NCBI GenBank assembly: GCA_945883695.1
Contig: CAMCYK010000011.1
Coordinates: 1 to 52,768 of the forward strand
DNA: 52,768 bases
From: Akkermansia muciniphila
GTDB taxonomy: Bacteria > Verrucomicrobiota > Verrucomicrobiia > Verrucomicrobiales > Akkermansiaceae
Direction of reading: 5' to 3'
In this document: piece after piece, positions 1 through 52,768 of the stretch
Position numbering within the stretch: position 1 is the stretch's first letter
Layout: each line of letters opens with the position of its first letter
Notes under the pieces: model-generated
Database searches by the model: none
Seen by the model: only the letters and a program-made list of their open reading frames with translations
What the model was told of the DNA's origin: nothing
Program-made: the position numbers and the translations under genes

Positions 1-1
1 G

Positions 2-238
2 CGACTCCCAGAAGGACGTGTTGTCGTATTTTTCTTCGGGGATACATCGGGGGTATTTGACGAGCTGGAGTTGGATGACGCGGCAGTCGCAATGGAGGCT
101 CTTCGCAGGAACGGGTTCGGGAGATACGAGCACGTCAGCGAGGAGGGTAAAAGGGTGATGGCATGGCCGAGGCCACCCTTCGTCAAAGGACGACATCCCA
201 TCGGCCCCATTTATTCCAGCGGTCAGTTCGGGCGATAG
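2..238 (+). CDS. C-terminal part of an unidentified protein, cut by the left edge
   Basis: An open frame enters from the left edge and stops at TAG 236-238, giving 78 residues. It starts RLPEGRVVVFFFGD and ends PIGPIYSSGQFGR. The stretch is rich in charged residues and looks like genuine protein (for example FDELELDDAAVAMEALRRNG), with no membrane segment. I do not recognise the family. The start lies outside the window, so function cannot be assigned. It overlaps the first codons of another open frame beginning at 163, which I treat as non-coding here. No gene follows closely on the same strand; the next sequence is decayed. Confidence 0.5.
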   Translation, partial: RLPEGRVVVFFFGDTSGVFDELELDDAAVAMEALRRNGFGRYEHVSEEGKRVMAWPRPPFVKGRHPIGPIYSSGQFGR

Positions 239-285
239 TGCTCTTGCTCAACTACACGAGGTTCTGGTCCATCACGTTGCTCCGG

Positions 286-411
286 CTATTCTCGGCGGAA
301 CTGTTCAGCTGCCATCATGGCGTGGCCGTCCTCCACCGCCGCCAGCAACCGCCGGGCCCGGCTGGCTCGCATGAACCAGGTGTAGGCAGTGAAGTCGTCG
401 TCGCATTCGGC
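286..411 (-). pseudogene. Possible tail fragment of an unidentified minus-strand gene
   Basis: Read on the minus strand, about 40 codons ending at TAG 286-288 look protein-like (for example YTWFMRASRARRLLAAVEDG, then MMAAEQF). Above about position 408 the same frame turns into the antisense of a LysR domain and loses that character. The plus strand over the same stretch gives low-quality sequence rich in His, Pro and Gln. I infer a short 3' gene remnant joined to the LysR remnant. The family is not recognised. The support is only amino-acid texture plus a stop codon, so this is weak. Confidence 0.22.
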
Positions 412-1119
412 GAAGAGGGTCACCGCTTGGCGGGGATGATCCGCCGGCACTTTTCGGAACTGGATGATTTCCGCGAGTCGATGTCCGGGCGGCCGGTTGG
501 GGTCCGGATGGGAGCCGCGGCGAGCGAGCTGGATTGGATGGTCTTGCCCAGGATGGCCGGGTGCCGGGAAGCCCTCGGGGGTGTGGTGCTGGAGCTGGAG
601 CAATCCCGCAGCGGCGAAGTGGCCCGTGGCGTGGCGGACGGCCGGCTGGATTTCGGGATCGTCCGCGACGACGCCGCGCCGGCGGGGATGAAGCGGTGGA
701 AACTCGGGCGGATCGGCTACTCGCTGTTCGCCCCCAAGGCGGCGTGGAAGGGTGGCGGTGGGATCGAAGGAGTGTTCGCGCGGCATCCCTTCGGCGAGCT
801 GCTTCCCGGTGGACAGTTCCATGATCGGTATCGCGGGCTACTCGCGGCGCGGAAATGGTCACCGCGGGTGATTGCCCGGGTCGGTTCGTTCATCCGGTTG
901 GCCCGCTTGGTCCGTGCCGACGGGGTGGCGGCGGTGCTGCCTAGGACGGCGACGGGTGAATTCGATCCGGCCAAAGTGCAGGCGATGCCCCTCCCGTGGA
1001 GTCACGAGCGGCCGATGGTGCTGCTGGCGAACCCGCGGAGCCTCGACCGGGCCGGGCTGAGGCCGGGTATCGCGGTGGCGCCTTCGAAGGTGCTGGCGTG
1101 GTCGGGTGCTTCGGACTGA
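405..1119 (+). pseudogene. LysR-type regulator, effector-binding domain only (5'-truncated)
   Basis: The frame ending at 1119 reads, from about EEGHRLAGMIRRHFSELDDF onward, like the linker helix and substrate-binding domain of a LysR-family regulator (DGRLDFGIVRDD, then the RLARLVRADGVAAVLP helix). The N-terminal winged helix-turn-helix that should precede it is missing: upstream residues are unrelated His/Pro/Gln-rich sequence. The open frame could start at ATG 163, but that start lies inside another gene's tail and would give a nonsense N-terminus. I therefore call it a truncated, presumably non-functional gene. A divergent functional LysR protein cannot be fully excluded. Confidence 0.5.
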
Positions 1120-1551
1120 GATCCGCAAGCCTGCTCCCGGCCAGTCCGCGAGAAGGCGGATGGGGGACTGGCGGAGCCGCTTCCTGGGCGGGGTGGCCGC
1201 CGACATCCCGGCCGAGACCAGCACCGAGAGGGTCACCACGGCAAATCCACGAAACCCAATGGTGTTAGAAACTAGCATCTATTGACTATCCTTTGAACCT
1301 GCCTGAAGAAGCCCGCGAATCAGCGTCAACGACAATCCTCGCGAGCATGCATCATCCCGGGACGACGCTTCTCTCCGCCTTTGTGGCAAGACCTATTGGT
1401 AGAACCGGCAGCGCGGAAAGTTTCCCGTCCCGGGAGGTCGGAATTGATCGACAGATTTCCGCCAATCTTCACCTTTTCGTTCGTAGTCCGTGACTCCGGC
1501 TCACGCGCCCCGCGATCCTCGATTCGCCCGTTTTCCCACTTCGCCCGCCCC
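1120..1551. other. Intergenic region upstream of the giant RCC1 gene
   Basis: This stretch of about 430 bp has no convincing gene. It holds a hairpin at 1141-1171 just after the LysR remnant. No good -35/-10 pair or Shine-Dalgarno site stands out before ATG 1552. The frame of the giant gene is open back to 1381, but that leader lacks a start with a signal peptide, so I regard it as 5' untranslated DNA. Confidence 0.4.
1141..1171. repeat. REP-like stem-loop
   Basis: CCAGTCC at 1141-1147 is the exact reverse complement of GGACTGG at 1165-1171. An inner CCGC/GCGG pairing encloses a 6-nt loop. The AGTCCGC-N6-GCGGA core closely resembles a second hairpin at 25985-26002, which suggests a dispersed element rather than a simple terminator. 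There is no T-run. Confidence 0.35.
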
Positions 1552-4500
1552 ATGAAACGAAGCACCCTGCTGTTCCGTCCGCTGATCTGTTGGTTGACGA
1601 TGTTGACCGTCGCTCCCGTTTCGGCGGCGACCGTCGAAGTCACCTACAACAATGCCGCGGACATTCCCGTGACGACGGCCAGCCACACGGCGTCAGGCAA
1701 CACCCTGGACTTCCGGCTCAACTTCGCGCCCGCCGTCGGGACCATGCTCACCGTCGTCAATGTCACCGGCTCCGGCCCCATCCAGGGGACTTACGACAAC
1801 CTGGCACAAGGGCAGCGGGTCGATCTCACGTTCAACGGGATCCGCTATCCCTTTTTCGCCAACTATTTCGGCGGCAGCGGCAACGACCTGGTGCTGGCAT
1901 GGGGCAGCAGCCGGCCCTTGGTCTGGGGAGACAACAACTACGGCTATCTGGGACTCGATCATACCCTGGCGGTCCGGATTCCCACCGCGGTGCTGCCAAC
2001 CGGCGTCCTGAAAGGCAAGATCCTGAGCCGCGCGGCCATCGGGGCGAGCCACACCGTCGTGCTCGCCACCGACGGCTCGCTGTTCGCCTGGGGCGACAAT
2101 TCGGAGGGCCAGCTCGGCAACGACCGGATGGGCGAGAACAGCCTGGTGCCCTTGGCCGTCGACCGGTCGGGAGCGCTTGCCGGCAAGACCGTCGTTTCAT
2201 TGGTCGCCGGCCAGACATTCACGCTCGCGCTCTGCTCCGACGGCACCCTCGTCACCTGGGGCGGCAACAACTCCGGAACGGCGGGCAACGGAAGCTCCAG
2301 CGACTCCCCGGTACCGACGGCGGTGGACCAGGCAGGAGTCCTCGCGGGAAGGCGAGTGGTTTCGATCGTGGCTGGCTCGGAATCCTGCTTCGCGCTTTGT
2401 TCGGATGGCACCTTGGCCGCCTGGGGCAACAACGTGACGGGGCAGCTCGGGGATGGCAGCAACACCAACCGCTCGCGCCCGGTCCTGGTGTCGAAGACCG
2501 GTGCCCTCGCGGGAAAGACCATTATCGCGGTGGCCTCGGGACATCACCACACCTACGCCCTCTGTTCGGACGGCACGCTGGCCGCATGGGGGCGGAATTC
2601 CGAGGGGCAGCTCGGAAACAACACGACGACCGAATCCCTGATTCCGGTTCCGGTGGTTCGCACCGGCGTGCTCTCGGGCAAAACGATCACTTCGATATCG
2701 TGTGGCGCGCTCTTCGGAATGGCCCTCTGCTCCGACGGCACCCTGGCTTCCTGGGGGTCTAACAATTCCGGACAACTAGGAATCGGAAGCACCACGCTGA
2801 GCCGCGTGCCGGTCGCGGTGAACCGCAGCGGCGTCCTGTCGGGAAAAACCATCGTCTTCGCCACCGCAGGTTACAACCACGCCCACGCGCTTTGCTCCGA
2901 CGGCACGCTCGCTTCCTGGGGCCTCAATGACGCGAACCAGTTGGGCGACGACACCGGCACCACCCGCACCCTCCCGGTCCGTGTCGTTTCGACCGGATTG
3001 CGGGCAGGCGAACGCTTCCACGCGCTGGGATCCGGTGCAGCCGCCCGTCAAGGGTTGGTGCTGGCCGCCTCTCCTCCCCCCGCCACCCCGGTCACCCTCG
3101 CGGCCGACCCGATCGGCGACCAGCAGGCCACCCTCCGCGCGACGGCGAACGCGAACGGCACTGCCGCCACGGTTTCTTTCGAATACGGCACCACGACCGC
3201 CCTCGGCGGCACGGCCGCGGCCATCCCCGCGAGCGTCAATGGCAGCACCACCACCGCGGTCAGCGCCAACCTCGGCGGGCTCCTCCCTGCCACGACCTAC
3301 CACTACCGCGTGGTGGCCAGCGGGACGGGCGGGGACGCCGCCGGGGAAACGCTGAGCTTCACCACGGGCAGTTCCGCGGCACTCGCCACGCTTTCCACCA
3401 CGGCGGGCGAGCTCGCGCCTCTGTTCCAGACCCCGCTAACCAGCTATTGGCTCACTGTTTCCTCCGCCACCGCCGGGATCTCGCTCACTCCCACCGCCAC
3501 TCAAGCCGGTGCCGCCATCACTGTGGGTGGCAACCCGGCGGTCGCCGGCAGCCCCGGCCCGCTCCTGCCGCTGGCACCCGGTAACAACCAGATTCCGATC
3601 AAGGTGACTTCCGCCGATGGGACGACGGCATTCACCTACACCGTGCATGTTACCCGTCTTCCCGGGGTCTTCGCCATGGAGTCGGCGGCGGACGTTCCTA
3701 TCACCGCCACCAGCTTCGACCTCAATGGCAGGGAAGCGGTGCTGAGCCTCCGCCACGCCCCGGCTCCGGGTGCGCTCATCACATTGTTGAGATCCACCAG
3801 CCTCGACCCCATCCGTGGCAGCTTCTCCAACCTCGCCCAGGGGCAAGGTGTCGCTCTCACCCACCAGGGAGTCCGCTACGAATACGTCGCCGACTACTTC
3901 GGCGGCAGCGGCAACGACCTCGTCCTCCGCGGGGCGAACACCCGCGCGGTGGCCTGGGGGAGCAACTCGGGCAGCCAGCTCGGGTTCGCCACCCCGTCCC
4001 AGAGCAATTCCGCGCTTCCCGTCGACAGCTCCGGTGAGCTATCGGGAAAAACGATCACCGCCACCGCGGTGGGCAGCAACAGCAGCTTCGCCTTGGACTC
4101 GGACGGCGTCGTCTACTCGTGGGGACTGAACCCGTCCGGCCAGCTTGGAACCGGCGACCTCGTCACTTCCCCGGTTCCACGGAAAGTACTTGTGAGCGGC
4201 CCGTTGGCGGGAAAGCGGGTCGTCGCCATCGACGCCGGTAACAACCACGCGTTAGCCCTCTGTTCCGACGGGACCCTGCTCGCATGGGGAAGCAACAACG
4301 ACGGACAGCTCGGCATCGGCAGCACCACCCGCAGCCTGCTGGCGGTCGACGTGGACCGGACCGGAGTGCTCGCCGGCAAGACGGTCGTCCAGATGGTCGC
4401 CAGCGGAAATTTCAGCATGGCACTTTGCAGTGACGGGACCATCGCCGCCTGGGGTGCGAACGAAGCGGGACAACTGGGAGACGGCACGGTCGGCAACCGC

Positions 4501-7500
4501 CTGAGGCCGGTCGAGGTCGTGAGATCGGGCTACTTGAAGGACCGCGGAGTCGTGCAAATCACCGCGGGCGAAAGTTTCGCGCTGGCGCTGCTCGACGATG
4601 GGACGCTCGCCGGATGGGGCCGCAATGACAACGGTCATCTCGGCGACGGCACCTCGACCTACCGCAAGTTACCGGTTGCCGCGGGGATCGGAGGAGCACT
4701 CGCAGGCAAGGCCGTCGTCCAGATCCGTGCGGGGTCCCAACATTCCCTCGCCCTTTGCAGCGACGGTACCATTGCCGGCTGGGGTGCCAACAACCAAGGC
4801 GCGCTGGGCAACAATACCACCTCGTCCACGACCCCGGTGCCGGTGGCCGTGGTCAGAACCGGCGTATTGTCGGGAAGAACGGTCACCAGCATCGCCGCCG
4901 GCAATCAGTTCAGCCTTGCAAGTTGTTCCGACGGAACCATGGCTGCCTGGGGATCTAACAGCTTCGGGGAACTCGGCAACGGGACGGCGGGCAGTTACAG
5001 CCAGGTTCCGGTTCTTCAAAACCCGTCGGTCGCTTATCCCGGGAGTTCCTTCCCGCCCTTGAGCGCTGCCCCGGCCGGCACCGTAACCGTGACCCTGCTG
5101 GCCTTCCCGCCGCCACCACAGGCAGTAACGCTCGCCGCATCCTCGATTCGGGATCTGGGAGCAACGCTTGAAGGCGAGGTGAATGCCAATGGCAATCCCG
5201 CGTCGGTCTCCTTCGAGTATGGCCTCACCGACAGCTACGGCACGGTGGTCACGGCGAATCCTTCCCCGGTCGCCGGGACGGCGCTTACCCCGTCGCGTGC
5301 CACATTGAACAATCTGCTGGGCGGCACGACCTACCACTATCGCGTGGTAGCATCCGGCCCCGGCGGAAAAGCCTTCGGCGCCGACGCTACCTTGACCACC
5401 ACCACGGCGGCAGCGCTCGCCAGCCTCGAGGCCGGTGGACATGCCGTCGAGCCTGCCTTCTCGCAAGAGATCTCCCGCTACGCCGTCACCGTGCCCGAGA
5501 CCGCGGACAGCATCGTGATCGGTGCAACGGCCGCCTCGCCCGGTGCCGCCGTCACGGTCAATGGCAGCCCGCGGGCGCCCGGAGGCAACCCGCTGGCTCT
5601 TTCCAGCGGCGCGAACCTCGTGACTATCCGGGTCACCTCGCCCGGTGGCGGCGACAGCCGCGATTACACCCTCACCGTCACCCGCTTGCCGGGAACCATC
5701 CTCCTGACCTCCGCCAACCAAGCACCGCTCGCTCTGAGCCGGCTCGATGCATCCGGGCAACACCTCGATTTCGAACTGCGGTACCTCCCGACGGCAGGCA
5801 CTTCCTTCCGCCTCTTCGACCTCGCCGGGTTCACCCCGATCAGCGGCCGCTTCGACAACCTCGCGCACGGCCAGCGGGTGACGCTGGCCTTTGGCGGCAT
5901 CGAGTTCCCCTTCGTCGCCAACTACTTCGGCGGCGATGGCAACGACCTGGTGCTTCAATGGGCGAACACCCGGCTGTTCGGCTGGGGCTTCAACACCTAC
6001 GGCCATGCCGGGCTTCCAGCCACCCCCTCGCTCACGTCACCGACACCCGCGGATCCGTCGGCACTGCTCCAAGACAAGACCATCCTGACGACGGCATCAG
6101 GTTCCTCGTTCACGATCATGCTGATGTCCGACGGCAGCGTGTTCGGCATCGGCGAGAACGGGAGCGGCCAGCTGGGGAACCCGGCCGCCGGAAGCCGGAC
6201 CTCCACCCCGGTGCCGGTCGACCGGTCCGGGATTCTCAATGGAAAAACCGTGACCACGATCGCCGTCGGCAGCACTCACACGCTGGCGCTGTGCTCCGAT
6301 GGCACGCTGGTCGCCTGGGGCGACAACAGTGTGGGACGACTGGGAACCGGCAACACCACCCGTAGCCCGGTGCCCATCGCCGTCGACCGCAGCGGCGCCC
6401 TGGCCGGCAAGCGGGTGATCGCGATCGGAGCAGGCACCGATCACTCGCTCGCCGCCTGCTCCGATGGAACCGTCGTCGCCTGGGGCCAGAACTTCAACGG
6501 CCAGCTTGGTAACGGCGTCCAGACCAACTCGCTGGTTCCGATTCCCGTCAACCGTGACGGCGCGCTGGCGGGCAAGACCGTGACCAAGCTTTTCGGCGGC
6601 AACTCCCACAGCATCGCGCTTTGCTCCGACGGCAGCCTCGCGGCCTGGGGCGCGAATGTCGCGGGCCAACTGGGTGACGGCACCACCACCAACCGCTTGC
6701 TTCCCGTTACCGTGACGTCGACCGGCATCCTTGCCGGAAAGACCCCGGCCGCCATCGCCGCCGGTGCCACCCACCAACTCTTGCTTTGCACGGATGGCAC
6801 CCTCGTCACCTGGGGCTCCAACTTCCGCGGGCAACTTGGGACCGGTAACACTACCAGCAGCTCCGTGCCGATCGCCGTAACCAAGACCGGAGGACTTGCG
6901 GGCAAGGCCGTCACCGCCATTGCGGCGGGAACCAGCCACAGCCTTGCTGTGTCCTCCGACGGCACCGGTGCCGCGTGGGGCTTCGATTCCAGCGGCCAAC
7001 TCGGCGACGGCGCGCCGCTCAGCAACAAGACGCTCCCCGTCGGGCTGGTCAACGACCAGCTCCGCGCCGGCGAGAGATTCATCCAAGTCTCCGCCGGTTC
7101 CGCCTCGGAACTCTCGCTCGGCATCGTGGCATCCCCCCCGCCTCCCACCGCGACCACGCTCGCCGCCACCGCGATCCGCGACACCGCGGCCACCCTCAAC
7201 GGAGCGGTCCTGCCCAACGGCAGCAGCACCACTTTGCGATTTGAATACGGCCTGACTTCTTCGTTCGGCATGACCGTGCCCGCAGTGCCGGGCACCGGGG
7301 CCGGCACCGGGGCTGTCGAAGCCAGCGCCCGGCTTCCCGGCCTGCTGCCCGGGACCACCTACCACTTCCGCCTTGTTGCGGAGGGCCCCGGCGCTACCGC
7401 CTTTGGCGATGACAGCGTTTTCACCACCACGACCAACGCCACCCTGACAGGCCTGAACCTCAGCGCCGGGATTCTATTCCCAGGCTTCGAGCGGACCCAT

Positions 7501-10500
7501 GCCACTTACATCGCGACGGTATCTTCCGGAGTCGACTCGATCACGGTAGCCCCGGTTCCGACGCATCCGGAGGCCGTCATCTCGGTGAATGGCACGGTCA
7601 TCCCTTCCGGCGGCGCGAGCGGTCCCATCCCGCTTTCGGCAGGCGGCATCGCCGTCGAGATCCAGGTGACATCGGCGGACCGCGTCGACTCCATGACCTA
7701 CCGAGTGGCGGTCACCCGGCTTCCGGGAGCCTTTACGGTCCCCAACCCGGACAGCGTGCCGCTCACCGCCGGCGAACTCATCGCCAGCGGAAATGCCCCG
7801 CCCTTCGTCCTCGGCCACGCCCCCCAGGTTGGCTCGAGCTTAAAGGTGATCGACATCACCGGCAGCGGGCCGATCCGCGGCCGCTTCGACAACCTGGCGC
7901 AGGGCCAGCGGGTCGGGCTGGAATTTGGCGGGGTGCTCTATCCGTTCGTCGCGAACTACAGCGGCGGCACCGGCAACGACCTGGTCCTCGAATGGGGCAA
8001 CACCCGGCCCTTGGCATGGGGCAACAACGGGTCCAGCCAATCCGGCACCGGCATCAGCACGGCTTCCACGCTGCTCGTTCCGACTCCCGTCGAAACCGGT
8101 GGGGCGCTGGCAGGGAAAACCATCCACCGCTGGGCCAGCGGCAGCGAACACGTGATCGCCCTCTGCCTCGATGGCAGCCTCGTGGCCTGGGGCAGGAACA
8201 ACTCCGGAATGCTCGGAGACGGCACCAACACCGAGCGCCCAACCGCGATCAACGTTCCTTTCAACGGCGCGCTGGCCGGCAAATCCGTTGTCGCGGTGGC
8301 CGCGGGATCTTATCACAGCCTGGCACTTTGCTCGGACGGCAGCATCGCGGCATGGGGATCGAATATTTCCGGCCAGCTCGGAAACAACAGCATTACCAAC
8401 AGCTTGACCCCGGTGGCCGTCGACACCTCGGGAGTTCTCGCCGGGAAGCCGGTGATCGCCATCGCCGCCGGTTCCAATTTCAGCCTCGCCCTCTGTCAGG
8501 ACGGCACGATCGCCGCCTGGGGCCAATCGAACAGCGGCCAACTCGGGAACAACACGACCACCTTCAGCCGGGTCCCGGTCGCCGTGGTGTCGACCGGCGT
8601 GCTCGCCGGCAGACGGCCGGTCGCGCTCGCCGCCGGCCATGAGTTCGCCCTCGCCTTGTGCGACGATGGCCAGATCGCCGGCTGGGGCAGCAACTCCTTC
8701 GGCCAACTGGGCGACAACACCACGACCCAGCGCAACGTGCCGGTGCTGGCCGATCGCGGCGGCGTGCTTGCCGGCAAGACGGTGACCGCCATCGCCGCTG
8801 GCGTCGCGCACTCGCTGGCCCGCTTGTCAGACGGCACTCTGGCCGCGTGGGGATCCAACGCCAGCGGGGTTCTCGGCGACGGCACCACGACCAACCGCCG
8901 GGTGCCGGTGCTGATCAACCTCAGCGGCGTGCTCGCCGGCAAAACCGTGACCGACATGGAAGGCGGCGGCAGTCACACGCTCGCCGTGTGCAGCGACGGC
9001 ACCCTGGCCGCCTGGGGCCGCAACCAAGCCGGCGAAGTGGGCGACATCACCACCACCACCCGTTTGCTGCCCGTTCTGGTCAACACGACCGGCCTGCAAC
9101 CCGGCGAGCGCTTCATCCCCGGCATCATCGCTTCCGACCTCAACAGCTCCCATGCGATCGTCGCGTCGCCCCCTGCTCCGCAAGCCGCCAGCCTCGCCGC
9201 CAGCTCGGTGAAGGATTCGGGCGCCATCCTCAACGCCACGGTCCGGCCCAACGGATCAAGCGCCACGGTCTCCTTCGAGTTCGGCCTGACGCCCTTCCTC
9301 GGTACGACGCTCACCGCCGAGCCCGCGACCCTTGGCGGCAGCACCGCCCAATCGGCGGGCGTCGCCGTCGCGGGCCTGACTCCGGGGACGACTTATCATT
9401 ATCGCGTCGTCAGTTCCGGTCCCGGTGGGATCGCCCGGGGCGAGATCCTTTCCTTCGCCACCACCACGCGGGCCACGCTGGCCGGCCTGACTCCGTCCGC
9501 CGGGGTGATGGGGCCGGACTTCGACCCGAAATCCACCGCCTACTGGCTGACCGTGCCGGCCGCAACCCAGGGGATCTCGTTCACTCCGGTGGTCGCCGAA
9601 CCCGGGGCCACCGTCCGGATCGCCGGGTCGCCGGTGGCGAGCGGCCAAGCCGGACCCACGGTGGCGCTCGCCCCCGGCAACAACTCCGTCGAGGTCGCCG
9701 TCACCAGCGCGGACGGCACCGCAAACCTGACCTATCACGTGACAGTCACCCGCATCCCGGAGTCGCTCGCCTTCGGCTCCGCCGCGGAGGTCCCGCTGCG
9801 GGTTGCAGGGTTCCACGCGACAGGTAGCCCGGCGATCATCCTCGGCTTCGCCCCGCCGACCGGCACCGACCTGATGCTGGTGGAAAATTCCGGCCGCGGT
9901 TTCATCCGCGGGGCCTTCGAGGGGCTCGCCCAGGGCGGATTGCTGAAACTCTCCCATGGCGGCATCACCTACGAATTCTCCGTCAACTACCACGGGGGCG
10001 ATGGCAACGACCTCGTCCTGCAATGGGCGAACATGGCCCTCTTCGGCTGGGGGGACAACACCAGCGGTGCGGCCGGTCATCATGGCCCGACCCGCTACAC
10101 CCCGGTCGCGGTCGCCGATGACCAGGGGATCCTTGCCGGAAAAACGGTGAGCGCCCTGTCCACCGGCAGCTCCCACACGCTCGCGCTCTGCACCGATGGC
10201 ACCCTGGCGGCCTGGGGATCGAACAGCGATGGCCAGCTGGGCAACGGCGGCACTTCCTCCAGCAACGTGCCGGTGGCGGTCGACCTGGGCGGCGAACTGG
10301 CCGGCAAGACCGTGGTCGCCATCGCCACCGGCCGGGATCACAGCCTTGTGCTTTGTTCCGACGGCACCGTGGCCGCCTGGGGATCGAATATCCTCGGCCA
10401 ACTCGGGGCCTGGGAGTCGTCCCGCAGCCGGACTCCGGTCGTCCTGGAGAAAACCGGTGCCTTGGGCGGCCGCAAGGTGGTCGCGATCCGCGCCGGCGAA

Positions 10501-13500
10501 TACTTCAACCTGGCTCTTTGCGAAGACGGGACGCTCGCCGCCTGGGGCTACAACGACAGGGGTCAACTGGGCGACGGCACCAAGACGGACCGGAGGCTTC
10601 CGGTGCGGGTCGGCGACAACAGCATCCTCGGCGGCCGCCGGATCTCGTCGATCGCCGCGGGCGGAACCCACGTCGTGGCCATCACCGAGGATGGCAGCCT
10701 GTTTGCCTGGGGAGGCAACGGGCAGGGCCAGTTGGGGAACGGCAACACCTCCGATAGTTCGAGCCCGGTCCCGGTCAACACCGGCGGACTGCTTGCCGGC
10801 AAACGGGTGGTCGCCCTGGCGGCCGGCTCCAACCACAACCTCGCCCTGTGTGCCGATGGCACCCTCGCGGTCTGGGGCGCCAACGGCTCCGGCCAACTCG
10901 GCATCGGCTCGACCACCAACAGCCCGCTGCCGGTGGGGGTGAACCGGGGCGGCGTGCTGGCCGGCAAGACCATCCGCGGCATCGCCGCCCACAACACCTC
11001 GAGTTATGCCGTTTGCGACGATGGCAGCATTGCCGCCTGGGGCTTCAACCAATGGGGCCAGCTCGGCGACAACACCACCACCAACCGCAATCAGCCGGTG
11101 CTGGTCCAAAACTCGGTCCTCAAGCCCGGCGAGCGATTCGTCCGCCTTGCCGACGGCCCGTTCTCGACCCACATCAACGCCATCGCCGCCCTCCCGCCCC
11201 GCGCCACGGTGGACACCCTGGCGGCCGCGGTGACCGGTGACTCGTCGGCAACGCTGAACGGCTCCGTCCGGGCCAATTCCTCGGACGCCACGGCGTGGTT
11301 CGCTTACGGCACGACTCCGGCCTACGGCCAAAGGGCCGCGGCCACCCCGGAAAATGTCGCGGCCGGGACCACCACGGCGATCACGGCGTCACTCGCCGGC
11401 TTGCAAGGCGGCACCACCTATCACTTCCGCGCCGTCGCCTCGGGAAGCGGCGGGATTTCCTACGGGGAATCTCGTACTTTCACCACCGGCAACGCCGCCG
11501 CGCTCGCCTCCCTCACCGTCGGCGGCGCCACCCTGTCGCCCGCTTTCTCGCCGGCGCTCGGCTCCTACTCCGCCACCGTTCCCTTCACCGCCGGGCGGAT
11601 CACGGTGACCGCGCGATCCTTGTCCGCAGCCGCGGAGATCCGGATCAACGGCAGCCAACCGAACCCGGGTAGCGCGCTCGCCGACGTCGATCTCGCGGTG
11701 GGAACCAACACGGTCGAGGTGACGGTGAACGCCGGCGGTGGAACCGCCACCCGGAACTACCGGATCACGGTCATGCGGTTTCCGGAGTCGTTCGTCTATC
11801 GCGACGGGACCGAACGCCCGCTGGTGATGGAGCGCTTCGCGGGGTCCGGACCCGCGCCTTCGCTGGCGCTGGAATTCGCCCCCGGTCCCGGGACAGGCCT
11901 GACGGTCGTGGAGCAAACCGGGCTCGATCCCTTCGCGGACCGCTTCAGCAACCTCGCCCAAGGAGAGGTCGTCGTCCTCCACCACAACGGCGTGAACTAC
12001 CGCTTCGTCGCCAACTATTTCGGCGGCAGCGGCAACGACCTGGTTCTCGAATGGGCCAACCGCCGGATCGTCGGCTGGGGCCAGAACAGCGATGGGGAAC
12101 TCGGGCATCCGGATCCGCGCGACATGACCACTCCCGTCGCCACCGTGGCCGACGCCTTCCCCCCCGACGGCACCCTGTTCGCGGTCGATGCCGCGGGGAC
12201 CGGCAACCACACCCTGGCACTCGGCTCCGACGGCGTCGTGTACGCCTGGGGCGGGAACCAAGCCGGCCAGCTCGGAAATGGCGGCACCACCCGGACCACG
12301 ACTCCCGCCGCGGTCGACCGGAGCGGTATCCTCGCCGGAAAACGGGTCGTGAAGATCGCGGCCGGCGGCGATCACAGCCTGGCACTCTGCGAAGACGGCA
12401 CCCTGGTGGCCTGGGGGTCGAACGGCAACGGCCAGCTCGGCACCGGCGACACGGTGAATCATACCCGCCCGGTGGCCGTGGACCGGACCGGCGTGCTGGC
12501 CGGCAAAACCATCATTGCCATCGCCGCGAGCTACTACGCGAGCTTCGCCGTCTGCGCGGACGGCACGGTCGCGGCCTGGGGCGGCAATGGTTCGGGCATG
12601 CTCGGCAACGGCTTGAACTCCGGCAGCTTCACCCGTCCGGTTGAGGTGAACCGCGGCGGTGTGTTGCTGGGAAAAACCGTGGTCGCCCTGGCTCCCGGCG
12701 AGAACCATTGTTTCGCCCTTTGTTCCGACGGCACTTTCGCCGCCTGGGGCCAGAACACCTACGGCCAGCTCGGCAACAACAGCAACGCCGACAGCCCGGT
12801 GCCCGTGCTGGTGGACCGCGGCGGCGTGCTGGCCGGCAAGACGGTCGTCCAAGTGTCCGCCGGACGGGCCCACGGCCTCGCCGTCTGCAGCGACGGGACC
12901 GTCGCCGGCTGGGGCCGCAACAACTTCGGTGAGGTCGGCAACAACAGCACGACCCAAAGCGGGGTCCCGGTCGCGATCACGTCCAGCGGATCGCTCGCCG
13001 GCAAAACCGTCACCGCCGTCGACGCCAGCATCTTCAACAGCCTCGCCCTCTGTTCCGACGGCAGCGCCGCCACGTGGGGCTATAACCCCTGGGGCCAGCT
13101 GGGCAACGGAACCACCAGCGACAGCCCGGTGCCGGTGGCGGTGCTGCCCGGCGTGATCCGTCCCGGCGAACGAATCATCGCCGGGACCGCGGCGGTCGGC
13201 TCTCACTTCGCGCTCGTCGCCTCGCCCCCCGCGCCGACCGCGGAAACCCTGGCGGCAACCTTGATCGGCGACCACACCGCGACCGTGAACGGCCGCGCCG
13301 GGGGGAACGGGGAAACGACCGCGCTGACCTTCGAGTATGGCCTGACCGACACCTACGGCAGCACGCTGGCCGCGGATCCGGCGACGATCAGCGGCACCGC
13401 CGTGACCGGCTCCAGTGCCACCCTGACCGGGCTGCTCGCGGGCACCACGTATCATTATCGCCTGGTCGCCTCGAATGACGGCGGGACCACCCGGGGCGCG

Positions 13501-16500
13501 GACCGCACCTTCACCACCGGCACGCTCACCGCCTTGGCAGGACTTTCATTGAGCCACGGATCGCTGGCCCCGGACTTCGCACTCAGCCGCACCGCCTATA
13601 CCGCCACCGTTCCGTTCACGGCGGGCTCGATCACCGTCAGTCCGCGGGTAGCGACGCCCGGAGCCACGGTCACGGTTAACGATCGTCCGGTCGCCTCCGG
13701 CGGCGCGAGCGAGGCGCTGGACCTCGCCGTCGGCGAAAACGAAATCGTGATCGAGGTGCGCGCGCCCGGCGCTGCCGCAGGTTCGCAGCGCTACGTGGTG
13801 ACCGTGACCCGCCTGCCGGAGCTCCTTGTTCTGGATGCCGCCGGTGCCACCGGCGCGAGGTCCGACCGCTTCGGGATTGCCGGGCTGACGGCCGCCATCT
13901 CCCTGCGCCATGCCCCCGCCACCGGAGCCTCGCTGTTACTGTTGGACAGCACCGGCGGCGAGCCGATCGGCGGTCGCTTCGCCAATCTTGACCAAGGTCA
14001 GGAGATCGTCCTGGAACACGACGGCATCGCCTACCCGTTCGTCGCCAACTACCACGGCGGCGATGGCAACGACCTGGTCCTCCAATGGGCGAACACCCGG
14101 CTCGCGGGCTGGGGCAGCAACGGCAACGGGCAGCTCGGCGGCACTCTCGCGACCACCCAGACGGTGCCGGCCGACCTCCAGCTCTCCCCGGCCTTCGGCT
14201 CGCCCGTGATGGCTGCCGCGACCGGTTACCGGCATTCGCTGGCCTTGACCGCCGACGGCGAAATCCACGCCTGGGGCATCGACGATCGGGGCCAGCTCGG
14301 CCAGGCCGGCAAGACCGACAGCGCCTTCCCGCTCAAGGTGGACCGCTCCGGCATCCTGGCCGGCCGCCGGGTCGTCGCGATCGCCGCCGGCTACGGCCAC
14401 TCGCTCGCGCTGTGCGACGATGGCCAGGTCGCCAGCTGGGGATGGAATGGCGGCGGCCAACTGGGGGTGCCCGGCATCGAGGATCGCGCGGTGCCCGGCC
14501 GGGTCGAAACCACCGGTGTGCTGGCCGGCAAGCAGGTGGTGCGGATCGCCGCCGGCTCCTTTCACAATCTGGCCTTGTGCTCCGACGGCACGCTGGCCGC
14601 CTGGGGCTCCAACACCTTCGGCCAACTGGGCAACAACCTGTCGTCTGCCGCCTTCGTTCCGGTGCGGGTCGATCTCAACGGCGTGCTGGCCGGCAAGCGG
14701 ATCGTTGCCATCGCCGCCGGTTATCAGCACAGCCTCGCGCTCTGCTCCGACGGCACCCTGGCGGCGTGGGGGAACAACGAATCCGGCCAGCTTGGCATCG
14801 GCTCCATCGAAAGTCCGAAGCGCGTCCCGGTGCAGGTGATCACCACCGGGGCCCTGGCGGGGAAGACCGTGATCGGCATCGCCGCGGGCGACGATCACTC
14901 CCTCGCCTGGTGCTCGGACGGCAGCGCGGTGGCGTGGGGGACCAACAACGCCGGCCGGCTTGGCGACGGCACCACCACCCGGCGCGACGCGCCGGTTGCG
15001 GTGAACTCGAGCGGTGCCCTCGCCGGGAAGTCGGTCACCGCCATCACGGCGGGTGCCCATCACAGCCTCGCGCTGGCTGCCGACGGCAGCGCAATCGCCT
15101 GGGGCGACAATCCCTTCGGTCAACTGGGGATCAACAGCAACACCGGCGCTACCCTGCCCACCGCCGTCCACGGCGCCGGACTGGCAGCCGGCGAGCGCTT
15201 CATGACGCTCGTCGCGGGCCGTGCCTCCTTGCACACGCTCGCCCTGGTCGCCAGCCCGCCCAAGCCGCTGGCGGCCACGCTGGCTGCCGACGGAATCACC
15301 GGCGACGGAGCCACGCTGAGGGGCAGCGTGCGCCCGAACGGCGGCTCCGCCGACATCGCTTTCGAATACGGACTCACGCCCGACTACGGGCACCGGATCG
15401 AGGCGACGCCCGCCACCGCCGGCGGCACGGGCACCCTCCCGGCGTCGGCGCGGATCGAAGGCCTGATCTCCGGCGCAACCTATCACTACCGGATCCTCGC
15501 CACCTCGCCGGCGGGAGTTTTTGCGGGAGCAGACCGGACCTTCACCGCGGGCGACGACGCGGCGCTGGCTTCGCTGGTCACGAGCGCCGGAAGCTTCGAT
15601 CACCCGTTCACCCCCGGACGTTTGGAATACCGTGCGACCCTGCCCTTTGCCATTTCCAGCGTGACCGTCACCGCGGTCCCGGCGCGGGCCGGAGCCACGG
15701 TCGCCATCAATGGCGGCGGGGCGGCAACCGTCGCGGTGCCGGCCGGCGAAAGCACCATCACCGTCGAAGTGGCGGCCCCTTCCGGCACGCCGCGCCAGGC
15801 CTACCGCATCCACCTCACCCGCCTGCCGGAGACCTTCCGCTTCGCCACCGCGGGCGAGGTGCCGGTCAGGACCGCGCACTTCGCCCCCGCCGGACTCAGC
15901 GCCTCGTTCGAACTCGGTTTCGCCCCGCTTCCCGGCACCCGTCTGACCGTCGTGGAGAACACCGGCGACGGGCGGATCCGAGGGACCTTCGCCAATCTCG
16001 CCCAAGGCGAAATGGTGACCCTCGACTTCGGCGGGCGGAGTTACCGCTTCGCCGCGCACTACTTCGGCGGCGACGGCAACGACCTCGTCCTCGAATGGGC
16101 CTCGAACCGGCTTTTCGGCTGGGGCTTTGGCAGCACCCCGCGGAGCTTCCTGCCGACCCCGGCGGATCCTTCCGGCATCATCCCCCGCTCGCCGATTGTC
16201 GCGGTCGCCGCCGGCCAGAGCCACCGCATCACCTTGCATGCCGACGGGTCGCTCGCCGGGTGGGGAAGCAACGACGACGGTCAGTTGGGCAATGGCGCGT
16301 CGGGCACCAGCAGTACCACGCCGGTCGCCGTGGACCAGCGTGGCGTGCTGGCGGGCAAACAGGTGGTCCGCATCGCGGCCGGCGAGCGGCACACGCTCGC
16401 CCTCTGCTCCGACGGCACGGTGGCCGGGTGGGGTCACAATTTCTACGGAGCGATCGGACCCGCCGGTGCAAGCCGCCAAGCGGTCCCGGTGGCGATCCCG

Positions 16501-19500
16501 GTCCAGTCGCTGGCCCCGGGCAAAGCCGTCGTCGGCATCGCGGCCGGCGCCATCAGCAGCTACGCGTGGTTCGATGACGGAACCATCGCGGCCTGGGGTT
16601 CGAATCAATACGGTCAGCTCGGCAACAACAGCACCTTCAACAGCCCGGCCCCGGTTCTCGTTTCCCGATCCGGGGCGCTGGCCGGAATCAAAGTGGTCTC
16701 GGTGGTCGCCGGTGATCACTACGCCGCCGCGCTTGGCTCCGACGGCACCGTGGCTTCGTGGGGCCGCAACGCGGACGGCCAGTTGGGAATCAACTCGACC
16801 GTCAACAGCCCCGTCCCGGTCGCCGTGGACCGGCTGGGCGCGCTCGGCGGAAAAACCGTCGTCGCACTGGCGGGCGGCAGCAGTTTCCAGCTCGCCCGCT
16901 GCTCCGACGGCAGCGTCGCCGGCTGGGGCCAGAACACCAACCGCCAGCTCGCAACGTCGGTCGGCAGCCGCAGCACGGTGCCGGTCGGGGTCCAGATGAC
17001 GGGAGCACTGGACGGCAAGACGATTCTGGAAATCGCCGCCGGGGACGACCACGCGTGGGCCCGTTGTTCGGACGGCTCCGTCGTCGCATGGGGGGGCAAT
17101 ATCAATGGCCAGCTCGGCGACAACACCACGGTCAACAACAACCTGCCGGTCCTCGTTTCGACCGCGAACTTGCTGCCCGGTGAACGCCTCACGGCGCTGG
17201 CCTCCTGTCCTCTGGCCACCTCGAGTTATGCCATCGGCTCGCTGCCACAACTTCCGCTCGTCACCACTCTCGCGGCAAGCGCCATCCGCAACACCGTGGC
17301 GACACTTCACGGCGCGGTCCTGCCCGATGGCGTGGCGGGCGAGCTGTATTTCGACTGCGGCCCCACCGAAAATTACGGGCTGACCATCGCCGCCAACCCG
17401 GCCTCGGTGGACGGCAGCGCGGCCGTTCAGGCCAGCGCTCCGGTGACCGGCATGCGGCCCGGCTCCACCTGGCACTTCCGGCTCCGCCTCGTCACCCCCC
17501 ACGGCAGCTACCTGGGCGAAGACCGCACTTTCACCACCGCCACCGATGCCACCTTGGCATCCCTCTCCACCCGCGCCGGCAACCTGACTCCGGAGTTCTC
17601 GCCGCCCACCACCCGCTACGCGCTGACCGTGCCGCATACGACCGGGTCCCTCGTTCTCGATCCCACCGCCTCGGTCCCCGGCGCGGTCGTCTCGGTCAAT
17701 GATGCCGTGCCGACGACTCCCGTCCTGCTCGAGACCGGATCCAACGTCCTCAAGGTGCAAGTCACCGGACCGGACAGCGGTGAAACCTTCCGCTATCTTG
17801 TCATCGTGACCCGGTTGCCGGAGCTCCTGCGCTTCGACTCCCCGGAGGACGTCCCGCTGGTCGCCGGACAGTTCGCGGCGGCCGCCGCGCTTCCCCCGGT
17901 CCGGCTCGGTTTCATCCCCCAGCCCGGAACCGTGCTGAGGCTCTTGGACAATCGCGGCGGGGATCCGATTTCCGGCCGCTTCCCCGGTCTTCCTCACGGC
18001 GGGACCCTTGACCTCGAATCAGGCGGCAGCGCCTATCGCTTCGTCGTCAATTACCACGGCGGCGACGGCAACGATCTGGTCCTCCAGTGGGCGAACTCCC
18101 GCGTGTTCGGCTGGGGCGAAAGTCAGCAGGGACAACTCGGCAACGGCCTCCGGGGGGGGGCGACCCCGACCCCGACCCTCGCCGCCATCGGCGGAACCCT
18201 CGCCGGGAAAGAAGTCCTGGCCACCGCGACGGGCGGCTTCCACAGCCTCGCCCAGGCCACCGACGGAACCCTGGTTGCCTGGGGCTCCGGCTCCGGCGGG
18301 AAGCTCGGCAACGGCAGCAACAATGACGCTCTCGCGCCCGTTGCGGTCGATCCCACCGGCGCGCTGGCCGGCAAGTCGGTGATCGCCCTGGTGCCGGGCC
18401 GCGATTTCAGCGTGGCGCTCTGCGATGATGGCACCCTGGCCTCGTGGGGCGACAACGGCAGCGGACAACTCGGCAACGGCACCACGGCATCCAGTGCCGT
18501 CCCGGTCGCCGTCCTCCCGGTCGGCGCCCTCGCCGGCAAGCAGGTCAGCTCGGTCGTCACCGGCGCCAGATTCGCCCTCGCCCGCTGCTCCGACGGCTCG
18601 CTCGCCGCCTGGGGTGCCAATGGCGACGGACAACTCGGCAACGGCGGCCGGCCCGCCGGAATGATGCCCGTAACCGTTGTCTCCAACGGCGCCCTCGCCG
18701 GGAAACACGTCACCGCCATCACCGCCGGCGAAAGCCACTGCCTCGCCCTCTGCGAGGACGGCACGATGGTCGCCTGGGGACTCAATACCCACGGTCAACT
18801 GGGCGACAACAGCACCGTCACCCGCCCGGCACCGGTCGCCGTCGACCACGGTGGAGCGCTTGCGGGAAAGCACGTGATCGCGATCGCCGCCGGCAACCAT
18901 CATTCGCTGGCGCTTTGCTCGGACGGCAGCCTCTTCGCCTGGGGACTCAACTCCGATGGACAGCTTGGCAACCACGGCACCACCAACAGCTTGGTCCCCA
19001 CGCCGGTCGATCTCTCGGGGGCGCTCGCCGGCAAAACCATCCGCTCGATCCTCGCGGGCACGACCTTCAGCCTCGCTTCCTGCACCGACGGCACGATCGC
19101 CGCCTGGGGGAGCAACAACCGCGGTCAACTCGGCGACTTGACCCTTGCCAAACGCCCCGCTCCCGTCCTCACGTCCACCATCACGCTGCGGGCCGGCGAG
19201 CAGTGGATGGACTTGCCCGCCCGTCAATCCGGACTCCACACCGTCATGCTCGCCGGGGCCCCGCTCGCTTCCGCCGCCACGCTGGCCGCCCGCGACATCA
19301 CCGGCACCCGTGCCACCTTGCAGGGCACCGTGCAGGCGAACCGGAACGCGGTCGCCGTCTCCTTCGAATACGGGCTCGATGCCACTTACGGCGAAACGAC
19401 CGCCGCGCTGCCTGCCAGTGCGAGCGGTATCGGCTCCACCGCCGCAAGCGCCCGCTTGTCCGGCCTGCGGCCCGGCACGACCTACCATTTCCGCACCGTG

Positions 19501-21630
19501 GCGGAAGGCAGGGGCGGCATCGTCCGCGGCGAAGACCGGACCTTCACCACCCTCAGCGACAACGCGCTGCTCGCGGCCCTGAACGTCAACGAAGGCGTGC
19601 TCGGACCGGACTTCGACTCACAGGTCACCACCTATCACGTGTCGGTCCCCGCCGCCACCGGCAGCGTCACGGTGAATCCGGTGACCGTCCACCCGCGAGC
19701 CACCTTCGAAATCCCCGGGGCTACCGCGGGAAGCATCGCCCTGACCGGACAACGTACGACCGTGACCATCACCGTCACGGCTGAAGACCGTGAGACACTG
19801 AAGCACTACAACGTCATCGTGACCCGCCTGCCCGAGACCTTCGTCCTCGGCGACGACGGCAACGCGCCACTGAGCGTCGACGGTTTCTCCGCCCGCGGCT
19901 ACCCGGCCATCCTTACCCTCAACCACGCTCCCGTCCCCGGCACGATCCTCACGGTGATCGACAACACCGGCCTCGGCTTCATCCACGGCACCTTCAGCAA
20001 CCTCGCCCGCGGCCAACGTGTCGCCCTCGCATTCGACGGCCTCGCCTACGACTTCGTCGCCAACTACCACGGCGGCGATGGCAACGACCTGGTCCTGCAG
20101 TGGGCGAATACCCGCGCGTTCGGCTGGGGCTTGAACTCCCACGGCCAGCTCGGCGACGGAACTACCATGGGTCGACTTTCCCCCGTCGCGTCTGACCTGT
20201 CCGGCATGATTTCCGACAAGACAATCACCGCGATCTCCGCCGGCTACCTCCACAGCCTGGCCCTCTGCTCCGATGGCAGTGTCGCCGCATGGGGATTCAA
20301 TGCGCAAGGCCAGCTCGGCAACGGCACCACCACCGTCGCCAGCATCCCCGTCGCGGTCGACTTTACCGATGCCGCCGGCGAGGTGATCGCGATTTCCGCC
20401 GGGCCCTTCCACAACCTCGCCCTCCGCACCGACGGACGCATCGCGGCCTGGGGCTACAACAACCACGGCCAGCTCGGTACCGGCGACAAAGTGACCTACC
20501 TCCGCCCCGTGCTGGTGCCCGCCGTCGGCGCGCTGGCCGGCAAGCAGGTCGTCGCCGTCGCGGCCGGCACTTATCACAGCTTCGCGTTGTGCGCCGATGG
20601 CAAGGTCGCCGCCTGGGGCTATAACGACGAGGGTGAACTCGGTGACGGAACCACCACCTCGACCTCCGTTCCCGTGGCCGTCGATACCTCCGGCATTCTG
20701 GCGGGCAAGTCGGTCGCGAAGATCGCCGCCGGCCAGTATCACCTGCTCGCCCTCTGCACCGATGGCACCCTGGTATCCTGGGGCTACAACGCGCGCGGCC
20801 AGCTCGGGACCGGCACCGCCACCGACGCCCCATCGCCGGTCGCGGTCGACGTTTCCGGCCTCTTGTCCGGCAGAACCGTCGTGGATCTCGCAGCCGGCGA
20901 TTCGCATAGCGTCGTCCGCTGCGCCGACGGCACCGTCATCGCCTGGGGAAACAACCTCCGCTTCCAGCTTGGCAACGGTGGCGTCTTGGCGAGTTCCGTG
21001 CCGGTCGCTATCGATCTCTCCGCCCTTCCCGCCGGCAGCACCACAGCCTCGGTCAGCGCCGGTCGGAATCACAATCTCACACGCCTCCGTGATGGCAAGA
21101 TCGTGGCCTGGGGTGAGAATTCAAGCGGTCAGCTTGGCAACCTGGGCACGGCCGCAGCCTCCCGACCGGTCAGGGTCGATCTCGCCACCACTCCCGCGGG
21201 CAGCCGTGCCATGTTCGTGGCATCGGGCTCCTCCGCCCAGCATAGCCTGGCCGTCCTGGGACTGCCCGGCTCGCGTCCGGCGACGCGTGATCCCGTTCTC
21301 GCGGCGCTGGCGGGGAACAGCGGGCTGGATACGGATCAAGACGGCATCCCCGACCTGATCGAACTCGCCTTCGGTCTCGACCCCGCGGTTGCCCATGACG
21401 GCTTGATACCCCGGCCGCAGATCATTGACGGCAAGCTCGGCACCTCTTTCAACGAACCGCCGGGCGTCAGCGGCTATATCTATGGTGCGGAGTGCAGCGC
21501 GACCCTGGAGCCGGGGTCCTGGCAGGCGGTGCCCGACAGCGGTTCCGGCACCTGGCACGAGTTCAAGGTCCCGGTGGGCCCGGCTCCCCGGATGTTCATG
21601 CGCCTGACCGTCACTCCTACCCGACCTTGA
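1552..21630 (+). CDS. Giant exported protein with ten seven-repeat RCC1 propellers
   Basis: This is a single uninterrupted frame of 6,692 residues. ATG 1552 is chosen because it opens a signal peptide (MKRSTLLF, hydrophobic core, cleavage near VSAA). Ten units of about 670-678 residues follow. Each holds a beta-sandwich ending in (F/H)GGxGNDLVL, seven RCC1 repeats of about 53 residues (AGxxHSLALCSDGTLAAWG, GxNxxGQLG), an Fn3-like domain (FEYGLT, TTYHYRVVA) and a cadherin-like sandwich ending VTRLP; the tenth unit lacks the last two. Near residue 6593 comes DTDQDGIPDLIELAFGLDP, a calcium-binding type-3-like motif, then a short beta-rich tail. There is no autotransporter barrel, LPxTG or PEP-CTERM motif. 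Seven RCC1 repeats normally close one propeller, so ten propellers are inferred. It is probably extracellular or envelope-bound; the ligand is unknown. It converges with the autotransporter gene at 21725. Confidence 0.93.
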   Translation: MKRSTLLFRPLICWLTMLTVAPVSAATVEVTYNNAADIPVTTASHTASGNTLDFRLNFAPAVGTMLTVVNVTGSGPIQGTYDNLAQGQRVDLTFNGIRYPFFANYFGGSGNDLVLAWGSSRPLVWGDNNYGYLGLDHTLAVRIPTAVLPTGVLKGKILSRAAIGASHTVVLATDGSLFAWGDNSEGQLGNDRMGENSLVPLAVDRSGALAGKTVVSLVAGQTFTLALCSDGTLVTWGGNNSGTAGNGSSSDSPVPTAVDQAGVLAGRRVVSIVAGSESCFALCSDGTLAAWGNNVTGQLGDGSNTNRSRPVLVSKTGALAGKTIIAVASGHHHTYALCSDGTLAAWGRNSEGQLGNNTTTESLIPVPVVRTGVLSGKTITSISCGALFGMALCSDGTLASWGSNNSGQLGIGSTTLSRVPVAVNRSGVLSGKTIVFATAGYNHAHALCSDGTLASWGLNDANQLGDDTGTTRTLPVRVVSTGLRAGERFHALGSGAAARQGLVLAASPPPATPVTLAADPIGDQQATLRATANANGTAATVSFEYGTTTALGGTAAAIPASVNGSTTTAVSANLGGLLPATTYHYRVVASGTGGDAAGETLSFTTGSSAALATLSTTAGELAPLFQTPLTSYWLTVSSATAGISLTPTATQAGAAITVGGNPAVAGSPGPLLPLAPGNNQIPIKVTSADGTTAFTYTVHVTRLPGVFAMESAADVPITATSFDLNGREAVLSLRHAPAPGALITLLRSTSLDPIRGSFSNLAQGQGVALTHQGVRYEYVADYFGGSGNDLVLRGANTRAVAWGSNSGSQLGFATPSQSNSALPVDSSGELSGKTITATAVGSNSSFALDSDGVVYSWGLNPSGQLGTGDLVTSPVPRKVLVSGPLAGKRVVAIDAGNNHALALCSDGTLLAWGSNNDGQLGIGSTTRSLLAVDVDRTGVLAGKTVVQMVASGNFSMALCSDGTIAAWGANEAGQLGDGTVGNRLRPVEVVRSGYLKDRGVVQITAGESFALALLDDGTLAGWGRNDNGHLGDGTSTYRKLPVAAGIGGALAGKAVVQIRAGSQHSLALCSDGTIAGWGANNQGALGNNTTSSTTPVPVAVVRTGVLSGRTVTSIAAGNQFSLASCSDGTMAAWGSNSFGELGNGTAGSYSQVPVLQNPSVAYPGSSFPPLSAAPAGTVTVTLLAFPPPPQAVTLAASSIRDLGATLEGEVNANGNPASVSFEYGLTDSYGTVVTANPSPVAGTALTPSRATLNNLLGGTTYHYRVVASGPGGKAFGADATLTTTTAAALASLEAGGHAVEPAFSQEISRYAVTVPETADSIVIGATAASPGAAVTVNGSPRAPGGNPLALSSGANLVTIRVTSPGGGDSRDYTLTVTRLPGTILLTSANQAPLALSRLDASGQHLDFELRYLPTAGTSFRLFDLAGFTPISGRFDNLAHGQRVTLAFGGIEFPFVANYFGGDGNDLVLQWANTRLFGWGFNTYGHAGLPATPSLTSPTPADPSALLQDKTILTTASGSSFTIMLMSDGSVFGIGENGSGQLGNPAAGSRTSTPVPVDRSGILNGKTVTTIAVGSTHTLALCSDGTLVAWGDNSVGRLGTGNTTRSPVPIAVDRSGALAGKRVIAIGAGTDHSLAACSDGTVVAWGQNFNGQLGNGVQTNSLVPIPVNRDGALAGKTVTKLFGGNSHSIALCSDGSLAAWGANVAGQLGDGTTTNRLLPVTVTSTGILAGKTPAAIAAGATHQLLLCTDGTLVTWGSNFRGQLGTGNTTSSSVPIAVTKTGGLAGKAVTAIAAGTSHSLAVSSDGTGAAWGFDSSGQLGDGAPLSNKTLPVGLVNDQLRAGERFIQVSAGSASELSLGIVASPPPPTATTLAATAIRDTAATLNGAVLPNGSSTTLRFEYGLTSSFGMTVPAVPGTGAGTGAVEASARLPGLLPGTTYHFRLVAEGPGATAFGDDSVFTTTTNATLTGLNLSAGILFPGFERTHATYIATVSSGVDSITVAPVPTHPEAVISVNGTVIPSGGASGPIPLSAGGIAVEIQVTSADRVDSMTYRVAVTRLPGAFTVPNPDSVPLTAGELIASGNAPPFVLGHAPQVGSSLKVIDITGSGPIRGRFDNLAQGQRVGLEFGGVLYPFVANYSGGTGNDLVLEWGNTRPLAWGNNGSSQSGTGISTASTLLVPTPVETGGALAGKTIHRWASGSEHVIALCLDGSLVAWGRNNSGMLGDGTNTERPTAINVPFNGALAGKSVVAVAAGSYHSLALCSDGSIAAWGSNISGQLGNNSITNSLTPVAVDTSGVLAGKPVIAIAAGSNFSLALCQDGTIAAWGQSNSGQLGNNTTTFSRVPVAVVSTGVLAGRRPVALAAGHEFALALCDDGQIAGWGSNSFGQLGDNTTTQRNVPVLADRGGVLAGKTVTAIAAGVAHSLARLSDGTLAAWGSNASGVLGDGTTTNRRVPVLINLSGVLAGKTVTDMEGGGSHTLAVCSDGTLAAWGRNQAGEVGDITTTTRLLPVLVNTTGLQPGERFIPGIIASDLNSSHAIVASPPAPQAASLAASSVKDSGAILNATVRPNGSSATVSFEFGLTPFLGTTLTAEPATLGGSTAQSAGVAVAGLTPGTTYHYRVVSSGPGGIARGEILSFATTTRATLAGLTPSAGVMGPDFDPKSTAYWLTVPAATQGISFTPVVAEPGATVRIAGSPVASGQAGPTVALAPGNNSVEVAVTSADGTANLTYHVTVTRIPESLAFGSAAEVPLRVAGFHATGSPAIILGFAPPTGTDLMLVENSGRGFIRGAFEGLAQGGLLKLSHGGITYEFSVNYHGGDGNDLVLQWANMALFGWGDNTSGAAGHHGPTRYTPVAVADDQGILAGKTVSALSTGSSHTLALCTDGTLAAWGSNSDGQLGNGGTSSSNVPVAVDLGGELAGKTVVAIATGRDHSLVLCSDGTVAAWGSNILGQLGAWESSRSRTPVVLEKTGALGGRKVVAIRAGEYFNLALCEDGTLAAWGYNDRGQLGDGTKTDRRLPVRVGDNSILGGRRISSIAAGGTHVVAITEDGSLFAWGGNGQGQLGNGNTSDSSSPVPVNTGGLLAGKRVVALAAGSNHNLALCADGTLAVWGANGSGQLGIGSTTNSPLPVGVNRGGVLAGKTIRGIAAHNTSSYAVCDDGSIAAWGFNQWGQLGDNTTTNRNQPVLVQNSVLKPGERFVRLADGPFSTHINAIAALPPRATVDTLAAAVTGDSSATLNGSVRANSSDATAWFAYGTTPAYGQRAAATPENVAAGTTTAITASLAGLQGGTTYHFRAVASGSGGISYGESRTFTTGNAAALASLTVGGATLSPAFSPALGSYSATVPFTAGRITVTARSLSAAAEIRINGSQPNPGSALADVDLAVGTNTVEVTVNAGGGTATRNYRITVMRFPESFVYRDGTERPLVMERFAGSGPAPSLALEFAPGPGTGLTVVEQTGLDPFADRFSNLAQGEVVVLHHNGVNYRFVANYFGGSGNDLVLEWANRRIVGWGQNSDGELGHPDPRDMTTPVATVADAFPPDGTLFAVDAAGTGNHTLALGSDGVVYAWGGNQAGQLGNGGTTRTTTPAAVDRSGILAGKRVVKIAAGGDHSLALCEDGTLVAWGSNGNGQLGTGDTVNHTRPVAVDRTGVLAGKTIIAIAASYYASFAVCADGTVAAWGGNGSGMLGNGLNSGSFTRPVEVNRGGVLLGKTVVALAPGENHCFALCSDGTFAAWGQNTYGQLGNNSNADSPVPVLVDRGGVLAGKTVVQVSAGRAHGLAVCSDGTVAGWGRNNFGEVGNNSTTQSGVPVAITSSGSLAGKTVTAVDASIFNSLALCSDGSAATWGYNPWGQLGNGTTSDSPVPVAVLPGVIRPGERIIAGTAAVGSHFALVASPPAPTAETLAATLIGDHTATVNGRAGGNGETTALTFEYGLTDTYGSTLAADPATISGTAVTGSSATLTGLLAGTTYHYRLVASNDGGTTRGADRTFTTGTLTALAGLSLSHGSLAPDFALSRTAYTATVPFTAGSITVSPRVATPGATVTVNDRPVASGGASEALDLAVGENEIVIEVRAPGAAAGSQRYVVTVTRLPELLVLDAAGATGARSDRFGIAGLTAAISLRHAPATGASLLLLDSTGGEPIGGRFANLDQGQEIVLEHDGIAYPFVANYHGGDGNDLVLQWANTRLAGWGSNGNGQLGGTLATTQTVPADLQLSPAFGSPVMAAATGYRHSLALTADGEIHAWGIDDRGQLGQAGKTDSAFPLKVDRSGILAGRRVVAIAAGYGHSLALCDDGQVASWGWNGGGQLGVPGIEDRAVPGRVETTGVLAGKQVVRIAAGSFHNLALCSDGTLAAWGSNTFGQLGNNLSSAAFVPVRVDLNGVLAGKRIVAIAAGYQHSLALCSDGTLAAWGNNESGQLGIGSIESPKRVPVQVITTGALAGKTVIGIAAGDDHSLAWCSDGSAVAWGTNNAGRLGDGTTTRRDAPVAVNSSGALAGKSVTAITAGAHHSLALAADGSAIAWGDNPFGQLGINSNTGATLPTAVHGAGLAAGERFMTLVAGRASLHTLALVASPPKPLAATLAADGITGDGATLRGSVRPNGGSADIAFEYGLTPDYGHRIEATPATAGGTGTLPASARIEGLISGATYHYRILATSPAGVFAGADRTFTAGDDAALASLVTSAGSFDHPFTPGRLEYRATLPFAISSVTVTAVPARAGATVAINGGGAATVAVPAGESTITVEVAAPSGTPRQAYRIHLTRLPETFRFATAGEVPVRTAHFAPAGLSASFELGFAPLPGTRLTVVENTGDGRIRGTFANLAQGEMVTLDFGGRSYRFAAHYFGGDGNDLVLEWASNRLFGWGFGSTPRSFLPTPADPSGIIPRSPIVAVAAGQSHRITLHADGSLAGWGSNDDGQLGNGASGTSSTTPVAVDQRGVLAGKQVVRIAAGERHTLALCSDGTVAGWGHNFYGAIGPAGASRQAVPVAIPVQSLAPGKAVVGIAAGAISSYAWFDDGTIAAWGSNQYGQLGNNSTFNSPAPVLVSRSGALAGIKVVSVVAGDHYAAALGSDGTVASWGRNADGQLGINSTVNSPVPVAVDRLGALGGKTVVALAGGSSFQLARCSDGSVAGWGQNTNRQLATSVGSRSTVPVGVQMTGALDGKTILEIAAGDDHAWARCSDGSVVAWGGNINGQLGDNTTVNNNLPVLVSTANLLPGERLTALASCPLATSSYAIGSLPQLPLVTTLAASAIRNTVATLHGAVLPDGVAGELYFDCGPTENYGLTIAANPASVDGSAAVQASAPVTGMRPGSTWHFRLRLVTPHGSYLGEDRTFTTATDATLASLSTRAGNLTPEFSPPTTRYALTVPHTTGSLVLDPTASVPGAVVSVNDAVPTTPVLLETGSNVLKVQVTGPDSGETFRYLVIVTRLPELLRFDSPEDVPLVAGQFAAAAALPPVRLGFIPQPGTVLRLLDNRGGDPISGRFPGLPHGGTLDLESGGSAYRFVVNYHGGDGNDLVLQWANSRVFGWGESQQGQLGNGLRGGATPTPTLAAIGGTLAGKEVLATATGGFHSLAQATDGTLVAWGSGSGGKLGNGSNNDALAPVAVDPTGALAGKSVIALVPGRDFSVALCDDGTLASWGDNGSGQLGNGTTASSAVPVAVLPVGALAGKQVSSVVTGARFALARCSDGSLAAWGANGDGQLGNGGRPAGMMPVTVVSNGALAGKHVTAITAGESHCLALCEDGTMVAWGLNTHGQLGDNSTVTRPAPVAVDHGGALAGKHVIAIAAGNHHSLALCSDGSLFAWGLNSDGQLGNHGTTNSLVPTPVDLSGALAGKTIRSILAGTTFSLASCTDGTIAAWGSNNRGQLGDLTLAKRPAPVLTSTITLRAGEQWMDLPARQSGLHTVMLAGAPLASAATLAARDITGTRATLQGTVQANRNAVAVSFEYGLDATYGETTAALPASASGIGSTAASARLSGLRPGTTYHFRTVAEGRGGIVRGEDRTFTTLSDNALLAALNVNEGVLGPDFDSQVTTYHVSVPAATGSVTVNPVTVHPRATFEIPGATAGSIALTGQRTTVTITVTAEDRETLKHYNVIVTRLPETFVLGDDGNAPLSVDGFSARGYPAILTLNHAPVPGTILTVIDNTGLGFIHGTFSNLARGQRVALAFDGLAYDFVANYHGGDGNDLVLQWANTRAFGWGLNSHGQLGDGTTMGRLSPVASDLSGMISDKTITAISAGYLHSLALCSDGSVAAWGFNAQGQLGNGTTTVASIPVAVDFTDAAGEVIAISAGPFHNLALRTDGRIAAWGYNNHGQLGTGDKVTYLRPVLVPAVGALAGKQVVAVAAGTYHSFALCADGKVAAWGYNDEGELGDGTTTSTSVPVAVDTSGILAGKSVAKIAAGQYHLLALCTDGTLVSWGYNARGQLGTGTATDAPSPVAVDVSGLLSGRTVVDLAAGDSHSVVRCADGTVIAWGNNLRFQLGNGGVLASSVPVAIDLSALPAGSTTASVSAGRNHNLTRLRDGKIVAWGENSSGQLGNLGTAAASRPVRVDLATTPAGSRAMFVASGSSAQHSLAVLGLPGSRPATRDPVLAALAGNSGLDTDQDGIPDLIELAFGLDPAVAHDGLIPRPQIIDGKLGTSFNEPPGVSGYIYGAECSATLEPGSWQAVPDSGSGTWHEFKVPVGPAPRMFMRLTVTPTRP
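1627..21255 (+). repeat. Ten tandem coding units of about 2.0 kb
   Basis: The GND codons of the unit-defining motif begin (AAC codon) at 1882, 3913, 5941, 7975, 10006, 12034, 14068, 16078, 18070 and 20083. Spacings are 2031, 2028, 2034, 2031, 2028, 2034, 2010, 1992 and 2013 bp, all multiples of three. Each unit contains seven shorter RCC1 repeats of roughly 160 bp, 70 in all. The units clearly differ in sequence, so the expansion does not look very recent. Confidence 0.9.
18152..18160 (+). repeat. G9 homopolymer inside the giant gene
   Basis: Nine consecutive G residues lie in the ninth unit, encoding part of LRGGAT, just after the first RCC1 motif of that unit. Slippage by one base would shift the frame and remove about the last 17% of the protein. 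Confidence 0.8.
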
Positions 21631-21673
21631 AGGAGGGAAGGGATCCGGCAGGTTACGGCTCGCTCCTTTCCGC

Positions 21674-21702
21674 GGCTCTGCGGGCAGGGCCCCAGCGCTC
21701 TT
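21674..21702. terminator. Candidate terminator between convergent genes
   Basis: A 7-bp stem with one G-T wobble (GGCTCTG 21674-21680, loop CGGG, CAGGGCC 21685-21691) is followed after about 7 bases by CTTTT. It lies in the 94-bp gap where the giant gene and the autotransporter gene converge. Judged by eye only. Confidence 0.35.
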
Positions 21703-21724
21703 TTAGTTCCTGAGTGGATCGGGC

Positions 21725-24463
21725 TCAGAAGCCGATCGTGGTGCCGAGGCTCAGTCCGTTGAAGACTTCCGCACCCGAGCGGAATTCGGCCCGGTAGCCG
21801 AGTCGGATGCGGACCGCATCCGTGGCCGACCAGGTCGCCCCCAACCCGATAAACAGCAGGTCGTCGGACAAGAGGTTCCCTTCAACTGTTTGGGCTCTAC
21901 CCGCGGCGGAGAAGCGGGCGGTGACGTGCTCCCGATCATCGTTGAAGCCGGCATTGAGACCCACCCGGCCATCGAGGGTCACGGTCCGGCTGACATCGGC
22001 TTCCGCCGCCACGCTGAATTCGGCGAGGAACGATTCGCGGTGCACCGGATCGACCGCAAGCGTGATCGGCGAGCCGGGAGCGGTTGCGGCGATCTCCCGG
22101 AATGCTTCCGAGGAGCCCGTCGTGTAGCTGACGCCCATCGCTGGAATCAGCCGGAAGGTCCCGGAGTCGTAGGCAACGCTTTCAATTCCGGCGAAGACAT
22201 CGAAGGCTTCCGTCGCGACATCCGAGAACCCCGTGAGGCCCGGCCGCCATCCGGCCGTGGTGGCGCTCGCGCTGCCGCGGGTTCCATCGAAGTGATAGCT
22301 GCCATACGCCATGCCGGCACGGATCCGCGTGGCCTTCTTCTGGCCCAGTGTCGCCTCACCCGTAAGACCGAAGGTCCAGCCAGCGCCCTCGGCATCGATC
22401 AAGCGGCCGCTTATTTCGCCGTCGTCCGCACCGAAGTAAGCGCCCACCCGGACACCGCCGGCGAGCCCGGTGCGGATGCCGGTGACGACGCCGGCTCCGG
22501 TGAGCCCGAAGTCCCCGCGGCCGGCCGAACCGGAGGTTTCGACGTCGAAGAAATCGGCCGCGGCGAAGACCTCCCAGGTCCGGGGCACGGACAAAACGGC
22601 GGCGCCCTTCGCATCCTTGCTGCCGGAGGCGGGAACCGCGGCGGCAGCGATGGAAGGAGCGCTGAATGCCGAACGCCGGTGGGTGCGGGTGGCTTGCAGC
22701 GCGTATTCCGGCAAGCTGGTGTAAACCCCGGGTGACAAGCGGTCGAGCAAGGCCCGGTCGAGCCCGTCCGGTGTGATCGATGCGGTCAAAGCCCACAGCA
22801 AGTCCGGATCCGTGGTGCTGGCGAAGCCGCTGGTCAGATCGAAGGGCGGCACCCCGCCGGGACGCGGCGTGATGTTGTTCACGCCCGGATCGATGACATC
22901 ATCGTAGAGCGCGAGCCAGGTGGAGGCGTGACTCCTGTTCACCCCGGAAAGCAACGAGGCATCGCCGTCCAGAATGATCCGCGTGATGGTGCCGTTGGCG
23001 GGATTGAAAAGCACCAGACCTTCGAGATCCTCGGTCAGGCTGCTGAAATTCCCGGTGTAGCTGCCGGCGCGGATGAGTTGGAGCGGGACCAGCAGCTCGA
23101 TCTCGCCGACCCCGGTCTTGTGAAGTTCGAGGCTGCCCCCGAAGGCGGCGGAGCCGGTGACATCCAATCGGTCGGAGGCCGCGACCCCCACGTCAAACAT
23201 CAGCGTGCCGCCCGGCCCGTTCACGAAATCGCCCTCCACGCGGAGTGCGCCGGCGGTGCCCAGGCCGCCCGGAGCCACGGTCGAATCGTTGTCGAGATTG
23301 CCGCGCCAAGTGGCGCTGCCGCCACCGGATGTGGTGAGGAGGGCGAAGTTTTGAGTTCCACCGGCAATCAGGGTCGCCCCGGAGCCGAGGTTCAGCTGGG
23401 TTAGGTGGGTGCCCAGCACCCCGCTGTTGTCGAGAACGCCGGCGGCGACATCGATGACTCCTGCAGACGAGGCGCCGCTGAAGCTCACCGCGCCCCGGGT
23501 GACCAGCACTCCGCTGCCGAGATTCCCTGCCACAGCCGAGCCTTCGTTCAGAAGATAACTCGACGCGGTCAGCACGCCGGGGCCGGAAAGGGAGCCCGCT
23601 TGAGAGACATAGGTGCCCACGGTGTCGGAGCCCTGGAGCACCAAGGTTGAGCCGGATGAGAGTCCGAACCGCGCCCCATCGGCCAAGTTGTCACCCGCCA
23701 ACGTCAAGGTGCCCCCGGCGAGGTTCACGTCGAGTGCCAAGGAGCTGCCGGTGATCGAGACCACGCCCGAGGTCGTCAGCAGTCCACCGCCAAGCCGGCC
23801 GGTCAGGGTGGAGCCGTCATTGAGCTGGTAGCTGGACGCGGTCAACACGCCCGAGCCGGAAATCGTTCCACCATTGGAAACCAGGCCGGCGATCGTCTCG
23901 TTGGCGCTCCCCAGAGCGAGTGCCGTGGCGTTCGAAAGGTTGACAACTGTCGCGTCTGGCAGCGCTCCGGCGGCTCCCAGACGGAGGGTTCCTCCGGTGA
24001 CCATGGTGGCTCCCGTGTAACTGTTGAGTCCTGACAGCCGCAACTCGCCGGAGCCCGCCTTGGTCAAACCGGCCGTGCCTTCGAGCGTCGTCCCCATGGC
24101 GAGGACCCCGGTCCGGACATCGATCGCCGGCAGGTTCGCCGCGAGGTCCGGCACCAGCGCGATGGAGCCTCCTTCCAAGGTATAGTTCGCACCTTGCAGC
24201 ACGATGCCCGACGCCTGAACGCTCCCGAAGACGGTAACGATCCCCCCAACGGGATCCTGAAAGTTCGCCACATCGACCGCGGCATCCGGCCAGGTGACAT
24301 TCGGCCCGGCCGCGCCCACCGCGGTATTCCAATTCTTTTCGCCGAGTCCGGTGCCCCAGATGCCGCCGCCACCGGTTCCTCCGACGTTCCAGAAGCGGTC
24401 TGCGGCCGGAGAAAATCCGGGCAAGGCTGCCGCGATCAGCGGGAAAAACGGGGGGATTCGCAT
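21725..24463 (-). CDS. Autotransporter with PATR-type passenger and C-terminal beta-barrel
   Basis: The protein has 912 residues from ATG 24463; a TTG at 24472 in the same frame would add three residues. It has a signal peptide (MRIPPFFPLIAAALPGFSPA) and a passenger rich in Gly, Ser, Thr and Leu. The autotransporter-associated strand motif LNSYTGATMVTGGTLRLG is clear, and stretches such as VLTASSYxLNxGSxxxGxLG recur. The last roughly 270 residues (from about RTWEVFAAADFFDVE) alternate as an outer-membrane beta-barrel and end in phenylalanine (TTIGF), the usual signature for barrel insertion. This is a type Va secretion architecture: Sec export, barrel insertion, passenger on the cell surface. 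Its own function is not evident, and no protease or lipase motif is visible. It converges with the giant RCC1 gene and is divergent from the broken delta-60 gene. Confidence 0.9.
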   Translation of the reverse strand: MRIPPFFPLIAAALPGFSPAADRFWNVGGTGGGGIWGTGLGEKNWNTAVGAAGPNVTWPDAAVDVANFQDPVGGIVTVFGSVQASGIVLQGANYTLEGGSIALVPDLAANLPAIDVRTGVLAMGTTLEGTAGLTKAGSGELRLSGLNSYTGATMVTGGTLRLGAAGALPDATVVNLSNATALALGSANETIAGLVSNGGTISGSGVLTASSYQLNDGSTLTGRLGGGLLTTSGVVSITGSSLALDVNLAGGTLTLAGDNLADGARFGLSSGSTLVLQGSDTVGTYVSQAGSLSGPGVLTASSYLLNEGSAVAGNLGSGVLVTRGAVSFSGASSAGVIDVAAGVLDNSGVLGTHLTQLNLGSGATLIAGGTQNFALLTTSGGGSATWRGNLDNDSTVAPGGLGTAGALRVEGDFVNGPGGTLMFDVGVAASDRLDVTGSAAFGGSLELHKTGVGEIELLVPLQLIRAGSYTGNFSSLTEDLEGLVLFNPANGTITRIILDGDASLLSGVNRSHASTWLALYDDVIDPGVNNITPRPGGVPPFDLTSGFASTTDPDLLWALTASITPDGLDRALLDRLSPGVYTSLPEYALQATRTHRRSAFSAPSIAAAAVPASGSKDAKGAAVLSVPRTWEVFAAADFFDVETSGSAGRGDFGLTGAGVVTGIRTGLAGGVRVGAYFGADDGEISGRLIDAEGAGWTFGLTGEATLGQKKATRIRAGMAYGSYHFDGTRGSASATTAGWRPGLTGFSDVATEAFDVFAGIESVAYDSGTFRLIPAMGVSYTTGSSEAFREIAATAPGSPITLAVDPVHRESFLAEFSVAAEADVSRTVTLDGRVGLNAGFNDDREHVTARFSAAGRAQTVEGNLLSDDLLFIGLGATWSATDAVRIRLGYRAEFRSGAEVFNGLSLGTTIGF

Positions 24464-24701
24464 GAGCTTCAAGTCGGGGTCGATCTCAACCTTGTTTCCT
24501 AATAAATGCCCCCTTGTCGCTTAAAGGAAAATCGGCCGGCAACCGATGGGGAAGACAATTCGTGCTCGCCCTACCGGTTCACGGGTTCAACCATCAGCAA
24601 TAGTCCACATCCTCCTTTCCGAGCCTTCCAGTGCTCAGAGGGGCTTTCTCAACGGCCTACCTTTTAAAAGCAATTTGTCAGCAGCCATCTCCCCCGCAGT
24701 C
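24464..24701. other. Divergent intergenic region
   Basis: These 238 bp separate the autotransporter gene (minus) from the broken delta-60 gene (plus), so both promoters should lie here. A/T-richer patches near 24490-24530 and 24655-24675 are the likeliest places, but I see no clear consensus boxes. A frame open from 24546 runs into the delta-60 gene but lacks a signal peptide until ATG 24702. Confidence 0.35.
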
Positions 24702-25865
24702 ATGCAATCCCGCTCAGTTTCTTTTTTCCGCCGGATCCTCCGCTTGGTCGGGCTAGTGGTTGCAGGCTCGGTCCCGCTTTGCCGCCATGGAGCCCCAGGT
24801 GACGTTGACACGGCCTTCGACCCGCAGGTGAACAGCCACCCCTTCGGAATCGGTATTCAGCCCGCTGGCCCGATCAACCTCGTCGGTTGGTTCTCGCGTA
24901 TCGGCGGAGCCCCACGGGCAGGCCTCGGCCAGATCTTCCCCGATGGAACTTTAAATACGGGATTCTCACCGGCTTCGAACGACCAGGTTTTCTGCACCGC
25001 TATCCAAGCGGACGGCCGCATCCTCATCGCCGGTGAATTCACTTAAATCAACAAAGTCTTTCATGGCAGGATCGCGCGCCTGAACGCGGATGGCAGTCTC
25101 GATTCCAGCTTCCAGACACACGCGGATATCGCCATCTATGCGATGAGCGTGCTGGCGGATGGCAAGATCCTCATCACCGGCAACTTCACACGGGTGAACG
25201 GTGCGGTCCGTGTTTACACGGCCCGCCTCCATGCCGACGGTGCCCTGGACAACACCTTCATTTCGAATGGCACGTTTGCCGGCGAGAGCGTCCTCAGCAG
25301 CGCCCTCCAAGCCGATGGCAAACTTTTGGTGGGGGGAAACTTCTCCGAACTTAATGGCTTCCGTCGACCCACCTTCGCCCGGCTCCTGAACGACCCGGCG
25401 ACCGAGGCCCTCACGGTCCCTACAGGTGAGCGCGTCGAGTGGCGGCGCGGTGGATCGTCCCCCGAACTCCAGCGGGTCTGGTTCGATCTCTCGACCAACA
25501 ACGGGGTGTCGTGGACTCCGCTTGCGAGCGGAAGGCCCATCGCGGGGGGCTGGGAGGCCCGCGGACTCACGCTGGCGGGAGACGGCATGGTCCGCGCCCG
25601 CGGCTACGCACCGGCGGGCCGCTTCAACGGCAGCTCCAGCCTGATGGAAACCAAGGTGTCGTTCTCGTTTCCTCCCCCCGATGCCACCACCCTCGCCGCG
25701 ACCGCCGTCACCGGCGTGAGCGCCCAGGTCAATGGCGAGATCAATCCGAACGGGACGAGCACCTCGGTGATCTTCGAATATGGCCTGACTGACACCTACG
25801 GACCAACCGCGACGGCCGCGCCCGCGATGATCGGCGGCAACGAACTCACCCCGGTCGGGAAGTGA
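24702..25865 (+). pseudogene. Delta-60-repeat exported protein, interrupted and truncated
   Basis: ATG 24702 opens a signal-peptide-like start (FFRRILRLVGLVVAGSVPL). Delta-60 repeats follow (IQADGRILIAGEFT, RIARLNADGSLDSSF, VLADGKILITGNFTRVNG, LQADGKLLVGGNFSELNG), a family predicted to form propeller-like blades. An in-frame TAA at 25044-25046 stops the frame after GEFT. The same frame continues perfectly (INKVFHGRIARLNADG) to 25865, so one nonsense change splits the gene. The C-terminal part is an Fn3-like domain very similar to those of the giant protein (VIFEYGLTDTYG), cut off abruptly at GGNELTPVGK. The gene is probably inactive unless the stop is read through or the base is a sequencing error. 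Confidence 0.75.
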
Positions 25866-25877
25866 ATCGCCGGTAGC

Positions 25878-26246
25878 GCGGACGTTGCAGGAAAGTCGCC
25901 ACACTGGGAAAGCGCTGACGCACCGCCCAGCTGATGTAGCCCGAGCTCCTTGCCGCAGGCGCCCAGGCCATACCTGCTCCGGCAGTCCGCGCGGTAGCGG
26001 ACACCGGCAGGCCGGGCCGCTTGCCGAAGGCGAGGGGATTTCGCTCGACCAACTCTAATGGAAAGAAAGTTGCATCGAATGGGTCATGGGTTCGAGTCCC
26101 TGTCCTCGTGGTCCCAGCCTGAGGGGTTTTTAAAGTTCGGATTTTCCTCCATGCCCGCATGTTGCCTGAATCTGCCGCACGGGAAGCGGATTGAGGGCCT
26201 ACGGTGCGGCTTCGCCTCGCGCTTCGCGGAGGAACCAGAAGTCCGC
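25878..26246. repeat. Three REP-like hairpins
   Basis: Three short inverted repeats share GCGGA/TCCGC ends: GCGGAC...GTCGCC at 25878-25900 (imperfect), GTCCGC-N6-GCGGAC at 25985-26002 (perfect 6-bp arms) and GCGGA-N11-TCCGC at 26226-26246. The second matches the hairpin core at 1141-1171. Such clusters are typical of dispersed extragenic palindromes, but genome-wide copies cannot be seen from here. Confidence 0.35.
26081..26116 (+). other. tRNA 3'-half-like remnant
   Basis: GGGTTCGAGTCCC at 26088-26100 is a textbook T-loop core, followed by a stretch that could be a 3' acceptor strand ending GGTCCCA. The outer T-stem pairs do not match, and no D-arm or anticodon arm can be folded upstream. 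I therefore do not call a functional tRNA. It may be a relic of an element that once used a tRNA 3' end as its attachment site. Confidence 0.3.
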
Positions 26247-26535
26247 TTTATCCGGTGGGCCGGCGCAGAGGATGGTCGATGGCTCCGAAGGCGCAGAGCC
26301 TCGCCCAGCGACGAGGTTTCAAAATGCACTGCGCCGACCAGCGGGAAGAATCCGCATCCGCGGACGAATCAGTTCCGAAGTGGCAAGGTGACCGGCGCGT
26401 GCTGCCGCGGGGTCGTTTCCGTGCTAAACCTCGATTGAGTAGACCAGGCCGCACCCTGCCGCGGATTCACCGGGCAAAAACCGTTGGCCAGCGAAACGCG
26501 GTGACGTCGGTTCCCGGGTTGGCAAGCGGCACGGT

Positions 26536-26564
26536 TTGACATTTGCGGCGGGGGGCGCTAGCGG
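26536..26564 (+). promoter_or_regulatory. Candidate promoter of the metalloprotease operon
   Basis: A perfect TTGACA (26536-26541) is followed after 17 bases by TAGCGG (26559-26564), a weak -10. It lies only a few bases before ATG 26571, so the transcript leader would be nearly absent, which fits the lack of a Shine-Dalgarno site. Confidence 0.35.
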
Positions 26565-26570
26565 ACTGCC

Positions 26571-27749
26571 ATGCGGTTTCACCGGACCCTCCGTTTTCTG
26601 GCAGTCGGCTCGATGCTCGGCTTGTTGTTGTTGCTGCCGCTGCGATCGGACCCGGGCGAAGGCGGCGCGGCGTTCCAGGTGAAACCGATCTCCGCCGAGC
26701 AGGCGGCCGAATACGGGCTGAGAACCTCGTTCTACAAGAAAGGCACCGTGGTCGAGAACATCCTGATCGCCACCTCGGACCAGGTCTCCGACCACGCCCA
26801 CCTCGAGGCGGCGTACCAGTTCGAGATGGTGATGAAGAGCATCGCTCCCGAAGTCGCGGCGCGGATCCGCGCGAAGAAGGTGCTGTGCGTGCTGGTGGCG
26901 CACAAGGAGCTGACCTCGGAGGTCCCCCAGTTCGCTTCGGAAAAGAAGGGTGAGGACCTGGATTTCTACAACTGGCGCCAGCGCGGATTCCTGACCCGGA
27001 TCGACGGGCGGCCGGTGGTGCTGTTCGCCGAGGAGGATGTCCTCGAGTATGAAGGAGGCATGCGCCTGGAGAGCATCCTGATCCACGAGTTCGGCCATGT
27101 CATCGATGGCGCGGGTTTCGACGACACGCTGAAGGCGCGCCTGCAGGCCGCCTATGACAACGCGAAAGCCAAGGGCATCTACCACGATGGCCGTGCCGCC
27201 CAGAAATTCCGCCGGGTCCGCGACGAGAAGCCCGTCAGCCTGCTCGACGCCCTGGCGAAGTCCTTTCCGGACCAGCCGCGGCCGTTCCTGGCCAAGTGCC
27301 TGGATGGCGGCGACATCCTCGTCAACGGCAAGGCCGCGGACCGCGGTGTCGCCGTGACCAAGGACGACGAGGTGCTGATCGTTTTCGGCGGCCCCAAGGA
27401 CTGTTACGCGGTGAAGAACCGGGCCGAGTACTGGGCGGAGGGCGTGCAGAATTGGTACGATACCAACCGTACCATGGATCACGATCACAACCACATCCAC
27501 ACCCGCGCGCAGTTGAAGGAATATGACCCGGAGCTCGCCGCGCTGTGCAAGGACGTGCTGGGCGACACGGAGTGGCGCTTCGTCTCGCCCCGCCAGCGCG
27601 CCGGCGCCGGCCACCTCGCCGGCTACGACCCGGCGACCGCGCCGGTGGTCGTCGATCTGCCGCACATCGAGGAAGCCGCCAACGACTACTACGACGCATA
27701 CTGGAAGGATTATTGGAGCCGCTTGCGGGCGAAATATCCCGCGGAATAA
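26571..27749 (+). CDS. Exported zinc-metalloprotease-like protein (HEFGH)
   Basis: The protein has 392 residues. Residues 8-25 form an uncleaved anchor or signal peptide (FLAVGSMLGLLLLLPL). The motif HEFGH at 172-176 is the classic HExxH zinc site of zincin proteases, and NRAEYWAEGVQNWYD (from 283) supplies candidate third-ligand glutamates (E286 or E290), as in gluzincin-type enzymes. A His/Asp-rich stretch DHDHNHIH follows near 303-310. No close named family comes to mind, so substrate and true peptidase activity are unproven. It likely acts in the periplasm or at the outer surface. The SGNH esterase gene follows after 38 bp, then the sulfotransferase gene, so the three are probably one operon. 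Confidence 0.75.
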   Translation: MRFHRTLRFLAVGSMLGLLLLLPLRSDPGEGGAAFQVKPISAEQAAEYGLRTSFYKKGTVVENILIATSDQVSDHAHLEAAYQFEMVMKSIAPEVAARIRAKKVLCVLVAHKELTSEVPQFASEKKGEDLDFYNWRQRGFLTRIDGRPVVLFAEEDVLEYEGGMRLESILIHEFGHVIDGAGFDDTLKARLQAAYDNAKAKGIYHDGRAAQKFRRVRDEKPVSLLDALAKSFPDQPRPFLAKCLDGGDILVNGKAADRGVAVTKDDEVLIVFGGPKDCYAVKNRAEYWAEGVQNWYDTNRTMDHDHNHIHTRAQLKEYDPELAALCKDVLGDTEWRFVSPRQRAGAGHLAGYDPATAPVVVDLPHIEEAANDYYDAYWKDYWSRLRAKYPAE

Positions 27750-27787
27750 CGCGTGCCATGGTCAACGACCGGTCAAGCATTCGACCC

Positions 27788-28603
27788 ATGAAAAAATACA
27801 TCCGGCTCCTGCTGCCGATCCTCGCCGGCATGTCCTGCGCCTCCGCGGTTGCGGCGGGGAAGGACGTGAAACTCTTCCTGCTGGCAGGCCAGTCGAACAT
27901 GGATGGCTGCGGGCGTTGGCACGAGTTGCCGGCCGATCACCAGCAGCCGCCGGGCAATGTCAAAATCTGGGACAACCGGGATTCCAAGTGGGTTCCGCTG
28001 GGGCAGGACACCACCGCCATCGCGCGGAACCAGCAATTCGGCCCCGAGGTCGCCTTCGCGAGAAGCCTGTCCAAGGCCTACCCCGATCACGAGATCGCGC
28101 TGGTCAAGACTTCGGCCGGCGGGACGAAACTCCACACCCAGTGGACGCCCGGCAAGTCGATGTACGAGCGCTTCACCCGGAACTACCGGAACGCGGTCGC
28201 GGATCTGGAGAAGGCCGGCGGGAAATGCGAGATCGCCGGCATGCTGTGGATGCAGGGCGAGTCGGATTCGGAAACGGTGGAAATGGCGGGTGCCTATGAG
28301 GAGAACCTCAAGGCGATGTTCCGCGACGTCCGCCAGAAGACCGGCAAGGGGAAGCTGCCGATCGTGATGGGGCGGATTTCATCGAGCCTGCTGAAAAAGA
28401 CGCCGTGGAATTTCGACCATGCCCCGGTGGTCCGGAAGGCGCAGGAAGCGGTCGCCGCGGCGGATCCCGACGTGTCGATCATCAACACCGACCCGCTGAG
28501 CACGCTGAAGGACAACACCCATTTCGACACGGCGGCCCAGTTGACGCTCGGCGGCGAGATGGCGAAGCTGATGCTCGAGGCTCTGGCCAAAGCGGAGCGG
28601 TAG
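27788..28603 (+). CDS. SGNH-hydrolase carbohydrate esterase (sialate O-acetylesterase-like)
   Basis: The protein has 271 residues with a signal peptide ending near AVAAG. Block I is LFLLAGQSNMDG with catalytic Ser36. GPEVAFARSL, MLWMQGESD (152-160) and DNTHFD (242-247, candidate Asp/His) match the sialate-acetylesterase/DUF303 group of SGNH hydrolases, which remove O-acetyl groups from glycans. Length is normal for the single-domain form. ATG 27788 is chosen because it starts the signal peptide; the frame is open further upstream but without one. It sits between a metalloprotease and a sulfotransferase, which suggests handling of modified, possibly sulfated or acetylated, polysaccharides. The exact substrate is unknown. 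Confidence 0.85.
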   Translation: MKKYIRLLLPILAGMSCASAVAAGKDVKLFLLAGQSNMDGCGRWHELPADHQQPPGNVKIWDNRDSKWVPLGQDTTAIARNQQFGPEVAFARSLSKAYPDHEIALVKTSAGGTKLHTQWTPGKSMYERFTRNYRNAVADLEKAGGKCEIAGMLWMQGESDSETVEMAGAYEENLKAMFRDVRQKTGKGKLPIVMGRISSSLLKKTPWNFDHAPVVRKAQEAVAAADPDVSIINTDPLSTLKDNTHFDTAAQLTLGGEMAKLMLEALAKAER

Positions 28604-28624
28604 GGAACCGCGGTGGCCCGCGCG

Positions 28625-28678
28625 AATCCTGATAATCCTGATAATCCTGATAATCCTGATAATCCTGATAATCCTGAT
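28625..28678 (+). repeat. Six perfect copies of a 9-bp unit
   Basis: The unit AATCCTGAT occurs six times without variation, directly before ATG 28685 of the sulfotransferase gene. A 9-bp unit changes length without shifting frame: if GTG 28613 is the real start, it encodes (Asn-Pro-Asp)6; otherwise it forms part of the leader. Confidence 0.95.
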
Positions 28679-28684
28679 TTTCCG

Positions 28685-30214
28685 ATGAGTGCCGCCGATC
28701 CGCAGGAATTGAGGGAAGCCCGCGCGCTGTGGCTTCAGGACCGCTGCGACGAAGCGCTGGAGAAGTTCGATGCGGTGCTCGCGGCGCATCCGGATCATCC
28801 GCTCGCGCTGATCGATGCCGCGCGGGCATTCGGCGGGTGTTACCGGATTGCCAAGGCGGAGGCTCTGGTCGACCGCTTCCTCGCGACCGCGGGCCGGAGC
28901 GCGGCGACGCTGGCGATGGCGGGCCAGACCTGCCGCATGATCCACCGCGGACGAAAGGCGCTGGATTGCCTGAAGGAATCGGCCGCGCTTGCCGCTCCGG
29001 ATCCCGCCACCGGTCTCGAACTCGCGATGCTGCTCGACCGCGGCGGCGAGATGGCGGCTGCCGACGCCGTGCTGGGCGGCCTGCTGGCGCGCCATCCCTC
29101 GTTCGCGGAGGGGAAATTTTTCCAAGCGCACGTCGCCCTCCGCCGCGGCGCTCCCGGCGGGGCGGTGCCCGGGCTGGAAGCGATCGCGGGCGATCCACGG
29201 CAGCATTCGTACTTGCGGACCCGCGCCTGTTACGCGCTGGCCGAGGCCGCCGACCGTGCGGGCGATCCGGCGGAAGCGGTTCGCCAGGCCCTGCGGGCGA
29301 AGGCTTCGGGCGAGGTGGAGGCGGAGCCCCTGCGGCGTGTCGCCGCGCTCATCCGCAAGCAAGGCGACCAGCTCGCGCGGGCCTTCACCCGCGCCCGGCT
29401 CGCCGGGTGGCAGCGGGAGGTGCCGCGGCACGCGCCGGTGGTGCTGCTGACGGGCAACCCGCGGTCGGGCACCACGCTGCTGGAGAAGGTGCTCGATGCC
29501 CATCCCGGCCTGCGCAGTTCGGACGAGCACGGTCTGTTCGCGCGCTTCATTGCCCCGCCGCTGCTCCAGCCGCCGGGCAAAGCGGGCTCCGGGGATGCCG
29601 GCCAGCGCCTGCTGGCCGCGGACGCGCGCCGGGTCGCGACGATGCGCGACCGCTACCTGGGCGGCATGGCGGAACTGCTGGGCGAGCCCTTGGGCGGGCG
29701 CGTGTTGCTCGACAAGAACCCTTCGCTCACCGAGTTGATCCCCGCCTGGTTGCGGATGATGCCGCACTCGAAGATCCTGGTCATGCTGCGCGACCCGCGC
29801 GACGTGGTCCTCAGCTGCTTCCTCAACTATTTTCCGCTCAACGCCTACTCGGTCAGCTTTCTCTCGCTGCAAGCGACGGCCCGCCGCTATGCCCGCGAAA
29901 TGGAGAGCTGGTTGCGCCTGCGTGAACAGTTGCCGCCGGGCCAGTGGCGCGAGGTCCGCTACGAGGATTGCGTGCAGGACCTGCGCGCGACCGCCGCGGG
30001 GGCTCTCGAATGGATGGGCCTCGATTGGTCGGACGAGGTGATGGACTATCGCGATACCCTCGTCCGCCGCCTCACCCAATCGCCGACCTATGCCGATGTC
30101 CAGGCGCCGGTCCATCGCCGGGCGGTCGGGAAATGGCGGCGTTACAGCGAATGGCTGGCTCCGGTCCAACCGATCCTCGCGCCGTTCGTGCGGAACTTCG
30201 GCTACGAACCTTGA
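28685..30214 (+). CDS. TPR-containing sulfotransferase
   Basis: The protein has 509 residues from ATG 28685; GTG 28613 in the same frame would add 24 residues including (NPD)6. The N-terminal half (about 1-240) is helical and TPR-like (ALWLQDRCDEALEKFDAVLA, LAEAADRAGDPAEAVRQALR). The C-terminal half is a PAPS-dependent sulfotransferase: the 5'-phosphosulfate loop LLTGNPRSGTTLLEKVLDAH, the 3'-phosphate region MLRDPRDVVLSCF, then REVRYEDCVQDL and a conserved end KWRRYSEWLAPVQPIL. Such enzymes sulfate carbohydrates or peptides. No signal peptide is visible, so it probably acts in the cytoplasm. It closes the three-gene run. I prefer the ATG because the TPR domain begins there. Confidence 0.85.
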   Translation: MSAADPQELREARALWLQDRCDEALEKFDAVLAAHPDHPLALIDAARAFGGCYRIAKAEALVDRFLATAGRSAATLAMAGQTCRMIHRGRKALDCLKESAALAAPDPATGLELAMLLDRGGEMAAADAVLGGLLARHPSFAEGKFFQAHVALRRGAPGGAVPGLEAIAGDPRQHSYLRTRACYALAEAADRAGDPAEAVRQALRAKASGEVEAEPLRRVAALIRKQGDQLARAFTRARLAGWQREVPRHAPVVLLTGNPRSGTTLLEKVLDAHPGLRSSDEHGLFARFIAPPLLQPPGKAGSGDAGQRLLAADARRVATMRDRYLGGMAELLGEPLGGRVLLDKNPSLTELIPAWLRMMPHSKILVMLRDPRDVVLSCFLNYFPLNAYSVSFLSLQATARRYAREMESWLRLREQLPPGQWREVRYEDCVQDLRATAAGALEWMGLDWSDEVMDYRDTLVRRLTQSPTYADVQAPVHRRAVGKWRRYSEWLAPVQPILAPFVRNFGYEP

Positions 30215-30223
30215 GAACCCCGC

Positions 30224-30688
30224 GTGGAGCCTGACCCCGGCTGTGTCCGCGGGTGGCGTTGCAGGATCCCGGGCGGTCCGCTTGACGATTCCGTTGCCAA
30301 TCAACGCTTCGCTTCCGGGACGATCCACTTCGGCGACTACATCTACGAATATGCCAACGGTGCCTATGGACCCGCGGGCTTCGCCGGCGTGACGCGCGCC
30401 CACGACCCCGCGACGGAAATCACCACCTTGGCCGACTACCGCCGCCGCCACGCCTGCTACAAGGCGGACGGCGACCTGCGTCAGCTCCACGCCGCCCATC
30501 CCTTCATCGCCACCTGGGACGACCACGAGTCCGCCAACAACGCGTGGCGCGACGGTGCCGAGAACCACACCGAGTTCGACGAGGGCCTCTGGTCGGTGCG
30601 GAAATCCCAGGCGATCCAGGCTTACTTCGGAGTCCCGGTCGGCCTCACCACGCCGGTGCCGCTCAATGTCGGTGCCCGTGGGGTGTAG
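30224..30688 (+). pseudogene. Fragment of a PhoD-family alkaline phosphatase
   Basis: From about 30325 the frame reads [16 protein letters not shown], then [34 protein letters not shown] and [12 protein letters not shown], which is the core of the PhoD metallophosphoesterase domain (metal-binding GDYIYE and TWDDHE). The signal peptide and N-terminal domain before it are missing. After QAYF, where related proteins continue EWMPVR, the reading becomes unrelated and stops at 30688. Both ends are lost and the fragment keeps only about 120 recognisable residues, so it is a dead remnant. A separate PhoD-family gene lies at 46474-48591. Confidence 0.75.
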
Positions 30689-30760
30689 ACCTTGGCCCGC
30701 TGCGCCGGGTGCCAGGATACGGGCCGCGCCTTGCGGTCCCATGCCGGCACCCGGACCGGG

Positions 30761-31999
30761 TCAGCGGCGTGACTGGAGTTCGGTGCGGTAGCGGCCGGGC
30801 GAGGTGCCGGTCAAGCGCTTGAAGAAGCGGCAAAGTTCCTCCGATCCGGTGAAATTGAACTCGTCCGCCAGGGCTTCAAGCGTGGCGTCGCGGGTGACCA
30901 ACGCCATCTTCAACCGCGCCAGGCGGACCCGGTCGATCTCCTGTTTGGGCGTGGTGCCCACGGCGGCCTGCATCCGCTTGCGCAGGGATTCGCGGGACAC
31001 GCCGACCAGTTGGCAGAGGTCCGGGACGGACAGCGCGTGATCGGGCGAAGCGGCGCGCACGGCGTCGAGGGCCCGGGCGACGAGTTCGTCGCCGGGGTCG
31101 GGCTGGCCGGTGCTTTCCCGCGGCACCAGCGGGCCCGGTGCCACCCGGATCCGCTCGTCCTCCGCCGCGGGCTGCCCCGTCATCAAGCGGTGCAGCAACT
31201 CGGCGGCGATGAAGCCGACCTTGCGGCCGGGAAACCGGATGCTGCTGAGCGGCGGGGTCGACGTATGGCAGAAAACCGGATCGTCGTTCACGCTCAGGAC
31301 GGCGAGATCGTCCGGACAACGCAGGCCGGTGGTCCGGCACAGCCGGAGCGCCCAGGTGGCGGCGATGTCATCCTTGGCGAAGAGTCCGCAGGGCTTGGGC
31401 AAGCGGAGGAGTTGCGGCCACGCGCGGCGGGCGATCTCGTCCGCGCGAATCTCCGGCGGATGGCGGCACGCCGGCACCTCGACCAGATGCACCCGGCACC
31501 CGGCATGGCGGCCGAAGCGCTCGAAGGCTTCCCACCGTTCGCAGGAATAGTTGCGGTCGGGGTCGTGCCAGAAGGCGAGGTCCTTCAGGCCGAGGTCGTG
31601 GAGGAAGTGGCCGACCGCGGCGAGGGCCACCGCCTCGTTGTCCAAGGTGACACGCGGGAAGGGGGCGCAGTCCGCGGGAACCTCGGCGCTGAGATTGACC
31701 ACCCGGATGCCACGGGCGCGCCAGATTTCCGCTTCTTCGGCCGTGTGGCGGAAGGTGATCAGGCCGTCCCCGACCCAGTTCGCGTCCACCGGCGTCGAGG
31801 GCAGGTCAAATCCACTAGGAGCATCGTAGATCAACTCCCAATCGACTCCGGTGCGGAGGTAGTCAACGATGCCGGCGAAGATCCGGTGGGCGAAGCCGTG
31901 GGTCCAGTCCATCAAGCGGATGCCGACGCGGAAGCGCTGCCGCAGGATGCCGCTTCCGGAGCGTTGCCGCTGGCTCATGCTGCTGTTCCGGGCCGGCAT
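30761..31999 (-). CDS. XylR-like regulator: sugar-binding sensor plus AraC-type HTH
   Basis: The protein has 412 residues (alternative ATG at 31978). Residues about 20-285 resemble the periplasmic-binding/LacI-type sensor domain (RVGIRLMDWTHGFAHRIFAG, GLFAKDDIAATWALRLC, DLAVLSVNDDPVFC). Residues about 305-410 are an AraC-type double helix-turn-helix (LVGVSRESLRKRMQAAVG, LEALADEFNFTGSEELCRFF). This arrangement is that of XylR-like activators, common in Verrucomicrobiota and usually responding to a sugar. The gene lies 57 bp downstream of the HD oxygenase gene on the same strand. Its target is not evident; the three-gene glycan-processing run on the opposite strand is one candidate. Confidence 0.88.
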   Translation of the reverse strand: MPARNSSMSQRQRSGSGILRQRFRVGIRLMDWTHGFAHRIFAGIVDYLRTGVDWELIYDAPSGFDLPSTPVDANWVGDGLITFRHTAEEAEIWRARGIRVVNLSAEVPADCAPFPRVTLDNEAVALAAVGHFLHDLGLKDLAFWHDPDRNYSCERWEAFERFGRHAGCRVHLVEVPACRHPPEIRADEIARRAWPQLLRLPKPCGLFAKDDIAATWALRLCRTTGLRCPDDLAVLSVNDDPVFCHTSTPPLSSIRFPGRKVGFIAAELLHRLMTGQPAAEDERIRVAPGPLVPRESTGQPDPGDELVARALDAVRAASPDHALSVPDLCQLVGVSRESLRKRMQAAVGTTPKQEIDRVRLARLKMALVTRDATLEALADEFNFTGSEELCRFFKRLTGTSPGRYRTELQSRR

Positions 32000-32056
32000 G
32001 GATGATCGTGGGATGGGGCGGAGATCAGCAGCGGGCGGGCCAGGTGTCGAGCACGG

Positions 32057-32626
32057 TCAAGGCCGGTCGAGCAATCGCCGGATCGTCGCGAGGAAGCGGT
32101 CGAGGTCGCCGGGATCCGCGTGGTCATCCTTTCCGGCTTCGTCCCAATGCCGCAGGCGGATGTGGAGCGGCAGCAAGTCATCGCGTTCGAAGGCCGCGAT
32201 TTCACCCGCGTCCATCGGCCCGCCCTGGTGGGCCAGGGTGGCGCGCGAGGCGTGGGACAAGCGCTCCGCGTAATGGCGGTCGGTCGCGGTCAGGTAGCGC
32301 TTGGCCGCCACGTGGTTCTCGATCAGGCGCGCGACGATCTCCGGAAAGCCGCGCGAGCGGGCCCAGGCACCGCCGTTCGAGTCGTGGCAATGGCGGCCGA
32401 AAACGCCGATTGTTTCGGCCTCCGGCGCGCAGATGTGGCCGATGTCATGGAGGAAAGCGGCGACCACCAGTTCGTCCGGCCCGCCCGCGGCCTCGGCCAG
32501 CAGTCCGACTTGCACCGCGTGTTCGAGTTGCGTGACATCTTCGCCATAGTTTTCCCCGCCAAAGCGGGTGAACAGGTCGCGGACTTCTGTGACAACTTCG
32601 TCAGGAGCGGGGTGGGTCGGAGTCAT
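32057..32626 (-). CDS. phnZ: PhnZ-like HD-domain oxygenase for hydroxylated aminophosphonates
   Basis: The protein has 189 residues, the length of the PhnZ family. PhnZ is a mixed-valent di-iron HD enzyme that oxidatively splits the C-P bond of 2-amino-1-hydroxyethylphosphonate; the related TmpB acts on the trimethylated compound. Recalled PhnZ ligands align here as H36 (QLEHAVQ), H60-D61 and H64 (LHDIGH), H81, H105 (ENHVAAKRYL) and D162 (RHWDEAGK). The gating Tyr and Glu are present in NYGED (Y27, E29), and K109 of AAKRYL is kept. The signature SHASRATLAHQGGPMD is family-specific. Activity is therefore likely, but the exact substrate is not decided. The partner dioxygenase PhnY is not in the window. 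It starts 12 bp after the cassette A gene on the same strand. Confidence 0.85.
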   Translation of the reverse strand: MTPTHPAPDEVVTEVRDLFTRFGGENYGEDVTQLEHAVQVGLLAEAAGGPDELVVAAFLHDIGHICAPEAETIGVFGRHCHDSNGGAWARSRGFPEIVARLIENHVAAKRYLTATDRHYAERLSHASRATLAHQGGPMDAGEIAAFERDDLLPLHIRLRHWDEAGKDDHADPGDLDRFLATIRRLLDRP

Positions 32627-32638
32627 GGGTCGGCAAAA

Positions 32639-35600
32639 TCAGATTTCACCCGGGGCGAGCCAACGGAACGCCACGGTCACGAAGCGCCGGCCGAAATCGC
32701 GGCCGCTGTCCGGGTCGGCGGGGTCGAGGCCGAGTTCGTCGGGGTCCAGCGGCTGCGGCAGTCGCTGGACCGTCGCCTCGCACCAGGCGCGGCCCTGGAC
32801 CTTGTCGCTCCCGTCTTTCGACTCGCCGTATGCCCGGATCGTGAAGGTGTCGGAGCGGGCCGTCAGGGCGGGCCCCAGCACTTGCAGCAGGTCCGCCTGG
32901 GTGAGGTGGCCGGGCATCCCCCAGGCTTTCGACCCGGGCTGGAGCGTCTGGTCGAAGCGGGTCGGGTCCGCGATGTTGTCGCGGTGATAGTAGTCGGGCA
33001 GCGCCTTGCTGTTGTCGAGCGGCTGGGCCTGGTCGTACGGGCGGTTGATGACAGTGCGGTCGATCGCCGCCTGCAGCGCGCCGCGGTCGCCGGTCCGGTC
33101 GTCCTTGAGCCGCCGGTTGACGAAGTCACCCATCGAAAGGAAGGGGCCGCGGAGCTTCACTTCGGTGACGATCGCTTCGGCAAGCTCGTCCGCCTCCTCA
33201 TCGCTGAGGCTGCGGAAGCCGGTCCATGAATCAGGGCTGCCCGGCGATCCCGCGCTGCCGTCGGATCCCGGCGGATTGAGCAGGCGCGGGAAAGCGGCGC
33301 GACCTTCGGAGAGGGTGCCGCGGGTCGACAGGAGCATCGCCTTCCACGCCTGCTTGCGGGTCGAGTTGATGTTGAAGGCGCCGTCGACCATCAGGCTTCC
33401 CGCCGCGAGGTGAAGGTCGCCGAGGGTCTTGTCCAGCGGGCCGGTGGCACCTTTGACGGCGTGGAGCCGCCCGTTCGGCAGCGGGTTTGCCAGTGGATCC
33501 TGCGCGAAGCGCGCCCACGCGTTGCGGTCGCCCGCGCTCAGGAAGTAGCGGTCCCAGAAATCGTGGTTCAGCTCGAAGCTCAGGTCGTAGGAGACCGACT
33601 GCTCGTCACCGGGACGGTCGCTGACCACGTTCTGCAGCAGGTGGCGGGCGTAGAAGGCCCACTTGTCCTGGTCATCGGAGCGGCCGTCGTTGGCCCAGCC
33701 GATGGTGTAGCGGTTCCAGCCGCCGTTGCTGCGGTTGTTGAGCGACCTGCGCTCGAGCTCGGTGCCCGCGCGACCGACCCGCGGATCGACCAGCGAGTTG
33801 CCGAAGGCATAACTGGGATGCCAGATGAACTCCGACATTTTGACATGCTGGAACATGCCCGGCGAGATGATCCCGGTCTCCGAACGGGGCACGTCGAAGA
33901 GGATGTAGGCGCCCGTTCCCTCGATCGGCTGGCCGAAGGGGAAGCCGGTCGCCCCGCCGTTCGTGGCGACCGGTTGCATGCCGTTCCACGACACCGCGTC
34001 GTCGAACAGGTCGCGGGTGTAGGCACCGAAGAACGCGGGGATCGAGTCGCTCAGGTTTTCCCACGGCGACCGCAGCGAGTAGGTCGCCCGCACGTTCCAG
34101 TTGGCGATCGGCGCGTTGTCGAAAAGGGCGGTGCCGGAAAGGCTTCCCGCGCCGAGGCGGTTGGAGGCGTGTTCGTCGAACCAGCGCAAGCGGAAGCCGT
34201 CGCGCGTCCGCCGGTCGGGTGGCTGGAACAGGCCGGTCGGCTGACCCGCTCCGGTCTGCTCGACCGTCACCGGAAGTCGCTCCGACCACACCACGGGCAG
34301 TTCGTCGTTGTCGCCATACTGCAGCGCGCAGGAGACGAACTGGACCATCGGCAACTTGTCGAAATCCGCGTCGGTCCAGCTGCCCGCGCTGGCGGCGCTC
34401 TTCCACATCATCCGGTAGTCGTCGGCCTGGAACTGGAGCTCCGACCCGTAGATTTGCGCCAGCGCCACCTCGCGGAATTGCAGGGGCGGCGCGGGCAGGG
34501 CCCCGTCGGCCAGTGCTTTTCCACCGCTGGTCCAGCGCGACGGGTCGCCGGGGAGCGGAAGCACGTGCTCGATAAACCGCGGGCCATGGGTCGTGGAATC
34601 GAAGTGGAAGAAGCGGTTGACGTCCGGTGCCTGGCCGGCCGACAGGACGTTGCGCGACGGCGTCGCGTTGTCGTAGGGCTGGGCACCGGAAGGGGAGAGG
34701 ACGAGGCTCTGGCCGGGCGCCAGCGTGGTGCCGGGCAGTGAGAACAGGAGGGAGCCGCGTTGCGCGCCGCCGCGCCCCAGGTTCATCGCGAAGACCTCGC
34801 GCTTGCCGTCGGTCAGCTCCACCTCGAAGGTCTTGCCGCCGTTGATGAAAAGGCTGAGCGCGGTCGAGCCGACCCGCAAACGGGCGTTGTAAGGATTCCA
34901 CAGCACCACCCGCGGATAGACGTGGAGGCGCAGGCCGTAACGGTTCGTGGTTCCGGGCTTGTCACCCCGGTCGTAATAACTGACCGAATAGTAGATCGAG
35001 GCCTCCGCCAGCACCGGCATCAAGGCGGTCCGGTCCATTTCCTTGAGCGCCACCGGCTTCGGATTCGTGCCGTCGTAAGAGTCTGCCATCTCGCCGGGCT
35101 GCGGTTCCAACTTGGGCGGCACCTGGTCGAGTGACGGACCGCGGAGGGAAGCGTCATCCGCGAGGTTCGCCCAGCTCCGCAGCAGGCCGAATCTCGGCGA
35201 AACCAGGCGCTGCCGGTGCCGCGCGAAGTTGACGCCCTGCGCCTCCGAGTCGGTCGCGTTGGCCGGCCCGACGAGATTGTCACCATCTTGCACGCCGGGC
35301 AGGAACCGGCCGCCCGCGGACTTCCCCGCCACCCTGCCGTTGCTCTCCAGATAAACGGTGAGGTCGCGCTTCAGCCCGCCTTCGAGGGTATTGCTCAGCA
35401 CGCCGGCGGAACGGGTGGTGAAATCGTGGAAGGCGGCCGCCACTTCGCTGCCGGACGCGAGTTCCAGCGTCTTGCGGTCGACCAGCAGCGGCCGGATGTC
35501 CGCGGCCAGCGGTTGTTCCGGGTGCTCGCTGTCCTGGGCCATCATCACCCGCGGCCAACCCGCGCCGCCGCCCGGTCCGGGTTGTTCGCCGGCGAAGCGG

Positions 35601-36271
35601 TCCGGGGTCGCCAGATTCGCCTTGATTCCCGCGTCGCCGATCCACCAGGCGTAGCCGCCGTTCTCGCCGTCCGCCCCGCCGAGCGGGACCCGCGGAACCG
35701 TCACGCGGTTCGCTTCCCGGCCTCCGGCGTTGCCGGCGGATACCAGTTCCACCGAATCCCCGCCGCTGCCCGCGGCCGGATCGTAACGGCTCCCCTGACC
35801 CTCGTTGCCGGAGACCAGCCAGACCCGCACGCGGTCCTCCGCCTCCCAGTCTTCCTGCCACCGCTGATCAAGGGTGCCTCCGGCATTGCTGCCCCGCTGA
35901 TACCACCCGCGCCCGTCGTCGCGGGTCGAAGACCACACGCCCGTCCAGTGGGGTTCCTTCACCCCGTCGGCGCTCTCGCTGTCCGGCGATTCATCGAGCA
36001 ACTCCGCGCCCGCGGTCACCCGGCGATCGTCGCCGGCGTGCTTCTGCAAGCTTCCGATCGCCAGGATCAAGGCGAGCCGCGCGTTGGCCTGCGCGATACG
36101 CCGGTGCTCCGAGGCACCGCTGGTCCGCAAGCTGATCGCGGAAAGTCCCAGCAACCCGAGCGACAGCGTCGTCAACAGGACGAGCATCGCGATCGTGATT
36201 ACCAGGGTGAAACCGGACCGCCGGGAGGCGCGGCCGCCACCCGCTGCCGGACAAGTATGGACTATGCGCAC
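32639..36271 (-). CDS. Verru_Chthon cassette protein A (prepilin-like N-terminus)
   Basis: The protein has 1,210 residues from GTG 36271, the only start that includes the whole leader. RRSGFTLVITIAMLVLLTTL (residues 17-36) is a type IV prepilin-type leader: cleavage after G20, a new N-terminal Phe and a hydrophobic helix; the usual Glu5 is replaced by Ile, as in this family. The helix continues as LGLLGLSAISLRTSG, then ANARLALILAIGSLQKHAGD. These features identify Verru_Chthon cassette protein A, typical of Verrucomicrobiota, normally followed by partner proteins B, C and D. No partners are visible here. The large C-terminal part contains repeated statements of mature beta-rich sequence without catalytic motifs. 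It is probably exported through a type II/IV pilus-like system. Function is unknown. Confidence 0.88.
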   Translation of the reverse strand: MRIVHTCPAAGGGRASRRSGFTLVITIAMLVLLTTLSLGLLGLSAISLRTSGASEHRRIAQANARLALILAIGSLQKHAGDDRRVTAGAELLDESPDSESADGVKEPHWTGVWSSTRDDGRGWYQRGSNAGGTLDQRWQEDWEAEDRVRVWLVSGNEGQGSRYDPAAGSGGDSVELVSAGNAGGREANRVTVPRVPLGGADGENGGYAWWIGDAGIKANLATPDRFAGEQPGPGGGAGWPRVMMAQDSEHPEQPLAADIRPLLVDRKTLELASGSEVAAAFHDFTTRSAGVLSNTLEGGLKRDLTVYLESNGRVAGKSAGGRFLPGVQDGDNLVGPANATDSEAQGVNFARHRQRLVSPRFGLLRSWANLADDASLRGPSLDQVPPKLEPQPGEMADSYDGTNPKPVALKEMDRTALMPVLAEASIYYSVSYYDRGDKPGTTNRYGLRLHVYPRVVLWNPYNARLRVGSTALSLFINGGKTFEVELTDGKREVFAMNLGRGGAQRGSLLFSLPGTTLAPGQSLVLSPSGAQPYDNATPSRNVLSAGQAPDVNRFFHFDSTTHGPRFIEHVLPLPGDPSRWTSGGKALADGALPAPPLQFREVALAQIYGSELQFQADDYRMMWKSAASAGSWTDADFDKLPMVQFVSCALQYGDNDELPVVWSERLPVTVEQTGAGQPTGLFQPPDRRTRDGFRLRWFDEHASNRLGAGSLSGTALFDNAPIANWNVRATYSLRSPWENLSDSIPAFFGAYTRDLFDDAVSWNGMQPVATNGGATGFPFGQPIEGTGAYILFDVPRSETGIISPGMFQHVKMSEFIWHPSYAFGNSLVDPRVGRAGTELERRSLNNRSNGGWNRYTIGWANDGRSDDQDKWAFYARHLLQNVVSDRPGDEQSVSYDLSFELNHDFWDRYFLSAGDRNAWARFAQDPLANPLPNGRLHAVKGATGPLDKTLGDLHLAAGSLMVDGAFNINSTRKQAWKAMLLSTRGTLSEGRAAFPRLLNPPGSDGSAGSPGSPDSWTGFRSLSDEEADELAEAIVTEVKLRGPFLSMGDFVNRRLKDDRTGDRGALQAAIDRTVINRPYDQAQPLDNSKALPDYYHRDNIADPTRFDQTLQPGSKAWGMPGHLTQADLLQVLGPALTARSDTFTIRAYGESKDGSDKVQGRAWCEATVQRLPQPLDPDELGLDPADPDSGRDFGRRFVTVAFRWLAPGEI

Positions 36272-36445
36272 ACCTCGACCTTACCCAAGCCCGCTCGCGG
36301 GGTCATTGGTGTTTTGCCCCCCGCACTTGGCGGATTTGCCACGCGATGTTGACGATTCACTCACTGACTTATCTGTTGCAAATCCCCCCTTTATCGAACG
36401 CGCGCCAACGCGCAATCACCCGGCGCCATCTTTCCAAAACCAATC
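36272..36445. promoter_or_regulatory. Divergent promoter region
   Basis: These 174 bp separate the cassette A gene (minus) and the Ig-like protein gene (plus). TTGACG at 36349-36354 with TATCTG at 36370-36375 (15-bp gap, short) is a weak plus-strand promoter candidate. A small hairpin GCGCG-CCAA-CGCGC occupies 36400-36413 in the presumed leader. No Shine-Dalgarno site precedes ATG 36446. Confidence 0.3.
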
Positions 36446-39400
36446 ATGAAATCGCCGATTCCACCTCGCCAGTCTCTGGCACTTCTCGCCGGGGCCAGTT
36501 TCTTCGCGGGAGCCGCCGACGCGGCCAGCCTGCTCGTCAACGGGAGCTTTGAAGACACCCCGCTGACCGGCTGGACCGGGGGGCTTGCCCTTTACAACCA
36601 TCCGTACAACGGTCTCGCAGGCATCCAACTCGCCGGCAGCGGCGGCGCCCAGTCGACCGCCGCGACCGGCAACTTCGATTTCAACAGCCTGACCTACGGC
36701 TTCAACGACGACATCGTCCTCGGCATCGGCAGCAAGTTCCACGGCCTCCCTGCCAGCCCCGCGTCCTCCCAAACCGTGAGCGAAGCCCTCCTCACATCCG
36801 CGGTGAGCCTCGCCCAGATCAATTCCGGTGCCGCCGCTTTCGCGTTCAGCGCCTGGCTCACCTCCTATGTCTCCGACAACAACACGCCCGCCGTGCGCCT
36901 CCGCTTCTTCAACGGCGACAACGGCACCGGCACCCAGGTCGGGGCCACTTTCCTGCTCGACCGCGGCGTCACCACGAACCAGGTCACCACCGCGCAGAAG
37001 CTCGCCACCGATGATTTCATCAACGGGACCGAGGACAGCCGGACCGATCCGGACTACTGGGCGCTCTACGAGGTCAAGGCCGGAGTACCGACCAACGCCC
37101 GCTCCGCGATCGTCGATGTCGTTGCGGGGACCGGCCACGTCGCGGGTGGCGCGAACGACTGGTATGTGGACGCGGTGGTGCTCGACGTGGTGCTGGCGCC
37201 GGTCGCTGTCGCCACCCAGCCGACCGGCGGGACGGTTTATGAAGGCAGTCCGTTCGAGCTTTCGGTCACCGCCGGAGGCACCCAGGCCGCGAGCGCGACC
37301 TACCAGTGGTTCAAGGGTCAGGGTGCAAGCAGGGTTGCCATCTCCGGCCAGACTTCGCCGACCCTGTCCATCGCCGCCACGACGCTCGCCAACGCGGGTT
37401 ACTACAGCGTGGACCTGACGGTCGGATCGATCACCGTGAGCAGCAGCGAGGTGCAGCTCAACGTCTCGGTCATCGATGTCCAGCCGGTCGGCGGCACGGT
37501 GTACGAGGGCAGCACCTTCACCGCGACCGTCGGGGTCGGCGGGGGTCTCGCCGCGAGCGCGGGCTACCAGTGGTTCAAGGGCACCGGTGCCGGCCGCGTC
37601 GAGATCGCGGGCCAGACGTCCGCCACCCTGACCGTCGCTCCGACGACCGCCGCGAGTTCCGATGTTTACAGCGTGGATGTCACCGTCGCTTCCGGAACCG
37701 TGACCAGCCGGGAATTTCCGCTCACCGTGGTCGCCTTGTCGCCCACCACCGTCCTCTACCGCGAGAATTTCGACGGCGCTCCGCTCGGCTTTCCAGTGCA
37801 GGAGGGCAGCTCCGGCATCAGCGGCGCGCCGGTGGTGGATGGCGTCTGGACCGCCACCGCTCCCGCGGGCTGGACGGTCAACAACATCAACGTTGTGGGC
37901 ATCGGCAACCCGCTGGTCGGCGTCGAGGAATGGGAAGGCTTTACCTTTGCCGATCCGGACTGGTGGTATCTCGCGGACAACCAGAACCGCTCCCAGTTCA
38001 CCCGCGGTGGCGGCGCGGTCGCGGTGGCGGACCCGGACGAGTGGGATGACCTCGGCAATCCCGACAGTGGCGACGCGACCGAAGGGAGCCTGCCGAAGGA
38101 CGACCCCGCGACGACCGAAATCAACGAGAAGTCGAATCTCGGCAGCGTGATCCATTACAACACGGAACTGATCAGCCCGGCCATCGACATCACCGGCAGC
38201 GCCGCAAGCTCGGTGAAAGCCCGTTTCTCCTCGTCCTGGCGGCCCGAGATCCCGCAGATGGCGATCCTCTGGGTCTCCTTCGACGGCGGCCCGCGCCAGA
38301 AGTTGTTTCACTGGAACTCGGATTCGTCCGATACCGATCCGGCCGATCCCCAGGGAGACGGCACCTTCAAGGCGACGGCGACCAACGAGAGCCTGCTGGT
38401 CGATATCCCGAACCCGGCCGGCGCGACTTCCATGCGGCTCACCTGGCAGATGCCCCAGGCCGACAACGACTGGTGGTGGGCCATCGACAACCTGGTGGTC
38501 TTCACCGGCAGCGCCCCGGCGGATTTCCTCGCCGCGCCGGACAGCAAGACGGTCCTCGCCGGCGGCGGTGGCGTGAGCTTCGAAACCACCCCGGACGGCA
38601 TCGGTCCCTTCACCTTTGCCTGGACCGGTCCCGGCGGGGTGCCGGTGACCAGCGACGAGGTCACCGACCCCGCCCGCAAGCTCACCATCAATGCTCCCAC
38701 CCCGGCCGACGCCGGCAACTACCGCGTCACCGTCAGCAATCCGGCCGGCAGCGTTCAAAGCAACGCCACCCTGCGCCTGGTGCCGTTCACCTTCGACCTC
38801 CAGCCGGCCGACCAGACCGCCGGTGCTTCGATTGTCGCGGGCACCGATGCCTTCATCGACGCGGTGGTCCTCTCCTATGACGACACCGTGAGCTACCAGT
38901 GGTTCAAGCTGGTCGACGATGACAACGACCCGCTCACTCCCGCCGTCAAGCAGCCGATCGCCGGCGCCGGTTCGGTGAACACCAATCCCAATCTGGTCCA
39001 GGTCACCACGGCGCCCGCCGGCCAGCCCGGCCTCAGCCGCATCACGCTGACCCTGTCGCTGGATTCGGCCACGCCGACCGCCACCTCCGGCGGCTACTGC
39101 GTGGAGATCACCAACGACTACGGCACCTTGACCAGCCGCACCGCGGCCTTGCAGGTCGAGGGTCTGGTGATCGTCGACAACCTCGATCCGGTGATCGCCG
39201 AGGCGGGCACCAACGCCACCCTTTCGGTGCTCGCGGACTCCTTCGACACGGTCTCCTACCGGTGGTTCAAGGGCAGGGGAGCGGCCCGCGTGTTGATCGA
39301 TGGCGAAACCTCCCCGACGCTGGAATTCTACCCGCTCGAAGGGGCGGACACCGGCTACTACAGCGTGGACGTTTCGATCGGCGGCACCGCGCCGCTGACG

Positions 39401-40435
39401 CTCACCAGCCGCGAGGTGAAGGTGACCGTCTACGTGCCGCAGGCCAACACCCTGCTCTTCTCGGAGAACTTCAACGGCCTGCCGCTCGGACCGAACGTCG
39501 ATGAAACCGTCGCGGGGACCAACGTCTGGACCAAGACCGCGCCGGCCGGTTGGACGATCGACGACAGCGGCGTTCCCGGTGCCGGCACCTCCAACGACGG
39601 GGTCACCGAATGGGCCGGCTGGTCCTTCGCCGACAACGACTGGTGGGCGAGCGTCGACGACCAGCAGCGCTCCCTGTTCACCAAGTCCACCGGCGCGGCG
39701 ATGATCGCCGATCCGGACGAGTGGGACGACCAGGCGCATGCCCCGGGCCAGTACAACGCGTTCATCAGCACTCCGGACATCGCGCTCCAGGACGCCGCGG
39801 TGAATTCGGCGGTGCTGACCTTCGATTCGAGCTGGCGTTATGAAAACCCCCAGGGTGCCACCGTCGAGGTCTCCTTCGATGGCGGAACCACTTGGAGCGA
39901 ACTGCTGCGTTTCAGCTCGGTGACCTCCAGCGGCGACTTCAAGCCGGACGCGGTCAACGAGACCATCTCGATCCCGGTCTTCAACCCGGCCGGTTCGACC
40001 ACCGCGCGCTTCCGCTTCGGCCTGATCACCGCCGGCAACAACTGGTGGTGGGCGGTCGACAACGTGAAGCTCAGCGGCACCACGCCGCTCGACGGCTTCG
40101 AGACCTGGGCCAGTGGTTTCGGCCTGGTGCCCGATGAGGATGGCGACAGCGACAACGACGGCATCAGCGATCTGGTCGAGTACGCGCTCGGCTTCAATCC
40201 GACGACGTTCAGCACGCTGCCCGCCGTCACCCCGAGCGGCGCCGGTTTCACCATGACCTTCAGCAAGGGTGCCACCGCCGCCGCCGACCCCGGCATCACC
40301 TACATCCTGGAAACTTCCGGCGAACTGGTGAACTGGGCACCGATCGGCACGCAAGATGCGACCTCGATCTCCGGCTTCGTGCCGGGCGGCGAGACCCGGA
40401 TCTTCGGCCGCCTCCGCATCCTTCGCGCCGACTGA
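36446..40435 (+). CDS. Large exported Ig-like/beta-sandwich protein with calcium-binding C-terminus
   Basis: The protein has 1,329 residues. It has a signal peptide (cut near ADAAS) and an N-terminal sandwich starting LVNGSFEDTPLTGWT, the usual start of carbohydrate-binding-like domains. Ig-like domains follow at about 255-345 and 346-430 (YQWFKGxGAxRVxIxGQTS), about 690-780, 785-905 and 905-990. Between and after them lie two homologous sandwich domains (about 435-680 and 995-1215) sharing ENF(D/N)GxPLG, APAGWT, a W/D-rich block and DPDEWDD. DEDGDSDNDGISDLVEYALG near residue 1230 is a calcium-binding type-3-like motif followed by a short beta-rich end (ILETSGELVNWAPIG). No enzyme motif is seen. 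It is probably a surface or matrix adhesin or substrate-binding protein. A strong hairpin separates it from the phosphoesterase gene downstream. Confidence 0.88.
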   Translation: MKSPIPPRQSLALLAGASFFAGAADAASLLVNGSFEDTPLTGWTGGLALYNHPYNGLAGIQLAGSGGAQSTAATGNFDFNSLTYGFNDDIVLGIGSKFHGLPASPASSQTVSEALLTSAVSLAQINSGAAAFAFSAWLTSYVSDNNTPAVRLRFFNGDNGTGTQVGATFLLDRGVTTNQVTTAQKLATDDFINGTEDSRTDPDYWALYEVKAGVPTNARSAIVDVVAGTGHVAGGANDWYVDAVVLDVVLAPVAVATQPTGGTVYEGSPFELSVTAGGTQAASATYQWFKGQGASRVAISGQTSPTLSIAATTLANAGYYSVDLTVGSITVSSSEVQLNVSVIDVQPVGGTVYEGSTFTATVGVGGGLAASAGYQWFKGTGAGRVEIAGQTSATLTVAPTTAASSDVYSVDVTVASGTVTSREFPLTVVALSPTTVLYRENFDGAPLGFPVQEGSSGISGAPVVDGVWTATAPAGWTVNNINVVGIGNPLVGVEEWEGFTFADPDWWYLADNQNRSQFTRGGGAVAVADPDEWDDLGNPDSGDATEGSLPKDDPATTEINEKSNLGSVIHYNTELISPAIDITGSAASSVKARFSSSWRPEIPQMAILWVSFDGGPRQKLFHWNSDSSDTDPADPQGDGTFKATATNESLLVDIPNPAGATSMRLTWQMPQADNDWWWAIDNLVVFTGSAPADFLAAPDSKTVLAGGGGVSFETTPDGIGPFTFAWTGPGGVPVTSDEVTDPARKLTINAPTPADAGNYRVTVSNPAGSVQSNATLRLVPFTFDLQPADQTAGASIVAGTDAFIDAVVLSYDDTVSYQWFKLVDDDNDPLTPAVKQPIAGAGSVNTNPNLVQVTTAPAGQPGLSRITLTLSLDSATPTATSGGYCVEITNDYGTLTSRTAALQVEGLVIVDNLDPVIAEAGTNATLSVLADSFDTVSYRWFKGRGAARVLIDGETSPTLEFYPLEGADTGYYSVDVSIGGTAPLTLTSREVKVTVYVPQANTLLFSENFNGLPLGPNVDETVAGTNVWTKTAPAGWTIDDSGVPGAGTSNDGVTEWAGWSFADNDWWASVDDQQRSLFTKSTGAAMIADPDEWDDQAHAPGQYNAFISTPDIALQDAAVNSAVLTFDSSWRYENPQGATVEVSFDGGTTWSELLRFSSVTSSGDFKPDAVNETISIPVFNPAGSTTARFRFGLITAGNNWWWAVDNVKLSGTTPLDGFETWASGFGLVPDEDGDSDNDGISDLVEYALGFNPTTFSTLPAVTPSGAGFTMTFSKGATAAADPGITYILETSGELVNWAPIGTQDATSISGFVPGGETRIFGRLRILRAD

Positions 40436-40457
40436 GCCTTTTCCAGGCCCCCCCCAT

Positions 40458-40485
40458 GGGCCGGCCGGGACTTCCCGGCCGGCCC
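40458..40485 (+). terminator. Perfect 12-bp stem-loop
   Basis: GGGCCGGCCGGG (40458-40469), loop ACTT, CCCGGCCGGCCC (40474-40485). It lies 22 bp after the Ig-like protein gene and 41 bp before the phosphoesterase gene. The stem is all G-C, but only a loose CATCCTTTCC follows instead of a T-run, so it may stop or merely attenuate transcription. Confidence 0.6.
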
Positions 40486-40526
40486 CCATCCTTTCCCCAA
40501 CCGCTCACCCGACACCACCCCGCTCC

Positions 40527-42470
40527 ATGAAATCCGCCACACTCGGTCTCCTGCTCGCCCTGCCGGCCCTGCTGTCCGCCCACGAGGCGACGCCGGATCC
40601 GATCCTTTTCTACAACTTCACCCGCCAGCATCTGGTCCTGCCGGAGCCGCCGCCTCCGCCGCCCGACCCGCCCGCCGCTCCCGACGCGCCGGTCGAGGAG
40701 CACGCGGTCGCGACCACGGCCCGCCTCAAGTCCCAGTTCGGTCCGGAACTCATCCTCGGCGCGCTCCCGCTGGACGAGGAGGGGGACGCCCGCGGCCTGC
40801 GCTTCGCCGGGCTCGTCACTCCCCACCGTCTCGACACCGCGCCGGAGAACATTGCCGCCTCCCGCCCGGTGACCGATTTCACGCTGAGCACCTGGTTCAC
40901 CGTCGACACGCCCCAGCCGTACGGCGCGCTGATCTCCTGCATCGCCGACGACGGCGGCCTCGAGTCGGGTCTCGCGCTCGGCTACCAGGGCACCCAGCCG
41001 ATGGTCGCGCTCGCCACCAAGGGCGCGGACGACGGCGACGGGAAGTTGACCTATCTGCTGGCCGGGGACCGGCTGACCCCGGGCCGCTGGCATCACCTTG
41101 CGGCGACTTACGACGGAACCGAGCTGCGGCTTTTCGTCGATGGCAAACAGGTCGCCGCCACGCGCGAACAAAGCGGTGAAATCCTCTGGCCGCTGAATCC
41201 CGAAACCTGGGTCGGCGGGTTCAAGGATTCCAACGAGAACTTCCCCCATCAGGGACGGATCGGCGACCTCAAGGTCTTCGACGTCTGCGCCAACGCCGGC
41301 TGGGTCGCGAAGGAATTCGAGCGCGGTGCCGCCTTCCGCGAGCTGCCCGGCGAGCAACCGCCCGGAGCCGAGCCGGCGGTGATCGTGGAGCCCTATCTCC
41401 AGTGGGTCCGCGGCAAACAGGCGACTGTCATGTGGGAGACCAACTTCCCCTGCAAGGGCACCCTGATGTGGGGCAAGTCGCCGGATTGCCCGAACCTCGT
41501 CGCGGAGACCGCGGAGTCGCTGATCCACCAGGTCACCCTGACCGGACTGGAGCCCGAGATGCTCTACTACTTCAAGACCAGCTCGCCGTCCCCCGCCGGG
41601 TCACGGGAAACCAGGTTGCAGACCTTCCAGACCGCCATGAAACCCGGCTCGCCGTTCGGCTTCGTCGTCCTGTGCGACACCCAGGCGAATCCCGACAAGC
41701 TCAAGCGCCTGGCCGAAGCCGCCTGGGAACTCCGCCCGAACTTCGTGATGATCGGCGGCGACCTGGTCACCACCGGCAAGGACAAGAGCCACTGGACCCA
41801 GCACTTCTTCCCCCACATGCGGCCGCTGATCGACCACGTGGCGTTCTATCCGGTGCTGGGCAACCACGAGCAGAACTCGACGTATTACTATGACTACATG
41901 AAGCTGCCCGCACCGGAATACTTCTACACCTTCAAGCAGGGGGACATCCAGTTCTTCATGCTGGACAGCAACAAGGACCTGCGCCCCGGTAGCGAGCAGT
42001 ACCGCTGGCTCGACCGCGAGCTGACCGCCAGCACCTCGCTGTGGAAGATCGCGATGCATCATCATCCGCCGTTCTCGTCGGACGACGACTACGGCAACGA
42101 TTGGAAGCATCCGGTCGAGGAGATGACCCTCGGCGAGCCCGCGGCCAAGCCGATCGTCGAACTCTATGACAAGCACGGCGTGGACATCGTCTGGAACGGC
42201 CACATCCACTCCTACGAGCGCACCTGGATGATCCGCAACGGCAAGCCGGTGAAGAAGAACGGAACGACTTATCTCATCACCGGCGGCGGCGGCGGCGGAC
42301 TCGAAGCCTTCGGACCCTACCGCCCGGCGTTCCAGCGGCATGTCAAGACCGGCCACCATCTCACCTATGTCACGGCCTTCGGCGGCCAGCTCGACCTGAA
42401 AGCCTACGACATCGAGGGCCGGCTGTTCGACCACTTCACCTTCCAGAAGAAAGAGAAAGCGAAGAAATGA
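40527..42470 (+). CDS. Exported LamG plus purple-acid-phosphatase-like metallophosphoesterase
   Basis: The protein has 647 residues. ATG 40527 starts a signal peptide (MKSATLGLLLALPALLSAHE). A proline-rich spacer (PEPPPPPPDPP) precedes a LamG/concanavalin-like domain at about 85-270 (WFTVDTPQPYGALIS, WHHLAATYDGTELRLFVDGK). An Fn3-like purple-acid-phosphatase N-domain covers about 288-375. The catalytic metallophosphoesterase domain follows with LCDTQ (near 382), GGDLVTTG (409), GNHEQNS (445), MHHHPPF (510) and GHIHSYERTW (557), the metal ligands of purple-acid-type enzymes. The first motif is CDTQ rather than GDxG but keeps the Asp. The likely role is release of phosphate from organic esters outside the cytoplasm, held to a glycan by LamG. 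Its stop overlaps the next start (ATGA). Confidence 0.88.
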   Translation: MKSATLGLLLALPALLSAHEATPDPILFYNFTRQHLVLPEPPPPPPDPPAAPDAPVEEHAVATTARLKSQFGPELILGALPLDEEGDARGLRFAGLVTPHRLDTAPENIAASRPVTDFTLSTWFTVDTPQPYGALISCIADDGGLESGLALGYQGTQPMVALATKGADDGDGKLTYLLAGDRLTPGRWHHLAATYDGTELRLFVDGKQVAATREQSGEILWPLNPETWVGGFKDSNENFPHQGRIGDLKVFDVCANAGWVAKEFERGAAFRELPGEQPPGAEPAVIVEPYLQWVRGKQATVMWETNFPCKGTLMWGKSPDCPNLVAETAESLIHQVTLTGLEPEMLYYFKTSSPSPAGSRETRLQTFQTAMKPGSPFGFVVLCDTQANPDKLKRLAEAAWELRPNFVMIGGDLVTTGKDKSHWTQHFFPHMRPLIDHVAFYPVLGNHEQNSTYYYDYMKLPAPEYFYTFKQGDIQFFMLDSNKDLRPGSEQYRWLDRELTASTSLWKIAMHHHPPFSSDDDYGNDWKHPVEEMTLGEPAAKPIVELYDKHGVDIVWNGHIHSYERTWMIRNGKPVKKNGTTYLITGGGGGGLEAFGPYRPAFQRHVKTGHHLTYVTAFGGQLDLKAYDIEGRLFDHFTFQKKEKAKK

Positions 42471-43201
42471 GATCGCTCCTGCTCCTTCTCCCGCTCCTCG
42501 CCGGACTGGCCGCCGCGCAGGAAGCCCCGACGGCCAGCTTGCGGCTGCTGGCGCTCGGCGAACTGCCGCCGTTCCGCCAGGAGATCCGCGACGGCGTGCG
42601 GCGCGAGCTTGATCCGCCGGCAGGCAGCGTGCCGCCCCGGATGTTGGAAGCCGGGCTGCCGGCCGCCGCGGAGAAGGAGGCGAGGGCTCCCGCTTTCCGG
42701 CTCCAGCTCTCGATGCCCAGCCAACCCGCGAAGGTCTTCCCGGTGGACGGCAAGGTGAAGCTGCGCGATCCGGAGAACGGGGACTGGGCGGAAGTGCCCT
42801 GTCCGGCGGGGGCCAAGGTGCTCGCGGTGCTGTGGCGTCCGGCGGACTTCTGGGACAAGCCCGCGGTGCTCGCGTTGCCGGACCTCGGCCCCGGCCACGA
42901 CCCGCGCAGCTTCCGCTTCGTCAACGTCGCGCCGCAAACGGTCGGCGTGGTGTTCGGCGAAAAACGTTACCAGTTGCAAGCCGGCAAGACCCTCTCGCTG
43001 GCCCTGCCGGCGGGGGCGAAAGCCGCGAGCGTGTCGATCCTGATGGCCGGTCCGGGCGGGCAGCTCACGCCCTGCTTCTCGGGCATGGCCGAGCCCAGAC
43101 CCGGCACCGCCACCCAGTTCTTCGTGCATCGTGCCGATGGCGATAAGCCGCGTCGCCCGGTCAAGGTGACCCCGGTCAGCGGACCACTGGCCGCCCCTTG
43201 A
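42467..43201 (+). CDS. Small exported protein of unknown function, coupled to the phosphoesterase
   Basis: The protein has 244 residues. The start ATG shares an ATGA overlap (42467-42470) with the phosphoesterase stop, indicating translational coupling. It has a clear signal peptide (MRSLLLLLPLLAGLAAAQ). The rest is beta-rich and Pro/Ala-rich, with no catalytic motif and no recognised family. A segment such as FRFVNVAPQTVGVVFGEKRY resembles uncharacterised verrucomicrobial exported proteins, but I cannot name one. The overlap suggests a periplasmic or surface partner of the upstream phosphoesterase. Confidence 0.75.
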   Translation: MRSLLLLLPLLAGLAAAQEAPTASLRLLALGELPPFRQEIRDGVRRELDPPAGSVPPRMLEAGLPAAAEKEARAPAFRLQLSMPSQPAKVFPVDGKVKLRDPENGDWAEVPCPAGAKVLAVLWRPADFWDKPAVLALPDLGPGHDPRSFRFVNVAPQTVGVVFGEKRYQLQAGKTLSLALPAGAKAASVSILMAGPGGQLTPCFSGMAEPRPGTATQFFVHRADGDKPRRPVKVTPVSGPLAAP

Positions 43202-43323
43202 GGGGGATTGCGAGGCTTCCCTGTGGGGGGGGGGAGGCGTTTGGATCGGACCGCACGGATCCGCGGGCCGGAAAATCCCTGCTTGCCCTGAAAAGCGAGA
43301 AAATTACCTTCAGAGAAACATTT
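43202..43323 (+). promoter_or_regulatory. Leader of the phosphonate genes with a G10 tract
   Basis: These 122 bp separate the small exported protein gene from the FAD oxidoreductase gene and should carry the promoter of the FAD-phnA pair. A run of ten G residues lies at 43225-43234. TTGCCC near 43282 is a poor -35. A mini-hairpin CCCCT-TG-AGGGG straddles the upstream stop codon near 43195-43206. Confidence 0.35.
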
Positions 43324-44466
43324 GTGAACATCAAGAAGAACAGCATCGGAATCGTCGGCAGCGGCATCGCGGGCCTGGCCCACGCCTGGGCGGCGGCCCG
43401 TGCCGGCAGCGAGGTGACCGTGTTCGAGCGCGGCGACAAGGCGCGCGGCGCCTCGGTGCGGAACTTCGGCATGGTTTGGCCGCTCGGCCAGCCGCCGGAT
43501 CTTTACCCGGTGGCGCTGCGCAGCCGCGAGCTGTGGCTCGAGTTCATTGCCGCGGCGGGGATCTATCACCGCCCCGGCGGCTCGGTCCATGCCGTCGATC
43601 GCGACGACGAGGCGGCGGTGCTGGAGGAGTTCGCACGGCTCGGCGCCGACCTCGGCTACGAGTGCGAACTGTGGACCCGCTCCACCGCCGAGGCACGCTG
43701 CCCGGGCATTCGCCGCGGGGTGACCCGGGCGGCGCTCTTCAGCCCGGCCGAGATCAATGTCGACCCGCGGGAGGTGCTCGCGGTTTTGCCCGCCTTCCTT
43801 GCCGAAAAGCATGGCGTCCGCTTCCACTGGAGCACCGCGGTTACCGAAGCCGGCAGCGGCTGGCTGCGGACCGGCGGCGGCCAGAAGCACGCCTTCGACG
43901 AGATCTTCGTCTGCTCCGGCCACGACTTCGAATCGCTGTTTCCCGCCGTCTTCGCCGCCGCGCCGCTGAAGCCCTGCAAGCTGCAGATGCTGCGCACCGT
44001 CCCGCAGCCGGGCGGTTGGCAGCTCGGACCGATGCTCGCCAGCGGCCTGACCCTGCGGCACTACGCCAACTTCGAAATCTGCCCGACGTTGCGCGCGGTG
44101 AAAGAGCGGATCGCCCGCGAATCGCCGGAACTCGACCGCTTCGGCATCCACGTGATGGCGTCGCAGGACCGCTTCGGCTCGATCGTCCTCGGCGATTCCC
44201 ACGAATACGGGCGCGACATCGAGATCTTCGACAAGGCGGAGATCGACGAACTGATGCTGCGCGAACTCCGCCGGCTCTACGACTTCCCCGACTGGACCAT
44301 CGCCGAGCGCTGGCACGGGATCTACGCCAAGAACCCCGGCGGAGCGGAATTCCGCGCCGAACCGCTGCCGGACGTCCACATCGCGACCGGTGTCGGCGGC
44401 TCCGGCATGACCATGTCCTTCGGCCTCGCCGACCGCTTTTTCACCCAACGACTTACCTCCGTCTAG
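43324..44466 (+). CDS. FAD-dependent oxidoreductase of the phosphonate-associated family (TIGR03364-like)
   Basis: The protein has 380 residues from GTG 43324, chosen because it puts the FAD-binding fold at the very N-terminus (NIKKNSIGIVGSGIAGLAHA). It has ASVRNFGMVWPLGQPP, SPAEINVDPREVLAVLPAFL and a C-terminal GVGGSGMTMSFGLADRFF, as expected of DAO-type flavin amine oxidases. The NFGMVWP and FGxADxF features fit the subfamily recurrent in phosphonate gene clusters, members of which have been shown to oxidise 2-aminoethylphosphonate or its N-methyl form to phosphonoacetaldehyde. Here phosphonoacetaldehyde would still need an aldehyde dehydrogenase, not seen in the window, before the hydrolase encoded 71 bp downstream. 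Cytoplasmic. Confidence 0.85.
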   Translation: MNIKKNSIGIVGSGIAGLAHAWAAARAGSEVTVFERGDKARGASVRNFGMVWPLGQPPDLYPVALRSRELWLEFIAAAGIYHRPGGSVHAVDRDDEAAVLEEFARLGADLGYECELWTRSTAEARCPGIRRGVTRAALFSPAEINVDPREVLAVLPAFLAEKHGVRFHWSTAVTEAGSGWLRTGGGQKHAFDEIFVCSGHDFESLFPAVFAAAPLKPCKLQMLRTVPQPGGWQLGPMLASGLTLRHYANFEICPTLRAVKERIARESPELDRFGIHVMASQDRFGSIVLGDSHEYGRDIEIFDKAEIDELMLRELRRLYDFPDWTIAERWHGIYAKNPGGAEFRAEPLPDVHIATGVGGSGMTMSFGLADRFFTQRLTSV

Positions 44467-44503
44467 CAAAGCACCCCCTTGCTGCCTTTCTCCCGGCTGT
44501 TTC

Positions 44504-44520
44504 ACTGATCACTGATCACT
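44504..44520 (+). repeat. Short tandem repeat before phnA
   Basis: ACTGATC occurs in 2.4 tandem copies, 17 bp before ATG 44538 in the gap between the FAD oxidoreductase and phosphonoacetate hydrolase genes. It could be a regulator half-site array or chance. Confidence 0.6.
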
Positions 44521-44537
44521 CGGCACTTCTCCATCCC

Positions 44538-45767
44538 ATGTCCACCTTCCACGCCAACGGCCGCAGCTACCCGCTGCCTCCGAATCCGCTCGCCGTCATC
44601 TGCCTCGACGGCTGCGCCGACGAGTACCTCAGCACCGCCATCGCCCACGGGAAAATGCCGCGCCTCGCCGCGATGGCCCGCGACGGCTGGCGCGGCATCG
44701 TCCGCGGCGCCTTGCCGTCGTTCACCAACGTCAACAACACCTCGATCGTCACCGGCGTCGCCCCGCGCGTCCACGGCATCTGCGGGAACTTCTTCCTCAA
44801 TCCGGAAACCGGCGGGGAAGTCATGATGAACGGCCCGGAATTCCGCCGCTGCGGCACCTTGCTCACCGCCGCGGCCGACGCCGGGCGCAAGGTGGCGTTC
44901 ATCACCGCGAAGGAAAAGCTCCGCACGGTCCTCGGCGACGGGGTGGTGGAGCGCGGCGGCATCGTCTTCTCGTCCGAGAAAGTGGACGAGGCGCGGCAGG
45001 AAACCCACGGCATCGACCACGCCATGGAAATCATCGGCAAGCCGCGCCCGGAGATCTACTCGGGCGACGCTTCGATCTACGTGCTCGAAGCCGGCGCGGC
45101 GCTGGCCGAGCAGGGCAGGGCGGATTTCCTCTACCTCTCGACGACCGATTTCATGCAGCACAAGTTCGCTCCCGACGCGCCGGAGATCCTCGACTTCCAC
45201 GCCAGGATCGACGCGGCGCTCGGCCGCCTGTTAGACGCCGGCTGCACCGTTGCCCTGACCGCCGACCACGGCATGAACGCGAAGAACAACCCCGACGGAA
45301 GTCCCAAGGTGATCTTCGTCGAGTCGCTGCTGCGGGAGAAGTTCGGCGACCAACTGCGGGTCATCTGCCCGATCACCGATCCCTACGTCGTCCATCACGG
45401 CGCGCTGGGATCGCTGGTGATGGTGCATCTCGACGACCCGTCGATCCGGAGTGAAGTCGCGGAGTTTCTCTTCGCGCGGGACGGCATCACCGAAGTGCTC
45501 ACCCGCGAGCAGGCGGTGGACAAGCTCGAGCTGGCGCCGGACCGCATCGGCGATCTCGTCGTGCTCTCCGGCCGCGACGTGGTGGTCGGCAAGTCGCCGG
45601 AACATCACGACCTTTCCGTGCTCAAAGGCGGCCTCCGGTCCCATGGCGGACGCTACGAGGAGCTCGTGCCGCTGGTGATCTCCAAGCCGCTCACGCCGGA
45701 ACTCAAGCGACTGGCCGAAGGGGATCCGCGGAACTTCGACGTGTTCTACTTTGCCTGTCGTGTCTGA
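44538..45767 (+). CDS. phnA: Phosphonoacetate hydrolase
   Basis: The protein has 409 residues, the usual size. Phosphonoacetate hydrolases of the alkaline phosphatase superfamily split phosphonoacetate into acetate and phosphate with two zinc ions. The expected residues are all here: D24 (VICLDGCADEY), nucleophile T63 (PSFTNVNNTSIVTG), D204 and H208 (STTDFMQHKF), D243-H244 (LTADHGMN) and H369 (LRSHGGRYEELVPL), with spacing matching the recalled family structure. VHGICGNFFLNPETGG is a family signature. ATG 44538 gives a clean N-terminus; no signal peptide, so cytoplasmic. It lies 71 bp behind the FAD oxidoreductase gene and converges, with a 6-bp gap, on the regulator gene. Confidence 0.93.
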   Translation: MSTFHANGRSYPLPPNPLAVICLDGCADEYLSTAIAHGKMPRLAAMARDGWRGIVRGALPSFTNVNNTSIVTGVAPRVHGICGNFFLNPETGGEVMMNGPEFRRCGTLLTAAADAGRKVAFITAKEKLRTVLGDGVVERGGIVFSSEKVDEARQETHGIDHAMEIIGKPRPEIYSGDASIYVLEAGAALAEQGRADFLYLSTTDFMQHKFAPDAPEILDFHARIDAALGRLLDAGCTVALTADHGMNAKNNPDGSPKVIFVESLLREKFGDQLRVICPITDPYVVHHGALGSLVMVHLDDPSIRSEVAEFLFARDGITEVLTREQAVDKLELAPDRIGDLVVLSGRDVVVGKSPEHHDLSVLKGGLRSHGGRYEELVPLVISKPLTPELKRLAEGDPRNFDVFYFACRV

Positions 45768-45773
45768 CTCCGC

Positions 45774-46334
45774 TCACATCGGGCGTCCGAGGAACACGCA
45801 GAGGATTTTCGCGTCTTTCGAGCCGGGGTTGAAAACCCGGTGATCCACCTCCGCGTCGAAGTAGGCCGCGTCGCCTTCCTTCAAGCGGTGCACCTTGCCA
45901 TTGTAATCGAAGGACACGCCGCCCTTAAGCACGATGAGGAACTCCTCGCCCTCGTGCGGCATCGCCTCGCGGCGGCCGCCGCCGGCGGGGACGTCGAGCA
46001 CGAAAGGGTCCATGTTCCGGTCCGGCCGGCCGTGGGCGAGCGCGTGATACCTGATGTCGGATTGGTCGCGGTCGCGCTCGATCTCCTTGCGCTCGGCGAC
46101 CCGCGTGATGCTCAGCTTCGGCTTCTCATCGAGTCCCTCGAAGAGTTCGGAAAGGCTCATGCCGAGCGCTTCGGAAAGCTTCGCCAGGGTCGGCAGGGAG
46201 GGCGTGACGCGGAAGTTCTCCACCTTCGACAGCAGGCCTTTGCCGAGTCCGGAAATCTCCGCCACCCGGTCGAGCGTGTAGCCCTTGGCCATGCGGGCGG
46301 CTTTGATCCGGGAAGCGAGTTCGACAAGGTTCAT
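45774..46334 (-). CDS. XRE-family regulator with C-terminal cupin domain
   Basis: The protein has 186 residues from ATG 46334; the frame is open to 46484, but the extra 50 residues have no domain. Residues about 5-60 form a helix-turn-helix (LASRIKAARMAKGYTLDRVA, LLSKVENFRVTPSLPTLAKL). Residues about 105-180 are a cupin (MPHEGEEFLIVLKGGVSFDY, EGDAAYFDAEVDHRVFNPG). Such XRE-cupin proteins sense small metabolites and control adjacent catabolic genes. The gene faces phnA tail to tail with six bases between stops, so control of the FAD-phnA pair is the simplest inference. The effector would presumably be a phosphonate or a pathway intermediate. Confidence 0.9.
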   Translation of the reverse strand: MNLVELASRIKAARMAKGYTLDRVAEISGLGKGLLSKVENFRVTPSLPTLAKLSEALGMSLSELFEGLDEKPKLSITRVAERKEIERDRDQSDIRYHALAHGRPDRNMDPFVLDVPAGGGRREAMPHEGEEFLIVLKGGVSFDYNGKVHRLKEGDAAYFDAEVDHRVFNPGSKDAKILCVFLGRPM

Positions 46335-46419
46335 GTTTCCCGAAAGACAATCGCCGGCGCGGGGCGGGGTCAAGACCTGCCCTTTGCCCAAAAGGCGCCG
46401 GCCTTCATCTCGTTCCAAT

Positions 46420-46432
46420 GTCCCGAAGGGAC
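46420..46432 (-). terminator. Small hairpin after the LamG-PhoD gene
   Basis: GTCCC-GAA-GGGAC lies 41 bp beyond the stop of the PhoD-family gene, between it and the regulator gene. Without a T-run it is only a candidate. The 46335-46473 gap shows no other gene. Confidence 0.28.
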
Positions 46433-46473
46433 TTCGTTTCACCGTGGACCGGCGGTGGCTGGCAAATTTTCGG

Positions 46474-48591
46474 TCAGTCGCCATCGGGATCCCCGGAGAT
46501 CCCGGTCGGCAAAGCCGGTGGAGCGCCGCCGTTGTGGAGCGCCGCGACCTCTTCCGCCGCGAGCGCGCGCGACCACAGCGCGACCTCGTCGATCCGTCCG
46601 TCGAAATTCCGTCCCGTCCCGGCGCGATGGCCGCCGATCACCAGGCCGCCGGTCTCCGCCGCGGGTCCGGGGACCGGGAGTTCGTGACGGGCGACCTCCT
46701 TGCCGTCGAGGTAGAGCCGCAGGTGCGTGCTGTCGAAGGTCGCCACCACGTGGGCCCAGCGGTCGGTGAACAGGGAGCGGTCCAGCTCGCAAACGAACGG
46801 GCCTTGCGCGAGCGGTGTCGGTTGCGCGGTGCTTTCGCCGCCGGCCGGTTGGAGAGTCACGGTGTGGAGCTCCAGGTTGATCCTGGCGGAGTCGGCCGCC
46901 GCGCTGCGGAAGCCGGCCGAAAGCACGTAGCCCGGCAGCGGGCTCCCGCCGAGCGCGCTCTCCAACAGGAAATGCCGCTCTTTGCCGCCGTGCGCCGGCA
47001 AGCTCGCGGGCTTGCACCAGAGCGAAAACGTGTGGGCCGCGCCGTTGTCGTGCAGAGGATTCCGCCCGGCCCGCTCCGGCAACGGCGGCGTGTCATCGAG
47101 GGCCTGGCGGCCGATGCGGAGATACTGCTGCCCGTTCCGCGCGAACGCGACGGCCCCGCCCCGCAGGCCGCCGTCGGCGACCCGCGATACCCCGTTCACC
47201 GCGGTCGCGTCGAAGCGTTCGCCCAGCACCGTGTGGTTTTTCAGATCGTCGTCAAAGGACCACCACGCCCGCAGGTCGCGGCCGAGTCCCTCGCCTTCCC
47301 TCGGCATCAGCTGGTCGTAGGGAATCGCCACCTCGCGCTGGACCGTGCCGTCGGCCAGCCGGAAGCGCGCGGTCAGCAGCGGCGGCTTGCTGCGGGTGTC
47401 CGCGGTGAGCGTCAGGAACTGCAGCGGCTCTTGCGACGACCATTCGAGGTCCGGGTGCGTGACGTCCAGGCTCGGGATCACCGAGGTGTGCGCGGGCGAG
47501 GTCACGAAGTCGTGCAGGTCGTAGCCGATCCGCTGGCGGTGGATCAGGTGCCGCGAGAGGTGGATGTCGCCGCCCAGCACCGTCACGCCGGGGATTTTCT
47601 CCGAGCGGATGAAATCGTAGAGCGCGTCCCGTTCGTACCAATAGGTGAACATGTCGTCGCTCTCGCGGTTCTTCTTGTCCACCCAGATCTGTCCCATCGC
47701 CAGCACCTTGAAGGGGGCACGCGAGTCCCGCAGCGATTGCCGGATCCATTCCCATTGCGCGGGCCCGAAGCAGGTTCGCTTCGCGGGATCGACCGGCGAC
47801 GCTCCGGTCTGCGACCACCAGCGCGGATCGAGCAGGAAGATCTCCATCGGCCCGAGGTCGATCTTGTGATAAACGCCTTCGGTGCCGGTGCCGAAGCGGT
47901 CGTGCGCCCGGTATTCGACGAAGGCCTCGCGGGTGTTCCCGCGGCGGTCGGCGGCGGTCACGCCGTTGCCGTTGTTCAGGCCGAAGTCGTGGTCGTCCCA
48001 GGTGCCGACCGCCGGGGTGCCGCGGATCAGCGACCTCATGAACGGCGTTTCAAGGAAGGCGCGGTGCTTGTCGCGGCTGGTCGCGAGGTCCAGCACGTCG
48101 ATGTAGGGCGTGTCGCCGCCGAGGATCAATTGGTCGACACCCAACAACCCGATCCGTTCCCACACCGGTTCCGAGTTGCCGTTGGCGCAGGAAACGAAGG
48201 CCGCGGTGACCACGCCCTTCGTGCCCGTGCCCTGCCGGGTCTTGAACTTCAGCCCGTCCGCCGGGCCGGCGAGTTGCACCGGCGACCCGCCGGAAAGATC
48301 TTCCACCCGGTAAGTGTAATCGGTCGCCGCCCGCAGGCCCTTCACGTGGAACTTCGCCACGTGGTCGTCCGCGCCGTCGCTCGCCGAATCGCTGGTGGCC
48401 ACGACCTGCTGCCTGGCGTCGAGCACGCTCAGGCGCAGCGCTTTCTCCACCGCGCCGGGACGGTAGAGGAAATACGCTTCGGTCGTCTTGACGGTGCCCA
48501 CCAGCGGTCCCGTCTGGGCGGACAGCGGCAGCGCCATGGCGGCGAGCGGCAGCAAGGCATAAAGCGGGCCTATGTTGGAGAATGGAGTCAT
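46474..48591 (-). CDS. PhoD-family alkaline phosphatase fused to a LamG domain
   Basis: The protein has 705 residues from ATG 48591; a TTG at 48648 in frame is less likely because it displaces the signal peptide (LYALLPLAAMALPLSAQ). An Fn3-like PhoD N-domain (about 30-115) is followed by the metallophosphoesterase core: AAFVSCANGN, LILGGDTPYID, GTWDDHDFGLNNGN, LLDPRWWSQ and VTVLGGDIHLSR. Residues about 440-690 are a LamG domain (ARINLELHTVTLQP, WAHVVATFDSTHLRLYLDGK, GRIDEVALWSRALAAEEVAA). The enzyme would hydrolyse phosphomono- or diesters outside the cytoplasm in a Ca/Fe-dependent way, with LamG as glycan anchor. It shares the LamG plus phosphoesterase logic with the enzyme at 40527 but in the reverse order. 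The 195 bp upstream (48592-48786) carry no convincing gene and should hold its promoter. Confidence 0.9.
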   Translation of the reverse strand: MTPFSNIGPLYALLPLAAMALPLSAQTGPLVGTVKTTEAYFLYRPGAVEKALRLSVLDARQQVVATSDSASDGADDHVAKFHVKGLRAATDYTYRVEDLSGGSPVQLAGPADGLKFKTRQGTGTKGVVTAAFVSCANGNSEPVWERIGLLGVDQLILGGDTPYIDVLDLATSRDKHRAFLETPFMRSLIRGTPAVGTWDDHDFGLNNGNGVTAADRRGNTREAFVEYRAHDRFGTGTEGVYHKIDLGPMEIFLLDPRWWSQTGASPVDPAKRTCFGPAQWEWIRQSLRDSRAPFKVLAMGQIWVDKKNRESDDMFTYWYERDALYDFIRSEKIPGVTVLGGDIHLSRHLIHRQRIGYDLHDFVTSPAHTSVIPSLDVTHPDLEWSSQEPLQFLTLTADTRSKPPLLTARFRLADGTVQREVAIPYDQLMPREGEGLGRDLRAWWSFDDDLKNHTVLGERFDATAVNGVSRVADGGLRGGAVAFARNGQQYLRIGRQALDDTPPLPERAGRNPLHDNGAAHTFSLWCKPASLPAHGGKERHFLLESALGGSPLPGYVLSAGFRSAAADSARINLELHTVTLQPAGGESTAQPTPLAQGPFVCELDRSLFTDRWAHVVATFDSTHLRLYLDGKEVARHELPVPGPAAETGGLVIGGHRAGTGRNFDGRIDEVALWSRALAAEEVAALHNGGAPPALPTGISGDPDGD

Positions 48592-48786
48592 TACGTCAGG
48601 ACAATGGGTTCTGGCAAGGCGTTGATCCGGGTAAATCTGGGTTTTCAATAACCAACAGCGATCTCGCAGGAGATTCGAGCCGATTTGACTGGATGCCGCT
48701 ACACGTCGCGAAGTCCGCTATCAGAGACGCCGAAGCCCTCGCGTTTGCGGAGCAACATTCCTGAAGTAACTGATTTTTCTTGATGA

Positions 48787-51477
48787 TTATTGAGCCTTCA
48801 ATGCAGACAGTCCTTCAATCGTCATGTTCTGCGCGATCTTGTCGTGGGCAATCAGCACGTATTCCCAGGGCTTTCCACCATTGGTCCCGCTATAGTCGCT
48901 CGCCCGTTGGCACCATTTCTCCGCAGCCTCCTTCTTGGCGATCACGATGGAATCGTCCAGTTCCTTCCTCGCCTTCGGCTCGAACATGAAAATCGTCGAT
49001 TCCGTCTCGGCGACGAAGTCCGGCTGATACTCGGGATGATCCGCACCATTCTTGTAGTAGATCTGGAACTGGCCTTTCGCGGGCTTGAACCACTTGATCG
49101 CCTCGCGGTCCAGAATCACGGCAAGCACGCGCTCGGCCTCGGACTGGAACTTCTGGGCGGCGTAAAGGCACCTGGAGAAGCCCTTGAAAAGGTACTTCGA
49201 CATGTTGCTCTTGTCGGCCGGTGAAACTCGAAAATCCAAGGCCTGCTGGCGGTAGTTCACGGTGAAAGCGCTCGGCTTCAGCTCGGTGAAGCCCTTGCTG
49301 ATCTTGACGTCGTAACCGGAGGACTCTTCCCGGTAGTGCGACTGCATCTGTCCGTGAATGAATCGAGCGATGTCCTTCTGGTGGTGGTGCAGGACCTGCC
49401 ACACCTCATCTTCCGGAAGGTAGCTCTGGAAGTGCTTCACCGTCTGGCCCGCGAGATCGTAGAGAAGCTCGGCGTTGTCGTCGTAGGAGATGTCGTCGAA
49501 ATCGACCAGACCACCGACCACGTAATCCTCCATCCGCGGCTCGCGGAAACCTCTCCCGCTCACCGCAACCGCTTCGCCCAGGTCGGTGTGCAGGTTGTGA
49601 ACCCAGAGATCTCTGGACGGCGCGGGATACCGCAGCGTCTTCAGATCCAGTTCGAAAGGCTCGAACCAGCTCTTCACCTCTCCTCGCGGCACCACCAGAA
49701 TCCGGGGCACCGGGATCATTTCCCTCACCACCAGCGCCGTCGTCTTGCTTACCACCTCGGCGATATTCGGGCTCGCACCGATGCCTTCGAGTTCGCCCTG
49801 CTGCGGTCGGAAAAGCGCTGTGACCTCGTCCACGATGGCGCTCTGAACTTCCGGCGATTCCAGCGCGGCGAGGTTCGGCACTGCGTGAGGTTTGGATTCC
49901 AGCCTCTTGATGACTTCGAAGGCCAGTCGTGCCACCCGCTGCTGCTCGGGTGTCGCAAAGGCCACCGGTTCCTCGCTCCCGGCGACCTGGGTGTTGGCGG
50001 TGGCTTGGGGCGGCTTGATCCCCAGCAGGTTCGCCACGTTCGATTGGGACACCACCGTCTCGGTCCGGTTCTCGATGTCATCGCCATCCAGTTCGATAAG
50101 TTGCAGCTTCTTGATCGTGGAGTCCGGCTTCCGCGCCTCGTCCACGATCTCCTGGAACTTGTCGTGCGCGATGATGTTGAGCCGGTCCACCGCAGCGACG
50201 CCGACCCGGCGGCCGTAGGGAAGACGAAGGCCCCGGCCGATGGACTGCTCGATCAGGATCCGCGCGTTCGCCGCGCGCAGCGGGACGATGGTGTAGAGGT
50301 TGGTCACGTCCCAACCTTCCTTGAGCATGTTGACGTGGATGACGATCTCCGTCGGATCCTCGTTGTGCTCCACGGTCAGCAGGTCCGCGATCATCTTCTC
50401 CTCGTCTGCTCCGGTCTTGCTGCTGTCCACCTGGATCACCTTGTCCTTGTAGCGCCCTTCGAAGAAGTCGTCAGACCGGATCAAGTCGAGCAACTGCTTG
50501 GCGTGTGTCGTGTCCCGGGCGATGACCAGCACGAAGGGTTTGACGATCTTCACGTCGGCCTCGCGGGCATAGGTTTCCAGCAGCACCTTGGTCTGCTCGT
50601 GCATCCGCACGCCGTCCATCAGCTTCAGCTCCTCGATGGCGGCGGGCGTCATGCCCTTCGGATCAAAATTCTTCCGGGTGACCACGGCGGGTTCCTTGAC
50701 GAAGCCATCGTCCATCGCCCTGCCGAGCGGATAGTCGAGGATCACGTTCTTGAACGGGATCGCACCCTTCGGGCCCTCGACGAAGGGCGTGGCGGTCAGT
50801 TCCAGTCCCAGCACCGGCTTCAGTTCGTTGATGGCCCGGACCCCGGCGCTGGCGCGGTAGCGGTGGCTTTCGTCCATGATCAGGACGAGGTCGGGCAGCC
50901 CGGCGAGGTATTCGAAATAGCTCTCACCGATGTATTCGCTCAGCCGCTTGATCCGCGGGGCCTTGCCACCGCGGACCTCGCTGTTGATCTTGCTGATGTT
51001 GAAGATGTTGATCTTGCAGCGCAGGACCTGGTCGAAAAGCGTTCCGGCCTTCGACTCGTAGTCGTCGCCAGTGATGATCTCCGGCGGGTCGGTGGCGAAT
51101 TCGGAAATCCCCTTGAACACGTACTTCGGGGTGTTCGGCGTGAAGTCGGCGATCAGCTTGTTGTAGATCGTCAGGTTCGGAGCCATGACGAAGAAGTTGT
51201 TGATGCCGTGCTGGAGGTGGAGGTAGGTGACGAAGGCCCCCATCAGGCGCGTCTTGCCGACACCCGTCGCCAGGGCGAAGCAGAGGGAAATGAACTCCCG
51301 CTCGAAATCCGTCACCGTCGGGTATTCCCCGCGGATCGCGGCCAGGGCCGCTTCACGATCCACGCTCTTCCCCGGAGGAGCGATCTCGGTAATGCGGTGG
51401 AGGATCTCCAGCGATTGCCGTTGCGGGGGTCGCAGGCTCAGGCGGCCGGAGATGGCGTTGACGTGTCGGTTCATCAT
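48787..51477 (-). CDS. Type III restriction enzyme, Res subunit (helicase-nuclease)
   Basis: The protein has 896 residues. ATG 51477 overlaps the stop of the upstream abi gene as ATGA, so I prefer it to TTG 51483. The SF2 helicase motifs are Walker A ATGVGKT (residues 70-76), DESH (202-205), LELTATPF and the C-lobe GRGLRLPYGRR with VNMLKEGWDV. The C-terminal nuclease is PD-(D/E)xK: YQPDFVAE, then FMFEPKARKE, so the P-D and E-x-K are present. Type III Res proteins translocate or switch on ATP and cleave unmethylated DNA with their Mod partner. The length is slightly short but normal. The mod gene lies further upstream on the same strand, separated by the abi gene. Confidence 0.9.
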   Translation of the reverse strand: MMNRHVNAISGRLSLRPPQRQSLEILHRITEIAPPGKSVDREAALAAIRGEYPTVTDFEREFISLCFALATGVGKTRLMGAFVTYLHLQHGINNFFVMAPNLTIYNKLIADFTPNTPKYVFKGISEFATDPPEIITGDDYESKAGTLFDQVLRCKINIFNISKINSEVRGGKAPRIKRLSEYIGESYFEYLAGLPDLVLIMDESHRYRASAGVRAINELKPVLGLELTATPFVEGPKGAIPFKNVILDYPLGRAMDDGFVKEPAVVTRKNFDPKGMTPAAIEELKLMDGVRMHEQTKVLLETYAREADVKIVKPFVLVIARDTTHAKQLLDLIRSDDFFEGRYKDKVIQVDSSKTGADEEKMIADLLTVEHNEDPTEIVIHVNMLKEGWDVTNLYTIVPLRAANARILIEQSIGRGLRLPYGRRVGVAAVDRLNIIAHDKFQEIVDEARKPDSTIKKLQLIELDGDDIENRTETVVSQSNVANLLGIKPPQATANTQVAGSEEPVAFATPEQQRVARLAFEVIKRLESKPHAVPNLAALESPEVQSAIVDEVTALFRPQQGELEGIGASPNIAEVVSKTTALVVREMIPVPRILVVPRGEVKSWFEPFELDLKTLRYPAPSRDLWVHNLHTDLGEAVAVSGRGFREPRMEDYVVGGLVDFDDISYDDNAELLYDLAGQTVKHFQSYLPEDEVWQVLHHHQKDIARFIHGQMQSHYREESSGYDVKISKGFTELKPSAFTVNYRQQALDFRVSPADKSNMSKYLFKGFSRCLYAAQKFQSEAERVLAVILDREAIKWFKPAKGQFQIYYKNGADHPEYQPDFVAETESTIFMFEPKARKELDDSIVIAKKEAAEKWCQRASDYSGTNGGKPWEYVLIAHDKIAQNMTIEGLSALKAQ

Positions 51478-52382
51478 TTCCAAAGGGGGTGATTCTTCCA
51501 GTCCAGGGGTAGTCCCATGTCGGGCACCGGGATCTCCGGGTATTCATCGAAGAGTTCGTTTACCCGATCCTGCCACCGGCTGGTCGGTGAGATGAGCTTG
51601 AGGAACTGGCGGCAAATGATCAGGACCAAGCCGACCCGGTTGCCGACGATCAGGTTTTTCCCCGACTCGTCCTTGAGGTGCCATTCCGGATGCTTGTTCT
51701 TCTGCGGAAATCCGGGCGCGTAGCCGAGAACCCGGTTCCAAATCCGCGAATGGTGGGCACAGATGTTGCGTGCCGCGTAGAGGCTCCGCAGCCAGGCGAG
51801 CAGTTGGTCGTCCGGCATCCCGAAGTGTCCCCCGACCTGGTCCTGGATGCTCTTTTCGACCCCTTTGTAGAACGTGAGCATGCTGCCCATGCTCATCAAC
51901 TCCGACACCATCCAGATCGGCAGGTTCTGATGGCAATCGCCGTATTTCTTGAAGAAGTGCTCCTTGAAAGGCTCCTTGCTGCGCTGGGTCTCCTCAATCA
52001 ACGCTTCACGCCACTCGATGTATTCGCCCACCTTGAGTCCCGGAAAATGAACTTCGTGGGTATGCCCGAACGGCCCGTGGACTTGGGAAAAGTGGTAAAC
52101 GAGTTGCGTCCGGATCGCCACCTCGACTCGTTCGATGGCGTCGAGCAGGAGCACTCTCAGGCGCCGGTCAAAGCAGTAGCGGTCCCAGACGACCCGGAGT
52201 TCGGTGCCCGTCCGGAAGTGGTCCGATCCAGGCTCCCGGAACGGATACAGGTAACCGGACAGCCGATAGTAGCTCACCGCCGTCAGTCGCCGGATCAGCT
52301 CGTCCTTATCGGCAAGCAGGCCCCGGCTCAAAAGACGCTCCGCCTGCTCCTCCAAGGACAGATGTCCCTTCAGATAATCCAC
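51474..52382 (-). CDS. Abi_2-family (AbiD/F-like) HEPN protein inside the restriction locus
   Basis: The protein has 302 residues from GTG 52382, picked because GGAGG lies 4 bases upstream; an ATG at 52460 would run through a predicted terminator hairpin and has no ribosome site. Family signatures are YYRLSGYLYPFR (residues 39-50), the RVEVAIRTQLVYHF helix and RNICAHHSRIWNR (205-217). The last contains the HEPN R-N-x3-H pair R205/H210. Abi_2 proteins belong to abortive-infection systems and probably act as ribonucleases when triggered. The stop overlaps the res start, indicating coupled translation. Role inferred: backup defence tied to restriction, or a phage-defence passenger. Confidence 0.85.
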   Translation of the reverse strand: MDYLKGHLSLEEQAERLLSRGLLADKDELIRRLTAVSYYRLSGYLYPFREPGSDHFRTGTELRVVWDRYCFDRRLRVLLLDAIERVEVAIRTQLVYHFSQVHGPFGHTHEVHFPGLKVGEYIEWREALIEETQRSKEPFKEHFFKKYGDCHQNLPIWMVSELMSMGSMLTFYKGVEKSIQDQVGGHFGMPDDQLLAWLRSLYAARNICAHHSRIWNRVLGYAPGFPQKNKHPEWHLKDESGKNLIVGNRVGLVLIICRQFLKLISPTSRWQDRVNELFDEYPEIPVPDMGLPLDWKNHPLWK

Positions 52383-52386
52383 GAGC

Positions 52387-52393
52387 CCTCCTT
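52387..52393 (-). promoter_or_regulatory. Strong ribosome-binding site for the abi gene
   Basis: AAGGAGG on the minus strand, four bases before GTG 52382. It is the only near-perfect Shine-Dalgarno site I saw in the window and decides the start codon. Confidence 0.75.
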
Positions 52394-52422
52394 TCCGCCG
52401 CCGACCCTGACATCCGGGCAAG

Positions 52423-52477
52423 AAAAAGCCCCCGAATTTCGCATGCCTGCAAAGATGCAAGCAGAGGCGCGGGGGCT
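52423..52477 (-). terminator. Terminator or attenuator between mod and abi
   Basis: On the minus strand, AGCCCCCG (52477-52470) pairs with CGGGGGCT (52434-52427), followed directly by TTTTC. The 35-nt loop contains a second small CTGC/GCAG pairing. The long loop makes it unusual; it would fit an attenuator or leaky terminator after mod. Confidence 0.55.
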
Positions 52478-52502
52478 GTGCTGCCGGGAAAAAGCCTCAA
52501 AG

Positions 52503-52518
52503 GTTGCATTCCTGCAAC
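52503..52518. promoter_or_regulatory. Operator-like palindrome upstream of abi
   Basis: GTTGCA-TTCC-TGCAAC is a perfect 6-bp inverted repeat (8 bp with one mismatch when extended). On the minus strand it begins inside a possible -10 (TATAAG, about 52523-52518), so a bound protein would block a promoter for abi-res. Confidence 0.4.
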
Positions 52519-52592
52519 TTATATCTTTCTGAAATTTGAACAAAATCATCACCGGGCAGCTTTGGGAAACCACGTAAATCATTGATCGCCAA

Positions 52593-52768
52593 TCAAAAAA
52601 GATCTTGCTGACCCTCCGCCGGCGGGGCCTTGGGGAGGTTCTCGACTTTCAGGCTGTAGTCGTCCTTGCCCCACTCGCAGCGGGTCAGGACGGCGTTCGG
52701 GATCTTCTTCACCGTCAGGTTCGGGTAACCCTCCTTGCGGCCGCGGAAGGCGGAGCAGACGACCAGCA
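52593..52768 (-). CDS. C-terminus of a type III DNA methyltransferase (Mod), cut by the right edge
   Basis: On the minus strand 57 codons end at TGA (52595-52593): they include VKKIPNAVLTRCEWGKDDYS and end APPAEGQQDLF. This matches the C-terminal tail of site-specific adenine methyltransferases of type III systems. Catalytic motifs (DPPY, FxGxG) lie outside the window. With the res gene on the same strand it forms a type III restriction-modification pair, separated by 210 bp and the abi gene. Confidence 0.8.
   Translation of the reverse strand, partial: LVVCSAFRGRKEGYPNLTVKKIPNAVLTRCEWGKDDYSLKVENLPKAPPAEGQQDLF

What the first reader, a model, noticed from the sequence alone, without database searches (positions are those of the whole stretch)
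1552..21630. One polypeptide that appears to carry ten seven-bladed RCC1 propellers
Sequence: I counted RCC1 motifs (xWGxNxxGQLG type) in every unit and found exactly seven in all ten, 70 in total, in one 6,692-residue frame with no stop. Knowledge: seven RCC1 repeats close one beta-propeller. Inference: a bead-chain of ten propellers joined by Fn3-like and cadherin-like sandwiches, exported. I know of no characterised protein with this architecture; the number of blades per unit being held constant suggests selection on each propeller as a folded unit.
Basis: partly seen in the sequence, partly recalled or inferred. Interest (0 to 1): 0.8.

Follow-up and report, generated by a model that had tools for sequence, protein, structure and literature searches.

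The report
Giant exported chain of ten propellers
A bacterium of the same family as Akkermansia encodes one very long, probably exported protein built like a string of ten ring-shaped propeller domains; relatives have similar chains of one to at least twelve rings, several of them beside an outer-membrane autotransporter gene, and the likeliest role is recognition or sticking at the cell surface.

Summary
One frame (1552-21630, 6,692 aa) holds ten units, each a ~91-aa "collar" plus seven RCC1 blades, joined by nine Fn3 + Cadherin-like linkers. AlphaFold2 gives propellers for the three units modelled (unit 10: pLDDT 92, TM 0.92 to a HERC2 RCC1-like domain). Units share only 53-58% DNA, and an 11-unit array is colinear in two other species, so misassembly is very unlikely.

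New here: (1) it belongs to a Verrucomicrobiota family with 1 to at least 12 collar-led propellers; 168 of 172 blade runs are 7 or 14. (2) Of 13 strong homologues of the neighbouring autotransporter (21725-24472; window's own included), 8 lie beside such an array, 1 does not, 4 are cut by contig ends. (3) Conserved propellers are under purifying selection (dN/dS 0.25); most of the fastest positions lie on one face; unequal synonymous divergence suggests propeller replacement.

Best explanation: an exported, surface-held recognition/adhesion chain. Architecture is near certain; function is inference. Nearest printed precedent: bee-gut Bifidobacterium surface proteins with 2-4 RCC1 domains (PMC4449606). 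"Ten" is not special.

The parts
1552..1626 (+). Putative Sec signal peptide (25 aa, ...PVSA|ATVEV)
   Evidence: By eye from the translation; similar N-termini in G097 and G098. No signal-peptide program was run.
1630..3057 (+). Unit 1: collar (1630-1902) + seven-bladed RCC1 propeller
3058..3660 (+). Linker 1: Fn3-like + Cadherin-like (PF12733)
3661..5088 (+). Unit 2: collar + seven-bladed RCC1 propeller
5089..5688 (+). Linker 2: Fn3-like + Cadherin-like
5689..7116 (+). Unit 3: collar + seven-bladed RCC1 propeller (second motif FGIGEN lacks the W)
7117..7722 (+). Linker 3: Fn3-like + Cadherin-like
7723..9150 (+). Unit 4: collar + seven-bladed RCC1 propeller
9151..9753 (+). Linker 4: Fn3-like + Cadherin-like
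9754..11181 (+). Unit 5: collar + seven-bladed RCC1 propeller (modelled)
11182..11781 (+). Linker 5: Fn3-like + Cadherin-like (modelled)
11782..13209 (+). Unit 6: collar + seven-bladed RCC1 propeller (modelled)
13210..13815 (+). Linker 6: Fn3-like + Cadherin-like
13816..15243 (+). Unit 7: collar + seven-bladed RCC1 propeller
15244..15825 (+). Linker 7: Fn3-like + Cadherin-like
15826..17253 (+). Unit 8: collar + seven-bladed RCC1 propeller (first motif degenerate)
17254..17817 (+). Linker 8: Fn3-like + Cadherin-like
17818..19245 (+). Unit 9: collar + seven-bladed RCC1 propeller
19246..19830 (+). Linker 9: Fn3-like + Cadherin-like
19831..21258 (+). Unit 10: terminal collar + propeller (modelled), the unit shared by orthologues of different array lengths
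   Evidence: model; tree; BLAST
21259..21627 (+). C-terminal domain (D-rich stretch + beta-rich domain), with six further matches in this genome
21725..24472 (-). Autotransporter gene (915 aa; PATR + C-terminal beta-domain PF03797, ends in F), neighbour of the array; TTG 24472 or ATG 24463 as start

Best explanation
The gene makes a giant exported bead-chain: each bead is a closed seven-bladed RCC1 propeller opened by a collar domain, and beads are spaced by Fn3-like and Cadherin-like sandwiches. I propose that the chain is held at the cell surface, with the conserved terminal unit and C-terminal domain at the cell-proximal end and the neighbouring autotransporter as its outer-membrane partner or anchor, and that each propeller uses one variable face to bind a ligand (a protein or glycan of a surface, prey, host or particle). 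Many beads would give avidity and several specificities; arrays change by gain, loss and replacement of whole propeller cassettes. Shown: architecture, family, colinear inheritance and purifying selection in relatives, gene neighbourhood. Inferred: export, surface location, link to the autotransporter, ligand binding.
For: Architecture. Family with 1 to at least 12 collar-led propellers. Blade runs quantised (163 of 172 are 7, five are 14). Purifying selection on six conserved propellers between G098 and G313, dN/dS 0.25. Colinear 11-unit arrays in these two species; five of the six units held of G296 match G313 units 6-10 in order. Homologous autotransporter next to the array in the window, G012, G097, G098, G375, G336:C802, G307 and G313:C17, and two partial autotransporters next to collar-propeller genes (G380:C96, G387:C164). 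Terminal unit orthologous: the 11 best non-self matches of unit 10 all fall on the last unit of their protein, 10 of the 11 with the matching C-terminal domain; quick tree, SH-aLRT 100 for the window, G097, G098 and L027 terminal units. Columns 6, 8, 9, 44, 45, among the most variable, lie in the A-B and C-D loops, i.e. on one face by meander topology. RCC1-domain proteins at a bacterial surface, evolving by duplication and divergence: PMC4449606. RCC1-type propeller as secreted binder: BLIP-II, as stated in PMC9218822.
Against: No ligand, no expression or localisation data. The variable face columns are free positions of the RCC1 motif anyway; I picked the set after seeing the entropies, other variable columns (28 in the D-A loop, 19, 21) are outside the set, and dN/dS of the set is 0.56, below 1, so diversifying selection is not shown. 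The autotransporter lies on the other side and in another orientation in the window (convergent) than in the relatives; arrays elsewhere (G026, G084, G066, G134, G099, G100) come from genomes with no match to it at E 1e-10, so the partner is not universal. One second copy (G313:C34) has no array beside it, and four copies cut at their 5' side show none on the visible 3' side. G336's copy did not reach the PF03797 model. No Pfam or NCBIfam name for the C-terminal domain, so 'anchor' is a guess.
Confidence: 0.5

Rival explanations
1. Passive stalk or coat: the propellers are rigid spacers in a long surface fibre or sheath, without specific ligands.
For: Regular units, uniform linkers and variable unit number fit a length-setting fibre; low pTM between beads fits a flexible chain.
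Against: Some propellers keep their own identity across species (units 3, 4, 6 of G098 at 74-82% to the same unit of G313, while other units listed for them are mostly 50-59%). A pure spacer would not need that. But units 1, 5, 7, 8, 10 do not show it.
Confidence: 0.2
2. Scaffold or inhibitor in the medium: the chain is released and each propeller binds a different enzyme or polymer, like a multi-headed BLIP-II or a cellulosome scaffold.
For: RCC1-type propellers as secreted protein binders are known (BLIP-II; PMC9218822 passage). No membrane anchor was recognised in the chain itself.
Against: The recurring autotransporter neighbour points to the outer membrane; no dockerin-type hit in the window chain.
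Confidence: 0.15
3. Toxin or injected effector: the array is a carrier for a terminal toxic domain.
For: Long carriers with C-terminal toxins are known in general (PMC3482391 passages).
Against: No toxin, protease or enzyme domain in the Pfam scan of the chain; the C-terminal domain also ends other proteins of the genome. The single RCC1 hit in PMC3482391 is a virus strain name.
Confidence: 0.03
4. Assembly or annotation artefact: the repeat number was created by misassembly of a repetitive gene.
For: Draft assembly (391 contigs); repetitive gene.
Against: Units share 53-58% DNA and the longest exact internal repeat is 44 bases; an independent 11-unit array keeps unit order in two species.
Confidence: 0.02

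Closest known systems
RCC1-repeat surface proteins of bee-gut Bifidobacterium (PMC4449606, passages read)
   Same: Several RCC1 domains of about 7 repeats in one surface protein; duplicated and diverging.
   Different: 2-4 domains per protein, LPxTG-anchored, with Flg_new repeats before each RCC1 domain; here 10 (family up to at least 12), a collar domain, Fn3/Cadherin-like linkers, and an autotransporter neighbour.
HERC1/HERC2 and other eukaryotic RCC1-like domain proteins (structures)
   Same: Same seven-bladed fold; HERC2 has at least three RCC1-like domains (structures titled first, 2 and third).
   Different: Intracellular ubiquitin ligases (recalled); no chain of ten; no collar or Fn3/Cadherin-like linkers known to me.
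BLIP-II (secreted bacterial RCC1-type beta-lactamase inhibitor; PMC9218822 passage)
   Same: Secreted bacterial RCC1-type propeller that binds a protein.
   Different: Not a chain (recalled: a single propeller); not compared by sequence here.
Multi-RCC1 proteins of Chryseobacterium (L093, L096)
   Same: Chains of five RCC1 runs in one frame of about 2,240 aa.
   Different: Nine of ten runs show six repeats with this model, no collar detected; another phylum (recalled).
Giant bacterial surface proteins in general (huge-protein survey PMC11573180, passages)
   Same: Over 5,000 aa; surface/attachment is a main class among bacterial huge proteins.
   Different: That paper's main text has no hit for RCC1 or propeller.

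Membership tests
RCC1-repeat beta-propeller superfamily | RCC1 repeats recognised by PF00415/PF25390 | tested here: met
   PF25390 E 2.8e-228, 5.9e-240 and 3.3e-281 for the three pieces; 21, 22 and 24 PF00415 stretches
RCC1-repeat beta-propeller superfamily | Seven four-stranded blades closing one ring | tested here: met
   Units 5, 6, 10 modelled; best TM by target 0.92 to 7q40, 0.91 for the pair model. Seven other units by sequence only.
Bee Bifidobacterium-type RCC1 surface proteins | Several RCC1 domains of about seven repeats per protein | tested here: met
Bee Bifidobacterium-type RCC1 surface proteins | LPxTG cell-wall anchor and Flg_new repeats before each RCC1 domain | tested here: not met
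   No Flg_new in the Pfam scan of the chain; C-terminus ends RLTVTPTRP with no LPxTG, by eye
Type Va autotransporter (for the neighbour 21725-24472) | C-terminal beta-domain (PF03797) with terminal aromatic residue | tested here: met
   (E 4.6e-15, residues 645-893); F915 invariant in six rows
Type V-secreted protein (for the giant itself) | Own beta-barrel or TPS domain | tested here: not met
   No such Pfam domain in the chain
Polymorphic toxin | C-terminal toxin domain with immunity gene | tested here: not met
   No toxin domain; no dedicated search for immunity genes
Exported protein | Sec signal peptide | tested here: inconclusive
   By eye in the window, G097 and G098; no predictor available

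The most novel reading that the evidence does not exclude
The arrays are a cassette-based recognition repertoire: each propeller is an exchangeable ligand-binding module with a variable face. Single propellers are replaced while their linkers are inherited, giving each species its own ordered set of up to a dozen or more specificities on one chain, displayed with a dedicated autotransporter partner (a bacterial analogue, in logic only, of a modular receptor repertoire).
Probability: 0.3. Interest if true: 0.78.

Novelty: new variant of a known kind. Interest (0 to 1): 0.62.

Why it matters
It shows bacterial genes that string many complete propellers into one probably exported chain, with propeller number free to vary (1 to at least 12) while blade number stays at seven. 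That makes the question 'what is selected: the blade, the ring or the chain?' testable on natural variants, including genes with the same terminal unit and 1, 2, 4, 6, 10 or 11 propellers, one unit with five blades and one without a propeller. The recurring autotransporter neighbour gives a concrete, testable partner for display of giant proteins in Verrucomicrobiota. Signs of single-propeller replacement make it a candidate for a modular recognition system.

Tried and rejected
VIA-align was not on the machine; I kept the Foldseek result. Rfam (0 hits) and tRNA scan (0 genes): nothing. NCBIfam: no name for the window ends. Polymorphic-toxin reading: no support. Paired-cysteine or metal-ring idea for the repeated Cys: not testable, as the tools gave no coordinates. 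A test for diversifying selection on the variable face: dN/dS 0.56, not above 1. In one search a looser threshold gave 8 blades in three units, and 1 or 3 in two; with the threshold no 8 remains, and I report. Other window neighbours near the arrays: LysR and SASA gave no match in the flanks searched; the AraC-type regulator (30%) and the frame 32639-36271 (35-37%) matched in the flank of G012 only; the second DUF5122 frame matched at many places inside arrays with its last part. None of these was followed.

Papers: literature searches (PMC open-licence library only; no preprints). No listing, abstract start or passage that I saw describes RCC1 chains in Verrucomicrobiota; most listed papers were not opened. 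Read: passages only of PMC9218822, PMC4449606, PMC11573180, PMC3482391. All other papers: search listing only. Stevens and Paoli 2008 was seen only in a reference list.

Full report
1. The observation. The window frame 1552-21630 (+) is open for 6,692 codons and begins with a putative signal peptide. Ten collar anchors ([YF]xGGxGNDLVL) lie 664-678 aa apart, and chaining RCC1 motifs from each anchor gives seven in all ten units; 48 of 60 spacings are exactly 55 aa. The strict motif occurs 62 times, against a mean of 0.01 in 200 shuffles. Pfam names RCC1, the RCC1-like domain, Cadherin-like PF12733 and Fn3-like models. The unit is: collar (about 91 aa, no Pfam family seen for it), seven blades (about 385 aa), Fn3-like, Cadherin-like; unit 10 lacks the last two and ends in a C-terminal domain of about 124 aa.

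2. Is each bead a closed ring? Two AlphaFold2 jobs were run on window sequences aligned with relatives. Unit 10 plus C-terminus: mean pLDDT 92.2, pTM 0.80. Foldseek against the PDB puts it on UVR8, RCC1 and HERC RCC1-like domains; for 7q40_A (HERC2) TM by target length is 0.92, rmsd 2.2. Units 5-6 with their linker: pLDDT 89.5, pTM 0.55; best PDB matches again UVR8 and HERC domains, TM by target up to 0.91. The low pTM means the placing of one bead to the next is not predicted. Seven of ten units were not modelled.

3. Not an assembly artefact. Units are 41-51% identical in protein and 53-58% in DNA; the longest exact internal repeat is 44 bases. Between units, four-fold sites are nearly random (0.461 against 0.419 expected) while the protein is kept. 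Blades at the same place in different units are more alike (0.458) than blades at different places (0.418); none of 1,000 relabellings reached this (maximum 0.435). The best partner of a blade in another unit has the same place in 20 of 70 cases, against 10 expected. This suggests duplication of whole propellers rather than of single blades; blades 1 and 7 are the most diverged.

4. A family. In 97 genomes (own and relatives) searched with a 700-aa piece, 60 had a match, many of them only to the RCC1 part. With the collar profile, 122 of 386 genomes of the order had a match; at most 13 candidates per genome were scored. Frames read: G097 7,724 aa (12 collars, 11 propellers, one unit without any), G098 7,231 aa (11 units, the first with five blades), G313 7,355 aa (11 units), 5,947 aa (8), 2,635 aa (4) and 1,553 aa (2) on one contig, G336 8,362 aa (12 complete, then the contig ends), G026 3,665 aa (4), and others with 1-6 collar-led units. 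G134:C42 has four runs of 14 and one of 7. Over 45 collar-bearing proteins and 182 collars tallied (runs cut by a contig's 3' end were dropped first), 10 collars had no RCC1 run; of the other 172, 163 had 7 blades, 5 had 14, and 4 had 3, 5, 6 and 6. The blade model was built from the window, and the set was chosen by likeness to it. Named relatives are labelled Akkermansiaceae and Chthoniobacteraceae, one being titled an Akkermansia muciniphila MAG. That record has the contig length of G026:C2, and L047 lies in G097, whose contig is that of G364; G026 and G364 are listed as the window's family.

5. Orthologues and change. The eleven best non-self matches of unit 10 all fall on the last collar-propeller unit of their protein, and ten of the eleven share the C-terminal domain; those ten carry from 1 to 11 propellers. 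The C-terminal domain also matches five collar proteins whose unit 10 match is weaker. The quick tree of 77 units agrees for the window, G097, G098 and L027 terminal units (SH-aLRT 100), while 40 of 74 inner branches are under 80. G098 and G313 arrays are colinear in all eleven units; units 1-5 of the six held of G296 match G313 units 6-10 in order, and its last is of the terminal type. Window units 1-9 have no clear counterpart (best 50-56% to scattered units). Between G098 and G313, propeller identity runs from 0.45 to 0.82, linkers and tail from 0.52 to 0.78. Nei-Gojobori on blades gives dN/dS 0.25 for six units that I grouped as conserved (2, 3, 4, 6, 9, 11) and 0.32 for the other five; dS is 0.54-0.58 in units 3 and 4, 0.81 outside blades, and 1.46, 1.52 and 2.3 in units 5, 7 and 1. 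Unequal dS within one gene suggests that some propellers were replaced by recombination; saturation makes the high values rough. A propeller type is shared at 71-75% by G097 unit 8, G098 unit 6, G313 unit 6 and G296 unit 1, and the likeness between the first two falls to 0.4-0.6 beyond the propeller.

6. One face varies most. The model shows four strands per blade. The highest-entropy columns among the 70 window blades are 45, 44, 9, 6, then 28, 8, 19, 21; between the six conserved orthologous units, columns 45, 8, 9, 21, 6, 44 change most. Columns 44-45 (A-B) and 6, 8, 9 (C-D) lie on one face by the topology of a four-stranded meander (established knowledge, not measured on coordinates); 28 and 21 do not belong to that set. 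The set was chosen after seeing the entropies. Its dN/dS is 0.56, against 0.14 for the B-C turn and 0.23 for the D-A loop. This is relaxed or faster change, not proof of diversifying selection, and these are free positions of the RCC1 motif in any case.

7. The neighbour. The gene at 21725-24472 (-) encodes an autotransporter (PF03797, PATR). In the 386 genomes its strong homologues (E 1.5e-91 or better, the window's own included) number 13 in 12 genomes (only two candidates per genome were scored there, so copies may be missed), and all 12 genomes also hold collars. Eight lie next to a collar-propeller gene (window, G012, G097=G364, G098=G357, G375, G336:C802, G307, G313:C17), one does not (G313:C34, about 7-9 kb seen on either side), and four are cut by a contig end on their 5' side and show no array on the visible 3' side (G387:C307, G296:C181, G380:C307, G298:C31). 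That G097 is G364 and G098 is G357 is read from equal contig numbers, positions and frames. Two partial copies (G380:C96, G387:C164) are also next to a collar-propeller gene. Of three weaker homologues read, G098:C263 has no array near; G307:C286 and G017:C111 are cut on their 5' side and show none on the other. The remaining weak ones (five, some more) were not looked at. Orientation: convergent in the window, same strand with the autotransporter first in G012 and G097, divergent in the rest. The beta-domain was found in five of seven relatives' pieces scanned; of the other two, one is a piece cut before it and one (G336) simply misses the model. Genomes with other collar-propeller arrays (G026, G084, G066, G134, G099, G100) have no match at E 1e-10; G087 has one weak match. 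Relatedness of the genomes is not corrected for.

8. Mechanism. Shown: a giant frame of propellers, a family with varying bead number kept by selection where it could be measured, and a recurring autotransporter neighbour. Inferred: export (signal peptide by eye), surface holding through the terminal unit, C-terminal domain or the autotransporter, and ligand binding by one face. The C-terminal domain has six other matches in the same genome, at the ends of proteins that look different (three of the six scanned with Pfam), which fits a sorting or docking module but does not prove it.

9. Against what is known. The closest printed kind that I found is the RCC1-repeat surface proteins of bee-gut Bifidobacterium: on average seven repeats per domain, 2-4 domains per protein, LPxTG-anchored, evolving by duplication and divergence (PMC4449606, passages). 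The window's chain may work like these but does not share their anchor or Flg_new repeats, and has far more beads. I therefore file it as a new variant of a known kind. My searches showed no description of it; they cover open-licence papers only, and most listed papers were not opened.

Noticed in passing
1552-21630, blade column 51: 44 of the 52 cysteines of the chain sit at one blade position, at the end of strand B before the SDG turn; G097 and G098 show the same habit (61 of 92 and 51 of 87 Cys in CxDG), the C51 paralogue does not (2 Cys, 0 CxDG). The position changes little between conserved orthologous units (0.07). Unexplained for an exported protein.
   Followed up: partly
L001 (G000:C51), 2-5935: A second bead-chain gene in the same genome, cut at its 5' end, with three collar + seven-blade units but other linkers (Ig-like by eye) instead of Fn3/Cadherin-like.
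   Followed up: partly
L153, L136-L139 (G313:C17): Four collar-propeller genes (2, 8, 11 and 4 units) on one contig and strand.
   Followed up: partly
L140-L141 (G134:C42): Four runs of 14 blades and one of 7, with a collar only before each run; presumably pairs of abutting propellers.
   Followed up: no
L127-L128 (G098:C278) unit 1; L125-L126 (G097:C268) unit 6: Natural variants: a unit with only five blades, and a unit that has its collar and linker but no propeller.
   Followed up: partly
L002, L003, L004 (G000:C361, C281, C358): Very similar (by eye) single-propeller RCC1 genes with a long C-terminal part, cut by contig ends, suggesting a recent duplication.
   Followed up: no
L155 (G012:C148, 97001-117000): Beyond the autotransporter, G012 also holds relatives of the window's AraC-type regulator (30%) and of the frame 32639-36271 (35-37%), in the same order.
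   Followed up: no
L093 and L096 (Chryseobacterium): Five RCC1 runs in one frame of about 2,240 aa, nine of ten runs with six repeats detected: another lineage of propeller chains.
   Followed up: no
L078 (uncultured Clostridium): Frames of 978, 3,344 and 3,330 aa in a row with scattered RCC1 runs.
   Followed up: no
28625-28678: Perfect 9-base tandem repeat AATCCTGAT, six copies, inside overlapping open frames.
   Followed up: no
48787-52460: A ResIII helicase gene next to an Abi_2 gene, a possible defence pair.
   Followed up: no
24546-25865: Two short frames with DUF5122 propeller repeats; the last part of the second also matches places inside the bead-chain arrays of relatives.
   Followed up: no
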